Part shown: in pieces, positions 1-42,348 of the stretch
Layout: every line of letters begins with the position of its first letter
Position numbering within the stretch: the stretch's first letter is position 1
Origin: a virus
Direction: 5' to 3' (one strand)
IMG/VR virus record: IMGVR_UViG_3300020162_001010
Location: 1 to 42,348 of that record
DNA length: 42,348 bases
Made by a program: the position numbers and the translations under genes
The notes under the pieces: model-generated
The model's database searches: none
The model's input: only the letters and a program-made list of their open reading frames with translations
What the model was told of the DNA's origin: nothing

Positions 1-46
1 CTACGAGCAGGACGCACGTTCTGTCCTTTCAGGAGTTGCTGGGTAA
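1..46 (+). CDS. Probable 3' end of the gene cut at the right edge of the window (if the sequence is circular)
   Basis: The open frame starting at 41822 reaches the last base of the window with two bases of an unfinished codon. Joined to base 1 it reads on as Asp-Tyr-Glu-Gln-Asp-Ala-Arg and then to a TAA at 44-46. The completed protein would be about 190 residues. Reading 15 codons by chance is quite possible, so this is an inference supported mainly by the otherwise complete phage gene set and by the HNH gene then lying next to the small terminase, a common arrangement. Bases 47-130 hold no gene; a TTGACA hexamer at 64-69 has no convincing -10 partner. Confidence 0.45.
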   Translation, partial: YEQDARSVLSGVAG

Positions 47-130
47 ATGTTGCATGAGATACCTTGACATACTGAACATGATTTGAGACAACCCTCATAT
101 TCTGATAACAATTCACCATGGAAACAGGAC

Positions 131-625
131 ATGCCGAAGCCAAAACGACGCACATCTACTGAGTTATTGTTCTTCTCTGGAAGGAAGACACCTGATCCGA
201 ATGCTGACATCTGTACTGCCCGAGAGATGCCTTGCCCGGCAAGTATTTCTGGGAACGAAACAAAGAAGCAGTTGTGGGACTTCATTGTTGCAGACATGGA
301 GAACAGGAAGTGTCTGTCACCAACCTACACATTGCTTATCGCAGAACTTGTCGAGGTGGTAAACACAATCTATGACTGCAGAAAGGCTATCGAAAAGAAC
401 GGAATCGTAATCGACAAGTACGACAGTGAAGGAAGTTACCTTGGCTCATTCCCTTCACCGTACCAGACTATCCTGAGCAAGCAGCAATCCATCCTGCTGA
501 AGTTGATGGAAAAGGTGGGTATGTCACCGAGAGACATCACATATCTGGTAAATCCTGAGGCAACCGCCACTGACATTATTGAATCTCGTAACTCTGAATT
601 GAAAGGCATTAGTTACTTCCGATGA
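131..625 (+). CDS. terS: Terminase small subunit, P27 family
   Basis: This 164-residue protein would recognise phage DNA and hand it to the large terminase at the start of packaging. The N-terminus MPKPKRRTSTELL is the typical opening of the P27 family. The middle has a helical segment (LLIAELVEVVNTIYDC), then a Gly-rich turn and SPYQTILSKQQ, and the C-terminal third has LMEKVGMSPRD, which matches the family's conserved tail. An in-frame TTG lies upstream at 83, but the ATG at 131 fits the family start and is preceded by AGG. The stop overlaps the next start (ATGA). The partner large subunit is 12.6 kb away, which is unusual. Family assignment is by motif, without a search. Confidence 0.8.
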   Translation: MPKPKRRTSTELLFFSGRKTPDPNADICTAREMPCPASISGNETKKQLWDFIVADMENRKCLSPTYTLLIAELVEVVNTIYDCRKAIEKNGIVIDKYDSEGSYLGSFPSPYQTILSKQQSILLKLMEKVGMSPRDITYLVNPEATATDIIESRNSELKGISYFR

Positions 626-843
626 TCAACAACATCCCCCAGTTCATTGCAGACTCCGAAGCCTTCCGTACATCTGTCATCTCAGAAATACACAAGGAGA
701 TTGCCCATCAGGTGTTTGGTAACCCAACCAGATACCCTTCTTCTGACTCCAGAGTACGAGAGCACAGGACTATGGGACTTGGCTCCTTCAGCCACTATGG
801 AGCCGGCATACGAAGACACGGTGTACAGATCACCAATAAGTAA
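622..843 (+). CDS. Small protein of unknown function, possibly frameshifted
   Basis: The ATG overlaps the terminase stop, a typical coupled start, giving 73 residues (MINNIPQFIADSEAF...). I do not recognise it. The first about 40 residues look like an ordinary phage protein. After about position 735 this frame becomes basic and Gly/His-rich, while the +1 frame gives a more typical acidic sequence (LLLTPEYESTGLWDLAPS) ending at 847. Either an indel, a +1 frameshift or two alternative products could explain this. A terminator follows directly at 851. The location after the small terminase suggests a packaging accessory, but no function can be named. Confidence 0.5.
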   Translation: MINNIPQFIADSEAFRTSVISEIHKEIAHQVFGNPTRYPSSDSRVREHRTMGLGSFSHYGAGIRRHGVQITNK

Positions 844-850
844 ATAAGAA

Positions 851-880
851 ACCCCCGGTTTATCGCCGGGGGTTTTATTT
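851..880. terminator. Bidirectional Rho-independent terminator
   Basis: A perfect 8-bp stem pairs ACCCCCGG (851-858) with CCGGGGGT (866-873) around a 7-nt loop. It is followed by TTTATTTT on the + strand and, read from the other side, by TTCTTATTT on the - strand. It sits between the convergent ends of the rightward terminase block and the leftward operon, so it can stop transcription from both sides. Confidence 0.9.
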
Positions 881-903
881 TGCACATGCTGAACTGGAAG
901 GGT

Positions 904-1236
904 TCACTTCCTGTCTACAACGTCTTTCAAGTCATCAGGTACTGGCTGTCCAAGACTAATCAACAGATTAGCCAGTGTTGTAGCGATAACATGCAGCCTG
1001 TCTTTACGGGCCTCGGAGTTAGCGTTGCCCCGAACACGTTCAATGCCAAGAGACTCTTCCACCTGAGCAATTGTATGAGGGCTTACCTCGATGTTCAGTT
1101 CTCTCTTGATTTCTCTTTGTACCTGAGCACGGGTAAGACGCTGGGCCTTTTCTTTATTCGTGGTAAGCCATACCAAAACCTTTGCAACACTGCTAACACT
1201 TCTGGACGTTGTAACGCCGGGGGTAGCACTCGACAT
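904..1236 (-). CDS. Putative helix-turn-helix protein
   Basis: This is a 110-residue protein and the last gene of the leftward operon. Residues about 33-70 (LTRAQVQREIKREL followed by VSPHTIAQVEESLGI) have the length and spacing of a helix-turn-helix, with a likely recognition helix at the second segment, so DNA binding is inferred. The rest is helical with no motif I recognise. The ATG is well supported by AGGAG eight bases upstream on the minus strand. The bidirectional terminator lies just beyond the stop. It could be a regulator or a small DNA-binding accessory protein; there is no evidence that it is a lysogeny repressor. Confidence 0.65.
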   Translation of the reverse strand: MSSATPGVTTSRSVSSVAKVLVWLTTNKEKAQRLTRAQVQREIKRELNIEVSPHTIAQVEESLGIERVRGNANSEARKDRLHVIATTLANLLISLGQPVPDDLKDVVDRK

Positions 1237-1257
1237 GAAATTAACTCCTGATTGAAA

Positions 1258-1488
1258 CTAACGAAGAACTGACTGAATACGCTCTCTCAAACCTTTGTCC
1301 AGATTCTTAACCCTCAGCACCTCTTCAAGAGTTGCCCGATACTCTGACTCTTTTCTTTTCATTACCGAGTCAGCACACAGATCACTGACAACGATCTGAC
1401 CTGTGTCTTTGTCCAAGGCTGTACCGCAATGGAATCCTTCGAAGTGCCTACGGTACGGGGCACCACAGTTTGGACAAACATCACTCAC
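1258..1488 (-). CDS. Small zinc-ribbon protein
   Basis: The 76-residue protein starts with CPNCG (residues 5-9) and has a further Cys at about 21 (FHCGT) and one at about 38, which suggests one structural zinc site. The C-terminal half is charged and helical. It begins with GTG and overlaps the end of the upstream ribbon-helix-helix gene by four bases, so the two are probably translationally coupled. GGTGG lies upstream of the start. I do not recognise a family; small zinc-ribbon proteins are common in phage early operons. Confidence 0.7.
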   Translation of the reverse strand: MSDVCPNCGAPYRRHFEGFHCGTALDKDTGQIVVSDLCADSVMKRKESEYRATLEEVLRVKNLDKGLRERIQSVLR

Positions 1489-1682
1489 TTCTTAACCACC
1501 TTTCTCTTTGGTCTTCCGACCGGCTTAGACACAATCTTTGGGAGTTTCCATAGTTGGGCACAGGCTTCCACAATGACCGCTGAGCGACTTTGACCAGTCT
1601 CATTGGACTGCCTATCAACTTCTGCCCAGAACGCTGTTGAGGCACTGATACCGAACACATAACTATCCTTCTTGCTTACCAA
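1485..1682 (-). CDS. Ribbon-helix-helix DNA-binding protein with AT-hook-like tail
   Basis: In this 65-residue protein the N-terminal half has a short strand (YVFGIS) followed by two helices (ASTAFWAEVDRQSNETG, then SRSAVIVEACAQLW). This is the pattern of the CopG/Arc-type ribbon-helix-helix fold, which binds DNA as a dimer through the strand. The C-terminus carries GRPKRK, similar to the GRP core of AT-hooks, which would add minor-groove contacts. The start is TTG at 1682 with GGAG upstream, overlapping the preceding gene by 20 bases. It may regulate this operon; that role is inferred from fold and place only. Confidence 0.7.
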   Translation of the reverse strand: MVSKKDSYVFGISASTAFWAEVDRQSNETGQSRSAVIVEACAQLWKLPKIVSKPVGRPKRKVVKK

Positions 1683-2175
1683 TTTGCTTCTCCAAGTATG
1701 ATGTCAGTATTTCACTGTAGTGCTGTGCTTTCTTCAAGTCATCAATACCTCCTTTGGCAGAGTATCGCATGATGTACTTGAGCACGTTTCCTTCCAGATA
1801 TCCGATAAACTTTTCTGGAGTGAAATTAGCTTCCATTACTTGAATAGGCTGAATGCCCATATTCATGTAATGGTCACCTCCAATTTGCCTTTTCATTGGA
1901 CTTATCTTGTCTTCCACTGGTTTCCTCTTTTCCTCAGAAACATTCGATGGAACATTAGGCCACACTATCCTTTCCACACAGTCTAAATCGTGATCTTTGG
2001 ACTCTACTTCACATATACCGTCAGCAGTCCACCGATATTTTCTCGCAGGTTCTCCAGCCTCAAACACCTGACCAGTAAAGCAATAAGTAGCACCGGGAAT
2101 TTGTTTCTCGACTACCGCTTTCCATCCACATCTTGTTTTCCACCATCCGAACCCAAACTTTAACTGTCCACTCAC
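1663..2175 (-). CDS. DUF3310-containing phage protein
   Basis: The protein has 170 residues. The C-terminal third (about 98-160) matches the DUF3310 pattern: GGDHY, then IQPIQVMEA, then LEGNVLKYIMRY, KGG and DDLKKAQHY. This domain is common in phage early regions and is sometimes annotated as nucleotide-kinase-like, but its role is not established. The N-terminal about 90 residues are Trp- and Cys-rich and not recognised, so this is a longer two-part version of the usual short protein. The GTG start is preceded by AGGTGA and shares a 17-nt initiation region with the gene starting at 2669. Confidence 0.8.
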   Translation of the reverse strand: MSGQLKFGFGWWKTRCGWKAVVEKQIPGATYCFTGQVFEAGEPARKYRWTADGICEVESKDHDLDCVERIVWPNVPSNVSEEKRKPVEDKISPMKRQIGGDHYMNMGIQPIQVMEANFTPEKFIGYLEGNVLKYIMRYSAKGGIDDLKKAQHYSEILTSYLEKQIGKQEG

Positions 2176-2182
2176 GACTCAC

Positions 2183-2440
2183 CTATTCCTTATTTACGGA
2201 CAGAATAGAAAGCAGCCCGTGTTTTTCGAGAAAGTTCAACAGATCGTCAGTAGTATCACAGAAGAAATCTTCATGATCGTCATCATGCCAGCTTTTGCCA
2301 CCAATCAATCCGTAAACGAAAAACCCTGAGTCTCCACGTTCAATCGTAAGTTTGGTTTCGTTGCCGAAATCCCACGTCGTGGTGATGATCGAGTCGTCAA
2401 ACGCAAGACCCTCTACGGGAGTCCAATTTTCATTGCTCAT
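2183..2440 (-). CDS. Acidic small protein of unknown function
   Basis: The 85-residue protein is rich in Asp and aromatic residues, including a cluster near HDDDHEDFF in the middle, and ends in a short amphipathic helix. No family is recognised. The ATG at 2440 has AAAGGTGA upstream and overlaps the end of the upstream gene by 11 bases, as expected in this compact operon. Small acidic proteins of phage early regions often bind host proteins or mimic DNA; that is only a general possibility here. Confidence 0.6.
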   Translation of the reverse strand: MSNENWTPVEGLAFDDSIITTTWDFGNETKLTIERGDSGFFVYGLIGGKSWHDDDHEDFFCDTTDDLLNFLEKHGLLSILSVNKE

Positions 2441-2669
2441 TGCTCACCTTCCTTTCAAGCACCGCAGCCGCTTTCTGTGCCGCGTGAAATGTCTCAAACA
2501 ACTTGCTTCCGGCCTCCAAAATCCTGTCCGATTCCGCAAGTGAAAACAGCCCCATTTTGCCGACCGTGATCCGATAGAAAAAACAGCAATCATCCCCAAA
2601 CATTTTTTCCGATTTTGCGGTCCATCGCCTTGGACTCTCGTAATACCAATCCAATTGCTTACCGCTCAC
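2430..2669 (-). CDS. Small protein of unknown function
   Basis: The protein has 79 residues with Trp/Tyr-rich N-terminal strands (LDWYYESPRRW) and a C-terminal helix (KLFETFHAAQKAAAVLERK). I do not recognise it. Translation starts at GTG 2669 behind GGAGGTGA, a strong ribosome site. The 17-nt stretch around this start is nearly identical to that at 2168-2184. It overlaps both neighbours by a few bases, so it is one member of the co-translated early operon. Confidence 0.6.
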   Translation of the reverse strand: MSGKQLDWYYESPRRWTAKSEKMFGDDCCFFYRITVGKMGLFSLAESDRILEAGSKLFETFHAAQKAAAVLERKVSNEQ

Positions 2670-2998
2670 GACTCACCTCCAGTCTTTGGTTTTGCATCTA
2701 CCAGCAACTCAGCAATAGACCAAATATCACCGACCTCTGTTTTCTTCGGGTAAGGATTTGCATGAATCCCCTCAACAATCACCACAGCAAACCTTTCCAT
2801 CAGTTCCGCACGTTGCTCCCGCTCCGGCGTGATTGATTTATCTCGCCATTCGCCACAGAAATTATCCGCCGCCATGGTTGGTCGCACAAGCCCATGCGAC
2901 ATAATCACGGCTGGCGGATATCGTCGGCATTGCCCGTTTTGGTTTATCGGCTCTTCCCGATGCCAGAATCTGCATCCTTCACATGTTCGTTTAGTCAC
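2666..2998 (-). CDS. Cys-cluster protein, unknown function
   Basis: The 110-residue protein begins with KRTCEGCRFW, with further cysteines at about 24 (GQCRRYPP) and 48 (NFCGEW). This C-x2-C ... C ... C pattern resembles small phage and bacterial proteins that probably bind one metal ion. The rest is helical. The start is GTG at 2998 behind GGAGGG. The next gene upstream begins with a very similar KRTCERCKWC stretch, so the two N-terminal modules may be related by duplication. No enzymatic residues are recognised. Confidence 0.65.
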   Translation of the reverse strand: MTKRTCEGCRFWHREEPINQNGQCRRYPPAVIMSHGLVRPTMAADNFCGEWRDKSITPEREQRAELMERFAVVIVEGIHANPYPKKTEVGDIWSIAELLVDAKPKTGGES

Positions 2999-3357
2999 GT
3001 TGATCCCTCCATTTTTTTTGGACTGTTGCCGGTCAGAATGTCCACCACTGACTGCAAATCCTGAAACAGCACCCAGTCACCATGTTTAGTGACTATTCCG
3101 AATCCTAAATCCGACCCTGCCTCGTGTCGCTCAATTGCCGTTAGTGCCGTCAGGGCATCCGCAAGGCGTGTGTGCAGCAGATCAATCGTCTCCTCGTGCT
3201 GCAATCGCAATTTCAAGCACTTCGACTGGCAGGTAGCAGACTGCACCACCGAAGTGCTCGCGGAAGTCCACGAGCCACATTGATATAGATGGCTGTGATC
3301 GCCAGTCTGCACAGCCCCGCACCACTTGCACCGCTCACACGTTCGCTTATCACCCAT
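2995..3357 (-). CDS. Cys-rich N-terminal protein, unknown function
   Basis: The 120-residue protein has six cysteines in its first 50 residues (about 7, 10, 13, 27, 43 and 47), consistent with a zinc-binding module. A helical segment follows (EETIDLLHTRLADALTAL), then a short mixed C-terminus. The N-terminus resembles that of the gene downstream. The ATG at 3357 has AGGAG located inside the last codons of thyX, so expression is probably coupled to ThyX. The function is unknown. Confidence 0.6.
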   Translation of the reverse strand: MGDKRTCERCKWCGAVQTGDHSHLYQCGSWTSASTSVVQSATCQSKCLKLRLQHEETIDLLHTRLADALTALTAIERHEAGSDLGFGIVTKHGDWVLFQDLQSVVDILTGNSPKKMEGST

Positions 3358-3359
3358 AT

Positions 3360-4040
3360 CTATTGCTCCTGTGCAGTTTCGATTGCTTCAACAACTGTAG
3401 GTACTGTACTCCTCAGAACTTCCCAGCAAGCATCAGCAACCATCCGATGCTCTTTCTGAGCCTCTATCGACCTCCTGATCTTGCAATAATGAATCCAACT
3501 TCTGAGTGACCCGGTAACCAACAACTCAGACATTGTCAGTCCTTCAGGCAGGATTACTCTGGCGACTTCTTTTGCAATATCCGATTCAAGTGCTGCCTCA
3601 TAGATCTGCTGCGTCAATTGAATAACTTGCTTCTGTGCCTCTTGCCACCATGCCGCAGTTAGACTGCCTTCGCGACACTCAATCGAAGACTGCCTATTCG
3701 TCTGATCCTGCAAACGACATTCTCGTAAACAGAACTCAGTAACCGGAGCATACCTTTGACTGAACTCCTGAAAGAACATTGACCTGTGCCTGATTATCTG
3801 CCTTGAGATATCTCTGGGAACAGTTATTGAAATACCGATAAACGCCATATCGAGAGGTGACCAGTGATGTTTTCTGATCAAGTATTTTACCAGCTTTGGT
3901 CCTGTTAAATGATTGTCCCTGTTTGCTGGATTGCTGACTCTGGCAACCCATGCCACGTACTCCTCGATGGTCTTGCAGCCTGTGTACTCAGCAGGCTCTG
4001 TTTTTGAAATCAAATGTGCTTTTACTTCAAACGTCTTCAT
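3360..4040 (-). CDS. thyX: Flavin-dependent thymidylate synthase
   Basis: ThyX makes dTMP from dUMP using FAD, NADPH and methylene-tetrahydrofolate, supplying thymidine for phage replication. The 226-residue length fits the family. The signature RHRx7SxR is present as RHR at 84-86, Ser94 and Arg96. The N-terminal CxTIEEYVAWVARVS and the HHWSPLDMAF segment (about 58-67) are also family features, and a C-terminal helix with RSWIHYCKIR contributes to the nucleotide site in relatives. It is the only clear metabolic enzyme in the leftward operon and overlaps the upstream coiled-coil gene by four bases. Confidence 0.96.
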   Translation of the reverse strand: MKTFEVKAHLISKTEPAEYTGCKTIEEYVAWVARVSNPANRDNHLTGPKLVKYLIRKHHWSPLDMAFIGISITVPRDISRQIIRHRSMFFQEFSQRYAPVTEFCLRECRLQDQTNRQSSIECREGSLTAAWWQEAQKQVIQLTQQIYEAALESDIAKEVARVILPEGLTMSELLVTGSLRSWIHYCKIRRSIEAQKEHRMVADACWEVLRSTVPTVVEAIETAQEQ

Positions 4041-4804
4041 GTTCTCAACATCTCCTTTGATACCTTGCCCATTTCAACCACCATTTGCAGAAACGCTTTA
4101 CGTCTACTTTCAAGTTCAAGAGTTAGAAGATCGTTTTCTTCTGCTAACTGAAGTACGACTTTCTGTTCTTTGGATAAACGTTCTATAAGTACATGTACTT
4201 CATCCTCTGCAACTTCCAATTTGACAGACATCTCCTGCCAGTCTTTACGTATATTTTCACACTCAACCTGTGCCTCGTCACGTTCGGCTACCAGTGCATC
4301 GCACTTCCTGATCATCCGCTGCAAATTATCGTAATGCAGTTGTGACTGATTCTGCCAGTTGTCACACTTTTCTGTCAGCACATTGATTTTTTCGTTTGAC
4401 TCAATAAGCCATTGCTGTTCTGTCTGTAAAGCATCGGCCAGTTGTTGTTTCGCACGCTCTTCCGCCTCGGCACGTTTTTGCCAGCCGTCACGTTCTCTAG
4501 TCAACCGCTCAATCTCTGACTCAATCAAATCGTGGATATCGGGACCACTCATACATGGACCCTCAATGACTTCCTTTTCTTCAGGCTCATACGACAACTC
4601 TTTGTGAGCAGCTTCCCAAAGTTTATCAGCATGTGCCTTGTGATGTTCAGCCTCTGCCCGTGCCGCGTCACGCTCGGCAGTCAGATTGTGAATTTCATTT
4701 ATCCCCACCTGTACTGCACGTTTCGCCGCCTCGGCGCGTCGCTTCCAGTCGTTACTCTCTGCTGTCAGCCTTGCAATCTCCGCCTCTATGCTCTCACCGC
4801 TCAT
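4037..4804 (-). CDS. Long coiled-coil protein
   Basis: This 255-residue protein is almost entirely charged heptad-type helix, rich in Glu, Ala, Lys and Arg. It contains two similar segments, one near LTAESNDWKRRAEAAKRA and another near LTRERDGWQKRAEAEERA, which suggests internal duplication; a Pro/Gly break lies around residue 85. The frame opens further upstream, but the ATG at 4804 has AAAGGAAG eight bases before it and follows the promoter candidate at 4853-4880. It is the first gene of the leftward operon. The function is not recognised; a scaffold or binding role is possible. Confidence 0.75.
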   Translation of the reverse strand: MSGESIEAEIARLTAESNDWKRRAEAAKRAVQVGINEIHNLTAERDAARAEAEHHKAHADKLWEAAHKELSYEPEEKEVIEGPCMSGPDIHDLIESEIERLTRERDGWQKRAEAEERAKQQLADALQTEQQWLIESNEKINVLTEKCDNWQNQSQLHYDNLQRMIRKCDALVAERDEAQVECENIRKDWQEMSVKLEVAEDEVHVLIERLSKEQKVVLQLAEENDLLTLELESRRKAFLQMVVEMGKVSKEMLRT

Positions 4805-4852
4805 TGTTCTTCCTTTCAGAAACGCTACGTGGAACTCACCATCACGACACAA

Positions 4853-4880
4853 ATCTTATCAACATTATTCGGCTAGTCAA
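4853..4880 (-). promoter_or_regulatory. Candidate promoter for the leftward operon
   Basis: Read on the minus strand, TTGACT (4880-4875) and TAAGAT (4858-4853) are separated by 16 bases. This gives a leader of about 50 bases before the start at 4804. It resembles a host sigma-70 type promoter and is well placed for the whole leftward operon. No other sites were compared quantitatively. Confidence 0.5.
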
Positions 4881-5169
4881 CTGATAATCTTTCAACATTC
4901 TTTTGTTCAGTGTATGTACAGTACAAACGCATTACAGCCCCGTAAAGAGCCTCAAACAGCCCAAGATGACTCTCAGATCGTATTGACCCTTCCAATGCTC
5001 TCAGACGCTGTCCTGTGCGATCTGGGAGCGAATTACGCCTATGCTGTTCATGTATCCGCGTGGAATGCCTGTATTCACTGTACAAATTTTCATCTCTTGC
5101 ATCTTTTCGGAAGGGTGCGTAATATACGCCTACACACAAGTGTTTGCCGAGCAATGACAATCGGCTCAA
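4873..5169 (-). CDS. Possible small gene of unknown function
   Basis: The open frame gives 98 residues from a TTG at 5169. The C-terminal 60 residues (for example RALEGSIRSESHLGLFEALYG) look protein-like, with helix-forming, mixed-charge composition, but the N-terminus is less convincing and there is no clear ribosome site. Its stop overlaps the leftward promoter candidate. It may be a real early gene, or the region may be non-coding control DNA. No family is recognised. Confidence 0.35.
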   Translation of the reverse strand: MSRLSLLGKHLCVGVYYAPFRKDARDENLYSEYRHSTRIHEQHRRNSLPDRTGQRLRALEGSIRSESHLGLFEALYGAVMRLYCTYTEQKNVERLSVD

Positions 5170-5321
5170 CGTCCGACAGGGGGGGTGTTCCGTTACCTGA
5201 TGGTTACACGACGTTAAACTGAGAAAAACCGGAGAACGGAAAGGATCAACCCAATCGCTTCCACGCGGTAAGGGGGATCAGGGGGTTTAGGATCAACCCT
5301 CGATCTCATTTCATCTGCTCA

Positions 5322-5346
5322 GTATTTGATTGACAGTAATCAATAC
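5322..5346. promoter_or_regulatory. Operator-like inverted repeat
   Basis: GTATTTGATT and AATCAATAC form a near-perfect dyad around GACAGT, overlapping the -35 box of the promoter at 5330-5358. The inner half-sites TTTGAT and ATCAAT are separated by 8 bases; the same architecture (TTTGAT, 8 bases, ATCAAA) recurs at 35578-35597. It looks like a binding site for a dimeric regulator. Confidence 0.5.
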
Positions 5347-5358
5347 TTCTCCTACTTT
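5330..5358 (+). promoter_or_regulatory. Candidate rightward promoter
   Basis: A consensus TTGACA (5330-5335) is followed after 17 bases by TACTTT (5353-5358), 20 bases before the start at 5379. The -35 box lies inside the operator-like dyad, so occupancy of the dyad should block it. Confidence 0.5.
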
Positions 5359-5378
5359 GGAGCAAAGGAGCACTTCTG

Positions 5379-5810
5379 ATGAAATACTCATTACTCACAC
5401 TGCTGATGTGTATCTGCTGTCTTCCACCTGAGCCTCAATGGACAACCACTGGAACTGTAATCAAAGTCATTGACGGTGACACTGTGGACATCGAGGTAAA
5501 GCGGGTAATCCGGGTAAGACTACTTGACTGCTGGGCACCCGAGTCCAAGATTGACTCCAGAATCCCTCCAGAAAAACAGCAAGCTGAGAAAGCTGCTGGA
5601 TTGAGATCAAAGCAAAGTTTGGTTACACTCGCACTAAACAAGCCTATAATACTCTCAGTACCCACAGATCCATCTGGTGACCTGATGAAGTCTACGACAA
5701 TGGGCCGTGTACTTGGAAGAGTATGGCTGTCTGGGGATACTAAGTCTCTCTCAGAACATCAAGTCGGGTCTGGCAACGCCACTATCACAAAACGAGATGA
5801 ACTCAAGTGA
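5379..5810 (+). CDS. Exported thermonuclease-like (SNase) nuclease
   Basis: The 143-residue protein has an N-terminal hydrophobic signal (MKYSLLTLLMCICC), so it is probably exported or lipid-anchored. The staphylococcal-nuclease fold is shown by VIKVIDGDTV (residues 27-36), VRLLD with Arg47, APE with Glu55, and GRVLGRVWL with Arg110. Arg47, Glu55 and Arg110 match the catalytic Arg, Glu and Arg of the family. The Asp that helps bind calcium three residues before the Glu is Trp52 here, so metal binding may differ. Such enzymes cut DNA or RNA in the envelope or outside the cell. AAGGAG lies 8 bases before the ATG. Confidence 0.88.
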   Translation: MKYSLLTLLMCICCLPPEPQWTTTGTVIKVIDGDTVDIEVKRVIRVRLLDCWAPESKIDSRIPPEKQQAEKAAGLRSKQSLVTLALNKPIILSVPTDPSGDLMKSTTMGRVLGRVWLSGDTKSLSEHQVGSGNATITKRDELK

Positions 5811-6211
5811 AAGTAGTGAACGAAGAACCGGTACCTGTAGACTTCCTGTCCAACAACACAATGGTGTTGGCAGATGACTATCAGTTTATTCTGCACGGAA
5901 TTGCTGGGCTAACACTTGACGTTACTGTTCCATCAGGTTATGTATTTGATGGGGCATCCATCCCTCGACTGTTCTGGTCAATAATTGGATCTCCAACAGA
6001 TCCACAATTCATGCGTGCTGCTTTGGTACATGACTGGTTGTGTGATCATGTGGTACGCAGTAGAGATAGGCGTTTAGCTGACGAGATATTTCTGTACTTG
6101 CTTGAATGTTCAAGTGTACCCGTCAGAAAGCGATACGCGATGTATGCGGCTGTTCGCATGTACGCAATGTTGTTTTGGAAGCATAAAAGGAACCCCCATG
6201 TTGAAGTCTGA
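5807..6211 (+). CDS. DUF1353 family protein
   Basis: The 134-residue protein has the DUF1353 landmarks: VPSGYVFDGASIPR (residues about 41-54), FWSIIG, then ALVHDWLC, then ADEIFLYLL and a C-terminal helical stretch with AVRMY. This family is common in tailed phages, often near lysis or tail genes, but its role is not established. The conserved Asp, His-Asp and Ser residues suggest an enzyme, unproven. Translation begins at GTG 5807, overlapping the nuclease stop by four bases. Confidence 0.85.
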   Translation: MKVVNEEPVPVDFLSNNTMVLADDYQFILHGIAGLTLDVTVPSGYVFDGASIPRLFWSIIGSPTDPQFMRAALVHDWLCDHVVRSRDRRLADEIFLYLLECSSVPVRKRYAMYAAVRMYAMLFWKHKRNPHVEV

Positions 6212-6605
6212 AGACCATCCTGAAGTATGTGACGGAATTGTCAGTCGTGTAGGCGGCGGATTCGGTATTGATCCGGCGACTATTACAGTGCTGGTGACGA
6301 CTGTACTACCGTTGATCCTGAGTTGCTTCAAGAAGAAAGAAAACCTTGAGCCTCAGGACGTTTCTGCCCGAGTTGTTGCACTCCATAATAAGAACTCAAA
6401 GGCTCTGCATCGTCGATTGTCTAAGGCGTATAAAGATCAGGCTCTTAAAAAGGGCAAAGAAGAGTCCGCCGCTACTGGTAAGCCATTCAAGAAGAAATTT
6501 TACGAACTGTCTGACGAAGCGGCTGATCGACTGGCTACTGCTACTATTCAAGAATGTATCACAGCCAACTCTGCTGTTGTTTCCTCTTTTGCTTCCGCTT
6601 GCTGA
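6198..6605 (+). CDS. Single-span membrane protein, unknown function
   Basis: The 135-residue protein has one hydrophobic span at about 27-44 (ATITVLVTTVLPLILSCF), followed at once by a run of lysines, suggesting the C-terminal, Lys- and Ala-rich part stays in the cytoplasm. The open frame extends upstream, but ATG 6198 has AAAGGA at ideal distance and slightly overlaps the DUF1353 gene. Within this envelope-related block it could be a holin-like or accessory membrane protein. No family is recognised. Confidence 0.65.
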   Translation: MLKSEDHPEVCDGIVSRVGGGFGIDPATITVLVTTVLPLILSCFKKKENLEPQDVSARVVALHNKNSKALHRRLSKAYKDQALKKGKEESAATGKPFKKKFYELSDEAADRLATATIQECITANSAVVSSFASAC

Positions 6606-6617
6606 TTGGTAAATCCA

Positions 6618-7448
6618 ATGAGATACCCCCTTGTCTTGATAGGCTGTTTGTTACTCACACAGACCTTGTTTGCTGATGATAACAAAATTGTGCTCCCGAC
6701 AAACACGGTTACTGTTACTCCAGTAACCGTTCCAACTCCTACAGACTCTGCAGTTACTAAACTCGCTTCTGACGAATGGTACGTTGTTACCTCACAGATT
6801 CCTCTGCTTGTGTTTTCATTCCCTGAAGGAGTGTTAAGCATTGACAGGGACTCTGGACCTCAACGTATTCGAGGTAAGTTTGCTGGCGGTACTGGCACTG
6901 TTGAGACAAGGGTGTTCTCTGCTCCTTTTGTGTACTTGATTACGGCCAATAAATCAGGTACGGTTGAACTGGCCCTTGTTCCAAAGAGTGCTGAATCAGA
7001 AGCAGACGCCATACGGCAGACTCTGACCGTCTCTGGAACAGGGCCACAACCTCCTCCAAAGCCTGTAGACCCTCCTGTTCCAGTCGATCCGCCAACTCCG
7101 AAACCTCCTGAAGGATTTAGGGTCTTACTGTTGATTGACGAGACGTGTAACCTTGATCAGGCAAACGCTGTCAACTCATTACGTCTGATAAAATGGCTGG
7201 ATGAAAATTGCACTAAAGATGGTGACAAACCAGACTGGAGAATGTGGGACAGAACCACTATCTCTGACAGTAATGAACTTAGCAAAGAGACTGAGTTGTG
7301 GCAAAAACTATGGTCTGAAGTAGCGTCCAAAGTCCCATCAGGTGCTCAAGTACTTGTTATTGCTGACACTGACGTAAAAGTATTCCCGATCATCGACAGT
7401 GATTCTCTTCTCAGAAACATTCAAGCCGTTAAGGATGGTGACCTGTGA
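6618..7448 (+). CDS. Secreted protein with Pro-rich linker, unknown function
   Basis: The 276-residue protein has a clear signal peptide (MRYPLVLIGCLLLTQTLFA, cleavage likely before Asp20). The N-terminal domain (about 25-140) is beta-rich, a linker of repeated Pro-Pro and Val-Asp-Pro units spans about 145-170, and the C-terminal domain has FRVLLLIDE and AQVLVIADTDV strands typical of an alpha/beta fold. No catalytic motif is recognised. A TTG at 6606 could also start it, but ATG 6618 gives the best signal peptide. The gene overlaps the peptidase gene, so the two may work together in the envelope. Confidence 0.7.
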   Translation: MRYPLVLIGCLLLTQTLFADDNKIVLPTNTVTVTPVTVPTPTDSAVTKLASDEWYVVTSQIPLLVFSFPEGVLSIDRDSGPQRIRGKFAGGTGTVETRVFSAPFVYLITANKSGTVELALVPKSAESEADAIRQTLTVSGTGPQPPPKPVDPPVPVDPPTPKPPEGFRVLLLIDETCNLDQANAVNSLRLIKWLDENCTKDGDKPDWRMWDRTTISDSNELSKETELWQKLWSEVASKVPSGAQVLVIADTDVKVFPIIDSDSLLRNIQAVKDGDL

Positions 7449-8248
7449 GTTTTACCTCCAAACTCTACAAGAACGAAGTAATCATTGATGATGAATCCAA
7501 TGCCTACGATCACATGGTTGGTGAATACGGCAGAGGACTTGATTTGACAGACAGGCCCCACACAGACTTTGCTTACGAAGGGTTTGCGTCTCCATTTGAC
7601 CAGAGCCTGATAATTAACCCTAACGAGTGGCAAGCACGCATTCAGGAACGGGAAGAGCAGCAGGCCAGCCTATCAAATTTTATCAGGTACCGGAAACTCG
7701 ACCATAAAGACCAAGGCAGTACAAACTACTGCTGGATCAATGCTCCTGTGCATACGCTTGAGATTCGCAGGATGCAGCAGAACCAGAGATCAATTACTCT
7801 GTCACCTGCTTCTGCGGGTGCGATCATTAAGAACTTCCGTAACGTAGGCGGCTGGGGACTCGAAGCGATCAAGTTCCTAAACAGGTATGGTTGCGTTCCT
7901 GTTGACTACTGGCCAGCAAACGCAATTGATAGCAGATTCAAGACACAGGCAAACCAACTTCGAGCACTTGATTACCGCGTTCGTGAATGGATTGAGTGCC
8001 AACCACGAAACGTTGCTCAGATGGTATCTCTATCCCTCAGAAACTATCCAGGGGCTGGAGGATACAACTGGTGGGGTCATGAGATTACAATCATTGAGCC
8101 TGTATGGTTGGACGGTGAAGTAGCCATGCGTATCCGCAACTCATGGAAAGGTTGGGGCGACTACGGCTTCGGTATCCTTCGCGGAAGAAAAATGCTGGCT
8201 GATGACATTGTGTACTGTGTATCTGGATCTACTACCCAAGTGTCTTGA
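7445..8248 (+). CDS. Papain-like cysteine peptidase (C1 type)
   Basis: The protein has 267 residues. The papain signature is complete: DQGSTNYCW gives the oxyanion Gln90 and catalytic Cys96, WWGHEI gives His212, and IRNSWKGWG gives Asn232. This order and spacing define C1-type proteases. There is no obvious signal peptide; the first 75 residues are charged and could be a propeptide. It starts at GTG 7445 overlapping the upstream secreted protein gene. Such peptidases are unusual in phages. Its position among exported proteins and small membrane proteins suggests an attack on envelope proteins, perhaps lysis. Confidence 0.88.
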   Translation: MSFTSKLYKNEVIIDDESNAYDHMVGEYGRGLDLTDRPHTDFAYEGFASPFDQSLIINPNEWQARIQEREEQQASLSNFIRYRKLDHKDQGSTNYCWINAPVHTLEIRRMQQNQRSITLSPASAGAIIKNFRNVGGWGLEAIKFLNRYGCVPVDYWPANAIDSRFKTQANQLRALDYRVREWIECQPRNVAQMVSLSLRNYPGAGGYNWWGHEITIIEPVWLDGEVAMRIRNSWKGWGDYGFGILRGRKMLADDIVYCVSGSTTQVS

Positions 8249-8263
8249 AAGGTTGTTACTCCC

Positions 8264-8749
8264 ATGAACCTGCTGACTCACGCTTTATTGTTGTTTGTGT
8301 GTGCCACTGTTGCTGCCGAAGACTGGAAGTTCAAAGTAGTCCAACCATTGTCTTCTCCAGAAACTGTCAAAGCTGAACAGGAAGAGTATTACGTTGTGAT
8401 GTTCACTGCTTCATGGTGCGGCCCATGCCAGCAGTACAAGCGTTCTGGCCAATTAGACAACTTAAAGTCCGAGTTTCCTGTTACCGTCGTAGATATGGAT
8501 CAGAACAAAGAGTGGTGGAAAAGCAGAACGGTGGTAGACCCGTCCGGCAAACGAGTGTTACAATCAGGAATTCAGGCTATTCCATCATTTTGGTTATGCA
8601 GAAAGTCAGACCGATGGCCTCTTAAAAAATGGACTGGAAGTACTTCCTTGCAATCTATCAAAGATGAGGTTATAAAGTACTCCATACAAGAAACACCTTT
8701 CAGTGGTTCCCCTGCCCCTGCTCCTCCTCAAGAAGTAAATCAGCCTTGA
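8264..8749 (+). CDS. Exported thioredoxin-fold protein
   Basis: The 161-residue protein has a signal peptide (MNLLTHALLLFVCATVAA) followed by a thioredoxin fold. The active site WCGPC is at 51-55 after VVMFTAS, and the cis-proline loop AIPSFWL is at 105-111. The C-terminus is a Pro/Ala tail. WCGPC is typical of reducing thioredoxins, but activity in the periplasm also depends on an electron source. The gene lies between the papain-like peptidase and small membrane proteins, so it could open disulfide bonds in envelope proteins or keep the peptidase Cys reduced. Confidence 0.9.
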   Translation: MNLLTHALLLFVCATVAAEDWKFKVVQPLSSPETVKAEQEEYYVVMFTASWCGPCQQYKRSGQLDNLKSEFPVTVVDMDQNKEWWKSRTVVDPSGKRVLQSGIQAIPSFWLCRKSDRWPLKKWTGSTSLQSIKDEVIKYSIQETPFSGSPAPAPPQEVNQP

Positions 8750-8769
8750 CTCTTTGACTGGAACCACAA

Positions 8770-8967
8770 ATGGTCGATGAGCGACAACAAGATGAAGCCT
8801 CTGGATTTGAATTTCAGTCCCCAACCCATCGCGTAAAAGTATCTGATGAAGTTGCTTCACAGGCATTAAACAGCACGAAGCAAGAAGCCAAGTGGATAGT
8901 CAGAGCGATTGGTTGGGTAATCTTTTTCGTTGGAACTTGTTTTGGAGTGAGTCTGCTATGGAACTGA
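8770..8967 (+). CDS. Small tail-anchored membrane protein
   Basis: The 65-residue protein has a polar N-terminus and one C-terminal span at about 42-64 (WIVRAIGWVIFFVGTCFG). Size and topology would fit a small holin or accessory lysis protein, but many phage proteins look like this. Its last codons overlap the start of the next membrane protein gene (8958), suggesting coupled translation of the pair. Confidence 0.65.
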   Translation: MVDERQQDEASGFEFQSPTHRVKVSDEVASQALNSTKQEAKWIVRAIGWVIFFVGTCFGVSLLWN

Positions 8968-9440
8968 TAAGTCAGTTATCTGGCATGTTTCAGGCATTCA
9001 ACAGTTCTTGGTACAACTTGGTGTACGTTGTGGGCGGTATGGGATGGTTGTGTTGGATTGCTGGTATTATGGCATTCCAATATCAGAACCGAGACAAGCA
9101 TTGTCGAGTATTGGCAAAGGCTTTGTTTTTCCTGTGTCCAGTCCTGTTCACCATTGCTATCAATCATTCAGTCAAAACTTACGAGCGTACCTTTGCTGCT
9201 CGTAAATCACAAGAGGTATCAGATGTCCTTGTTCGAAACGCTGAAGTCGTTACTCCCAGTGGTGCTGTTTTCGCCTTTTACAGACCCGCCAACCAGTCCA
9301 TGCTTCGAACAGGAGAATGCTGCAGAAGAGGCTGCAAATGCAGTGGACCGTGCAGTTGCTCTGCTTCAGGACCGTGTGTTTGCCCTGATAGACTGCCAGA
9401 ATCGAAACAAATTACCTCAACAACCGCAGGCAGGCTTTAA
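8958..9440 (+). CDS. Two-span membrane protein with Cys-rich tail (holin candidate)
   Basis: The 160-residue protein has spans at about 20-41 (LVYVVGGMGWLCWIAGIMAF) and 54-70. The tail contains eight cysteines between 121 and 142, in CxC and CC pairs within GECCRRGCKCSGPCSC. This could bind metal or form disulfides; a thioredoxin is encoded just upstream. ATG 8958 overlaps the previous stop. The last 218 bases overlap another gene (9223-9549) in a different frame, yet both frames look coding. A holin role is inferred from size, topology and neighbours. Confidence 0.6.
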   Translation: MELISQLSGMFQAFNSSWYNLVYVVGGMGWLCWIAGIMAFQYQNRDKHCRVLAKALFFLCPVLFTIAINHSVKTYERTFAARKSQEVSDVLVRNAEVVTPSGAVFAFYRPANQSMLRTGECCRRGCKCSGPCSCSASGPCVCPDRLPESKQITSTTAGRL

Positions 9441-9549
9441 CGGTACGAATCTTGACGGGGTCCATAGTTTCACCGTAATTAAGTCTGAACTGGCTTTACT
9501 CCGTTTGAAGATACAGTCAGCATCACAGGCAGGAATCAAAATCGAATGA
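9223..9549 (+). CDS. Protein of unknown function overlapping the membrane protein gene
   Basis: The 108-residue protein begins inside 8958-9440 at an ATG preceded by AGAGG. It has a hydrophobic start (LETLKSLLPVVLF-like), a helical acidic segment (ENAAEEAANAVDRAVALL) and a C-terminus with SELALLRLKIQSA. It extends 109 bases beyond the overlapped gene and its stop overlaps the next start, which strongly supports translation. Nested or overlapping lysis genes such as spanins are known in phages, but there is no lipobox here, so no function is assigned. Confidence 0.65.
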   Translation: MSLFETLKSLLPVVLFSPFTDPPTSPCFEQENAAEEAANAVDRAVALLQDRVFALIDCQNRNKLPQQPQAGFNGTNLDGVHSFTVIKSELALLRLKIQSASQAGIKIE

Positions 9550-10103
9550 CAGCTTACACCACAGCAATTGACCTCGGCTTAACAGGCACGGACGCAGAGC
9601 AGGTAGCGATCCTGCAAACACTGACAGCCGGTCGCATCGACCCGCAAGACGTGCGGCGATGGTGTCGGGAGAACGGATTGTGGTACCGTAAGCCTGACGG
9701 CACGATGGGCGGCACACTCCAGCAGGTTTACGCGACTTGCACGCCGCAGCATCAGGCAGGACTGGATCAGTTTTTTGCGGCTGTGTTTGGCGATTCGGCA
9801 GTGAGCCTTCGCACGACAGAGCCGCAATACTCTCAGCAGGTCTGGGGGATTGTCGCGATGATTGCCGCACTGGTCCCACAGTCCTCAGGGCTGGTAGATT
9901 CCTTCTACTCGCTTGACGGCGGGAGGCCATACAAAGATCTGACAGTCACTGAGCTTGCGACGCAGCGATCGGATCACGATCGTCTTGCGGCAGCCGACGC
10001 ATGGGCGGCAAATGCGATGAATGAGGTCATCCAACCCGCACTGTCTGCTCCTGACAGGACACTTGCAAGCGTTCAGGCTGCCTTTGCTTCGGTGACGACA
10101 TGA
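9546..10103 (+). CDS. Unknown phage protein at the start of the GC-rich block
   Basis: The 185-residue, mostly helical protein shows features such as DVRRWCRENGLWYRKPDG and an Ala-rich C-terminus. I do not recognise it. GC content and use of GC-ending codons rise sharply from this gene on compared with the genes before it, which suggests a different origin. The ATG overlaps the preceding stop by four bases and the stop overlaps the next start, so it is the first of a three-gene fibre-like group. A virion or fibre-assembly role is possible. Confidence 0.65.
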   Translation: MTAYTTAIDLGLTGTDAEQVAILQTLTAGRIDPQDVRRWCRENGLWYRKPDGTMGGTLQQVYATCTPQHQAGLDQFFAAVFGDSAVSLRTTEPQYSQQVWGIVAMIAALVPQSSGLVDSFYSLDGGRPYKDLTVTELATQRSDHDRLAAADAWAANAMNEVIQPALSAPDRTLASVQAAFASVTT

Positions 10104-10765
10104 CAGTATCGTTCGTGAGTGCCTCTGCCGTGCAAGCGGCGACTATGACTCTCCCGGCCCACCAAGCGGGGGACTTGATAATCCTCATGGCCCACTGTGC
10201 AATAAACGCTTCGCCCGTCGTTCCTGCTGGATGGGCGTCTCCACAAATCCGCAATAGCTCGCCTAGAGGAGCGGCATTGGCTTACAAGACTGCACTAAGT
10301 TCTGCTGAAACGTCAGGAACATGGGGTCAGACAAACGGCCTGATGGCGGTTGTTTACCGGGATAATGCCAATTATCTAGTAATTGGCGGAGTATCACTTG
10401 GCGAGTCAACGAATACCACAGTACCGTTCGCCGGTTTAGCGGTCAAAAACGCTTCTAGTAACGTAAAGATGCGTTCAGATTCTGCTGTTATTGCAATGGG
10501 CGTTTGGGCGAACGCGAACAACACGACGATGGAGCAATCACCTACTGGAACAACAAACAGGCTTAACTTTGTAGGAGCAAACTACGAAGCGGCGTGGCAC
10601 GATACTCCAAGTCCAGTTGCGAGCATAGCAGCCACCACCATCACGGCAAACGTGGCCGTCGTTACAATGTCCTTCACGATGGAGATTCTCGATACGGGTG
10701 CTCCAAAAACGTCCACAGGTGGAATACTTGTAGGGTCCGGCATGTCCGGTGGAATGAGGGGCTGA
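10100..10765 (+). CDS. Putative tail-fibre or baseplate-type protein
   Basis: This 221-residue, Ala/Thr/Ser-rich beta-type protein has the segment HQAGDLIILMAH, then PAGW, then AALAYKTA, then SGTW. This pattern recurs in phage tail and baseplate proteins, where it likely forms a jelly-roll-like domain. The C-terminus is Gly-rich. It lies between an unknown gene and a long fibre-like protein, with one spare base before the next ATG. Receptor contact is a reasonable guess, based on composition and place only. Confidence 0.6.
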   Translation: MTVSFVSASAVQAATMTLPAHQAGDLIILMAHCAINASPVVPAGWASPQIRNSSPRGAALAYKTALSSAETSGTWGQTNGLMAVVYRDNANYLVIGGVSLGESTNTTVPFAGLAVKNASSNVKMRSDSAVIAMGVWANANNTTMEQSPTGTTNRLNFVGANYEAAWHDTPSPVASIAATTITANVAVVTMSFTMEILDTGAPKTSTGGILVGSGMSGGMRG

Positions 10766-10766
10766 T

Positions 10767-12755
10767 ATGACGCTTCAGATTTATGCCGGGCTTACATCAC
10801 AGACGGTAAGGTTTTTCATTCAAGACACGAGCAGCACGAGCGGTGCTGGGCTGACTGGATTGACATCGGCAACCAGCGGCCTGACAGCGTACTACAGCAA
10901 GGGCGGTACAGGATCAGCAACGGCGATAACGCTGGCATCACAGACTGCAACAGGTGCATGGACGTCGGGCGGATTTTGTGCGGTGGATGGCACCAACATG
11001 CCGGGCGTTTACCGGCTCGACATCCCCAACGCTGCACTGGATTCTGAGGTTGAGACGATCATCATGCTGAGGGGTGCGGCGAGTATGGCCCCTGTTTGTC
11101 TGAGAGTGACGGGCAGGGTGTTTGCGTCAGATGGCGTCAAGTGGGGCGGGGCAGCGGTGACTGGGATGCCAATGCCAACATACACGCAGCCAGCGGGATT
11201 CTTGGCGGCTACGTTTCCGGCTACGGTCAGTAGTTATGCGGGCGGTGCTGTGGCGAGTGTGACCGGATCGGTCGGGAGTGTCACGGCAGCGGTCACAGTC
11301 GGCACCAATAATGACAAGACAGGGTACAGCCTCGCGACGGCACCACCAACGGCGGCAGCGATTGCGAATGTGGTGTGGGATGAGATACTGACAGGTGCGA
11401 CGCACAATATTCAAAATTCAGCGGGCAAACGGCTGCGGACACTGGCAAGCCAAGTCGTTCACAGCGGCACGGCTCAGGGGCCTGGCACTGGCAATAATCA
11501 GATACAACTAGACACGGGAGCGAGTGCAACAAACGGCATTTACGACCCGAGTGTAATCTACATCGAGAGCGGTACTGGTGCCGAGCAAGTCCGCCTAATT
11601 ACTCAGTATGTTGGAAGTACGCGAACGGCGACCGTTAATCGCGATTGGCGGATCAATCCGGCGAGTGATTCGGTTTTTGTGATTCAGGCCTTTCCGGGAT
11701 TCAACACGACTAACGAAGGCCTTGCCCGTGGAGGGTCAGCGACGACGATACAGCTTAACGCTTCAGCCAACACGAACGACGATTGCTACAACGGGCAAAT
11801 CGTGTATATCACGTCCGGCACTGGCCAAGATCAAGTGGCGATGATTGAAGACTATGTCGGATCGACACAGACGGCGACAATCAGGACTCGGAGAGCATCA
11901 GGGCAGTGGGCAGTCGTGCCTGACAGCACAAGTAATTATTTCATACTGCCATCGTTGGTATGGAAGATTTCAGAGATTCAGAGTGGCCTTGCGACATCAG
12001 CAGCAGTTTCAGCAGTTCAGACAGACCTAACGACATTACTCGGACGAATTACAGCGAACTTATTTTCGGGCATATCCTACATGTCTCGATGGCTGGGGGC
12101 TATAGCTGGAAAGACAGCAGACGCCGCCACACAGACTGAGATCAGAGCCACAACAGCCGGAGTAGGTTATACCATCACCACAGACTCACTGGAAGCAATC
12201 AGGGATAATCAGAGCGGTGGAGGTGGTGGTTCTGGAGATGCGACTACTGCAAACCAAATACTTATTCTTGACCAGTTAGACTTGATACAGGCTAAGACTG
12301 ATTTAATTTCTGGTGCTGGAGGAATAACTTCATTACTCGCAGGTGCTGTACTTCAACCGGGAACGATTACCTCATTCCCTGAGGTAATCACCATCGGAGA
12401 TTCTTACACAGCAGCGAACGGAAGAGCAATACAGATTCCAGTTGTTGACACAAATGGTAACCCTGTTTCGTCGTCTGGATCACTTCCATTTTCAAGTGCA
12501 GCAGTATCGTTCACAATCAGTAGAGCAAATGAAACTGAACTTACTCGAATAATTGAAGGAGTTGCCACGTTTGTAGATCCGCCGGGAACTGGCACCGCTG
12601 AAGCCCCTTACGTTTTGATTGAACTTCTTTCCTCAGAAACTATCAAGGGCTTAAAGAAGTACAGGTACTCAGGAGTGCTTACTTTCACTTGGCCGGGAAC
12701 TTCAGATGAAGTAGTATCCTTCGAAACTGATACTGAGATAACTTTTGACAATTGA
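10767..12755 (+). CDS. Fibre-like virion protein, mosaic
   Basis: In this 662-residue protein the N-terminal domain (1-120) is followed by Ala/Val/Gly/Thr repeats such as SVTGSVGSVTAAV. Two related segments follow at about 262-292 and 345-375 (IYIESGTGAEQV and VYITSGTGQDQV, each ending GSTxTAT). A Gly-rich hinge (SGGGGGSGD) lies near 486-494, then a C-terminal domain with a baseplate-like VVDTNGNPVSS strand pair. GC content is high up to the hinge and low after it, so the gene probably joins two sources. The likely role is a tail fibre or upper baseplate component. Confidence 0.7.
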   Translation: MTLQIYAGLTSQTVRFFIQDTSSTSGAGLTGLTSATSGLTAYYSKGGTGSATAITLASQTATGAWTSGGFCAVDGTNMPGVYRLDIPNAALDSEVETIIMLRGAASMAPVCLRVTGRVFASDGVKWGGAAVTGMPMPTYTQPAGFLAATFPATVSSYAGGAVASVTGSVGSVTAAVTVGTNNDKTGYSLATAPPTAAAIANVVWDEILTGATHNIQNSAGKRLRTLASQVVHSGTAQGPGTGNNQIQLDTGASATNGIYDPSVIYIESGTGAEQVRLITQYVGSTRTATVNRDWRINPASDSVFVIQAFPGFNTTNEGLARGGSATTIQLNASANTNDDCYNGQIVYITSGTGQDQVAMIEDYVGSTQTATIRTRRASGQWAVVPDSTSNYFILPSLVWKISEIQSGLATSAAVSAVQTDLTTLLGRITANLFSGISYMSRWLGAIAGKTADAATQTEIRATTAGVGYTITTDSLEAIRDNQSGGGGGSGDATTANQILILDQLDLIQAKTDLISGAGGITSLLAGAVLQPGTITSFPEVITIGDSYTAANGRAIQIPVVDTNGNPVSSSGSLPFSSAAVSFTISRANETELTRIIEGVATFVDPPGTGTAEAPYVLIELLSSETIKGLKKYRYSGVLTFTWPGTSDEVVSFETDTEITFDN

Positions 12756-12769
12756 ACAGGCTACCCCCC

Positions 12770-14671
12770 ATGGCCCTTGCACTCGAACTTGAAACTGAAC
12801 CCTGTAAGTCTTACGTCCGTGGACCAGCAAAGATCAGAATACCAGAAACTATCTATGAACATGGACGTTTGGTAGGCTGGCAGTGGACAGAAGTAGACAC
12901 GATAAAGTTTCTAAAGAAGATACCGAACTACGATCCATTCATCTCTGCTGAAGGTTATTACTTCGACACGGCTGAATGGAATCGAGTCATTGCATTTATC
13001 GTAAACGAATGCTGTTACCCTGAAGGAGAGAACACAGGCCGACCGTTCATTCCTGAAGACTGGCAATCAAGTATCTACGCTAACTTATTCTGTTGGAAAC
13101 AAGAGAACACAGGTTACCGTAGATACAGAGAGTGTTTTATTTACGTTCCTAGAAAGAACGGAAAGACTACAGCCTTTGGTGCTGTTATCTCTCTTGTCAT
13201 GTTCTTTGTAGATACTGAAAAACGTGCTCAAAACTTCTGCTGTGCTGCAGACGTAGAGCAAGCTTCCAACAACTTCAGACACTGTCAGTACATGATTGAA
13301 ACCAATCCAAGGTTGATTGGTAGACTCAAAGAAAAACGAGTCTACAAGTCAACCAGATCCTTTGAGCACACAGACGGATCAAACTACAAAGTACTCTCGT
13401 CAGTTGCTGACACGAAACACGGGCTGTCCCCTAACTTTGTTTACGTTGACGAAGTTCACGCTCACTCAAGCAGTGAACTTATCGACGTTATGAAGACTGG
13501 TACCGCTGCCCGTAGACAGCCTCTGATTGTGTACACTACAACAGCAGACTATGATAGACCATCGGTATGTAACGCTCTATACGAGAAAGCAAAAGCAATC
13601 GCCATTGGTAAGCAGTGGGAGCCAACATTCTTTCCAGTGATTTACGAAGCAGAAGCTGTAGACGATTTTCGATCTCCGGTAGTCTGGGAGAAAGCAAACC
13701 CAAACTACGGTAAGTCTATCGTCGAGCAGTACTTTGCAGAGTTGGTGCGTTCTGCCCAGAACAACCCAACCGAACTCAATAGGTTCCTACGCTTACACTT
13801 GAATGTACGTACAAAGACAGACACGGCATGGATACCTCCCCATGTTTGGGCACTTGGTAATCCTGATCCTGAAATGCGATTACTCTCAGTAGTTGCTATT
13901 AAGGAATGGATGCTTGAACACTCAAAATGGCACAACATTGCTCTCGATGACAAGTTTCAAACTTCATCAGCGGTTGACGTGTACATTGGCCGTTATCAAT
14001 TATACTGGTCTTGGTTTATCAAGCAGGTTGACGAACTGAGAGATGAAGAGTGCTACGGCGGGTATGACAACTCTAAAGTAGAAGACCTTTCATCATTCAG
14101 TCTGTGGTTTCCAAATAAAGGTGTTGTGCTCCAGTGGAATTGGTGTCCAGCAAAGAGTATCTACCAGAGAGCCAAAGAGCAGAACATCCCTTATGACATC
14201 TGGTACCAATCTGGTCTGATCAACAAGACGACGCTGGACACTGTAGACGAAGACGAAGTGATTTCTGCTTTGATGGGTTCTCAAGACAGTGATTGTCCGG
14301 GAATTATTCCTTACTTCAGAAACTGTCGAGAGGTATGTTTTGACCGATTCGGAAGTTTCCATATCTGGAACACAGTCAAGAGTTACGGCTATCCAGCAAG
14401 GGCGTACCCTCAAAACTTTGCAGGTATGAATGAACCTTGTAGACGCTTTGAGGCTATGGCAATTGACAAACAGTTATTCCACGGCGGCAATCCTGTCCTA
14501 GACTGGATGATCGGTAATGTGGTAATTGTTCAGAATCGTGATGGACAAGTGCGACCAGATAAGTCAAAATCCACTAACAAAATCGACGGTGTAGTGTCCA
14601 GCCTAATTGCTGTTGGATCTTGGATGTACCCTGAGGTTGAAACCATAACTGAGATACGGGGTCTGAAGTAA
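12770..14671 (+). CDS. terL: Terminase large subunit
   Basis: The packaging ATPase-nuclease has 633 residues. Walker A is VPRKNGKT (126-133), Walker B FVYVDE (223-228, Glu catalytic) and the coupling motif VYTTTAD follows near 254-260. The nuclease domain begins at GGYDNS (Asp433) and its last acidic residue is in KIDGVVSS near the C-terminus. This is the HK97/P27-associated type. About 60 residues between linker and nuclease look like an insertion. ATG 12770, with AGG upstream, is preferred over TTG 12752. It overlaps the portal start by one base. Confidence 0.96.
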   Translation: MALALELETEPCKSYVRGPAKIRIPETIYEHGRLVGWQWTEVDTIKFLKKIPNYDPFISAEGYYFDTAEWNRVIAFIVNECCYPEGENTGRPFIPEDWQSSIYANLFCWKQENTGYRRYRECFIYVPRKNGKTTAFGAVISLVMFFVDTEKRAQNFCCAADVEQASNNFRHCQYMIETNPRLIGRLKEKRVYKSTRSFEHTDGSNYKVLSSVADTKHGLSPNFVYVDEVHAHSSSELIDVMKTGTAARRQPLIVYTTTADYDRPSVCNALYEKAKAIAIGKQWEPTFFPVIYEAEAVDDFRSPVVWEKANPNYGKSIVEQYFAELVRSAQNNPTELNRFLRLHLNVRTKTDTAWIPPHVWALGNPDPEMRLLSVVAIKEWMLEHSKWHNIALDDKFQTSSAVDVYIGRYQLYWSWFIKQVDELRDEECYGGYDNSKVEDLSSFSLWFPNKGVVLQWNWCPAKSIYQRAKEQNIPYDIWYQSGLINKTTLDTVDEDEVISALMGSQDSDCPGIIPYFRNCREVCFDRFGSFHIWNTVKSYGYPARAYPQNFAGMNEPCRRFEAMAIDKQLFHGGNPVLDWMIGNVVIVQNRDGQVRPDKSKSTNKIDGVVSSLIAVGSWMYPEVETITEIRGLK

Positions 14672-16497
14672 TGTTTGGACTGTTCAAGAAGAACAAAGCA
14701 TCGTCAGCGAATAAGCACGCAGCCTTCTCTGCTGTGCTGGACTACGCTTACAACGCTGCAGCCATGAGTTGGCAAAACATGTTTGGCATTCTGAAGAGCG
14801 AAGACATGTACGCTAGTCAGCCAGACTACGCTTTGAAACTTGCTGCTGTGAAGTGTGCGTTGGACATCTACACAGGTATGACAACGTCTCTGCCGAGACG
14901 CATGTACTCTGTTGAGTCAGGTAGCCTTAAACGCCTGAGAATCATTGACACTACATCACACCCGGCTTCAAGGCTATTCAGCCATTACTTTAACCCTGAT
15001 CTTACATCTGACGATGCTTTGAACATGATCGTCTATGATGTATTGATGGACGGTAACTGTTACTTCCTTCGAGAGTTTGATGCACAAAACAGAACATCAC
15101 GGCTACATTACATTCATCCTTCCAGAATTCCACGACGGAATATCCAGCGTGCTCAGGGTGGTGAAGAACTTGCTACCAATCGAAAGGCTGTAGTCGGGGA
15201 ATTGATTTACCGAGTAGACAGCGGACTGTCTTACCGAGACACAAACACTGAAGCGTTCTACCTGCCAAAAGACAGAATAGTTCACTTCAAAGGTAAAGTG
15301 CTGGATACCGAGTACCATAGAGGTCAGGGCTTTGTCTCGAACTCTAAACGTACTGTTGACATGTATCAGGCGTCTGAAGAGTTTGGCTGGAGGTTCTACA
15401 CCAAAGGCATTGCAACTCAGATGTTCTTGACAACGGACAATCGTCTGGACGCTCAGGTGTTGAAGCGTATTGAGGCAAACTTCACTGATGATCCAGACGC
15501 TCCACTTGAGTCTATCTTTAAGACTCGGGTACTTGAGCAAGGCCTAAAGCCTGTTCACATGGGGATTCCATTCCAGCATCTTCAGTTTATTGAAACCCGA
15601 GCGTTTAGCGTTGAGGATATCGCCCGTGGATTCAATACTCCACCTGCTTTACTGCATAGTTACATGGGCACGAAAGCCGGTGATACGGACTTGGCTCAGG
15701 CTGTGTCTCTATTTGTGCAAACGGGTATCGGACCATTTCTGGATAGGATAGGAAGTCAGTTCAGAACTGAGTTACTCCCACTCCCTTCACAGATGCTGTT
15801 CACGTTCGAGTTTGAGAAGTTGTACCTATACCGAAACGTAATCGACAAATTCTCGTCTTCACTTCGCAATCTGTTTGAGATTGGTATTCTTGACAGGACA
15901 GAGTCGCGTGCATTACTTGGACTGCACATTGACCCGTCTGATGCAGCGTCCAATCCTCGATACGTGCCTGTCAACTTGATGACTGTTGAGCATTCACTTC
16001 TGCTTGAAAAGCAAGCTGAGATTGCTAATCAAACAGCAGAGTCAAATCTTGAAATGTTAGACCTACAGAAAGACAGCCAGCGTAAGACAAATGGCGGAAT
16101 GGTTGACGCTCCTGTAGAGACTCCCGATGCCCCCAATGCTACTTCTGAGTCTGACCTTAACAACGCTCCAAGTTCTGACAACATTGACAAACGACTCCGT
16201 TCTGCAAACAATCAAATTGCTAGAGCATATCTGAACGTGCTCAACGGTTTGAGGCAGTACGAAGCACGAGTATTAGACCAGAAGAAGCAGACACGAACTG
16301 TTGATTACGAAGACGCTGTCAAAGAGTTCTACGCTTCTGACAGTAAGTTCGTTGGTATGCTCAACGACCAACTACTCCCGTGGGATTCATTGTTGAACGG
16401 CGTCACAGACTTCTCTTCCAGATTGATTACCAACTGGATTTCTTCTCAGAAATACCCCGAAGGAATGGAAAATGAGTTACCTCGTAGTGAATCGTAA
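14671..16497 (+). CDS. Portal protein, HK97 type
   Basis: The portal forms the dodecameric ring through which DNA enters and leaves the capsid. The 608-residue protein has family features: YASQPDYALKLAAVKCALDIYTG near the N-terminus, the DVLMDGNCYFL segment, and the wing and clip part with HLQFIETRAFSVEDIARGFNTPP before the C-terminal domain. About 130 residues of polar, helical tail follow, longer than in HK97. It sits between large terminase and protease, the classic order, and overlaps the protease gene by 26 bases. Confidence 0.94.
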   Translation: MFGLFKKNKASSANKHAAFSAVLDYAYNAAAMSWQNMFGILKSEDMYASQPDYALKLAAVKCALDIYTGMTTSLPRRMYSVESGSLKRLRIIDTTSHPASRLFSHYFNPDLTSDDALNMIVYDVLMDGNCYFLREFDAQNRTSRLHYIHPSRIPRRNIQRAQGGEELATNRKAVVGELIYRVDSGLSYRDTNTEAFYLPKDRIVHFKGKVLDTEYHRGQGFVSNSKRTVDMYQASEEFGWRFYTKGIATQMFLTTDNRLDAQVLKRIEANFTDDPDAPLESIFKTRVLEQGLKPVHMGIPFQHLQFIETRAFSVEDIARGFNTPPALLHSYMGTKAGDTDLAQAVSLFVQTGIGPFLDRIGSQFRTELLPLPSQMLFTFEFEKLYLYRNVIDKFSSSLRNLFEIGILDRTESRALLGLHIDPSDAASNPRYVPVNLMTVEHSLLLEKQAEIANQTAESNLEMLDLQKDSQRKTNGGMVDAPVETPDAPNATSESDLNNAPSSDNIDKRLRSANNQIARAYLNVLNGLRQYEARVLDQKKQTRTVDYEDAVKEFYASDSKFVGMLNDQLLPWDSLLNGVTDFSSRLITNWISSQKYPEGMENELPRSES

Positions 16498-17188
16498 GCC
16501 ACTTGGTTCTGGTGACCGAGTGCTGGAAGCAAGAGTCGCATTCAACAGTAGCAATGAACTAATGATCTACGACGACATCATGCCTTTCAAAATGTATTCT
16601 GAAGACACTGCTGTTACTCCCAGCGATGTATTGAACTTCATGAAAGACGCACCTGCAGACCTCACAGTGCGAATCAACTCTTCAGGAGGTGAAGTGGGTT
16701 CTGCTCTTGCAATCTACAACAGACTGCTTGAACATCCCGGCAAAGTGACCACTATTGTAGATGGTTACGCATTCAGCAGTGCCGGATGGGTGGCTCTGGC
16801 AGGTAGTGATCGCCAGATCTGTAACGGCGGTCTGTTCATGATGCACAACCCTTACATGTATGAAAAGATCGACAGCGAATCTTCTGCTCAGAATGCTTTG
16901 AATCGGTGGAAGTCTCACCGAGACTCTATCGTGAATATCTTCACCTCCAGAACTTCAATGACGGCTGAAGACGTTCAGAACCTGATGTCTAAAGAAACTT
17001 ACTTGTCTGCTCAGGAGTCTGTTGAGAAAGGGCTGTTCAACTCTGTACGTAATATGAAACCTGAAACGGCCATGCTTAACTCTCTGAGTATTCCCAAGGA
17101 AGCACTCAACAAAGCACACATGGAACGCCCGGATTTGAAGTCATTAAAGCTGCGTACCCTAAACTTGAGAAAAAATAGTCACATTTGA
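16472..17188 (+). CDS. ClpP-like prohead protease
   Basis: This serine protease probably trims capsid proteins during head maturation. The 238-residue S14-type fold shows VRINSSGGEV (66-75), the catalytic Ser102 in YAFSSAGWVALAG, His125 in FMMHNP, and MSKETYLSAQESVEKGL, which carries the third acidic site. Its start lies within the portal gene with AAGGA upstream, so translation is coupled. It is followed by a 110-base gap with a promoter-like site and then the capsid gene. Confidence 0.92.
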   Translation: MSYLVVNRKPLGSGDRVLEARVAFNSSNELMIYDDIMPFKMYSEDTAVTPSDVLNFMKDAPADLTVRINSSGGEVGSALAIYNRLLEHPGKVTTIVDGYAFSSAGWVALAGSDRQICNGGLFMMHNPYMYEKIDSESSAQNALNRWKSHRDSIVNIFTSRTSMTAEDVQNLMSKETYLSAQESVEKGLFNSVRNMKPETAMLNSLSIPKEALNKAHMERPDLKSLKLRTLNLRKNSHI

Positions 17189-17189
17189 A

Positions 17190-17218
17190 TTGACTATACA
17201 ATCAAACTGTTGTAGTCT
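17190..17218 (+). promoter_or_regulatory. Weak candidate promoter before the capsid gene
   Basis: TTGACT (17190-17195) and TAGTCT (17213-17218) are 17 bases apart, in the 110-base gap between protease and capsid. A strong extra promoter would suit the highly made capsid protein. The -10 match is poor, so this is tentative. Confidence 0.3.
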
Positions 17219-17298
17219 TTTACCGTACTGATAAGGCTCTGCTGAAAGCAACGCATACAGGCAAGCCAGTAGTTTGCTTAACAATTCAGGAGTTGACA

Positions 17299-18768
17299 AT
17301 GTTTTTTCAGAGCCTTTCTGCTGCATTCCTTGCAGCCGCAGTTTTCAATGACACTGCAGTAAAGAATACAGACATCGGTAGATTCACCGTCAATCAGTTA
17401 CAGGACGAGCGTACTCGCTTGCTTACTGTCACTGAGGCATTCGATGCCAAAGGTGACAAGATTACTGATGCAGAGACTGCCCAGTATTCTGAAGCAGTTG
17501 ACCGTCTTGAAGTAGTTGTGAACGCAATCGGTAAGACCGCTGTAGGTCTTGCAGAACGACGCAACTCGCTTATGGCGATGAATCGAATCTCCACTGCTAC
17601 AAGCGGCCTTGTAGTTGACCTGTCAAAAGGAATCAGCACAAAGCCAGCATGGGATGAAGACAAGGACAAGTACGGCTTTCGCGACCAGAAAGATTACTTG
17701 AATGCAGTTGTCAATCTGTACCGAGATCGTAACCCAGACAACGCAGACGCTCGCTTGAAGCGTATGGTTAAGGACGCTGTCGGCAACGATGAATTCAGCA
17801 AAGCAAGCTGGGAAACACAGGGCCTGATGGTTCCTCGTGGATTCATCAATACCGTCATGCAGTTGGAACCAGAGGCTGACCAGTTCACTTCCTTGATGAC
17901 TCGCATTCCAATGTCTGCTCCAGTAGTTGACATTCCTTGCCGAGTTGACAAAGACCACCGAACCAGTGTTACTGGCGGTTTCAATGTTTACCGTGGTAAG
18001 GAAACTCAGGCACCAAACTTCTCCAAGAACGCTATGGAGTTGGTGACTCTGAAAGCCCATGAGTTGAACGGTGCATCTGCTGTAACCAATCAGCTTATGT
18101 CTGACAGTCCAATCTCTATTGCTTCTCTGATCGACGCTGGTCTTCGACAGGAAGCCCGTTCTTACCGTATGGACGAGTTCCTTAACGGTAACGGTGTTGG
18201 ACGCCCTCTCGGATGCTTGAACTCTTCAAACCCCGCCCTGATTAGCGTGCTGCGAGAAGTCGGTCAGACTAATGCTGACGTACTTAACGGCATGAACATC
18301 GTTAAGATGCGTCAGCGAGTATGGGGCTACGAGAACGCTGTTTGGAAGTGCTCTCTCGACCTATACCCCTTGATCTTCAAGCTGTGCATTGAATCCCCCA
18401 ACAATGCTGGCGTAATCAAGCTGTTCGTCCCTGGAGTTGCAGGCAACACCCCTGACACTCTTCTGGGTCGTCCGCTGATCTGGACAGAGTACATGAACGG
18501 TATAATTGCTGGTCAGGACGGAAACCAAATCTCTGAATGGAATGACAACTTCATTGCTTGCGTAAATCCAACTCAGATGCTGTACGGTGAACGTGGGACT
18601 GCAAACCTGACTCGGTCTATTCATGTACGATTCCTTGAACGTGAAGAAGTATTCTTGTTCACGAGTTTTGACGACGCTCGCCCTTGGTGGAAGTCAACAT
18701 TCCAGCCGAAGAATGGTGGTCTGACACAGTCCCCATTCGTTGTGTTGAGCAAGACTGCTGCTACGTAG
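17299..18768 (+). CDS. Major capsid protein, HK97 fold
   Basis: The 489-residue protein has an N-terminal helical region (about 1-150) that acts as a delta/scaffold-like domain in relatives and would be cut by the protease. The HK97-fold core starts around GLMVPRGFINTVM, with MSAPVVDIPC, then ELVTLKAHELNGASAVTNQLMSD and LGRPLIWTEYM as family landmarks. The C-terminus contains ERGTANLTRSIHVRF, the P-domain/A-domain end. ATG 17299 follows AGGAG by 7 bases. It is the expected partner of the portal and protease just upstream. Confidence 0.93.
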   Translation: MFFQSLSAAFLAAAVFNDTAVKNTDIGRFTVNQLQDERTRLLTVTEAFDAKGDKITDAETAQYSEAVDRLEVVVNAIGKTAVGLAERRNSLMAMNRISTATSGLVVDLSKGISTKPAWDEDKDKYGFRDQKDYLNAVVNLYRDRNPDNADARLKRMVKDAVGNDEFSKASWETQGLMVPRGFINTVMQLEPEADQFTSLMTRIPMSAPVVDIPCRVDKDHRTSVTGGFNVYRGKETQAPNFSKNAMELVTLKAHELNGASAVTNQLMSDSPISIASLIDAGLRQEARSYRMDEFLNGNGVGRPLGCLNSSNPALISVLREVGQTNADVLNGMNIVKMRQRVWGYENAVWKCSLDLYPLIFKLCIESPNNAGVIKLFVPGVAGNTPDTLLGRPLIWTEYMNGIIAGQDGNQISEWNDNFIACVNPTQMLYGERGTANLTRSIHVRFLEREEVFLFTSFDDARPWWKSTFQPKNGGLTQSPFVVLSKTAAT

Positions 18769-18780
18769 TACGTGCCGGTT

Positions 18781-18820
18781 GAGGGCCGGGTAGGCTTTTC
18801 TTTTCAACTACCCGGCCCTC
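18781..18820 (+). terminator. Strong hairpin after the capsid gene
   Basis: A perfect 13-bp inverted repeat (GAGGGCCGGGTAG at 18781-18793 and its complement at 18808-18820) encloses a 14-nt pyrimidine-rich loop. There is no T-run after it, so it may stabilise the capsid mRNA 3' end or attenuate transcription rather than end it fully. Confidence 0.6.
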
Positions 18821-18861
18821 GCTAAAGCTGATTACTTTCACTCATTCAAGGAGTTATTGAT

Positions 18862-19293
18862 ATGGCTGTTCAGAAGTTTAACCACCTTTCCAGCAAGTAC
18901 CTTGTACGGGCACTTGGCAGTCTCACAATGACAGGAAGCATCGCAAACGCTTATGTCGTTACAGAGATCTCTGACAAAGGTGAAATTGTAATCAATGACG
19001 CATCTCTGACTGGGAACCTGACTGTCACCATTGCAGGATCTACCGCTGCTGACGGTACCTCAGGCTTCACTGTCATTAAGACTGCTGTGTTTGCATCCGC
19101 AACAACCAACTGTGCCTTTGAGTATGACTCTGAAGAACTGTCGTACGCTGAAGATGCCGCTGGTGTTAAGTTCAAATCTGTTGTGTTCCGACTGACTGGA
19201 ACCAACACGAATACGCTCAAGGCTGCTGTACTTGTACTCCCGCTGCATCGCAGGGCGAATCTGACGGCGACGGGTACTGCTACGATCTCTTGA
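18862..19293 (+). CDS. Putative head decoration or minor virion protein
   Basis: The 143-residue beta-rich, Thr/Ala/Val-rich protein starts MAVQKFNHLSSKYLVRALGS. Strand repeats such as GEIVINDASLTGNLTVTIAG suggest a compact beta fold. No family is recognised. It lies alone between the capsid hairpin and a terminator, with its own ribosome site (AAGGAG about 9 bases before the ATG), as expected for a protein made at high level. Position right after the capsid gene suggests a capsid-stabilising or decoration role. Confidence 0.65.
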   Translation: MAVQKFNHLSSKYLVRALGSLTMTGSIANAYVVTEISDKGEIVINDASLTGNLTVTIAGSTAADGTSGFTVIKTAVFASATTNCAFEYDSEELSYAEDAAGVKFKSVVFRLTGTNTNTLKAAVLVLPLHRRANLTATGTATIS

Positions 19294-19428
19294 CGTGTCC
19301 CTGGGGATTCAGGCATTGCGATCCATGTAAGTCCTGTTTCCCGAATACAACGCACCCGATAGACCTCTACTGTCAACGTAAACAGAATGTTAATTCGATC
19401 GGGTAGTCTTCCGCTCCGGCGGCAACAG

Positions 19429-19470
19429 CCACAGTATAGTTCCGGGGGTAACTATGCTGTGGTTTGTTTT
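19429..19470 (+). terminator. Rho-independent terminator
   Basis: CCACAGTATAGTT (19429-19441) pairs with AACTATGCTGTGG (19450-19462), 13 bp with one G-U pair, around an 8-nt loop and followed by TTTGTTTT. It ends the capsid/decoration transcript; the rest of the 190-base gap (19294-19483) shows nothing else clear. Confidence 0.85.
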
Positions 19471-19483
19471 AGGGGGTCTTTCA

Positions 19484-20146
19484 ATGCCGATGTACGTTGA
19501 CCTGTCGCAAGAGTCCGCCCTGTCTACAATCGTCAACGATGGCCTGTTGAAGTCTGTTAAGCAGAATCTTGGATTCGACCCAGAGACTCCTGCTTCAGAC
19601 ATTCCGGTGAATATCGAAGATCTGCTCCACGAGTGCATCTCCATCTGCGAGAAAGAACAGTGGAGGTTCATTCTACGAAAGCCTGTCACCCTCAGTCTTC
19701 CATACGAAGCCTTCCTCAATCGAGATCGACTGTTCTTTCTACCCTTTGGAAGAACTACATCCGTATCGGCTTTCACGTATGCAAAGACTGATGGCACCAC
19801 AGGTTCAGTGCTATCAACAGCGTACACGCTTTACACTCACGAACCAAGTAAGTTGTGGTGTATCGACTGGACTTCTGTTTTCCAGAACATTGCAGACGAT
19901 CAGCCTTACCCTATAACGCTGACGTACACCACTGGCTATTCTTCTACCTCAGAAGTTCCCAAGCCCACACTAAGAGCCTTGAAGATTCTGGCGTACCATT
20001 TGTTTGAATACCGGGATGCAATCTCTGATGGCTCTGTGAGTGAGTTGCCTCAGGGCTACTGTCAGTTACGTGACCTCAGCTTGCTGAACGACCACAGGGC
20101 TATCAAGTACATCGTGGATGATTGGACGAAAGTGAGTCGCGGATGA
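19484..20146 (+). CDS. Head-tail connector, gp6/gp8-like
   Basis: The 220-residue protein shows IEDLLHECISICEKEQWRFILRKPVTLSLP, then LPFGRTTSV, then FTYAKTDG, and a helical C-terminus, the usual layout of phiE125 gp8 / HK97 gp6-type adaptors that bind beneath the portal. An in-frame ATG at 19454 lies within the terminator stem; ATG 19484 with AGGGGG upstream is preferred. It overlaps the next adaptor gene by four bases. Confidence 0.8.
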   Translation: MPMYVDLSQESALSTIVNDGLLKSVKQNLGFDPETPASDIPVNIEDLLHECISICEKEQWRFILRKPVTLSLPYEAFLNRDRLFFLPFGRTTSVSAFTYAKTDGTTGSVLSTAYTLYTHEPSKLWCIDWTSVFQNIADDQPYPITLTYTTGYSSTSEVPKPTLRALKILAYHLFEYRDAISDGSVSELPQGYCQLRDLSLLNDHRAIKYIVDDWTKVSRG

Positions 20147-20538
20147 ACAAGTACAACCGCCGCTCAAGGCCGAACCTGAGACATACAGTTGAGTTCTGGA
20201 TTCCTTCGACAGAGCCGGGACCATCTGGAGAATTGAAACAAGAATACATCACTCATTACAGGGGTCCATTCAGTATGGAAACCCCAAAGACTCCTGTTGA
20301 ACTTGGTGACTCAGGTAGAATTCAAAACGAACAATCGTTTACTCTCATAGGTCAATGGTCCAAGACTGCCATGTCTGTTACTGCTGGCATGTTTGCTGTA
20401 ATCCCTTCGTTACAAAAGGTGTATGCCGTTCACGGTAACGCAACAGATCCATGGGGTGACAGAAGAAAAGTTCACATTCGAATTGTGGACAACATAACCC
20501 AACCTACCACCATTCAAATTCTGAATACGATGTACTGA
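20143..20538 (+). CDS. Head-tail adaptor (head closure) protein
   Basis: The 131-residue protein has the typical head-tail adaptor pattern: a short N-terminus, RHTVEFWIPSTE, then ITHYRGPFSMETPKTPVE, and a strand-rich C-terminus with YAVHGNATDPWGDRRKVHIRI. It would seal the head and provide the tail attachment surface. It overlaps genes at both sides by one to four bases, so it is part of the connector operon. The start at 20143 is chosen over the more upstream frame because it gives the family N-terminus. Confidence 0.8.
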   Translation: MNKYNRRSRPNLRHTVEFWIPSTEPGPSGELKQEYITHYRGPFSMETPKTPVELGDSGRIQNEQSFTLIGQWSKTAMSVTAGMFAVIPSLQKVYAVHGNATDPWGDRRKVHIRIVDNITQPTTIQILNTMY

Positions 20539-21164
20539 TGGCCACAGGCACAGTCAGAGTTGCTTTCGATATCCCTCCTGACTTAGAACAAGGCTTCAAG
20601 CAGTTTACGGAGAGGGTACGTAAGCACGTTGTTAAACAGTCAATACGCTCTGCCATTAGACCAGCAAGGACTGTCCTTCGAGCACGATTGATGGGGCTTA
20701 GCAGTGTGTCTGCTCAATCAACAGGGGCGTCTATGCGTGCTGTTGATACAAAGGTGAAGCAGTCAAAGATCAATCCCACACGCTTTTACGGACTCGTAGG
20801 CGTCAATAAAAAGTACATGGAAGCTTTGGTACCTGAAGCCTCTCCAGTGTTTCCTAACGCGATTCAGAGGCAGGTATCGGCAGGTGTGTTTACAGGTGTA
20901 AACAGGAAGACTGGACAAGCCTTATACGCAAAACGGTTCAAACGTGGAGATGTCCAAAACCGTGCAAGACGCAGATACGGATTACGTAAGCGAATACCAA
21001 ACAAGTACTGGCACCTGTCTGAGAAAGGATTCAGACACGCTAAAAGCGGGTACGTATTCCCAGGGCACAACTTAATCGAAGAAGTAGCTGCTCAGACAAA
21101 AGAAGAGTGCGTTAGAATCTTCATTGACACGTTCAGAAAACATTTCAAGAATGCAATCAAATGA
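20538..21164 (+). CDS. HK97 gp10-like minor tail/neck protein
   Basis: In this 208-residue protein the N-terminal part contains VRVAFDIPPDLEQGFKQF and SIRSAIRPARTVLRARL, typical of HK97 gp10-type proteins. The centre holds many Arg/Lys residues (KRFKRGDVQNRARRRYGLRK), longer and more basic than usual. The C-terminus has GYVFPGHNLIEEVAAQ. The family acts at the tail-head interface. The ATG overlaps the preceding stop by one base. Confidence 0.78.
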   Translation: MATGTVRVAFDIPPDLEQGFKQFTERVRKHVVKQSIRSAIRPARTVLRARLMGLSSVSAQSTGASMRAVDTKVKQSKINPTRFYGLVGVNKKYMEALVPEASPVFPNAIQRQVSAGVFTGVNRKTGQALYAKRFKRGDVQNRARRRYGLRKRIPNKYWHLSEKGFRHAKSGYVFPGHNLIEEVAAQTKEECVRIFIDTFRKHFKNAIK

Positions 21165-21622
21165 GCGGCCCATACAACCTTGATGTTGGATTGCAGAAAC
21201 TGATATCCGGTGCTACGTCTGCACCTGTTTACAAGTCCCAATTTCTTCCCTCAGAAGATCTCAAGGCGACTCCAAACGGGTACATATTCTGGGATGCTCC
21301 AGATATTGAACCCATTGTCTCTTCTGAAGGATTTGCCTCCCCGTCAGGCAATGAGTCTATAACATTTTCGCTTGACGTAGCCTGTGTTGCATACGACAAT
21401 GCGAAGCGTAAAGCACTAGCGACAAGTGTTCTAAACGTTCTACAGCCAACGGTAAGTGGACGCCGAACATTTCTTACCTCCTACAACGTTGCTGGTACTG
21501 GGGTGTTCATTCAATACCTGAGAATGATATCCACAAATGAATCGGGTATTCTTAAAACAGGACAGGCTAATCCAGATATCATGATGCTGGTACTGTCATT
21601 CACAGGCAAAGCAACCTGCTAA
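21161..21622 (+). CDS. Putative tail terminator/completion protein
   Basis: The 153-residue protein starts with LDVGLQKLISGATSAPVYKSQ, and the later strands (ESITFSLDVACVAYD, then a helix and MMLVLSFTGKA) fit the small alpha/beta proteins that cap the tail tube. Position between the gp10-like protein and the major tail protein is exactly where this gene normally lies. Sequence alone does not prove the family. Confidence 0.65.
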   Translation: MSGPYNLDVGLQKLISGATSAPVYKSQFLPSEDLKATPNGYIFWDAPDIEPIVSSEGFASPSGNESITFSLDVACVAYDNAKRKALATSVLNVLQPTVSGRRTFLTSYNVAGTGVFIQYLRMISTNESGILKTGQANPDIMMLVLSFTGKATC

Positions 21623-21633
21623 GGAGATGTTCA

Positions 21634-22149
21634 GTGTCAAATCGAGATACGTCCAGAATCAAAATTAAATTTTTCTCTCAGACCACAGCCCCTACCGGCA
21701 CAGGTCCAGCCCTTGATGCAGTTACTGCAGGATCAGACACATACGCATGTGTTACAGACGGTCCAAACTGGTCAGGGTTTGCCCGTGGTGACGTTGAAAC
21801 AACCTGCTCAAATACCACACTGGATGCGTGGGGTAACTTGATTCGAAGTTTCAAGCCCGGTAAGATTATCGACATGGGCACCATGACGATCACCGTTGAC
21901 TGGGACCCTCTAAACGTAAACGGTGGACGAGAGTGGGCAGCTTTCTTCGACGGACGAAGCGGTACTTTGTTGATTGAATTCCCAGCAGAATCTGGAGAAA
22001 CAAAAGGCCCTATCTTAAGTGTTCCGGGTTACTGCAACAAATTCACTCCTCAAGGTACTGTTTTGTCCGAAGGAGATGGGTCACGATTAACTGCTGAACT
22101 TGTATGGAAAATTGCTGGAGCAATAAGCATCACCGCTCCAACAGTGTAG
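21634..22149 (+). CDS. Major tail (tube) protein
   Basis: The 171-residue beta-rich protein has segments such as DTSRIKIKFFSQ, then DMGTMTITVDWDPLN, and AELVWKIAGAISI. It begins at GTG with AAGGAG seven bases upstream, a strong ribosome site that suits a highly made structural protein. A weak hairpin (22164-22192) and then the tail chaperone genes follow, the expected order for the tail tube subunit. Assignment is mainly by position and fold-like pattern. Confidence 0.78.
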   Translation: MSNRDTSRIKIKFFSQTTAPTGTGPALDAVTAGSDTYACVTDGPNWSGFARGDVETTCSNTTLDAWGNLIRSFKPGKIIDMGTMTITVDWDPLNVNGGREWAAFFDGRSGTLLIEFPAESGETKGPILSVPGYCNKFTPQGTVLSEGDGSRLTAELVWKIAGAISITAPTV

Positions 22150-22163
22150 TGTGCTCTGTAACT

Positions 22164-22192
22164 GAGAGCATCCGTGAATAGCGGGTGCTCTC
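22164..22192 (+). terminator. Hairpin after the major tail protein
   Basis: GAGAGCATCC (22164-22173) pairs with GGGTGCTCTC (22183-22192), 10 bp with one G-U pair. Only a short TT follows, so it may be a partial terminator or an mRNA-stability element that lowers expression of the tail chaperones downstream. Confidence 0.5.
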
Positions 22193-22219
22193 TTCACCCC
22201 CTAGTACTTGGATTAAACA

Positions 22220-22666
22220 ATGGCCTTGATGTTTGCAAAACCAAAGTCTGTTCCCCTCCCCGGATGTGAAAGTGGGTTCCTTGTAGAACCGACCGTGGGC
22301 ACCATTTCAACATTCGTAAGTAAGTTGAATGAGTTCCCAAAGATCAAAGAAGACCAGATCGACGCTCGGTACTTTGCTGGTCTTCGAGCATTGATATGTC
22401 TCTACTCCAGAAACTCTCAAGGGGACTTGGTTCCGTTTGTTACTGAACTTGCCAATAGCCTGAATGACTGCAATTCTAATGAGTGGATGTTCAGGTACTC
22501 AGAAACAGACACTGTAAGTCAAGTACTAGACGCTTTTGACGTTACAGACATGATGAAGTTGATTGATCACTTCCTAAACCAGATCACAGCATCACAGATG
22601 GAAGAAATCAATATCCTCATTAAAACCAAAGTCTGGGTTGATAAAGTACCCGACGAAAAAAACTGA
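22220..22666 (+). CDS. Tail assembly chaperone, short form (gpG-like)
   Basis: The 148-residue helical protein lies between the major tail and tape measure genes, the standard place for the tail assembly chaperone. It would bind the tape measure and tail subunits during assembly and not remain in the virion. It ends in DEKN-stop directly after the slippery heptamer at 22657-22663, which allows a longer fusion protein. Confidence 0.85.
   Translation: MALMFAKPKSVPLPGCESGFLVEPTVGTISTFVSKLNEFPKIKEDQIDARYFAGLRALICLYSRNSQGDLVPFVTELANSLNDCNSNEWMFRYSETDTVSQVLDAFDVTDMMKLIDHFLNQITASQMEEINILIKTKVWVDKVPDEKN
22657..22663 (+). promoter_or_regulatory. -1 ribosomal frameshift site (A AAA AAC)
   Basis: In the frame of the chaperone the codons are GAA AAA AAC TGA, so the classic X XXY YYZ heptamer sits right before the stop. 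Slipping by -1 opens the frame 22663-23010 without interruption. The codon after the slip is CTG. A GC-rich pairing may exist downstream (CCCGGC with GCCG), not modelled. Confidence 0.85.
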
Positions 22667-23010
22667 TTCAACCCGGCAGTCACTCTTGGTTTGTACTGTT
22701 CCTGTGTAGCCGCTGGGGAAAGACAAAGTCTGAAATCGAGTCTATGCCTTACTCAGAATTCTCTGAGCACAAATGGTTCTGGGAGAACTTCAAGTGGGGA
22801 ATGGTAGACGATCTCATGTCTATCAGTATCGTCAACTACATGAAAGCTAAAGGCTCTAAAGCCGTGCTGAATCCATGGATGGTGAAGCAATGGACACTCC
22901 AGAAAGACTACACTTACCGTTGCTCTAAACTGATCATTAAACCCGTTGCGGCTATCCGTAGCGGGTTTATGGCTATGGTAAACGCAATAAAGGGACAGAC
23001 AAATGGCTGA
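22663..23010 (+). CDS. Frameshift extension of the tail chaperone (gpT-like domain)
   Basis: Read in the -1 frame from the slippery site, this adds 115 residues to give a fusion of about 263 residues. The first part (SRWGKTKSEIESMPYSEF) is in the same frame as a possible internal ATG at 22744 and matches the kind of segment seen in the T half of lambda-like G/GT proteins. It overlaps the tape measure start by eight bases. The fusion would recruit tail tube subunits to the tape measure. Confidence 0.82.
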   Translation: MIQPGSHSWFVLFLCSRWGKTKSEIESMPYSEFSEHKWFWENFKWGMVDDLMSISIVNYMKAKGSKAVLNPWMVKQWTLQKDYTYRCSKLIIKPVAAIRSGFMAMVNAIKGQTNG

Positions 23011-25360
23011 AGCAACTTCAATCTCAAGTATCCTAATTAGTCTTGGACTTGACGATGCCAGTATGGTTGCCGGGTTAAAGAGAGCAAGAACTCAAGTAAA
23101 GAGTTGGACTAAAGATGTAGCCAGTTTAACGTCTTCAATGGATATGCCAGCATTGAATGATATTGCTGGTAGGATTGAGTACACGAAAAACCAGATTCGT
23201 GAAATGTCCAGAGACATGACCAAGTCTATGTCTGAACTTGGACGTACTCAATTGGCGGCTTTACGTGCTGAACTTGAACGCTTGCAGCAGTCTCTGGTAA
23301 CCACAGACTCTATGATTAAAGGCATGTCTGCCTCAGGCACTGCTAAGCCTACCAGCGGCATGATTGAGAAGTTGAACACTTGGTCGTACATGCAGACATT
23401 TGTTGACCCTCTTGAAGAAGAGGTGCGATTAGAGAAAGAAATGAATGCAGTACTTGAAAAACAAACTGCTGCACGACTTGCACTGCTCAACATTCGAAAG
23501 CGTGAACAAGGAGCGATTGACGATAGAAATGAGGCTCTTCAAAGAGAGATAGAAAGTTCAGCAGCAGCTTCTGGCGTTAAGCGAATGCTATCATCGGCAC
23601 AAGAGGCTAACGACCCAATGCTGAAGCTAATGCAGCGACTAAAGAAAGAGGCTATTGAGTTCAAAGCGTTACTAGACAAAGCAAGTTTTTCTCCAGAACT
23701 TCGCAAGGAGTATATTGAACAGTTTCTTGCTGCTCAGAAATTGACTGTTGAAGAATACAAGTTGAATGACATTCGGCAGGAAGGACAAGCCCTACTGCGA
23801 AGTTTAATGACTGCTGAAGAAGCACATACTGCTCGTGTTGCCCGCTACGATCAGATGCTTGAATTGAACATCATTACACAAGAGCAGTATAGTGCTGCTT
23901 TAGAGCAATCCAAGAGGATCATGTCTTCTGGAGAAAGCGGTTATGGCAGAATGACTGGTGCTCTGACACAGGCTTCGTTTGCTGCTGAAGACTTCATCCA
24001 AGTGTTGTCTATGGGCGGCGGTCTGAACATGGCCCTCATGTCTGCGTCTAACAACCTGTCCATGGTTGCCCGAGCAGCAATTCCTGCAACATCTGCAATG
24101 GGAGCATTGGCAAGTGCAGGCATCCCAATTCTGTTGATCGGACTTGGATCTGTAATTACGTACCTGATGAACACTAAAGACGCTCTTGATGAAGTTGGTA
24201 AAGCGGTTGAAGAAGTAAAGAAGCAGTTTGAAAACTTCGGTAAGATGACCGAAACACGTATTAAGATGGACATCAATAAAGAAGAGATTCAAAACATTGA
24301 AAGCATTGACGCTCTTGAGTCTCAACGTGTAAGTCTGCTGAACGAGCAAAGACTGATTAAAGAAAAACTGTTCAAACAAGAAATGGAAACAGAAGCAGCA
24401 AACAGAGCAGCATTTATTGCAGCAATTGGTGGTCAAGAAGCCATGCTTGAACTTCAAAACTTACTTAACAGAGCACAAGAAGAGGGTACTGAAGAGCAAA
24501 AAACAGCAGCGGCAGAAATACAAAGAGTATTTGACGCAGCAATGGGAGCGGCAGCAGCCGGTAATTCCCAAACTGCTTTGAACAATTTGAGAGAGATGTA
24601 CGATCTCATGTCTACGTCTATGGATGAGCGTTTAGCCGGAGCAATGTTTACAGACCAATTAGGTATAGCAGGCATAGACATAACAGCTTTTGACAAGTTC
24701 AAAGCAATGTTTAATGATCCTGCTACAGTAGATGCGTTAGATAAAATGTTCGGTGGTGGAATGCTGGGGCTTACAGAAAACGCAGAACTACAACAAAAGT
24801 TAGCAGAAGCACTGGTAGACCCTGCAATAGAACTAACTGATGAACAGCGTAGACAGTTAGAGATCACACAGGCACTGTTAGACCTGCAAGAACAGCAACT
24901 GGTACTGGAACAGAAAGCGGCTGAAGAATCTCATAGAAAATCAACTGAGGAAGCTAGACTGTTGAAGATCAAACAGGAAGAAAACTTGCTTGACATGAGA
25001 GCGACAGAAGAGCAGAAAGCTTTGCTTGATGTACAAAGGCAGATGATGTCCCATGTAGGTATTGACTCAACTGGACTTGCAGACATGTCTGCTGCTCAAG
25101 AGCAAGCGAGTATTGAATTCTTAAACGCTTACGCCGGTATGCTTGAGAACAGCTTAAAAGATATGCAGTCAACAGCATTCCCTCAAGCCCAAGGTAACTT
25201 AGAGCAGGATGCTTTCAAGGCTCAGGCACAGGCATTCGACGAAGTGATGAAAGCAGCATCGAAGAAGCCTGACCCTCAGATAGAGAAGACTAATAAGAAA
25301 CTTGAAGAGATACGTGAAGCGATTGCCAATGGTGGCGTACTTCGGATTGTTCAGCAGTAA
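23003..25360 (+). CDS. Tail tape measure protein
   Basis: The 785-residue, mostly helical protein has long Glu/Lys/Gln/Ala coiled-coil stretches and a hydrophobic segment near 373-390 (PILLIGLGSVITYLM) flanked by small residues, as in other tape measures that enter the membrane at DNA injection. The N-terminus SISSILISLGLDDASMVAGLKRA is typical. At about 1.5 angstrom per residue the length predicts a tail of roughly 115-120 nm. It is the longest gene and follows the chaperone fusion. Confidence 0.92.
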   Translation: MAEATSISSILISLGLDDASMVAGLKRARTQVKSWTKDVASLTSSMDMPALNDIAGRIEYTKNQIREMSRDMTKSMSELGRTQLAALRAELERLQQSLVTTDSMIKGMSASGTAKPTSGMIEKLNTWSYMQTFVDPLEEEVRLEKEMNAVLEKQTAARLALLNIRKREQGAIDDRNEALQREIESSAAASGVKRMLSSAQEANDPMLKLMQRLKKEAIEFKALLDKASFSPELRKEYIEQFLAAQKLTVEEYKLNDIRQEGQALLRSLMTAEEAHTARVARYDQMLELNIITQEQYSAALEQSKRIMSSGESGYGRMTGALTQASFAAEDFIQVLSMGGGLNMALMSASNNLSMVARAAIPATSAMGALASAGIPILLIGLGSVITYLMNTKDALDEVGKAVEEVKKQFENFGKMTETRIKMDINKEEIQNIESIDALESQRVSLLNEQRLIKEKLFKQEMETEAANRAAFIAAIGGQEAMLELQNLLNRAQEEGTEEQKTAAAEIQRVFDAAMGAAAAGNSQTALNNLREMYDLMSTSMDERLAGAMFTDQLGIAGIDITAFDKFKAMFNDPATVDALDKMFGGGMLGLTENAELQQKLAEALVDPAIELTDEQRRQLEITQALLDLQEQQLVLEQKAAEESHRKSTEEARLLKIKQEENLLDMRATEEQKALLDVQRQMMSHVGIDSTGLADMSAAQEQASIEFLNAYAGMLENSLKDMQSTAFPQAQGNLEQDAFKAQAQAFDEVMKAASKKPDPQIEKTNKKLEEIREAIANGGVLRIVQQ

Positions 25361-25372
25361 AGGAAGCAGACA

Positions 25373-26485
25373 ATGGCATTGCATATAGAGGGGCTGCTGT
25401 TAGAGTCAGAGACAATGAGTGCCGAATGGGGAAAGGTAACCATTACAGGCACTGTTCTGATACGTATGGACAGCCCTCTGGAAAATGTATCGGCAGTTCA
25501 AGCACAACTGCCTGCCTACGATTTTGGAATAACCTCAGAGCCTACGTTCACTATCGGTTTGTCTTCATACCCCGGTAGGCCAGACCTTGTGCTGAAGACT
25601 GCTCCATCAGTCCGTGAGCATGAAGCTGGCAGACCGTGGTGGTTGGTGGACATGCAATGGGAGTCCGCTCAGTGGCTCAACGAGATGCTTCCTAAGGAAG
25701 ACCAAGGGAAAGGTAACGGTGGCAGACCGAAGAAGATCAAGGAGAATGCCGGTACTGCTGCCGTTCCAAAAGAAGTAGTCCTAGCCCCTTACCTTGAGCC
25801 GCCTACGTGGTCTTCTGCTACTCGTAGTGTAAAAGCCACAAAGTTTCATGATGCAACGGGGGCACCTCTTTTACACGCAAACTACTTACCAGTAACGGAA
25901 GGAGTAGATGTTGACTTCTTGCTGGAAGTTCACACATACACATTTAACGTGAATGCTGTAGGTTTCAATTATCTGGAAGACATCGCTCCCTACATCAATA
26001 AGATCTCAAGCGTTGATATTCCAAACTTCCATGGTGCAAAGGCAAAACATGTACTATGTGAAGACATAACGTGTACTGAAAACTACAGAACTGTAAACCT
26101 TGGAGTTCCTGATGGACAAGACGGTACAAACGCTAACAAGACGTACCATTACTACACACTCAACGCAAGGTTTGTAATCGACAGACGGAATACAGAACAC
26201 GGCTACTTTAGAGAAGCCAACCGCAGAGTGTCTATGCACACGCTGCAGATGGTTACCACGATTGCCGGAGGAACCAGTACTGTCTCTCACGTTCCAATCC
26301 CGGTCAACACAAGAGGGGACGTTGCTGAATCGCCTTGGCCGCTACTCCCATCAGGAGCAGCAGTACCGTATAATCTGCTGAATGTGTACGATCCAGAAGA
26401 AGACTACGCTTGGATTGATCCACTGCTTCCTGAAACATATAACCTGAAGACGTTTACTGACGCTCACGGATTAAAAATACCATGA
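25373..26485 (+). CDS. Tail-tip-region virion protein, unknown
   Basis: The 370-residue mixed strand protein starts MALHIEGLLLESETMSAEWG and has Trp-rich and His-rich segments (RPWWLVDMQWESAQW, KTYHYYTLNARFVID). It lies just after the tape measure, where distal tail or baseplate hub proteins are encoded, and overlaps the next gene by four bases. I do not recognise the family, so only a structural role is inferred. Confidence 0.65.
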   Translation: MALHIEGLLLESETMSAEWGKVTITGTVLIRMDSPLENVSAVQAQLPAYDFGITSEPTFTIGLSSYPGRPDLVLKTAPSVREHEAGRPWWLVDMQWESAQWLNEMLPKEDQGKGNGGRPKKIKENAGTAAVPKEVVLAPYLEPPTWSSATRSVKATKFHDATGAPLLHANYLPVTEGVDVDFLLEVHTYTFNVNAVGFNYLEDIAPYINKISSVDIPNFHGAKAKHVLCEDITCTENYRTVNLGVPDGQDGTNANKTYHYYTLNARFVIDRRNTEHGYFREANRRVSMHTLQMVTTIAGGTSTVSHVPIPVNTRGDVAESPWPLLPSGAAVPYNLLNVYDPEEDYAWIDPLLPETYNLKTFTDAHGLKIP

Positions 26486-27594
26486 CAAACATAATACTCG
26501 GTGGGTACACGTTTGACGACGCCACTGAAATAAAGCGTAGAGTGCTGGGGTTATCTAACTCTCAGAAAATGCTCGACGGCAAAAAGCAGTTGACCGTTCA
26601 GAACCAGCAGTACTACGTAAAGCTGCTTGAGCCTCTCGATGCTGCAACCAATCCTGAAACTGGTTACACCCAAGCAAACGCAAGGATACTTCGGTACGTA
26701 CAGCCGGTTGATCCAAACTCTTTGGACATGGAAGAGTCAGGTACTGGTGGTCACGAGATACTGAAAATAACAAATAGGAGTACAGCGTTCTCCGCCGCTA
26801 TTGGGGAAACAATTCGTGTAGACAGAATGGGAAGTGAGTGGTCACCAAGTCACGGAAGTGGAGGACACAGCACTGATGATGGAGGGTGTGCTTGTAGCTG
26901 TCTCAATGAAGGGGATCTTGTAGTAAATGATGTTGATACTACGTTTTTGATGTCAGTAACGTTTCCAAATTTAGTGTTTGAACAGGTAAATGGAAGTATA
27001 ACATTACCTGCTGGAACGTATGTCTTGTCTTGGAATGGGAGTACAGAGCAGTGGGCATTAGACATTGGGGACTCACTAACGTCTGAATACTTAGACGGTT
27101 CAGACGCTACTGCAAACACAACAATGGACGGAAGTGCATCGCTAACGTTTCCGGTCTCTGGAGTATCGACACTTTCGGTATGTGTAACAGGTACTGTTCC
27201 TGTTCCAGAAATTACTGACGGGAATACTACAGGCTTATCAGACGGTACCGAAGCTGGATACTCAGACGGATTCAATGCGAGTCCATACGATAGTTCTGTT
27301 CCGGGACTTGGAACGGGTTCTGGAACTGGAAGTTGGTCAGAATACTCAAACGGTTATTTTTACGGATACCTAGACGGTTACCCAGACGGTTACAATTCTG
27401 GAGATTTACAACGTACTACAGAAGCTGTAACAGGAAACAATTACTGGGTGTGGTCGTCTGCTTTATCTGTATGGTTATTAAATTACCAAGGGTGTGATTC
27501 ATTAAGTAATATCCCTGCTTACGCTGGCAGTTATAATGGGCAAACAGTATCTACAGCTTGCCCGACTCCAGGTACTGGAATAGGTGGACCATGA
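26482..27594 (+). CDS. Tail-tip-region protein with GYxDG repeats
   Basis: The 370-residue N-terminal part is mixed, with a short CACSC motif near 133. Residues about 245-305 carry a repeat with period four in which Gly-Tyr and Asp-Gly alternate (GYSDGFN, then GYFYGYLDGYPDGYNSG). Such Gly/Asp/aromatic repeats often form ordered turns or bind calcium. The C-terminus is GIGGP, and the last bases overlap the next start in the shared sequence GGTGGACCATGA. It is probably an exposed tail protein that may contact the host. Confidence 0.6.
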   Translation: MTNIILGGYTFDDATEIKRRVLGLSNSQKMLDGKKQLTVQNQQYYVKLLEPLDAATNPETGYTQANARILRYVQPVDPNSLDMEESGTGGHEILKITNRSTAFSAAIGETIRVDRMGSEWSPSHGSGGHSTDDGGCACSCLNEGDLVVNDVDTTFLMSVTFPNLVFEQVNGSITLPAGTYVLSWNGSTEQWALDIGDSLTSEYLDGSDATANTTMDGSASLTFPVSGVSTLSVCVTGTVPVPEITDGNTTGLSDGTEAGYSDGFNASPYDSSVPGLGTGSGTGSWSEYSNGYFYGYLDGYPDGYNSGDLQRTTEAVTGNNYWVWSSALSVWLLNYQGCDSLSNIPAYAGSYNGQTVSTACPTPGTGIGGP

Positions 27595-28301
27595 GCAGTT
27601 GCAAACAATGGGGAGTACCTGAGGGTTTCTTTCAAGGGTTGTGCGTTAAAAAGTATGACCCTCTACAGGGAACAGACGAGTGTTCTGTATGTGTTACCCC
27701 AACATCAAGAAAAGGACAGTGTAATTCCTGCAGCCCACCTCCTGCATACGCTTACCGTATAGGAATAGAAAGCTATCCTTATTCCGTACCAAGTACAGCA
27801 CCCTCTGGTAATACGTACAACGACAACACTTGGAACTTATTCAACACAAGTGCCTGTGTGTGGTCGTCAGAAGAGCCTGAACTGGGAGTAGGAGAAGCTG
27901 GATTTCCTCCAGCCGTAACTTTAGTCTCAGTTACTTCATTGAACAATGGTTACGGGATAGAAGCGTCTGCCCCAGCATCAAGGTTCAGACTTGTGCTTAA
28001 TACTGAAACTACAGGAGTGTCTTGGACATTAGAAGTTAAGTACAGAACTGCTATGTCAACGTTATCAGGAGGCACAGTAGACTCTGCTTTCATAAGACAA
28101 TACATACTGTACTACAAAAGTCAAACAGTACCTGACTGTTACACAGTACCTGAGTTTTGGAACAAACTAACTCATTCTGTAGTTCCTGCAGAAGTAATGA
28201 TAAACAACGACCCGTTATTTTTACCTAGCCCATGGCAAACAAATCAGCGGTTTATTGACTTATCTAATTTTATCACGTTTTCACCAGTCGGTGGACCATG
28301 A
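27591..28301 (+). CDS. Cys-rich tail-region protein, unknown
   Basis: In this 236-residue protein the first 60 residues hold eight cysteines (SSCKQWG, GLCVKK, ECSVCV, QCNSCS), suggesting disulfides or metal. The rest is strand-rich with Tyr/Trp/Ser. It starts at ATG 27591 within GGTGGACCATGA and ends in PVGGP at an identical 12-base junction, so the start regions of this gene and the next are copies. No family is recognised; it is likely exposed on the virion. Confidence 0.6.
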   Translation: MSSCKQWGVPEGFFQGLCVKKYDPLQGTDECSVCVTPTSRKGQCNSCSPPPAYAYRIGIESYPYSVPSTAPSGNTYNDNTWNLFNTSACVWSSEEPELGVGEAGFPPAVTLVSVTSLNNGYGIEASAPASRFRLVLNTETTGVSWTLEVKYRTAMSTLSGGTVDSAFIRQYILYYKSQTVPDCYTVPEFWNKLTHSVVPAEVMINNDPLFLPSPWQTNQRFIDLSNFITFSPVGGP

Positions 28302-29629
28302 AACTATTTATAGGTAAAGTACTAGACTCAGACATTCAAAATGTAAAAAACGCTGTGCCGTCAATTTTTCTTGGAAGTAAAACTTCAAACGGAGAAAGAC
28401 GACTCCACCTGCTTAGTGATCACACTGATCTAGCAGAAGCATTAAACGCTCTCAGCAGTATTTCTTCGTTCAAGCCTGATGTAAAACCATTAAAAGAAGT
28501 TGATGGCCTAGGCACCTCGGTAAAGAAAGCCTTGTCATTCCTAGGTATCACTGAAGACAGAGTATCACGATGGCTGGGTGCTCCATGTAACTGTGCAGAG
28601 CGTGTTGATAAGTTAAATAAACTCGGACAATGGGCGTCGTCAATACTCTCAGGAAAGCAAGAACCTCCACCATTCTACACAGAAGCAAAAGTAGTCATGC
28701 CGACCACAACAGTAGTAGGGTGTATTCATGAAGCCACAGCATTGCAGTTCAAACAATACATATCCGGAAAGATACCGGGAGTTGAGTTTGGATTACGTCC
28801 ACCAGAGTCAAGTCATAGGCGTATCATCGACACTGCTGGACACGCTGAAGCATTACGTGCTGAAGTAGTTAAATGGAATGGTGGAACAGATCGCCCTGTT
28901 GATGACGTGATGTATCTGAAAGGTACTTGGGAATACGCAGTCACCACTGTTGGTTCAAGGATGGTGACTACACTTCCGACAACACTTCGATCACTGGCCG
29001 CTGGAGGATTCACTGAACCTGATCTATACGTTGACGGTATTCTTTCCTCAGAAGATATCGACGCATCCTTGCTACTGCCTGTGAACCGTGTTCATGAGCG
29101 TCACAACGTCGGCACGTTCTCTCACTGGCATCTGACTTTACTGGACATGTATTCACGTAATCCATGGGCAGAGTTCTACGCAATCTTCCAAGATGACTTG
29201 ATCTGCGTGAAAAATCTGAAAGAGTATTTGCAAAATTGCCAATATCCTGAGAAATGTTACCTGAACCTCTTCTCATTTATGGAGAACGAAGTTACCATTG
29301 CTGGGCGTACCGGATGGGTCGAAGCTTATCGGTCAGCAAAAGGTAACCAATTGGGACGTGGAGCAGTGGGGTTGGTGTTCAAGCACGATGTGTGCGAAGC
29401 ACTACTCTCACAGCCACACATGATCACCAGAAGAACAGACGCACTGCGAAGACATCACTCATTGGATGGAGCAATCGTTCAAGCGATGAATGGTTCTGGA
29501 TTCAGTGAGTATGTTCACGCTCCAAGTCTGTTGCAACACACTGGCGAACAATCTTCAATGGGTAACCGAAAGCATCCGCTAGCTAAGACTTTTCCGGGAG
29601 AGGACTTTGATGCGTTGACCCTTTTGTGA
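28298..29629 (+). CDS. Glycosyltransferase-like protein with N-terminal extension
   Basis: In this 443-residue protein the N-terminal about 130 residues are unrelated, with a CNCAERVDKLNKLGQW segment around 97-112. From about 130 a GT-A-like domain follows: FYAIFQDDLI (about 293-302) would supply the metal-binding acidic pair, followed by GAVGLVFK, HHSLDGAIVQAM and HAPSLLQHTGEQSSMGN. Transfer of a sugar to a virion protein or host glycan is possible, with unknown substrate. It starts the group of three such genes. Confidence 0.7.
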   Translation: MKLFIGKVLDSDIQNVKNAVPSIFLGSKTSNGERRLHLLSDHTDLAEALNALSSISSFKPDVKPLKEVDGLGTSVKKALSFLGITEDRVSRWLGAPCNCAERVDKLNKLGQWASSILSGKQEPPPFYTEAKVVMPTTTVVGCIHEATALQFKQYISGKIPGVEFGLRPPESSHRRIIDTAGHAEALRAEVVKWNGGTDRPVDDVMYLKGTWEYAVTTVGSRMVTTLPTTLRSLAAGGFTEPDLYVDGILSSEDIDASLLLPVNRVHERHNVGTFSHWHLTLLDMYSRNPWAEFYAIFQDDLICVKNLKEYLQNCQYPEKCYLNLFSFMENEVTIAGRTGWVEAYRSAKGNQLGRGAVGLVFKHDVCEALLSQPHMITRRTDALRRHHSLDGAIVQAMNGSGFSEYVHAPSLLQHTGEQSSMGNRKHPLAKTFPGEDFDALTLL

Positions 29630-29636
29630 GAGAACT

Positions 29637-30704
29637 ATGCAAACCCCCAGAACAGTTGCAGAAGTAGTATCGGGACTCTACCGTCCTACAGTGTACGAAC
29701 TGCCCAAGCCCCAGTACACACCTACTGAGAAAGACGATGTTCGTCTGTTGTTGGACGTTCACTCGATGTCCCGGCACATGACAGACGAAGGGCACCAACT
29801 TAGCCACGGTCTGGTGCTGAACGGTTACACCCAATGCGGACACGGATTCAATGAAGGGTCTACAGACGTTCCGTACCTTATCAGCAAGTACAATCCAAAG
29901 ACTGTAGTTGTTCAAGATAAGCGTGAGTGGTACATCGACAACCAAGACACGAAAGCCTTTCGTGACCGCAATTCTCGATTTGAAAACGTTGAGGCTCTGG
30001 CACGCAGAAGCGACATATTCAAACTGACCATTCTGAAAGATGCACAGCAGCGTCCAGAGTGGCACAGTGCTTCTGCCTACGAGATAGGATGCCACGCATG
30101 GATTACCTTTTACCATCCAGACATTGTGAAGCAGTTGGCCCCGTATGTCCGTAAAGAAGACTGTGTCCGGACACACCACACTGTTGATCCGGGTGCTGTG
30201 CCTATATACTCCAGTAACGGTAGACAAGGGTGCGTATTCACTGGGGCTGTCAGTTCTGCATATCCTCTACGTCAGCGGATAGTCAGATACTTGTCAGCCC
30301 TCTCATGTGAGTACTACAAGCATCCGGGCTATCACCGTAACGGGTCTGACACTCCAGCATACTTGAAGACTCTGTCTAACTTCAAAGTGGCGATCTGCAC
30401 TTCGAGCATGTATGGTTATTCTCTCAGAAAAATTATCGAAGCATCAGCAGCAGGCTGTACGGTTATCACAGATCTGCCGATTGACGATGTACTGCCAATG
30501 ATCGACCACAACCTGATTCGGATACACCCGTCCATATCTATAAGAGAATTGGAAAGCGTGATCGTTAGGGCTGTCAATGATTACGATCCTGAACAGCAAG
30601 AACATACATCAATGTTGACTGCCGAATACTACAGCCCAATCTCTTCAGGAATCCGACTGGCTGAGAATATCTTCAACAAGCGACTAGACTGGATCAACTC
30701 ATGA
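29637..30704 (+). CDS. Glycosyltransferase, GT-B-like
   Basis: The 355-residue protein's C-terminal half contains YLKTLSNFKVAICTSSMYGYSLRKIIEASAAGCTVIT, with Glu in the EASAAGC motif (about 268) typical of retaining GT4-type donor-site Glu. The N-terminal half has a Rossmann-like layout. It would move a sugar from a nucleotide-sugar donor; the acceptor is unknown. It overlaps the next gene by four bases and follows the GT-A-like gene, so the three may decorate a virion component or alter the host surface. Confidence 0.78.
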   Translation: MQTPRTVAEVVSGLYRPTVYELPKPQYTPTEKDDVRLLLDVHSMSRHMTDEGHQLSHGLVLNGYTQCGHGFNEGSTDVPYLISKYNPKTVVVQDKREWYIDNQDTKAFRDRNSRFENVEALARRSDIFKLTILKDAQQRPEWHSASAYEIGCHAWITFYHPDIVKQLAPYVRKEDCVRTHHTVDPGAVPIYSSNGRQGCVFTGAVSSAYPLRQRIVRYLSALSCEYYKHPGYHRNGSDTPAYLKTLSNFKVAICTSSMYGYSLRKIIEASAAGCTVITDLPIDDVLPMIDHNLIRIHPSISIRELESVIVRAVNDYDPEQQEHTSMLTAEYYSPISSGIRLAENIFNKRLDWINS

Positions 30705-31447
30705 GCATACACGCATACATAGTTTCCGTGGATTATTCAGACCTACTTAACATTACCCTTCCATATAACAGGAATCATTTTGAAAACGTAACAGTAGTAA
30801 CAACAAAAGCAGACACACACACAAGAGCGGTAGCTATTAAGAATGAGTGTACCGTATTCAAAACGGATAGATTCTACGACCAAGCAGCCTGTTTCAACAA
30901 GTATGCCGCCCTTCAACAGTGCATCAGTGAAAGCATCACAGACTGTCGAAGTGACATAGTGTGTGTGATGGACGCAGATGTCATGTTTCCGAAAGTGATA
31001 GACTGGTCTTTCCTTGACAACCCAGCCAACGCTGATTGTTTGTTCACTCCAGAAAGGCACATGTGCAGAGACATTCCAGACTGTATGCCTCAGGAACCTT
31101 ACTGGAAATCCTACGAGAAAAACAAGGAGCAAGAATGGGCCGGGTACACTCAGATATTCAACATCAATGACAGTCACTTGCCTGAAACAGAAAAGTGGTT
31201 CTCTACAAACTGGACCCACGCTGGAGGTGCTGACTCTGAGTTTCAGGCACGCTGGCCGAAGTCACATAAAAAACGTCCCACATTCTCTGTGCTCCATCTC
31301 GGCAGAGAGGGAGTCAATTGGTGTGGCCGCGTTACTCCCACGTTGGATGGAGAAGTATTTCATCAAGCTGAACATCGCATAGCAAATATGAAATTCATGC
31401 GGGACAAACGAAAAACCACTGGGAATTATGATCATGAGAAACTCTGA
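30701..31447 (+). CDS. Glycosyltransferase-like protein, GT-A type
   Basis: The 248-residue protein has strand-helix order and a DxD-type motif in DIVCVMDADVMFP (Asp about 91 and 93). Later GGADSEFQARW and VLHLGREGVNWCGR match what is seen in small phage and bacterial glycosyltransferases. It overlaps the upstream GT-B-like gene by four bases, so the two are probably coupled. Substrate and acceptor are unknown. Confidence 0.72.
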   Translation: MSIHAYIVSVDYSDLLNITLPYNRNHFENVTVVTTKADTHTRAVAIKNECTVFKTDRFYDQAACFNKYAALQQCISESITDCRSDIVCVMDADVMFPKVIDWSFLDNPANADCLFTPERHMCRDIPDCMPQEPYWKSYEKNKEQEWAGYTQIFNINDSHLPETEKWFSTNWTHAGGADSEFQARWPKSHKKRPTFSVLHLGREGVNWCGRVTPTLDGEVFHQAEHRIANMKFMRDKRKTTGNYDHEKL

Positions 31448-31468
31448 AAGAAAATTACAGAATCTGAC

Positions 31469-31496
31469 TTGACGAGTCGATGATTGCTGGTAGACT
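31469..31496 (+). promoter_or_regulatory. Weak candidate promoter for the replication block
   Basis: TTGACG (31469-31474) and TAGACT (31491-31496) are 16 bases apart in the 105-base gap before 31553. The position at the start of the replication genes is sensible, but the -10 match is partial. Confidence 0.35.
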
Positions 31497-31552
31497 TCTC
31501 CCATCGCGAGTAACAAACCCTCAACAGTGAACCCTCAAACGAAAGACGAAAC

Positions 31553-32842
31553 ATGAACCTGACACAGATCCTGAGCAAGGCAAAGAAGCCTAAGACCGAA
31601 ATCAAGTCTACCGTTGTTCGAGTAGACAAGGCTTTCTGCTCAAACGTGATTGCTGACCTGAACAAGAAAAACCGCCCACACAGCAAAAGCCTGAGTGCTC
31701 TGTACGCAAACGAAATGCTTCGTGGTAAGTGGGCAACAAACGGTGAACCTCTGATCTTCGGTGTTGACGGCGAAGAAACGCACTTGGTTTCCGGACAACA
31801 CCGACTGCACGCTTTGCTGATGGTTCATCAGGAATTGGAATTGAAAGGTGCTGAGAAGTGGCCAGAAGCACAGACTGAGATTGACATGTGCATCGTGTAC
31901 AACGTTGCCATGGACACAGCAGACACGGTAGATACTGGCAAGAGTCGCAGCCATGCTGACGTGTTGTTCCGTGATGAAACAATCGACTCGATCATCCCTA
32001 AGGAGTGGAATGGTTCGGCAGCAAAGCGTAAGACTTGGACAAAGACCCTTGCTGGTGCTGCTCGCCTTGTGTGGTTGATTGAAGGGGGGGCTACTGTCTC
32101 TTCTGCTCCAAAGTTTCTTATCTCAGAAATGCTGGACTTCCTGAAGAAGCACAATCATCTGCACGAATTTGTGACGATGATTCTTGATGCTGATGATGGT
32201 GACGGTGGACATGGTGGTCTGAAGATGTCTCTGCCTTACCTTGCTGCTCTTTGCTACGTAGCGGCATTGGATACAGCATGGGATGACAATGAACTTCCAG
32301 AGATTGACACTGAGAAATCTGACGAGTTGAATGTCTTTATCAACCACTTGGCAGTTGGATCAGGCTTTGACAAGGGGAGTGCCCAGCACGCTTTGACAGG
32401 CTACTGGAACCAGTTAATGAGTCAGCCAGGAAGCAAAGACCGCGACCGTGAATGGGTAGGCCCATTCATCAAGGCTGTCAGAGCATTTTTGGCAAATGAA
32501 ACGAACCTCAAAGTTAATGACGTTAAACTGACCAAGAAAGAAAGTGAGAACTACACCGACTTTCCAGTGATGTTTGACGGCTGGCATACTTGGTGCTTTG
32601 AGAATACTGCAAGTATCAAAGCAGCGGCTAAGGATGCAACAGAGAAAGCAGAGGCAGCAAAACTTGGTCCTGTAGATAGCGAAGAGTTGTCTGACTCTGA
32701 TTCATGGAGTGAGGAAGAATGGGCACCTGATGACACAGCAGTTCCTACTCCAGAACCTGTTAAGACAGCAAATCCTAAGCCGATCAAGAAAGCACCTGTA
32801 AAGAAGAAGCCAGCAGCAAACATTGCCGGTGAGGATCTATAA
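31553..32842 (+). CDS. ParB/sulfiredoxin-fold phage protein
   Basis: In this 429-residue protein the N-terminal about 140 residues match the ParB-like domain seen in many phages: LYANEMLRGKW, then LIFGVDG and LVSGQHRLHALL (about 79-90), then VDTGKSRSHADVLF. A helical domain and a Pro/Lys/Ala-rich tail with an acidic stretch (SDSDSWSEEEWAPDD) follow. These proteins are thought to bind or cut DNA or to hydrolyse nucleotides; the exact role is not known. It opens the replication block. Confidence 0.75.
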   Translation: MNLTQILSKAKKPKTEIKSTVVRVDKAFCSNVIADLNKKNRPHSKSLSALYANEMLRGKWATNGEPLIFGVDGEETHLVSGQHRLHALLMVHQELELKGAEKWPEAQTEIDMCIVYNVAMDTADTVDTGKSRSHADVLFRDETIDSIIPKEWNGSAAKRKTWTKTLAGAARLVWLIEGGATVSSAPKFLISEMLDFLKKHNHLHEFVTMILDADDGDGGHGGLKMSLPYLAALCYVAALDTAWDDNELPEIDTEKSDELNVFINHLAVGSGFDKGSAQHALTGYWNQLMSQPGSKDRDREWVGPFIKAVRAFLANETNLKVNDVKLTKKESENYTDFPVMFDGWHTWCFENTASIKAAAKDATEKAEAAKLGPVDSEELSDSDSWSEEEWAPDDTAVPTPEPVKTANPKPIKKAPVKKKPAANIAGEDL

Positions 32843-32861
32843 CCTTAACGGTTGAAGACAC

Positions 32862-32930
32862 ACAGCGTTCCAGTGTGATGGAGTCGCACACCGACCAGAC
32901 GGTAGTCACGTTCGAATCGTGAGACGCTGT
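32862..32930 (+). ncRNA. tRNA-like structure without a normal anticodon arm
   Basis: A 7-bp acceptor-like stem (ACAGCGT with ACGCTGT) encloses a D-like arm (GTG/CAC with a GG loop) and a perfect T arm: TCACG, loop TTCGAAT, CGTGA. T69-type position 8 is also T. The middle arm has only 3-4 pairs with a 6-base loop ACCAGA, so no regular anticodon loop is seen, and one extra G sits before the 3' acceptor strand. It may be a decayed tRNA, a tRNA mimic or a structured leader of the CsrA-like gene. Confidence 0.5.
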
Positions 32931-32959
32931 TTTAACAAAACAAGTTATTGAGGACACAT

Positions 32960-33316
32960 ATGGACTGGGCAGGCTTAATGGATGAAGCACTTCCACTGAT
33001 TTTAAGGATGACAATAGTCGGAGTCGGAGTTTGGATATTTACTGTGCTAATTACAGCAGTAAATTACCTGCTATACCATGGAAGTTTTTTACGTTCAAGT
33101 ACATCAAACCTAGGAGTGCTGATGGAAAAGCAATCTGAGATCGGTAAAGGACTTTGTTTGAAGCGTAATGTTGGAGAGGCTATTCTGATAACTGACCGAT
33201 CAGGAAGCACTATTCAGATTACTCTCATTAAGATTAGTTCTGGAGAACGTCCGTCTGCATCGCTTCACTGTTGCGGCGACAAAGAACAGTTCAAGATAAC
33301 AAGAACGCCACTGTAA
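32960..33316 (+). CDS. Membrane protein with C-terminal CsrA-like domain
   Basis: In this 118-residue protein residues 12-38 form one membrane span (LILRMTIVGVGVWIFTVLITAV). Residues 65-115 follow the CsrA pattern: LCLKRNVGEAILITD, then TIQITLIKI, then an Arg near the end. CsrA proteins bind GGA motifs in mRNA leaders and change translation. An in-frame ATG at 33122 has AGGAG five bases upstream and would give a soluble 64-residue CsrA-like protein, so two forms are possible. The start at 32960 is preceded by TTGAGGA. Confidence 0.65.
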   Translation: MDWAGLMDEALPLILRMTIVGVGVWIFTVLITAVNYLLYHGSFLRSSTSNLGVLMEKQSEIGKGLCLKRNVGEAILITDRSGSTIQITLIKISSGERPSASLHCCGDKEQFKITRTPL

Positions 33317-33357
33317 GCGTTCAACCGTAAACATTTGACACATGGATTGGTGCTAAA

Positions 33358-33741
33358 GTGGACAAGCCTTGGAAGCAGTTTGAGCGATTTGTGGCAAGCA
33401 TCTTCTCTTCTACCAGAAACGCTCTTAGCGGCGGAAACAGCAAACTTACTCGATCTGACAGCATACACCCTCACCTGTTCATATCGTGCAAGTACACTCG
33501 GCACAACCATAAGCAGTTGAGAGACTTAGTAAAGGAGGAAAGAGAGAAAGCTGCTGTTGAGGGTAAAGTGGCAGTGTGTGTTGTGGGTGAGTTTGATGAC
33601 CGAGCAAACGCTTTGGTGATCATGCACCTAAAAGACATTAAACCATTTACAGAACTGGTATCTAATGGCACCGTACAGATTGATATGGTCACCGACAAGA
33701 AACGGCCTCAGCGTAAGCGGGCTGGAAATGTGGTTGGTTGA
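33358..33741 (+). CDS. PD-(D/E)XK nuclease, possible Holliday junction resolvase
   Basis: The 127-residue protein begins WKQFERFVASIF (Glu9), then GGNSK, Asp34 in TRSDSIHPHL, and ISCKY (Lys45), the layout of small Hjc-like phage resolvases. The usual Glu before the x-Lys is Ser43 here, which might lower or change metal binding. A resolvase would process branched replication DNA before packaging. It starts at GTG 33358 and overlaps the next nuclease gene by 14 bases. Confidence 0.65.
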   Translation: MDKPWKQFERFVASIFSSTRNALSGGNSKLTRSDSIHPHLFISCKYTRHNHKQLRDLVKEEREKAAVEGKVAVCVVGEFDDRANALVIMHLKDIKPFTELVSNGTVQIDMVTDKKRPQRKRAGNVVG

Positions 33742-34624
33742 CCGAACTGCTTTTGAGATATCTTACCTCAGAGATCTTGAAGCGGTAGAGCCTTGGAATA
33801 AAAACACGAACTACGGATCAATGGTTCAGGCAGGTATCGAAGGGTTCATCAAGACTCGACAACCCCGAGGTGCTGCCCGATTCATTGAAACTGAGTTTGA
33901 AAAACAAGTAAGGCAATATGAAGAGTACGACGACATTGCATGGTGGGCAGGTGTAGCACAAACTACTGTGTCTACTTGGATTGACCTGTACGGTAAAGAA
34001 CTTGACAAGTACCGAATTGATCAATCTGAAGCACACCACAAAATGACGTTGACGTTACCCTCAGGCCGTGAAATTGTTCTTCACGGTTACATTGACGGAG
34101 AGGGTGAAAACATTCTTATGGAGAATAAGACGCGAGGTGATTGGGATGATGACAAGATTGCTAAAGAAATTGACCTCAATCTACAGGTCAATATGTACAC
34201 TTTATTCTTCAATGCAAAACATGGCAGACTCCCGGAACGTATCTGGTACCAGCACATTCGAAGACCTCTTGGTTTCGGATACAGAGGGCCAAGGTCGAAA
34301 GCCAATGAATCAAGTGAAGACTTTCGACGACGACTTGGAGATGCAATTGACAAGGACCGTCAATATCACTTCTTCAGATATTTCGTAAAGCCTACAAAAG
34401 ATCGCTTTGAGCGGTTCATGCAGCTTGTGATGTATCCAATGTTGGAAAGTTTTCTGGACTGGTACGAATACATGTCGCACCCATACAGAGCACAGCAAGT
34501 GAATAAGACTCATTGGGTTACGCCTTATGGTCTGTACAATCCCTTCATGGAAGGAACACTTGAAAGGTTTAGAGAGTACCGCCTGAATGGGTCTACTCTC
34601 GGTTTACGTCCAAAGTCTCGATAG
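33728..34624 (+). CDS. Cas4/RecB-like PD-(D/E)XK nuclease
   Basis: In this 298-residue protein the nuclease motifs are HGYIDGEG (Asp123), LMENKT (Glu132 and Lys134), then QVNMY (Gln153 to Tyr157), the Q-x3-Y motif of RecB/Cas4-type enzymes. The four-Cys iron-sulfur cluster of Cas4 is not seen. It could be a 5'-3' exonuclease working with the Sak4-like ATPase downstream in recombination. The frame is open further upstream; ATG 33728 is chosen because it gives the typical N-terminus. Confidence 0.8.
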   Translation: MWLVDRTAFEISYLRDLEAVEPWNKNTNYGSMVQAGIEGFIKTRQPRGAARFIETEFEKQVRQYEEYDDIAWWAGVAQTTVSTWIDLYGKELDKYRIDQSEAHHKMTLTLPSGREIVLHGYIDGEGENILMENKTRGDWDDDKIAKEIDLNLQVNMYTLFFNAKHGRLPERIWYQHIRRPLGFGYRGPRSKANESSEDFRRRLGDAIDKDRQYHFFRYFVKPTKDRFERFMQLVMYPMLESFLDWYEYMSHPYRAQQVNKTHWVTPYGLYNPFMEGTLERFREYRLNGSTLGLRPKSR

Positions 34625-34641
34625 TTCTTTGAAAGGAACAA

Positions 34642-35568
34642 ATGGCACCTCCAATACCCCCAAGGCCGATCAACAGGCCAAAACCCGCTGGGCAACCAGC
34701 ACGCCCTGCTGCAACCCCCTCAGTTAAGGCAGGATCGAATCCGTTTTACGATCTGATGGAAGAGTCGTCCAACCACGGACGCTTCCTGATGATCTACTCA
34801 GAAGCCGGTGAGGGAAAGACGACTCTTGCTGCTCAGTTTCCGGCACCGATGTTCATTACAACCAGTGGTGAACAGGGTATCCAACTTTACAGGCAGCAAG
34901 GACTGGTTCCAAAGAGCGTCCCTGTTATCCCTCTAGCACCTCTCTTTGACCACCAGAACATCCCATCGGGTTCAGGGCACCCAGGCTGGTTGAAGCTAGT
35001 TGAGACGTTGGAACGCTTCAAAGACGCTGACCATAGTTACCAGACATTGGTTATCGACTCGACAAGTGGACTGCAAGACTTGTGCTTCCAGCACGGGGCT
35101 TCAGTCTTGTTTGACGGGGATATGACCGGGAAAGACTACTCAGACTTCTACAGAGGTTACAGCAAGTCTGCTGAGAACTTCTGGGCCGGTGAGTTTCTCC
35201 CTCTGTGTCTGGCTATCGTAGCAGCAGGAAAGAACGTTGTACTGATTGCCCACAGCACATTCAAGACTGTGGCAAACCCTGTAGGGCCGGACTTTGACCA
35301 ATTCCGACCAGCATTGATGAAGTCAATCTTCGAGTACACAAAGAAAGACCTCCACGGTATTTATTTCCTTGGCCGTGAAATTCGAGTGACAATCGACTCG
35401 AAGACAAAGAAGAAGTCCGCTACTGGTGACCGCAGGTTTATCGGATTATCCCCTAATCCGTACTATGTAGCCAAGTCTTGGGTTACTCCTCAAGGAGTGA
35501 ACGAAATTGAGTGTGGTGAGAATGCCCGTGAAACATGGGCAGTGTTGAAAGAAGCAATTGGTCTGTAA
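34642..35568 (+). CDS. Sak4-like RecA-fold ATPase
   Basis: The 308-residue protein has a Pro-rich N-terminus (1-30), then a RecA-type core: Walker A SEAGEGKT (53-60) and Walker B TLVIDS (135-140), and a later VLIAHSTF that matches the sensor region. Sak4-type proteins are phage single-strand annealing recombinases helped by an ssDNA-binding protein; the next gene may be that partner. AAAGGA lies before the ATG. Confidence 0.82.
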   Translation: MAPPIPPRPINRPKPAGQPARPAATPSVKAGSNPFYDLMEESSNHGRFLMIYSEAGEGKTTLAAQFPAPMFITTSGEQGIQLYRQQGLVPKSVPVIPLAPLFDHQNIPSGSGHPGWLKLVETLERFKDADHSYQTLVIDSTSGLQDLCFQHGASVLFDGDMTGKDYSDFYRGYSKSAENFWAGEFLPLCLAIVAAGKNVVLIAHSTFKTVANPVGPDFDQFRPALMKSIFEYTKKDLHGIYFLGREIRVTIDSKTKKKSATGDRRFIGLSPNPYYVAKSWVTPQGVNEIECGENARETWAVLKEAIGL

Positions 35569-35577
35569 GTGAAGTAG

Positions 35578-35597
35578 TTTGATCTGGTGTTATCAAA
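35578..35597. promoter_or_regulatory. Second copy of the TTTGAT-N8-ATCAA dyad
   Basis: TTTGAT (35578-35583) and ATCAAA (35592-35597) with an 8-base spacer have the same architecture as the dyad at 5325-5344. It lies in the 57-base gap before the ssDNA-binding-type gene. It may be an operator or a short hairpin; the spacers differ in sequence. Confidence 0.4.
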
Positions 35598-35625
35598 TCA
35601 CAGTTTTATGTTGTAGGAGTTGTTT

Positions 35626-36417
35626 ATGAGTGAAGCATCATCCCTGACCGACCTGATGAAACAGAACGCTCGTCTGAAGAAGCACGCTGCAGTAGCTAAG
35701 AAAGTCGTTGCTCAGCGTGACTTTGCAGGTCCAGAGGGAGAGTACATTTGCCGGTTTGAACAGGTAGTGATTCGCAAGAAAGGCGATAAGACCTACTTCA
35801 TTCTGGAGTTTAAGGTTGACGGTGAAGTGGAGGGACAGGAAGAACAAAACGGAGCACGTCTTGCAATCCTTCACGGTCTACATGACACAGAACGCAGCAC
35901 ATTGGAACAGGCTCTTGAACGTCTGATGACTGACATTCAGAAGTTTGACATCGACACTGCGAATATGGAAATGGATCAGATCGACAAAGCCCTGAAGGCA
36001 TGTGTTGGTCAGAACGTTCTTATCCGTTGTGTGAAAGCAAAGAAGACTGGTCAGACCGGGTACTACTACAACCTGCAGGGCATCGCTTCAGCAGGCCGCG
36101 AGACGCCTGATTACTCTCTCTCAGAAACACCCAAAGCAACCCAACTTACAACCATCACTCATATTCCAGACGACGCTGCTGACGAATGGAATGAGGAAAT
36201 GGCTGAGGTTGCAGAAGAAGTGGCAGGTGAAGACCTTGATGAAGTATCAGCGACTCCTTCAGACTGGATTGGTTACCCTGTCAACTACAAGCCAGCGAAG
36301 TCACCAAAGGCTTTAGAGTTTACAGTAGAATCAGCAGACGATGAAGCCGGTACAGTGGTGCTGATTCGTGACGGAAAGAAACTGAAAGCTAAGTTCAGTG
36401 ACCTGATTCTCGACTAA
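35626..36417 (+). CDS. Putative ssDNA-binding protein
   Basis: In this 263-residue protein residues about 30-165 are strand-rich with many Lys and aromatic residues (YICRFEQVVIRKKGDKTYFILEFKV, then VLIRCVKAKKTG and YYYNLQG), as in phage OB-fold-like proteins. A strongly acidic stretch (about 185-210) follows and another small domain ends the protein. The location directly after a Sak4-like ATPase and before polymerase suggests a single-strand DNA-binding role. AGGAG lies 6 bases before the ATG. Confidence 0.55.
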   Translation: MSEASSLTDLMKQNARLKKHAAVAKKVVAQRDFAGPEGEYICRFEQVVIRKKGDKTYFILEFKVDGEVEGQEEQNGARLAILHGLHDTERSTLEQALERLMTDIQKFDIDTANMEMDQIDKALKACVGQNVLIRCVKAKKTGQTGYYYNLQGIASAGRETPDYSLSETPKATQLTTITHIPDDAADEWNEEMAEVAEEVAGEDLDEVSATPSDWIGYPVNYKPAKSPKALEFTVESADDEAGTVVLIRDGKKLKAKFSDLILD

Positions 36418-36441
36418 CACAATATGTGTTTTACCCCCATG

Positions 36442-36475
36442 AAGAGCCGCTCTAACACAGCGGCTCTTTTCTTCG
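36442..36475 (+). terminator. Rho-independent terminator
   Basis: AAGAGCCGCT (36442-36451) pairs perfectly with AGCGGCTCTT (36459-36468) around a 7-nt loop, followed by TTCTTC. It separates the recombination genes from the polymerase group; some read-through is likely since no clear promoter is seen before 36489. Confidence 0.85.
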
Positions 36476-36488
36476 ATTGGAGTCTTTT

Positions 36489-36680
36489 ATGTCAGACGAT
36501 AAACTGCGAGCAGCCATACAACGCTTTATACTTGAGTTAGAAGATAGGATATACGACGTAGGATCAATGGTTGAGCAAGCAAGAAAAGAAAAGTTGAGAG
36601 ACTCTCATTCATTTCGGTTAGGAATGTTGGCAGAACTGAGGAACACACAGAGTAGGCTAAGCACGCTATTGGAGAAGTAA
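36489..36680 (+). CDS. Small helical protein, unknown
   Basis: The 63-residue protein is almost fully helical and charged (AAIQRFILELEDRIYDVGSM, AELRNTQSRLSTLL), perhaps a small coiled-coil dimer. ATG 36489 has GGAG seven bases upstream. Its TAA overlaps the polymerase ATG by one base, so the two are likely coupled. It might help the polymerase, but nothing in the sequence proves it. Confidence 0.65.
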   Translation: MSDDKLRAAIQRFILELEDRIYDVGSMVEQARKEKLRDSHSFRLGMLAELRNTQSRLSTLLEK

Positions 36681-38668
36681 TGCTTTCATTCGACACAGAA
36701 ACAACCGGCCTTTCTTTTCAACACGGGTGTACAACGTTTGCAATAGGGACATACGATGGGAAAGCTTATAGATCGTGTATTGTCGATGTTGACCCCGTTA
36801 CTCGCAGTCGTAATAGTGAGTTCCCTTGCAATAATATACGTGTTCAGTTGGACAAAGCTGATCTGGTATGTGCTCACAATGTGAGATTCGATATAAAGGC
36901 TCTGTGCGAAGCCAGAGTCTACAACAGTGAAGAGCCTTGTAACCCGAAGTTTTGGGATAAGTTCATCGACACAGGCACACTGGCTCACCTGTACTGCTCC
37001 ACTGATATGATCGGATTGGACAACCTGACAAAGAAGTACCTTGGTAGAGATTATCAAGAAGACGTTGACCTGACTAAGGTAGTCAATAAATGCCGTGACC
37101 TTGTTCGTAAACACTCTGACTCATATTGTCGTGGTTGGGACATAGCGAGTGCTGACGGGGGCCACAGCAGTTTCAAGGCAGCGAAGAAAAGCAATAAATG
37201 GAACAGGATGGACTACTGGCTTCCAGCGGCTGTACTTGAAGGCGTACCAGCATCTCAACGTCCACAACTACCTGATGAATCACTATCCTCTGTCCTCAGA
37301 AATTATCTACGGGCAGACGTTGTAAACACATTTGAACTGGCTGAATTCTACTTCCACGAATTGACAGAGCGGCACCCAGACAACTTGGCAGAACTCCTCG
37401 AAGTAAACAGACAGATCGAACACGTTCTATGGAAAATGGAGTTGAAAGGTGTGTGGGTACGTAAGACAGAACTCGATAACGCATTTGAGGCGTGCAACCA
37501 CTATATCTCATTACTCTCACAAACCTGCAAACAGATATCCGGCATTGAAAACATCACAGATGCAAAACTCAGAACACTGTTTTTCGATAAGTGGAAACTC
37601 GAACCGATTAAGAAAACCAAGGGAGGACAGGCATCTGTAGACGCCGCTACACTACTGGCTTTACACAGTAGTGTATCTGAGTCTGAACACGATGCAGAAA
37701 AGCACAAGTTCTTTGGGTGCTATCTGGCTCTGAAGAAATACGAGAAGAAGCAACAGTACTTAACGACGTACAGAAACGTTACATGTAAAGGGTACTTGAA
37801 TCCTTCATTCAAATCTGTCGGCACTACAACAACCCGTATGTCTTCAGAAAACCCAAACATTCAACAGGTGACCAAAGCAAGCAATCCATACGAAGAAGAC
37901 GCTCCAGACATCGCAGCATGGTTGAAAGCCTCTCCTTCAATGCGTTCTGTCTTTGGTCCTTCACCGGGCTATTGGTGGCTTGATTGTGATTACTCCCAGC
38001 TTCAATTGAGGATATTCGCAGCAGTCACACAAGAACAAGAAATGATGGATGCGTTTGATAAAGGCTGGGACGCACACGACTTCGTAGCCCGTAAAATCTT
38101 TGGAGTTGCTGACAGTGACTCACCAACAAAGGCACAAAGACGTATTGCAAAGAATGTAAACTTCGGATTCATTTTCGGTGCATCACCAAAACGCATTGAG
38201 AAAACTGCCGGAGTTAAGGGACTATGGAATACGGTACTTGCAATGTTTCCGAATGCTCACGCATTCATCGAGCAGACCAAAGCTGACATTCGAGAGAGAG
38301 GATACATCGAGACTTCAGGCGGTTACCCGCTGGAACTTCGAGACAATATAAATCCTTACACAGGCCGTCTTGAGAAAGCGGCTCATGCCGGAGTGAACTA
38401 CATTGTTCAGGGAACTGAGGGAGTCATTGTAAAGCGTGCGATGCGTCTGTGCGATGATTATCTTACCTCAGAATTTCCTGAAGGGCGACTGGTTCTCCAG
38501 TGCCATGATGAATTAGTATTCGAAGCACCAAAGTATTTTCCAAAGAAGCATGTGTGGAACTTAACTGATCTGATGGAGCAGGCAGCAGCAGACTACGGCG
38601 TCAAAGCCCCTGTTGATCCTGAACTGGTTACGACTTGCTGGGACAAATCTGTAAAGGTACGACGATGA
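36680..38668 (+). CDS. Family A DNA polymerase with 3'-5' exonuclease
   Basis: The 662-residue replicative polymerase has exonuclease motifs FDTETTG (Asp5, Glu7), HNVRFD (67-71) and YLRADVVNT. Polymerase motif A is DYSQLQLR (437-444), motif B RRIAKNVNFGFIFG (Lys491, Phe495, Phe499), motif C CHDE (608-611). The residue at the usual steric-gate Glu is Gln442, and the motif B Tyr is Phe499, both unusual. It lies before primase and helicase, a complete set for phage DNA synthesis. Confidence 0.95.
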   Translation: MLSFDTETTGLSFQHGCTTFAIGTYDGKAYRSCIVDVDPVTRSRNSEFPCNNIRVQLDKADLVCAHNVRFDIKALCEARVYNSEEPCNPKFWDKFIDTGTLAHLYCSTDMIGLDNLTKKYLGRDYQEDVDLTKVVNKCRDLVRKHSDSYCRGWDIASADGGHSSFKAAKKSNKWNRMDYWLPAAVLEGVPASQRPQLPDESLSSVLRNYLRADVVNTFELAEFYFHELTERHPDNLAELLEVNRQIEHVLWKMELKGVWVRKTELDNAFEACNHYISLLSQTCKQISGIENITDAKLRTLFFDKWKLEPIKKTKGGQASVDAATLLALHSSVSESEHDAEKHKFFGCYLALKKYEKKQQYLTTYRNVTCKGYLNPSFKSVGTTTTRMSSENPNIQQVTKASNPYEEDAPDIAAWLKASPSMRSVFGPSPGYWWLDCDYSQLQLRIFAAVTQEQEMMDAFDKGWDAHDFVARKIFGVADSDSPTKAQRRIAKNVNFGFIFGASPKRIEKTAGVKGLWNTVLAMFPNAHAFIEQTKADIRERGYIETSGGYPLELRDNINPYTGRLEKAAHAGVNYIVQGTEGVIVKRAMRLCDDYLTSEFPEGRLVLQCHDELVFEAPKYFPKKHVWNLTDLMEQAAADYGVKAPVDPELVTTCWDKSVKVRR

Positions 38669-39423
38669 AATTATTCAGTCACATTGAAGTTGCTTACGAA
38701 GAAACAGACCAAGACTACACAACAAATTGTCTATGGTGTGGTTCAGAAAAGTTATCTGTAAGTAAAGCTGAAGGCCACGTATTCCAATGCTGGTCATGTA
38801 AGCAGACAGGCAATGCCCTGTCCTTCATGCGTAAGTTCTACGAACACCTGCCTGACCTGACTCCCTCACAGGCTAAAGCATATTGCCAGAAGAAGAAAGG
38901 AGTTAATCCACAGACGCTTCGATCTGAAGGAATCAAGTACTCTGACGGGTACTTCTGGTTTCCAATATACAATGTGAAAGGCCAGATAATCGCCCTTCAC
39001 AAATACAATACAGAAAACAACATCGCCTACGCTTCCCCGAAGCCGTGGTCATGCTCTGTACTGGGGTTGAGTAAACTTACTTCTTCCTCAGAAGTATGGG
39101 TGGCTGAAGGACACGCTGACTATCTGGTCATGCGTTATGTATTGAGCAAAACACCTGGAGCACCTGACTTGCTGGGTACGTGTGGCTCAGGCTTCTCAGG
39201 ATCGTACCTGCACCTCTTGGACGGTAAAGACGTAGTTTTGCTCTTTGACAACGACGAAGCAGGCCAGCAGGGCGTACAGAGCGTTGCACGGCGTATCAAG
39301 TCTTCTGGTCATAACGTGAAGTCTCTCAACTACATTGACTGGACTCGGGTAACTGTTCCATCACACGTTGTAATTCCAGACAAGTTTGATATTCGTGATC
39401 TGTACAATGAGGTGGTAAAATGA
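38665..39423 (+). CDS. DnaG-type primase
   Basis: The 252-residue protein has a CHC2-type zinc ribbon at Cys22, Cys25, Cys42 and Cys45 (CLWCG and CWSCKQTGNALSFM) followed by a TOPRIM domain with VWVAEGHADYLVMR and LLFDNDEAGQQG. It would lay RNA primers for the polymerase. No helicase-binding or helicase domain is fused; a separate helicase is encoded at 40240. ATG 38665 overlaps the polymerase stop. Confidence 0.9.
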   Translation: MKLFSHIEVAYEETDQDYTTNCLWCGSEKLSVSKAEGHVFQCWSCKQTGNALSFMRKFYEHLPDLTPSQAKAYCQKKKGVNPQTLRSEGIKYSDGYFWFPIYNVKGQIIALHKYNTENNIAYASPKPWSCSVLGLSKLTSSSEVWVAEGHADYLVMRYVLSKTPGAPDLLGTCGSGFSGSYLHLLDGKDVVLLFDNDEAGQQGVQSVARRIKSSGHNVKSLNYIDWTRVTVPSHVVIPDKFDIRDLYNEVVK

Positions 39424-40076
39424 ACGTACTGGTAGCTTGTGAAGAGAGCCAAACCGTATGTAAGGCTTTCAGATTCAAAGGCCACAGAGCGTTTTCGTGC
39501 GACATGCAACCTTGTTCAGGAGGATACCCAGAATGGCATTTTCAAGTAGACATACGGAAAGTACTGCACAACAAAACAATCAAATGGGATCTTGTGATTG
39601 CTCACCCGCCTTGCACATACCTGACGAACGCCGGAGTAAGGCACCTGCATATCTATATCCCGCCAGTAAATGGTAAATTAGCACCTGTCAGTGGAGAAGA
39701 GCGTTGGAAAGCTATGTACGAAGGGTGTGATTTTTTCAACCTGTTTACCGATTACTCTCGTAAACATCCAAAAGTAAAAGTGTGTATTGAAAACCCAATA
39801 CCGCACAGATACGCCAGAGAACTTATCGGTAAGTACACTCAGTTAGTTCAGCCTTGGATGTTTGGACACACGGAGACGAAGGCCACCTGCCTATGGTTGA
39901 CCAATCTTCCTAATCTGGTACCTACAAATAACGTCAAGGCTGAGATGTTACTGCTTCCAAAGAAAGAACGCAGCAAAGTACATTACATGTCGCCGGGTCC
40001 AGAACGAGCAAAGTTGCGGTCTAAAACATACCAAGGCATTGCTGATGCAATGGCTGATCAATGGGGGAACCTATGA
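39420..40076 (+). CDS. C5-cytosine methyltransferase-like phage protein
   Basis: The 218-residue protein has the SAM-site start VLVACEESQTVCKAFRFKGH, followed by WDLVIAHPPCTYL, with the Pro-Cys catalytic dipeptide at 64-65, and IENPIPH in place of the usual Glu-Asn-Val. This short phage family is related to C5-cytosine methyltransferases, but a full target-recognition domain is absent. It may modify DNA against restriction or make a modified cytosine. It overlaps both neighbours by a few bases. Confidence 0.82.
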   Translation: MNVLVACEESQTVCKAFRFKGHRAFSCDMQPCSGGYPEWHFQVDIRKVLHNKTIKWDLVIAHPPCTYLTNAGVRHLHIYIPPVNGKLAPVSGEERWKAMYEGCDFFNLFTDYSRKHPKVKVCIENPIPHRYARELIGKYTQLVQPWMFGHTETKATCLWLTNLPNLVPTNNVKAEMLLLPKKERSKVHYMSPGPERAKLRSKTYQGIADAMADQWGNL

Positions 40077-40243
40077 CAGAAATCACCAGCAAATACCATT
40101 GCTCACGTTGTGGTAAAATATGCACACGCAAAGGCACAAAGCGGTGGATCAAGTCATACTGCACAACCGCTAAAGCAGACGTTCGTATGTGGAACATTGA
40201 GTACCTGAAATACGCTCCAAAGAAATTGAAAGACTCCCGATGA
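40073..40243 (+). CDS. Small zinc-finger-like protein
   Basis: The 56-residue protein shows CSRCGKICTRKG (three Cys) and a further Cys at about 30, which suggests a single zinc site. It is very basic. ATG 40073 has GGGGG upstream and overlaps the methyltransferase stop; its end overlaps the helicase start. Its function is unknown; binding of nucleic acid is plausible. Confidence 0.65.
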   Translation: MTEITSKYHCSRCGKICTRKGTKRWIKSYCTTAKADVRMWNIEYLKYAPKKLKDSR

Positions 40244-41556
40244 CCCTTGTAGATATAATTCGAGCATCATTGAAAGAGGTTATTCTGGATGAAGTAATTT
40301 CAATCCAGCCTCAACACTGTACTTCCTTCCAGAAACTCATGGAGATATACGAACAAGACATGACAGTGACAGAGTCTATTAAAGATTGCATGTCTCTGTG
40401 CATGGCTACTCACATCGCTGTAGCCCTCGAAGGCGATCCACTCTGGCTTTATCTTGTAGGAGCACCATCAAGTGGTAAATCAACCATCTGTGAACTCTTG
40501 GCTTCAGACGAAATTCATACACGATCACTTAGCAAGTTCACTGGCCTCGTATCTGGCTCAAGACAAGGAACTCACCTTATCCCCATGCTACAGGGTAAGT
40601 GCGTCATTATTAAGGACGGAACTCTGCTGCTTGAATCTACGCCGCAGGCACTGGCAAACGTGTACGGTGAACTCAGAGATATTTTCGATGGATCTCTTAA
40701 CGCTGAATACCGCAATGGCGTATCTGCTTCCTTCAGCAACATCTCTTTCGGAATGGTCATTGGCATTACAGAGCGAATCTACAGCCTCAACATGGCAGCC
40801 CTTGGAGAACGCTTCCTGCACTGCCGACTGGAAACAACGAGAGACACTGAGACTCTCCGCAATGCTAGAGCAATCCAGTCTATCTTCGAGTCCTCAGGAC
40901 GCACCAACTTCGAAGGATCAGAGACAGGTGACCAGCGATCATTCCCGAAGCAGCGTGCCTACACTGCTGGATTCCTTAGTCACCTGCACACAACACTTAG
41001 AACTGGTGACATCCTGCGACCACGTTATACTACAGATGACGTTCTGCTTATCCAGTCTCTGGCTGACACAATCGCCTGTAGTCGTGCCCAGGCCCCTCGA
41101 AGCAAAGAGTATGGATCTTCCTCAGAACTACTCTATGACGCACGCCCTGAGGCTTCTACGCGAGTCGTCAAGCAGCTTAGCCGACTTGCCCTCTGTCTGT
41201 GCTACGTCCTGGGTGTAGACTACATCAGTCCCAAGATCAGAGCGTTACTGACAAAAGTCACGCTGGATACCTCCTACAGCCGTCAACACACGATCCTGAA
41301 GACAGTGGCTTTATCGAACGGTCTTACACGCCAAAGCATTGCTGCACTGTCACAGATACCTTTAGAGACGATCAGCAGACGTATTGACGATCTGATATCT
41401 CTTGGTATCCTGACCACTGACACTGAATCTAATCGACCATCTCGTGGCCGGTCAGTGCCTACCCTTCACTGCACAGACTGGATCAAAGAAGCATTCCGCA
41501 AGGTGTACAACCATGTTGAAAAACGTCCGTATCCCAGACCCAAACAGAAACCGTAA
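40240..41556 (+). CDS. AAA+ ATPase, putative replicative helicase (MCM-like)
   Basis: In this 438-residue protein Walker A is GAPSSGKS (74-81), Walker B CVIIKDGT (121-128), and GITERI and LGERFLHCRL provide sensor and arginine-finger-like parts. The core layout resembles phage ATPases related to MCM helicases. A C-terminal winged helix (LTRQSIAALSQIPLETISRRIDDLISLGIL) would bind DNA. With primase and polymerase upstream, a helicase or loader role is likely. Confidence 0.78.
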   Translation: MTLVDIIRASLKEVILDEVISIQPQHCTSFQKLMEIYEQDMTVTESIKDCMSLCMATHIAVALEGDPLWLYLVGAPSSGKSTICELLASDEIHTRSLSKFTGLVSGSRQGTHLIPMLQGKCVIIKDGTLLLESTPQALANVYGELRDIFDGSLNAEYRNGVSASFSNISFGMVIGITERIYSLNMAALGERFLHCRLETTRDTETLRNARAIQSIFESSGRTNFEGSETGDQRSFPKQRAYTAGFLSHLHTTLRTGDILRPRYTTDDVLLIQSLADTIACSRAQAPRSKEYGSSSELLYDARPEASTRVVKQLSRLALCLCYVLGVDYISPKIRALLTKVTLDTSYSRQHTILKTVALSNGLTRQSIAALSQIPLETISRRIDDLISLGILTTDTESNRPSRGRSVPTLHCTDWIKEAFRKVYNHVEKRPYPRPKQKP

Positions 41557-41812
41557 AGCGATCTGCCAGGACAGTAGTTTTGGTAAGCGTAAAGGACGCA
41601 CAGGCAGGAGAATGCGAATACTCTCACGGGACGCATTCACCTGCAATAAGTGTAGTGAACCATATCCAGAGTCAGCCCTTGAAGTGGACCATGTAACCCC
41701 TCTGTTTATGGGTGGATCTGACAATGACCACAATCTTCAAACGTTGTGCGTCAACTGTCACAGAGAGAAGAGCCGTACTGAAATTGAGTATCGAAAACCA
41801 AAACCTAAGTAG
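41513..41812 (+). CDS. HNH endonuclease
   Basis: The 99-residue protein has the HNH fold: FTCNKCSEP (CxxC at 44-47), LEVDHVTPL (Asp59, His60), DNDHNLQTLC (Asn74) and CVNCHREKS (Cys79, Cys82, His83). It is basic at the N-terminus. It overlaps the helicase end by 44 bases, starts at ATG 41513 with AAGGTG upstream, and in a circular genome would lie near the small terminase; such HNH proteins are needed for packaging in some HK97-like phages. A free homing enzyme is the alternative. Confidence 0.9.
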   Translation: MLKNVRIPDPNRNRKAICQDSSFGKRKGRTGRRMRILSRDAFTCNKCSEPYPESALEVDHVTPLFMGGSDNDHNLQTLCVNCHREKSRTEIEYRKPKPK

Positions 41813-41821
41813 GAGAGTTCG

Positions 41822-42348
41822 ATGACTGAAAAATCTGAAGGCGGTCAGTTCAAAGTCTGTGAGTTTTGCAAATGCAATACCAACGCAAGAATTCGTCGTT
41901 GCTGCAAAATCGGAACAGTAGTAGACGAAGGCCGCATTCAAGCTGAAAAGAATAGACATCCGATGACCTGTCTTCCCTGCGGTCAGTTCAAGGTTGGCAT
42001 ACAGTACGTGGTAGACGAACGAAGAATTCAAGCTGAAAAATATAAACAGCAACTCATGTTCCACGACTCTCACACTCCAGCACCTGCAATGATTACGCCT
42101 GAATGTATGCAGGGAGCAGCTTACCTGGAAGTAGATGAAGAGGTGCTGAAGAGTATTCTGCCTCTACACATGAACAAGGCTGAACTTCCAGATGAACAAG
42201 GTACTACTGGCGATGTCACAGTGGAGTTAGCAAAGCTGATCGACGACGTTTACTCGGTACCGTTCACGTACATGCCTTCACACGTTACAGAACAGCCTAC
42301 AACGTCTTCAAAGTTTCTGGATGACCTCATGTACTCCTTGGCAATTGA
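41822..42348 (+). CDS. Zinc-binding-type protein with internal repeat, cut by the window end
   Basis: This open frame of at least 175 residues starts with ATG behind AGGAG. It begins with GGQFKVCEFCKCNTNARI and continues to a pair of similar units: GQFKVCEFC... then VVDEGRIQAEK, and GQFKVGIQY... then VVDERRIQAEK, about 40 residues apart. The first has four or more Cys, the second lacks most of them, so a duplicated zinc-like module has partly decayed. No stop occurs before the end of the window; joining to bases 1-46 would give about 190 residues. The function is unknown. Confidence 0.7.
   Translation, partial: MTEKSEGGQFKVCEFCKCNTNARIRRCCKIGTVVDEGRIQAEKNRHPMTCLPCGQFKVGIQYVVDERRIQAEKYKQQLMFHDSHTPAPAMITPECMQGAAYLEVDEEVLKSILPLHMNKAELPDEQGTTGDVTVELAKLIDDVYSVPFTYMPSHVTEQPTTSSKFLDDLMYSLAI

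Follow-up and report, generated by a model that had tools for sequence, protein, structure and literature searches.

Nicks at specific sites in one strand of phage DNA have been known from T5 since the 1960s, and to our knowledge the function of such sites is still unexplained, a puzzle of about 50 years' standing. In Pseudomonas phage tf there are 14 nicks at TACT/RTGMC, all of them in the top strand, in both of two convergent sets of genes; the relatives of tf use TACTATGAC (PMC3517423). Among 61 tf-related phages the motif is one-stranded and scattered in coding sequence without enrichment (PMC11780129). The nick sites of phiKMV are long and bipartite (CGACN5CCTA/CTCCGG) and the major nicks of T5 lie at R/GCGCRGG, both motifs being given here as quoted in PMC3517423.

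The window, that is, the whole 42,348-nt stretch of viral DNA analysed here, carries a motif with the core CTCAGAA. Like the tf/LUZ24-like interruptions (PMC3517423, PMC11780129), it is dispersed over one strand, within and between genes and whatever their direction, and it is kept in divergent relatives with lineage-specific variants. On the other hand, the tf/LUZ24-like motif is 9 bp long, nearly invariant and present 8-14 times per genome, whereas the element found here spans about 27 bp, is degenerate and has 2-4 times more sites; in tf and its relatives the sites gather mainly in one half of the genome, whereas here they are evenly spread. A short, nearly invariant core is a property of tf but not of T5, and the present motif combines a strong CAGAA core with degenerate flanks. 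The phiKMV-like and T5 sites are likewise one-stranded, and that of phiKMV is also long and bipartite, but they are unrelated in sequence and come from other kinds of phage (podoviral phiKMV type, T5 type). In tf, phiKMV and T5 the nicks were physically shown, whereas the present sites are known from assembled sequence alone, where nicks leave no trace. In summary, the properties shared with the nick sites as a class are near-complete confinement to one strand, a strand that is independent of gene direction, and lineage variants across relatives. Kinship with tf through shared proteins was rejected, as no protein of the window had a tblastn match in tf (E up to 0.01). We do not class this phage clade among the nicked-phage families.

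The initial annotation had reported about 25 copies of CTCAGAA on the + strand and 3 on the other. A direct count over the whole window gave 25 and 4, the − strand copies lying at 3454, 3500, 11042 and 16143. It had also named codon-preserving shuffles that reproduce this count and bias as grounds for dropping the claim. In 200 such shuffles the core occurred 6.6 ± 2.2 times on the + strand (maximum 12) and 3.1 times on the − strand; the excess is therefore entirely on the + strand, and the − count is that of chance. The observation is real and, taken as a whole, stronger than first stated. Among all the 8-mers of the window that were compared with such shuffles, as had been suggested, the strongest outlier was CTCAGAAA (13 against 1.4), its reverse complement occurring once against 1.8. 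A weight matrix, another of the proposed checks, was trained on the relatives only and matched 32 + and 3 − sites in the window, against 7.2 ± 1.9 and 2.5 in the shuffled window. Note that circular training of the matrix does not cause the bias: leave-one-out models gave the same result, and a mirrored-matrix control gave 3/0 matches. Two − strand matches are strong, at 1801..1828 (17.9 and 18.0 in two scans) and 235..262 (17.8 and 15.9), with the − total at the shuffle expectation.

CTCAGAA is the core of a bipartite, non-palindromic element of about 27 bp, which consists of a pyrimidine tract, YCAGAAA, YTNTC and AAGGGG, in this order. The 16-mer described initially was thus part of a real motif, but of a longer one that includes a coupled AAGGGG 3' half. 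Of the CAGAA cores that have the pyrimidine tract, 53% are followed by the purine 3' half, against 7% of those without the tract. We found no base-pair covariation across 403 distinct sites, which argues against a hairpin, against a single-stranded DNA or RNA structure and against a structured single-strand initiation element.

All the sites that follow are on the + strand; the score of the motif matrix (PWM) is given first, then, where there is one, that of the held-out, relatives-only matrix. At the left end, one site lies in the TerS gene (331..358, 18.7; shared at the aligned position by 3 of 7 relatives) and two are intergenic (672..699, 19.8, held-out 19.6; 1304..1331, with a CAGCA core, 17.3, held-out 11.2). 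The next three lie within leftward genes, namely 1924..1951 in gene 1663-2175 (21.5, held-out 21.0), 3403..3430 in the thymidylate synthase gene 3360-4040 (18.7) and 4806..4833 in gene 4037-4852 (16.5, held-out 16.0). They are followed by 5741..5768 (17.6), 7401..7428 (22.8, held-out 22.1), 8027..8054 (24.9, held-out 23.2), 8347..8374, which has the form CTCCAGAAACTGTC (21.8, held-out 17.2), and a near-perfect consensus at 12623..12650 (25.9 with both matrices; position kept in 6 of 8 relatives). TerL contains two sites, 13746..13773 (16.4) and 14306..14333, the latter in the form CTTCAGAAACTGTC (24.9, held-out 20.3), where the relatives have no site. The near-variants reported initially at 8352 and 14309 do exist, although these coordinates are a few bases off. 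Further sites are found in the portal gene (15112..15139, 16.7), at 16436..16463 (18.7), in the protease gene (16937..16964, 14.9; kept in 5 of 8 relatives) and at 19939..19966 (22.4), 21241..21268 (26.9, held-out 24.7), 22397..22424 (26.7, held-out 24.4), 23683..23710 (20.9), 26552..26579 (15.7), 27195..27222 (18.5, held-out 21.7), 29038..29065 (22.3), 31039..31066 (15.3), 32113..32140 (16.3) and 32740..32767 (17.9). Those at 33403..33430 (18.6) and 33758..33785 (16.5) are each kept in 6 of 11 relatives. Then come 34943..34970 (15.9), 36111..36138 (23.2), two sites in the DNA polymerase gene (37286..37313, 20.9; 38458..38485, 23.9, kept in 9 of 10 relatives), one in the primase gene (39078..39105, 14.1) and finally 40319..40346 (15.1) and 41112..41139 (14.7).

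Next, we asked how the sites relate to genes. Sites occur in every reading frame, as had been claimed, and nearly every frame is enriched in both gene directions. The two + strand sites noted earlier inside leftward genes (1933, 3412) are there, together with a third at 4815, and in total the leftward gene clusters hold 47 sites on the + strand against 10 on the −. Intergenic sites make up 66 of 359, at a coding fraction of 0.86. The sites favour neither the starts nor the ends of genes; for example, 61 of the 359 sites lie at most 200 nt upstream of a gene, where 61.0 are expected. Since sites use all frames, ignore gene boundaries and stay on the + strand in leftward clusters, the polarity is a property of the DNA strand, not of protein or transcription. 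That the motif is a polarity or binding signal at the level of DNA, unexplained by protein sequence, is well supported by the shuffles, the use of all frames, the leftward genes and the conservation in divergent relatives, and in this the initial interpretation holds. No link of the sites to DNA ends, which it had proposed to look for, was seen, and the density shows no gradient from the genome ends. Breakage of contigs at fragile sites was also considered and rejected: 6 of 44 fragment contig ends lie near a site, against 6.4 expected. The sites had been described as fairly evenly spaced at about 1.6 kb. In the window the mean is 1.17 kb and the evenness is slight and weak (CV 0.76 against 0.95 for random placement, p = 0.07), with roughly even counts per decile (5, 5, 1, 5, 2, 4, 3, 4, 3, 4). 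In most genomes the sites are on average 1.0-1.6 kb apart, and in several genomes their spacing is a little more regular than chance would give.

The search for the motif in related phages that had been recommended covered 11 longer uncultured relatives, with TerL and PolA 56–71% identical. The one-strand bias is kept in all 11 with leave-one-out models (e.g. 60/7, 49/4, 32/1 and 24/1). The other outcome named as refuting the claim, absence of conservation beyond the Ser-Glu codons, was likewise not borne out. The core varies by lineage (CTCAGAA, TTCAGAA or CCCAGAA). Per relative, about 8-42% of the mappable sites keep their aligned position (random <1%) and the rest have turned over. Most relatives have about 20-60 sites per genome, and one genome of the same clade (G012) has only 9-15. 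Among 2.9 million viral contigs, the near-full consensus was found in 8, all 8 belonging to this clade, which indicates that the motif goes with the clade. In bacterial genomes (genome_contigs) there were 17 scattered single matches to the near-full motif, without phage genes; no match lay in a relative of the present phage. The motif is absent from the distant polymerase relatives L055-L057. Neither a megablast match of the 20-kb core of the window to GenBank phages nor a bacterial genome encoding the terminase was found.

Our tentative reading, drawn from the sequences and from the analogy with T5, phiKMV and tf, is that a phage protein which processes DNA may recognise these asymmetric sites, its most likely action being site-specific single-strand interruption. 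A phage-encoded protein would recognise the bipartite site (Y-tract, YCAGAAA, YTNTC, AAGGGG) and act with one polarity from end to end of the linear, cos-type genome; if it is a nickase, it would cut one chosen strand at about 20-60 places per genome. Counting against nicking are the sequence, which is unlike any known nick motif, its degeneracy, the larger number and even spread of the sites compared with tf, the absence of protein matches in tf, the low number of sites in G012, and the contig ends, which show no excess near sites. We can also imagine, at somewhat less than an even chance, a new genome-wide strand mark of dsDNA phages: a long, bipartite, one-strand site, about one per kilobase, whose sequence changes from lineage to lineage along with whatever reads it and which directs replication, recombination or packaging without nicking.

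Two rivals to nicking are live. If replication runs in one direction (rolling circle), Okazaki fragments could start at the sites, about once per kilobase, through the action of the primase of the phage or of an accessory factor. The fixed strand and the spacing, slightly even in several genomes, fit such lagging-strand initiation, as does the phage's own set of a zinc-ribbon/TOPRIM primase, a family A polymerase and an SSB-like protein. However, DnaG-like primases read about 3 bases and not an element of about 27 bp; hairpins, the usual form of single-strand initiation sites, are not indicated here, there being no covariation; and G012 manages with its few sites. We consider this explanation rather unlikely. 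Less likely still is a polar control of recombination or of an exonuclease, in which a Chi-like phage element would be read by the PD-(D/E)XK exonuclease or Sak4 recombination set that the phage itself encodes. Chi is also polar, over-represented on one strand and dispersed in genes, so that polarity, placement and turnover of sites fit, and the window encodes a PD-(D/E)XK nuclease, a Sak4-like annealing protein and an SSB-like protein. But known Chi sites are 5-8 bp long and specific to host enzymes (RecBCD/AddAB), whereas the present motif is much longer, its full consensus is clade-specific, and bacterial genomes hold only scattered singletons.

The sites keep one orientation with respect to the left end, which lies near TerS and at which seven contigs start, and they are present over the whole genome. 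Both observations would suit a packaging or ejection signal, read from the cos end by a motor that translocates the DNA or by a protein that condenses it. We know of no dsDNA phage with dispersed, oriented packaging sites, and the density shows no gradient from the ends; we think this quite improbable. The stoperators of L5 and other cluster A mycobacteriophages are a known case of long, asymmetric, scattered sites mostly in one orientation, but they lie near gene ends and follow transcription, and the present sites do neither. With the + strand also dominating in leftward regions and no excess upstream of genes, repressor, stoperator or promoter-type sites are very unlikely, and we rejected a promoter, stoperator or translation signal. 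Finally, it is almost certain that the motif does not simply follow from the protein sequence or codon usage, or from selection against one of the two orientations. Frame +1 (Ser-Glu) is indeed the commonest (160 of 261 sites in rightward genes), but codon-preserving shuffles retain only about 10-20% of sites, and shuffles and leftward genes together rule out a Ser-Glu or codon-usage artefact. The EcoP15I sites of T7 are all in one orientation through loss of the other, whereas here the + strand is enriched (25 against 6.6) and the − strand is at chance and not depleted (4 against 3.1), which excludes avoidance of the type III restriction kind.

What makes the clade informative is that at least a dozen divergent genomes carry several-fold more sites than the best-mapped phages, which gives statistical power on what selection holds constant: the strand, the rough density and the bipartite site are constant, while exact position and gene context are free. 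If the sites are nicked, the feature is more widespread and more elaborate than thought; if not, they would represent a new polarity system.

For single-strand interruption, two genes of the window, both on the + strand, are candidates for the nickase. A small conserved protein (33358..33741) may be a PD-(D/E)XK nuclease, with invariant E9, D34 and K45 and a weak Foldseek match to an archaeal Hjc resolvase (E 0.04). The other candidate is an HNH endonuclease (41444..41812; Pfam HNH, 4.8e-11), and every relative whose sequence extends over this region has a homologous sequence.

A direct count of the core CTCAGAA in the window gives 25 occurrences on the + strand and 4 on the − strand. In codon-preserving shuffles of the window the + count falls to 6.6±2.2 and the − count hardly moves, at about 3; the top over-represented 8-mer relative to such shuffles is CTCAGAAA. 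An iterative matrix lengthens the core to TTTTTTTTCCTCAGAAATTCTCAAGGGG and, with one threshold for both strands, finds 42 + and 2 − sites. To avoid the bias of a matrix scored on the sites used for its training, we retrained it without the window and then without each of the related IMG/VR contigs in turn. The held-out matrix finds 32 + and 3 − sites in the window (shuffles: 7.2±1.9 and 2.5), and a strong + bias is retained in each relative, where the motif without exception lies on the strand that codes for TerL and the polymerase. Note that weak-site thresholds are arbitrary, the honest range being 20-60 sites per genome with fewer in G012 and in fragments, and that pooled counts across relatives are not fully independent, some sites being common by descent.

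The orientation of the motif is a property of the DNA strand. We called rightward and leftward genes in 12 genomes with a simple in-house routine and used a matrix whose training sites came from rightward genes only. Leftward regions (57.7 kb in total) hold 47 + and 10 − sites and rightward regions (415 kb) 269 and 13, so that the + site density is similar in both. The leftward intergenic count may partly reflect overlap with Shine-Dalgarno complements; inside leftward genes alone there are 30 + versus 8 − sites. Almost every reading frame, in rightward as in leftward genes, is enriched over shuffles (4-16 fold), the exception being leftward frame 1 (2 sites versus 1.2). While the codon shuffle ignores codon-pair context, the sites in leftward genes argue against such context as the cause. 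A coding explanation does not fit: shuffles lose most of the + excess and the enrichment extends across frames and leftward genes. Sites show no preference for the 50-200 bases upstream of gene starts or for the first or last portions of genes; with this, and with the + orientation kept in leftward regions, a transcriptional reading does not fit. Nor does restriction avoidance, the + strand being in excess of shuffles and the − strand at shuffle level. In L023 (16530-19420), a further related contig, and in G013 (37270-39737), the common ribosome-binding region of leftward genes reads CTCCCAAAAAATCnnnnnnGGGG on the + strand, resembling the main motif.

The motif is a single bipartite element: 53% of + CAGAA occurrences preceded by a good pyrimidine tract carry the AAGGGG half, versus 7% of those without the tract. 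No base-pair covariation was found among 403 distinct sites, a result that a structural explanation does not fit. The core varies by lineage, being CTCAGAA in the window, G006 and G014, TTCAGAA in G002 and G001, and CCCAGAA in G011 and G013; G012 has few sites and a form reading ATTACTCYCAGAA. Depending on the relative, roughly 8-42% of mappable window sites lie at the same aligned position (from 2/25 in G011 to 11/26 in G002; random expectation below 1%). The polymerase-gene site at 38458 is retained in 9 of 10 relatives and some other sites in none. Such partial retention is the pattern that a density under selection with turnover of sites would leave. Among 2.9 million viral contigs the near-full consensus occurs in 8, all 8 in the window's clade, and in bacterial genomes as scattered singletons only.

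The 42,348-base record is from a tailed phage with no close relative among GenBank phages and numerous relatives in IMG/VR (56-71% protein identity); these genomes are metagenome-derived and may be incomplete. It encodes a terminase small subunit (Terminase_4, 83-625), TerL (12752), portal (14671), a ClpP-like protease (16472, assigned by reading the sequence), capsid (17293), a PD-(D/E)XK nuclease (33665), a Sak4-like protein (34642), family A DNA polymerase (36680), a zinc-ribbon/TOPRIM primase (38635) and an HNH endonuclease (41444). A conserved protein with an SGQHRL motif (31553-32842; PHROG 5931, unknown function) is present in all relatives checked. In 7 contigs from independent metagenomes (window, G002, G006, G010, G011, G012, G014) the left end lies 80-150 bases ahead of the gene for the terminase small subunit. 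Most of them show ACG near position 5-8, and the two ends of G002 carry 10 identical bases, GCCATGCGGA; from these common ends and the terminal repeat, the genomes are probably cos-type linear. The right end of G012 carries a long one-strand array of CCATCGCCACTG-type repeats.

Among described phenomena, site-specific nicking of one strand comes closest by analogy. The 14 nicks of phage tf, at TACT/RTGMC, are confined to the top strand, even in the oppositely transcribed half, and relatives of tf use a variant differing by one base (PMC3517423). In Nanopore reads of a related phage, coverage drops on one strand at 13 places with WACTRTGAC, and the one-strand motif is common to 61 phages, scattered through coding sequence without enrichment (PMC11780129). 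The nick site of phiKMV-like phages is bipartite and longer. Like known nick sites, the present ones are strand-confined, indifferent to genes and drift by lineage, but they are set apart by an even spread and by their sequence, length, degeneracy and number. As physical nicking in this clade is an inference, we leave the sites outside the nicked-phage family.

Lagging-strand priming in one replication direction would likewise fix the strand and yield a spacing of about 1 kb; however, known primase sites do not resemble an unstructured element of 27 bp. Alternatively, the motif could be a phage-specific polar site for recombination or exonuclease control, a reading that the Sak4/nuclease gene set fits, and a polarity signal for packaging or ejection is possible too. 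For nicking at the motif, the HNH protein, conserved in the clade, is a candidate enzyme. Another is a 127-residue protein (33358-33741), also conserved, with invariant E9, D34 and K45 and without a match in Pfam and PHROG searches; its predicted structure (mean pLDDT 72) is weakly like the archaeal Holliday junction resolvase Hjc (Foldseek E 0.04).

A second one-strand motif, RTTACT(C/G)NCA, is found in the window (5391, 6651, 8256, 9250, 12333, 13880, 15772, 16614, 20339, 31332, 33219, 36798, 37511 and 37990) and in G002, G011, G012 and G013, with lineage forms TTACTGTCA and TTACTCGCA. The window has a TTACTCNCA count of 14/0 (+/−), G013 one of 13/0 and G012 one of 15/1. This second motif may be a variant of the main site's left half; G012 has both fused as ATTACTCYCAGAA.
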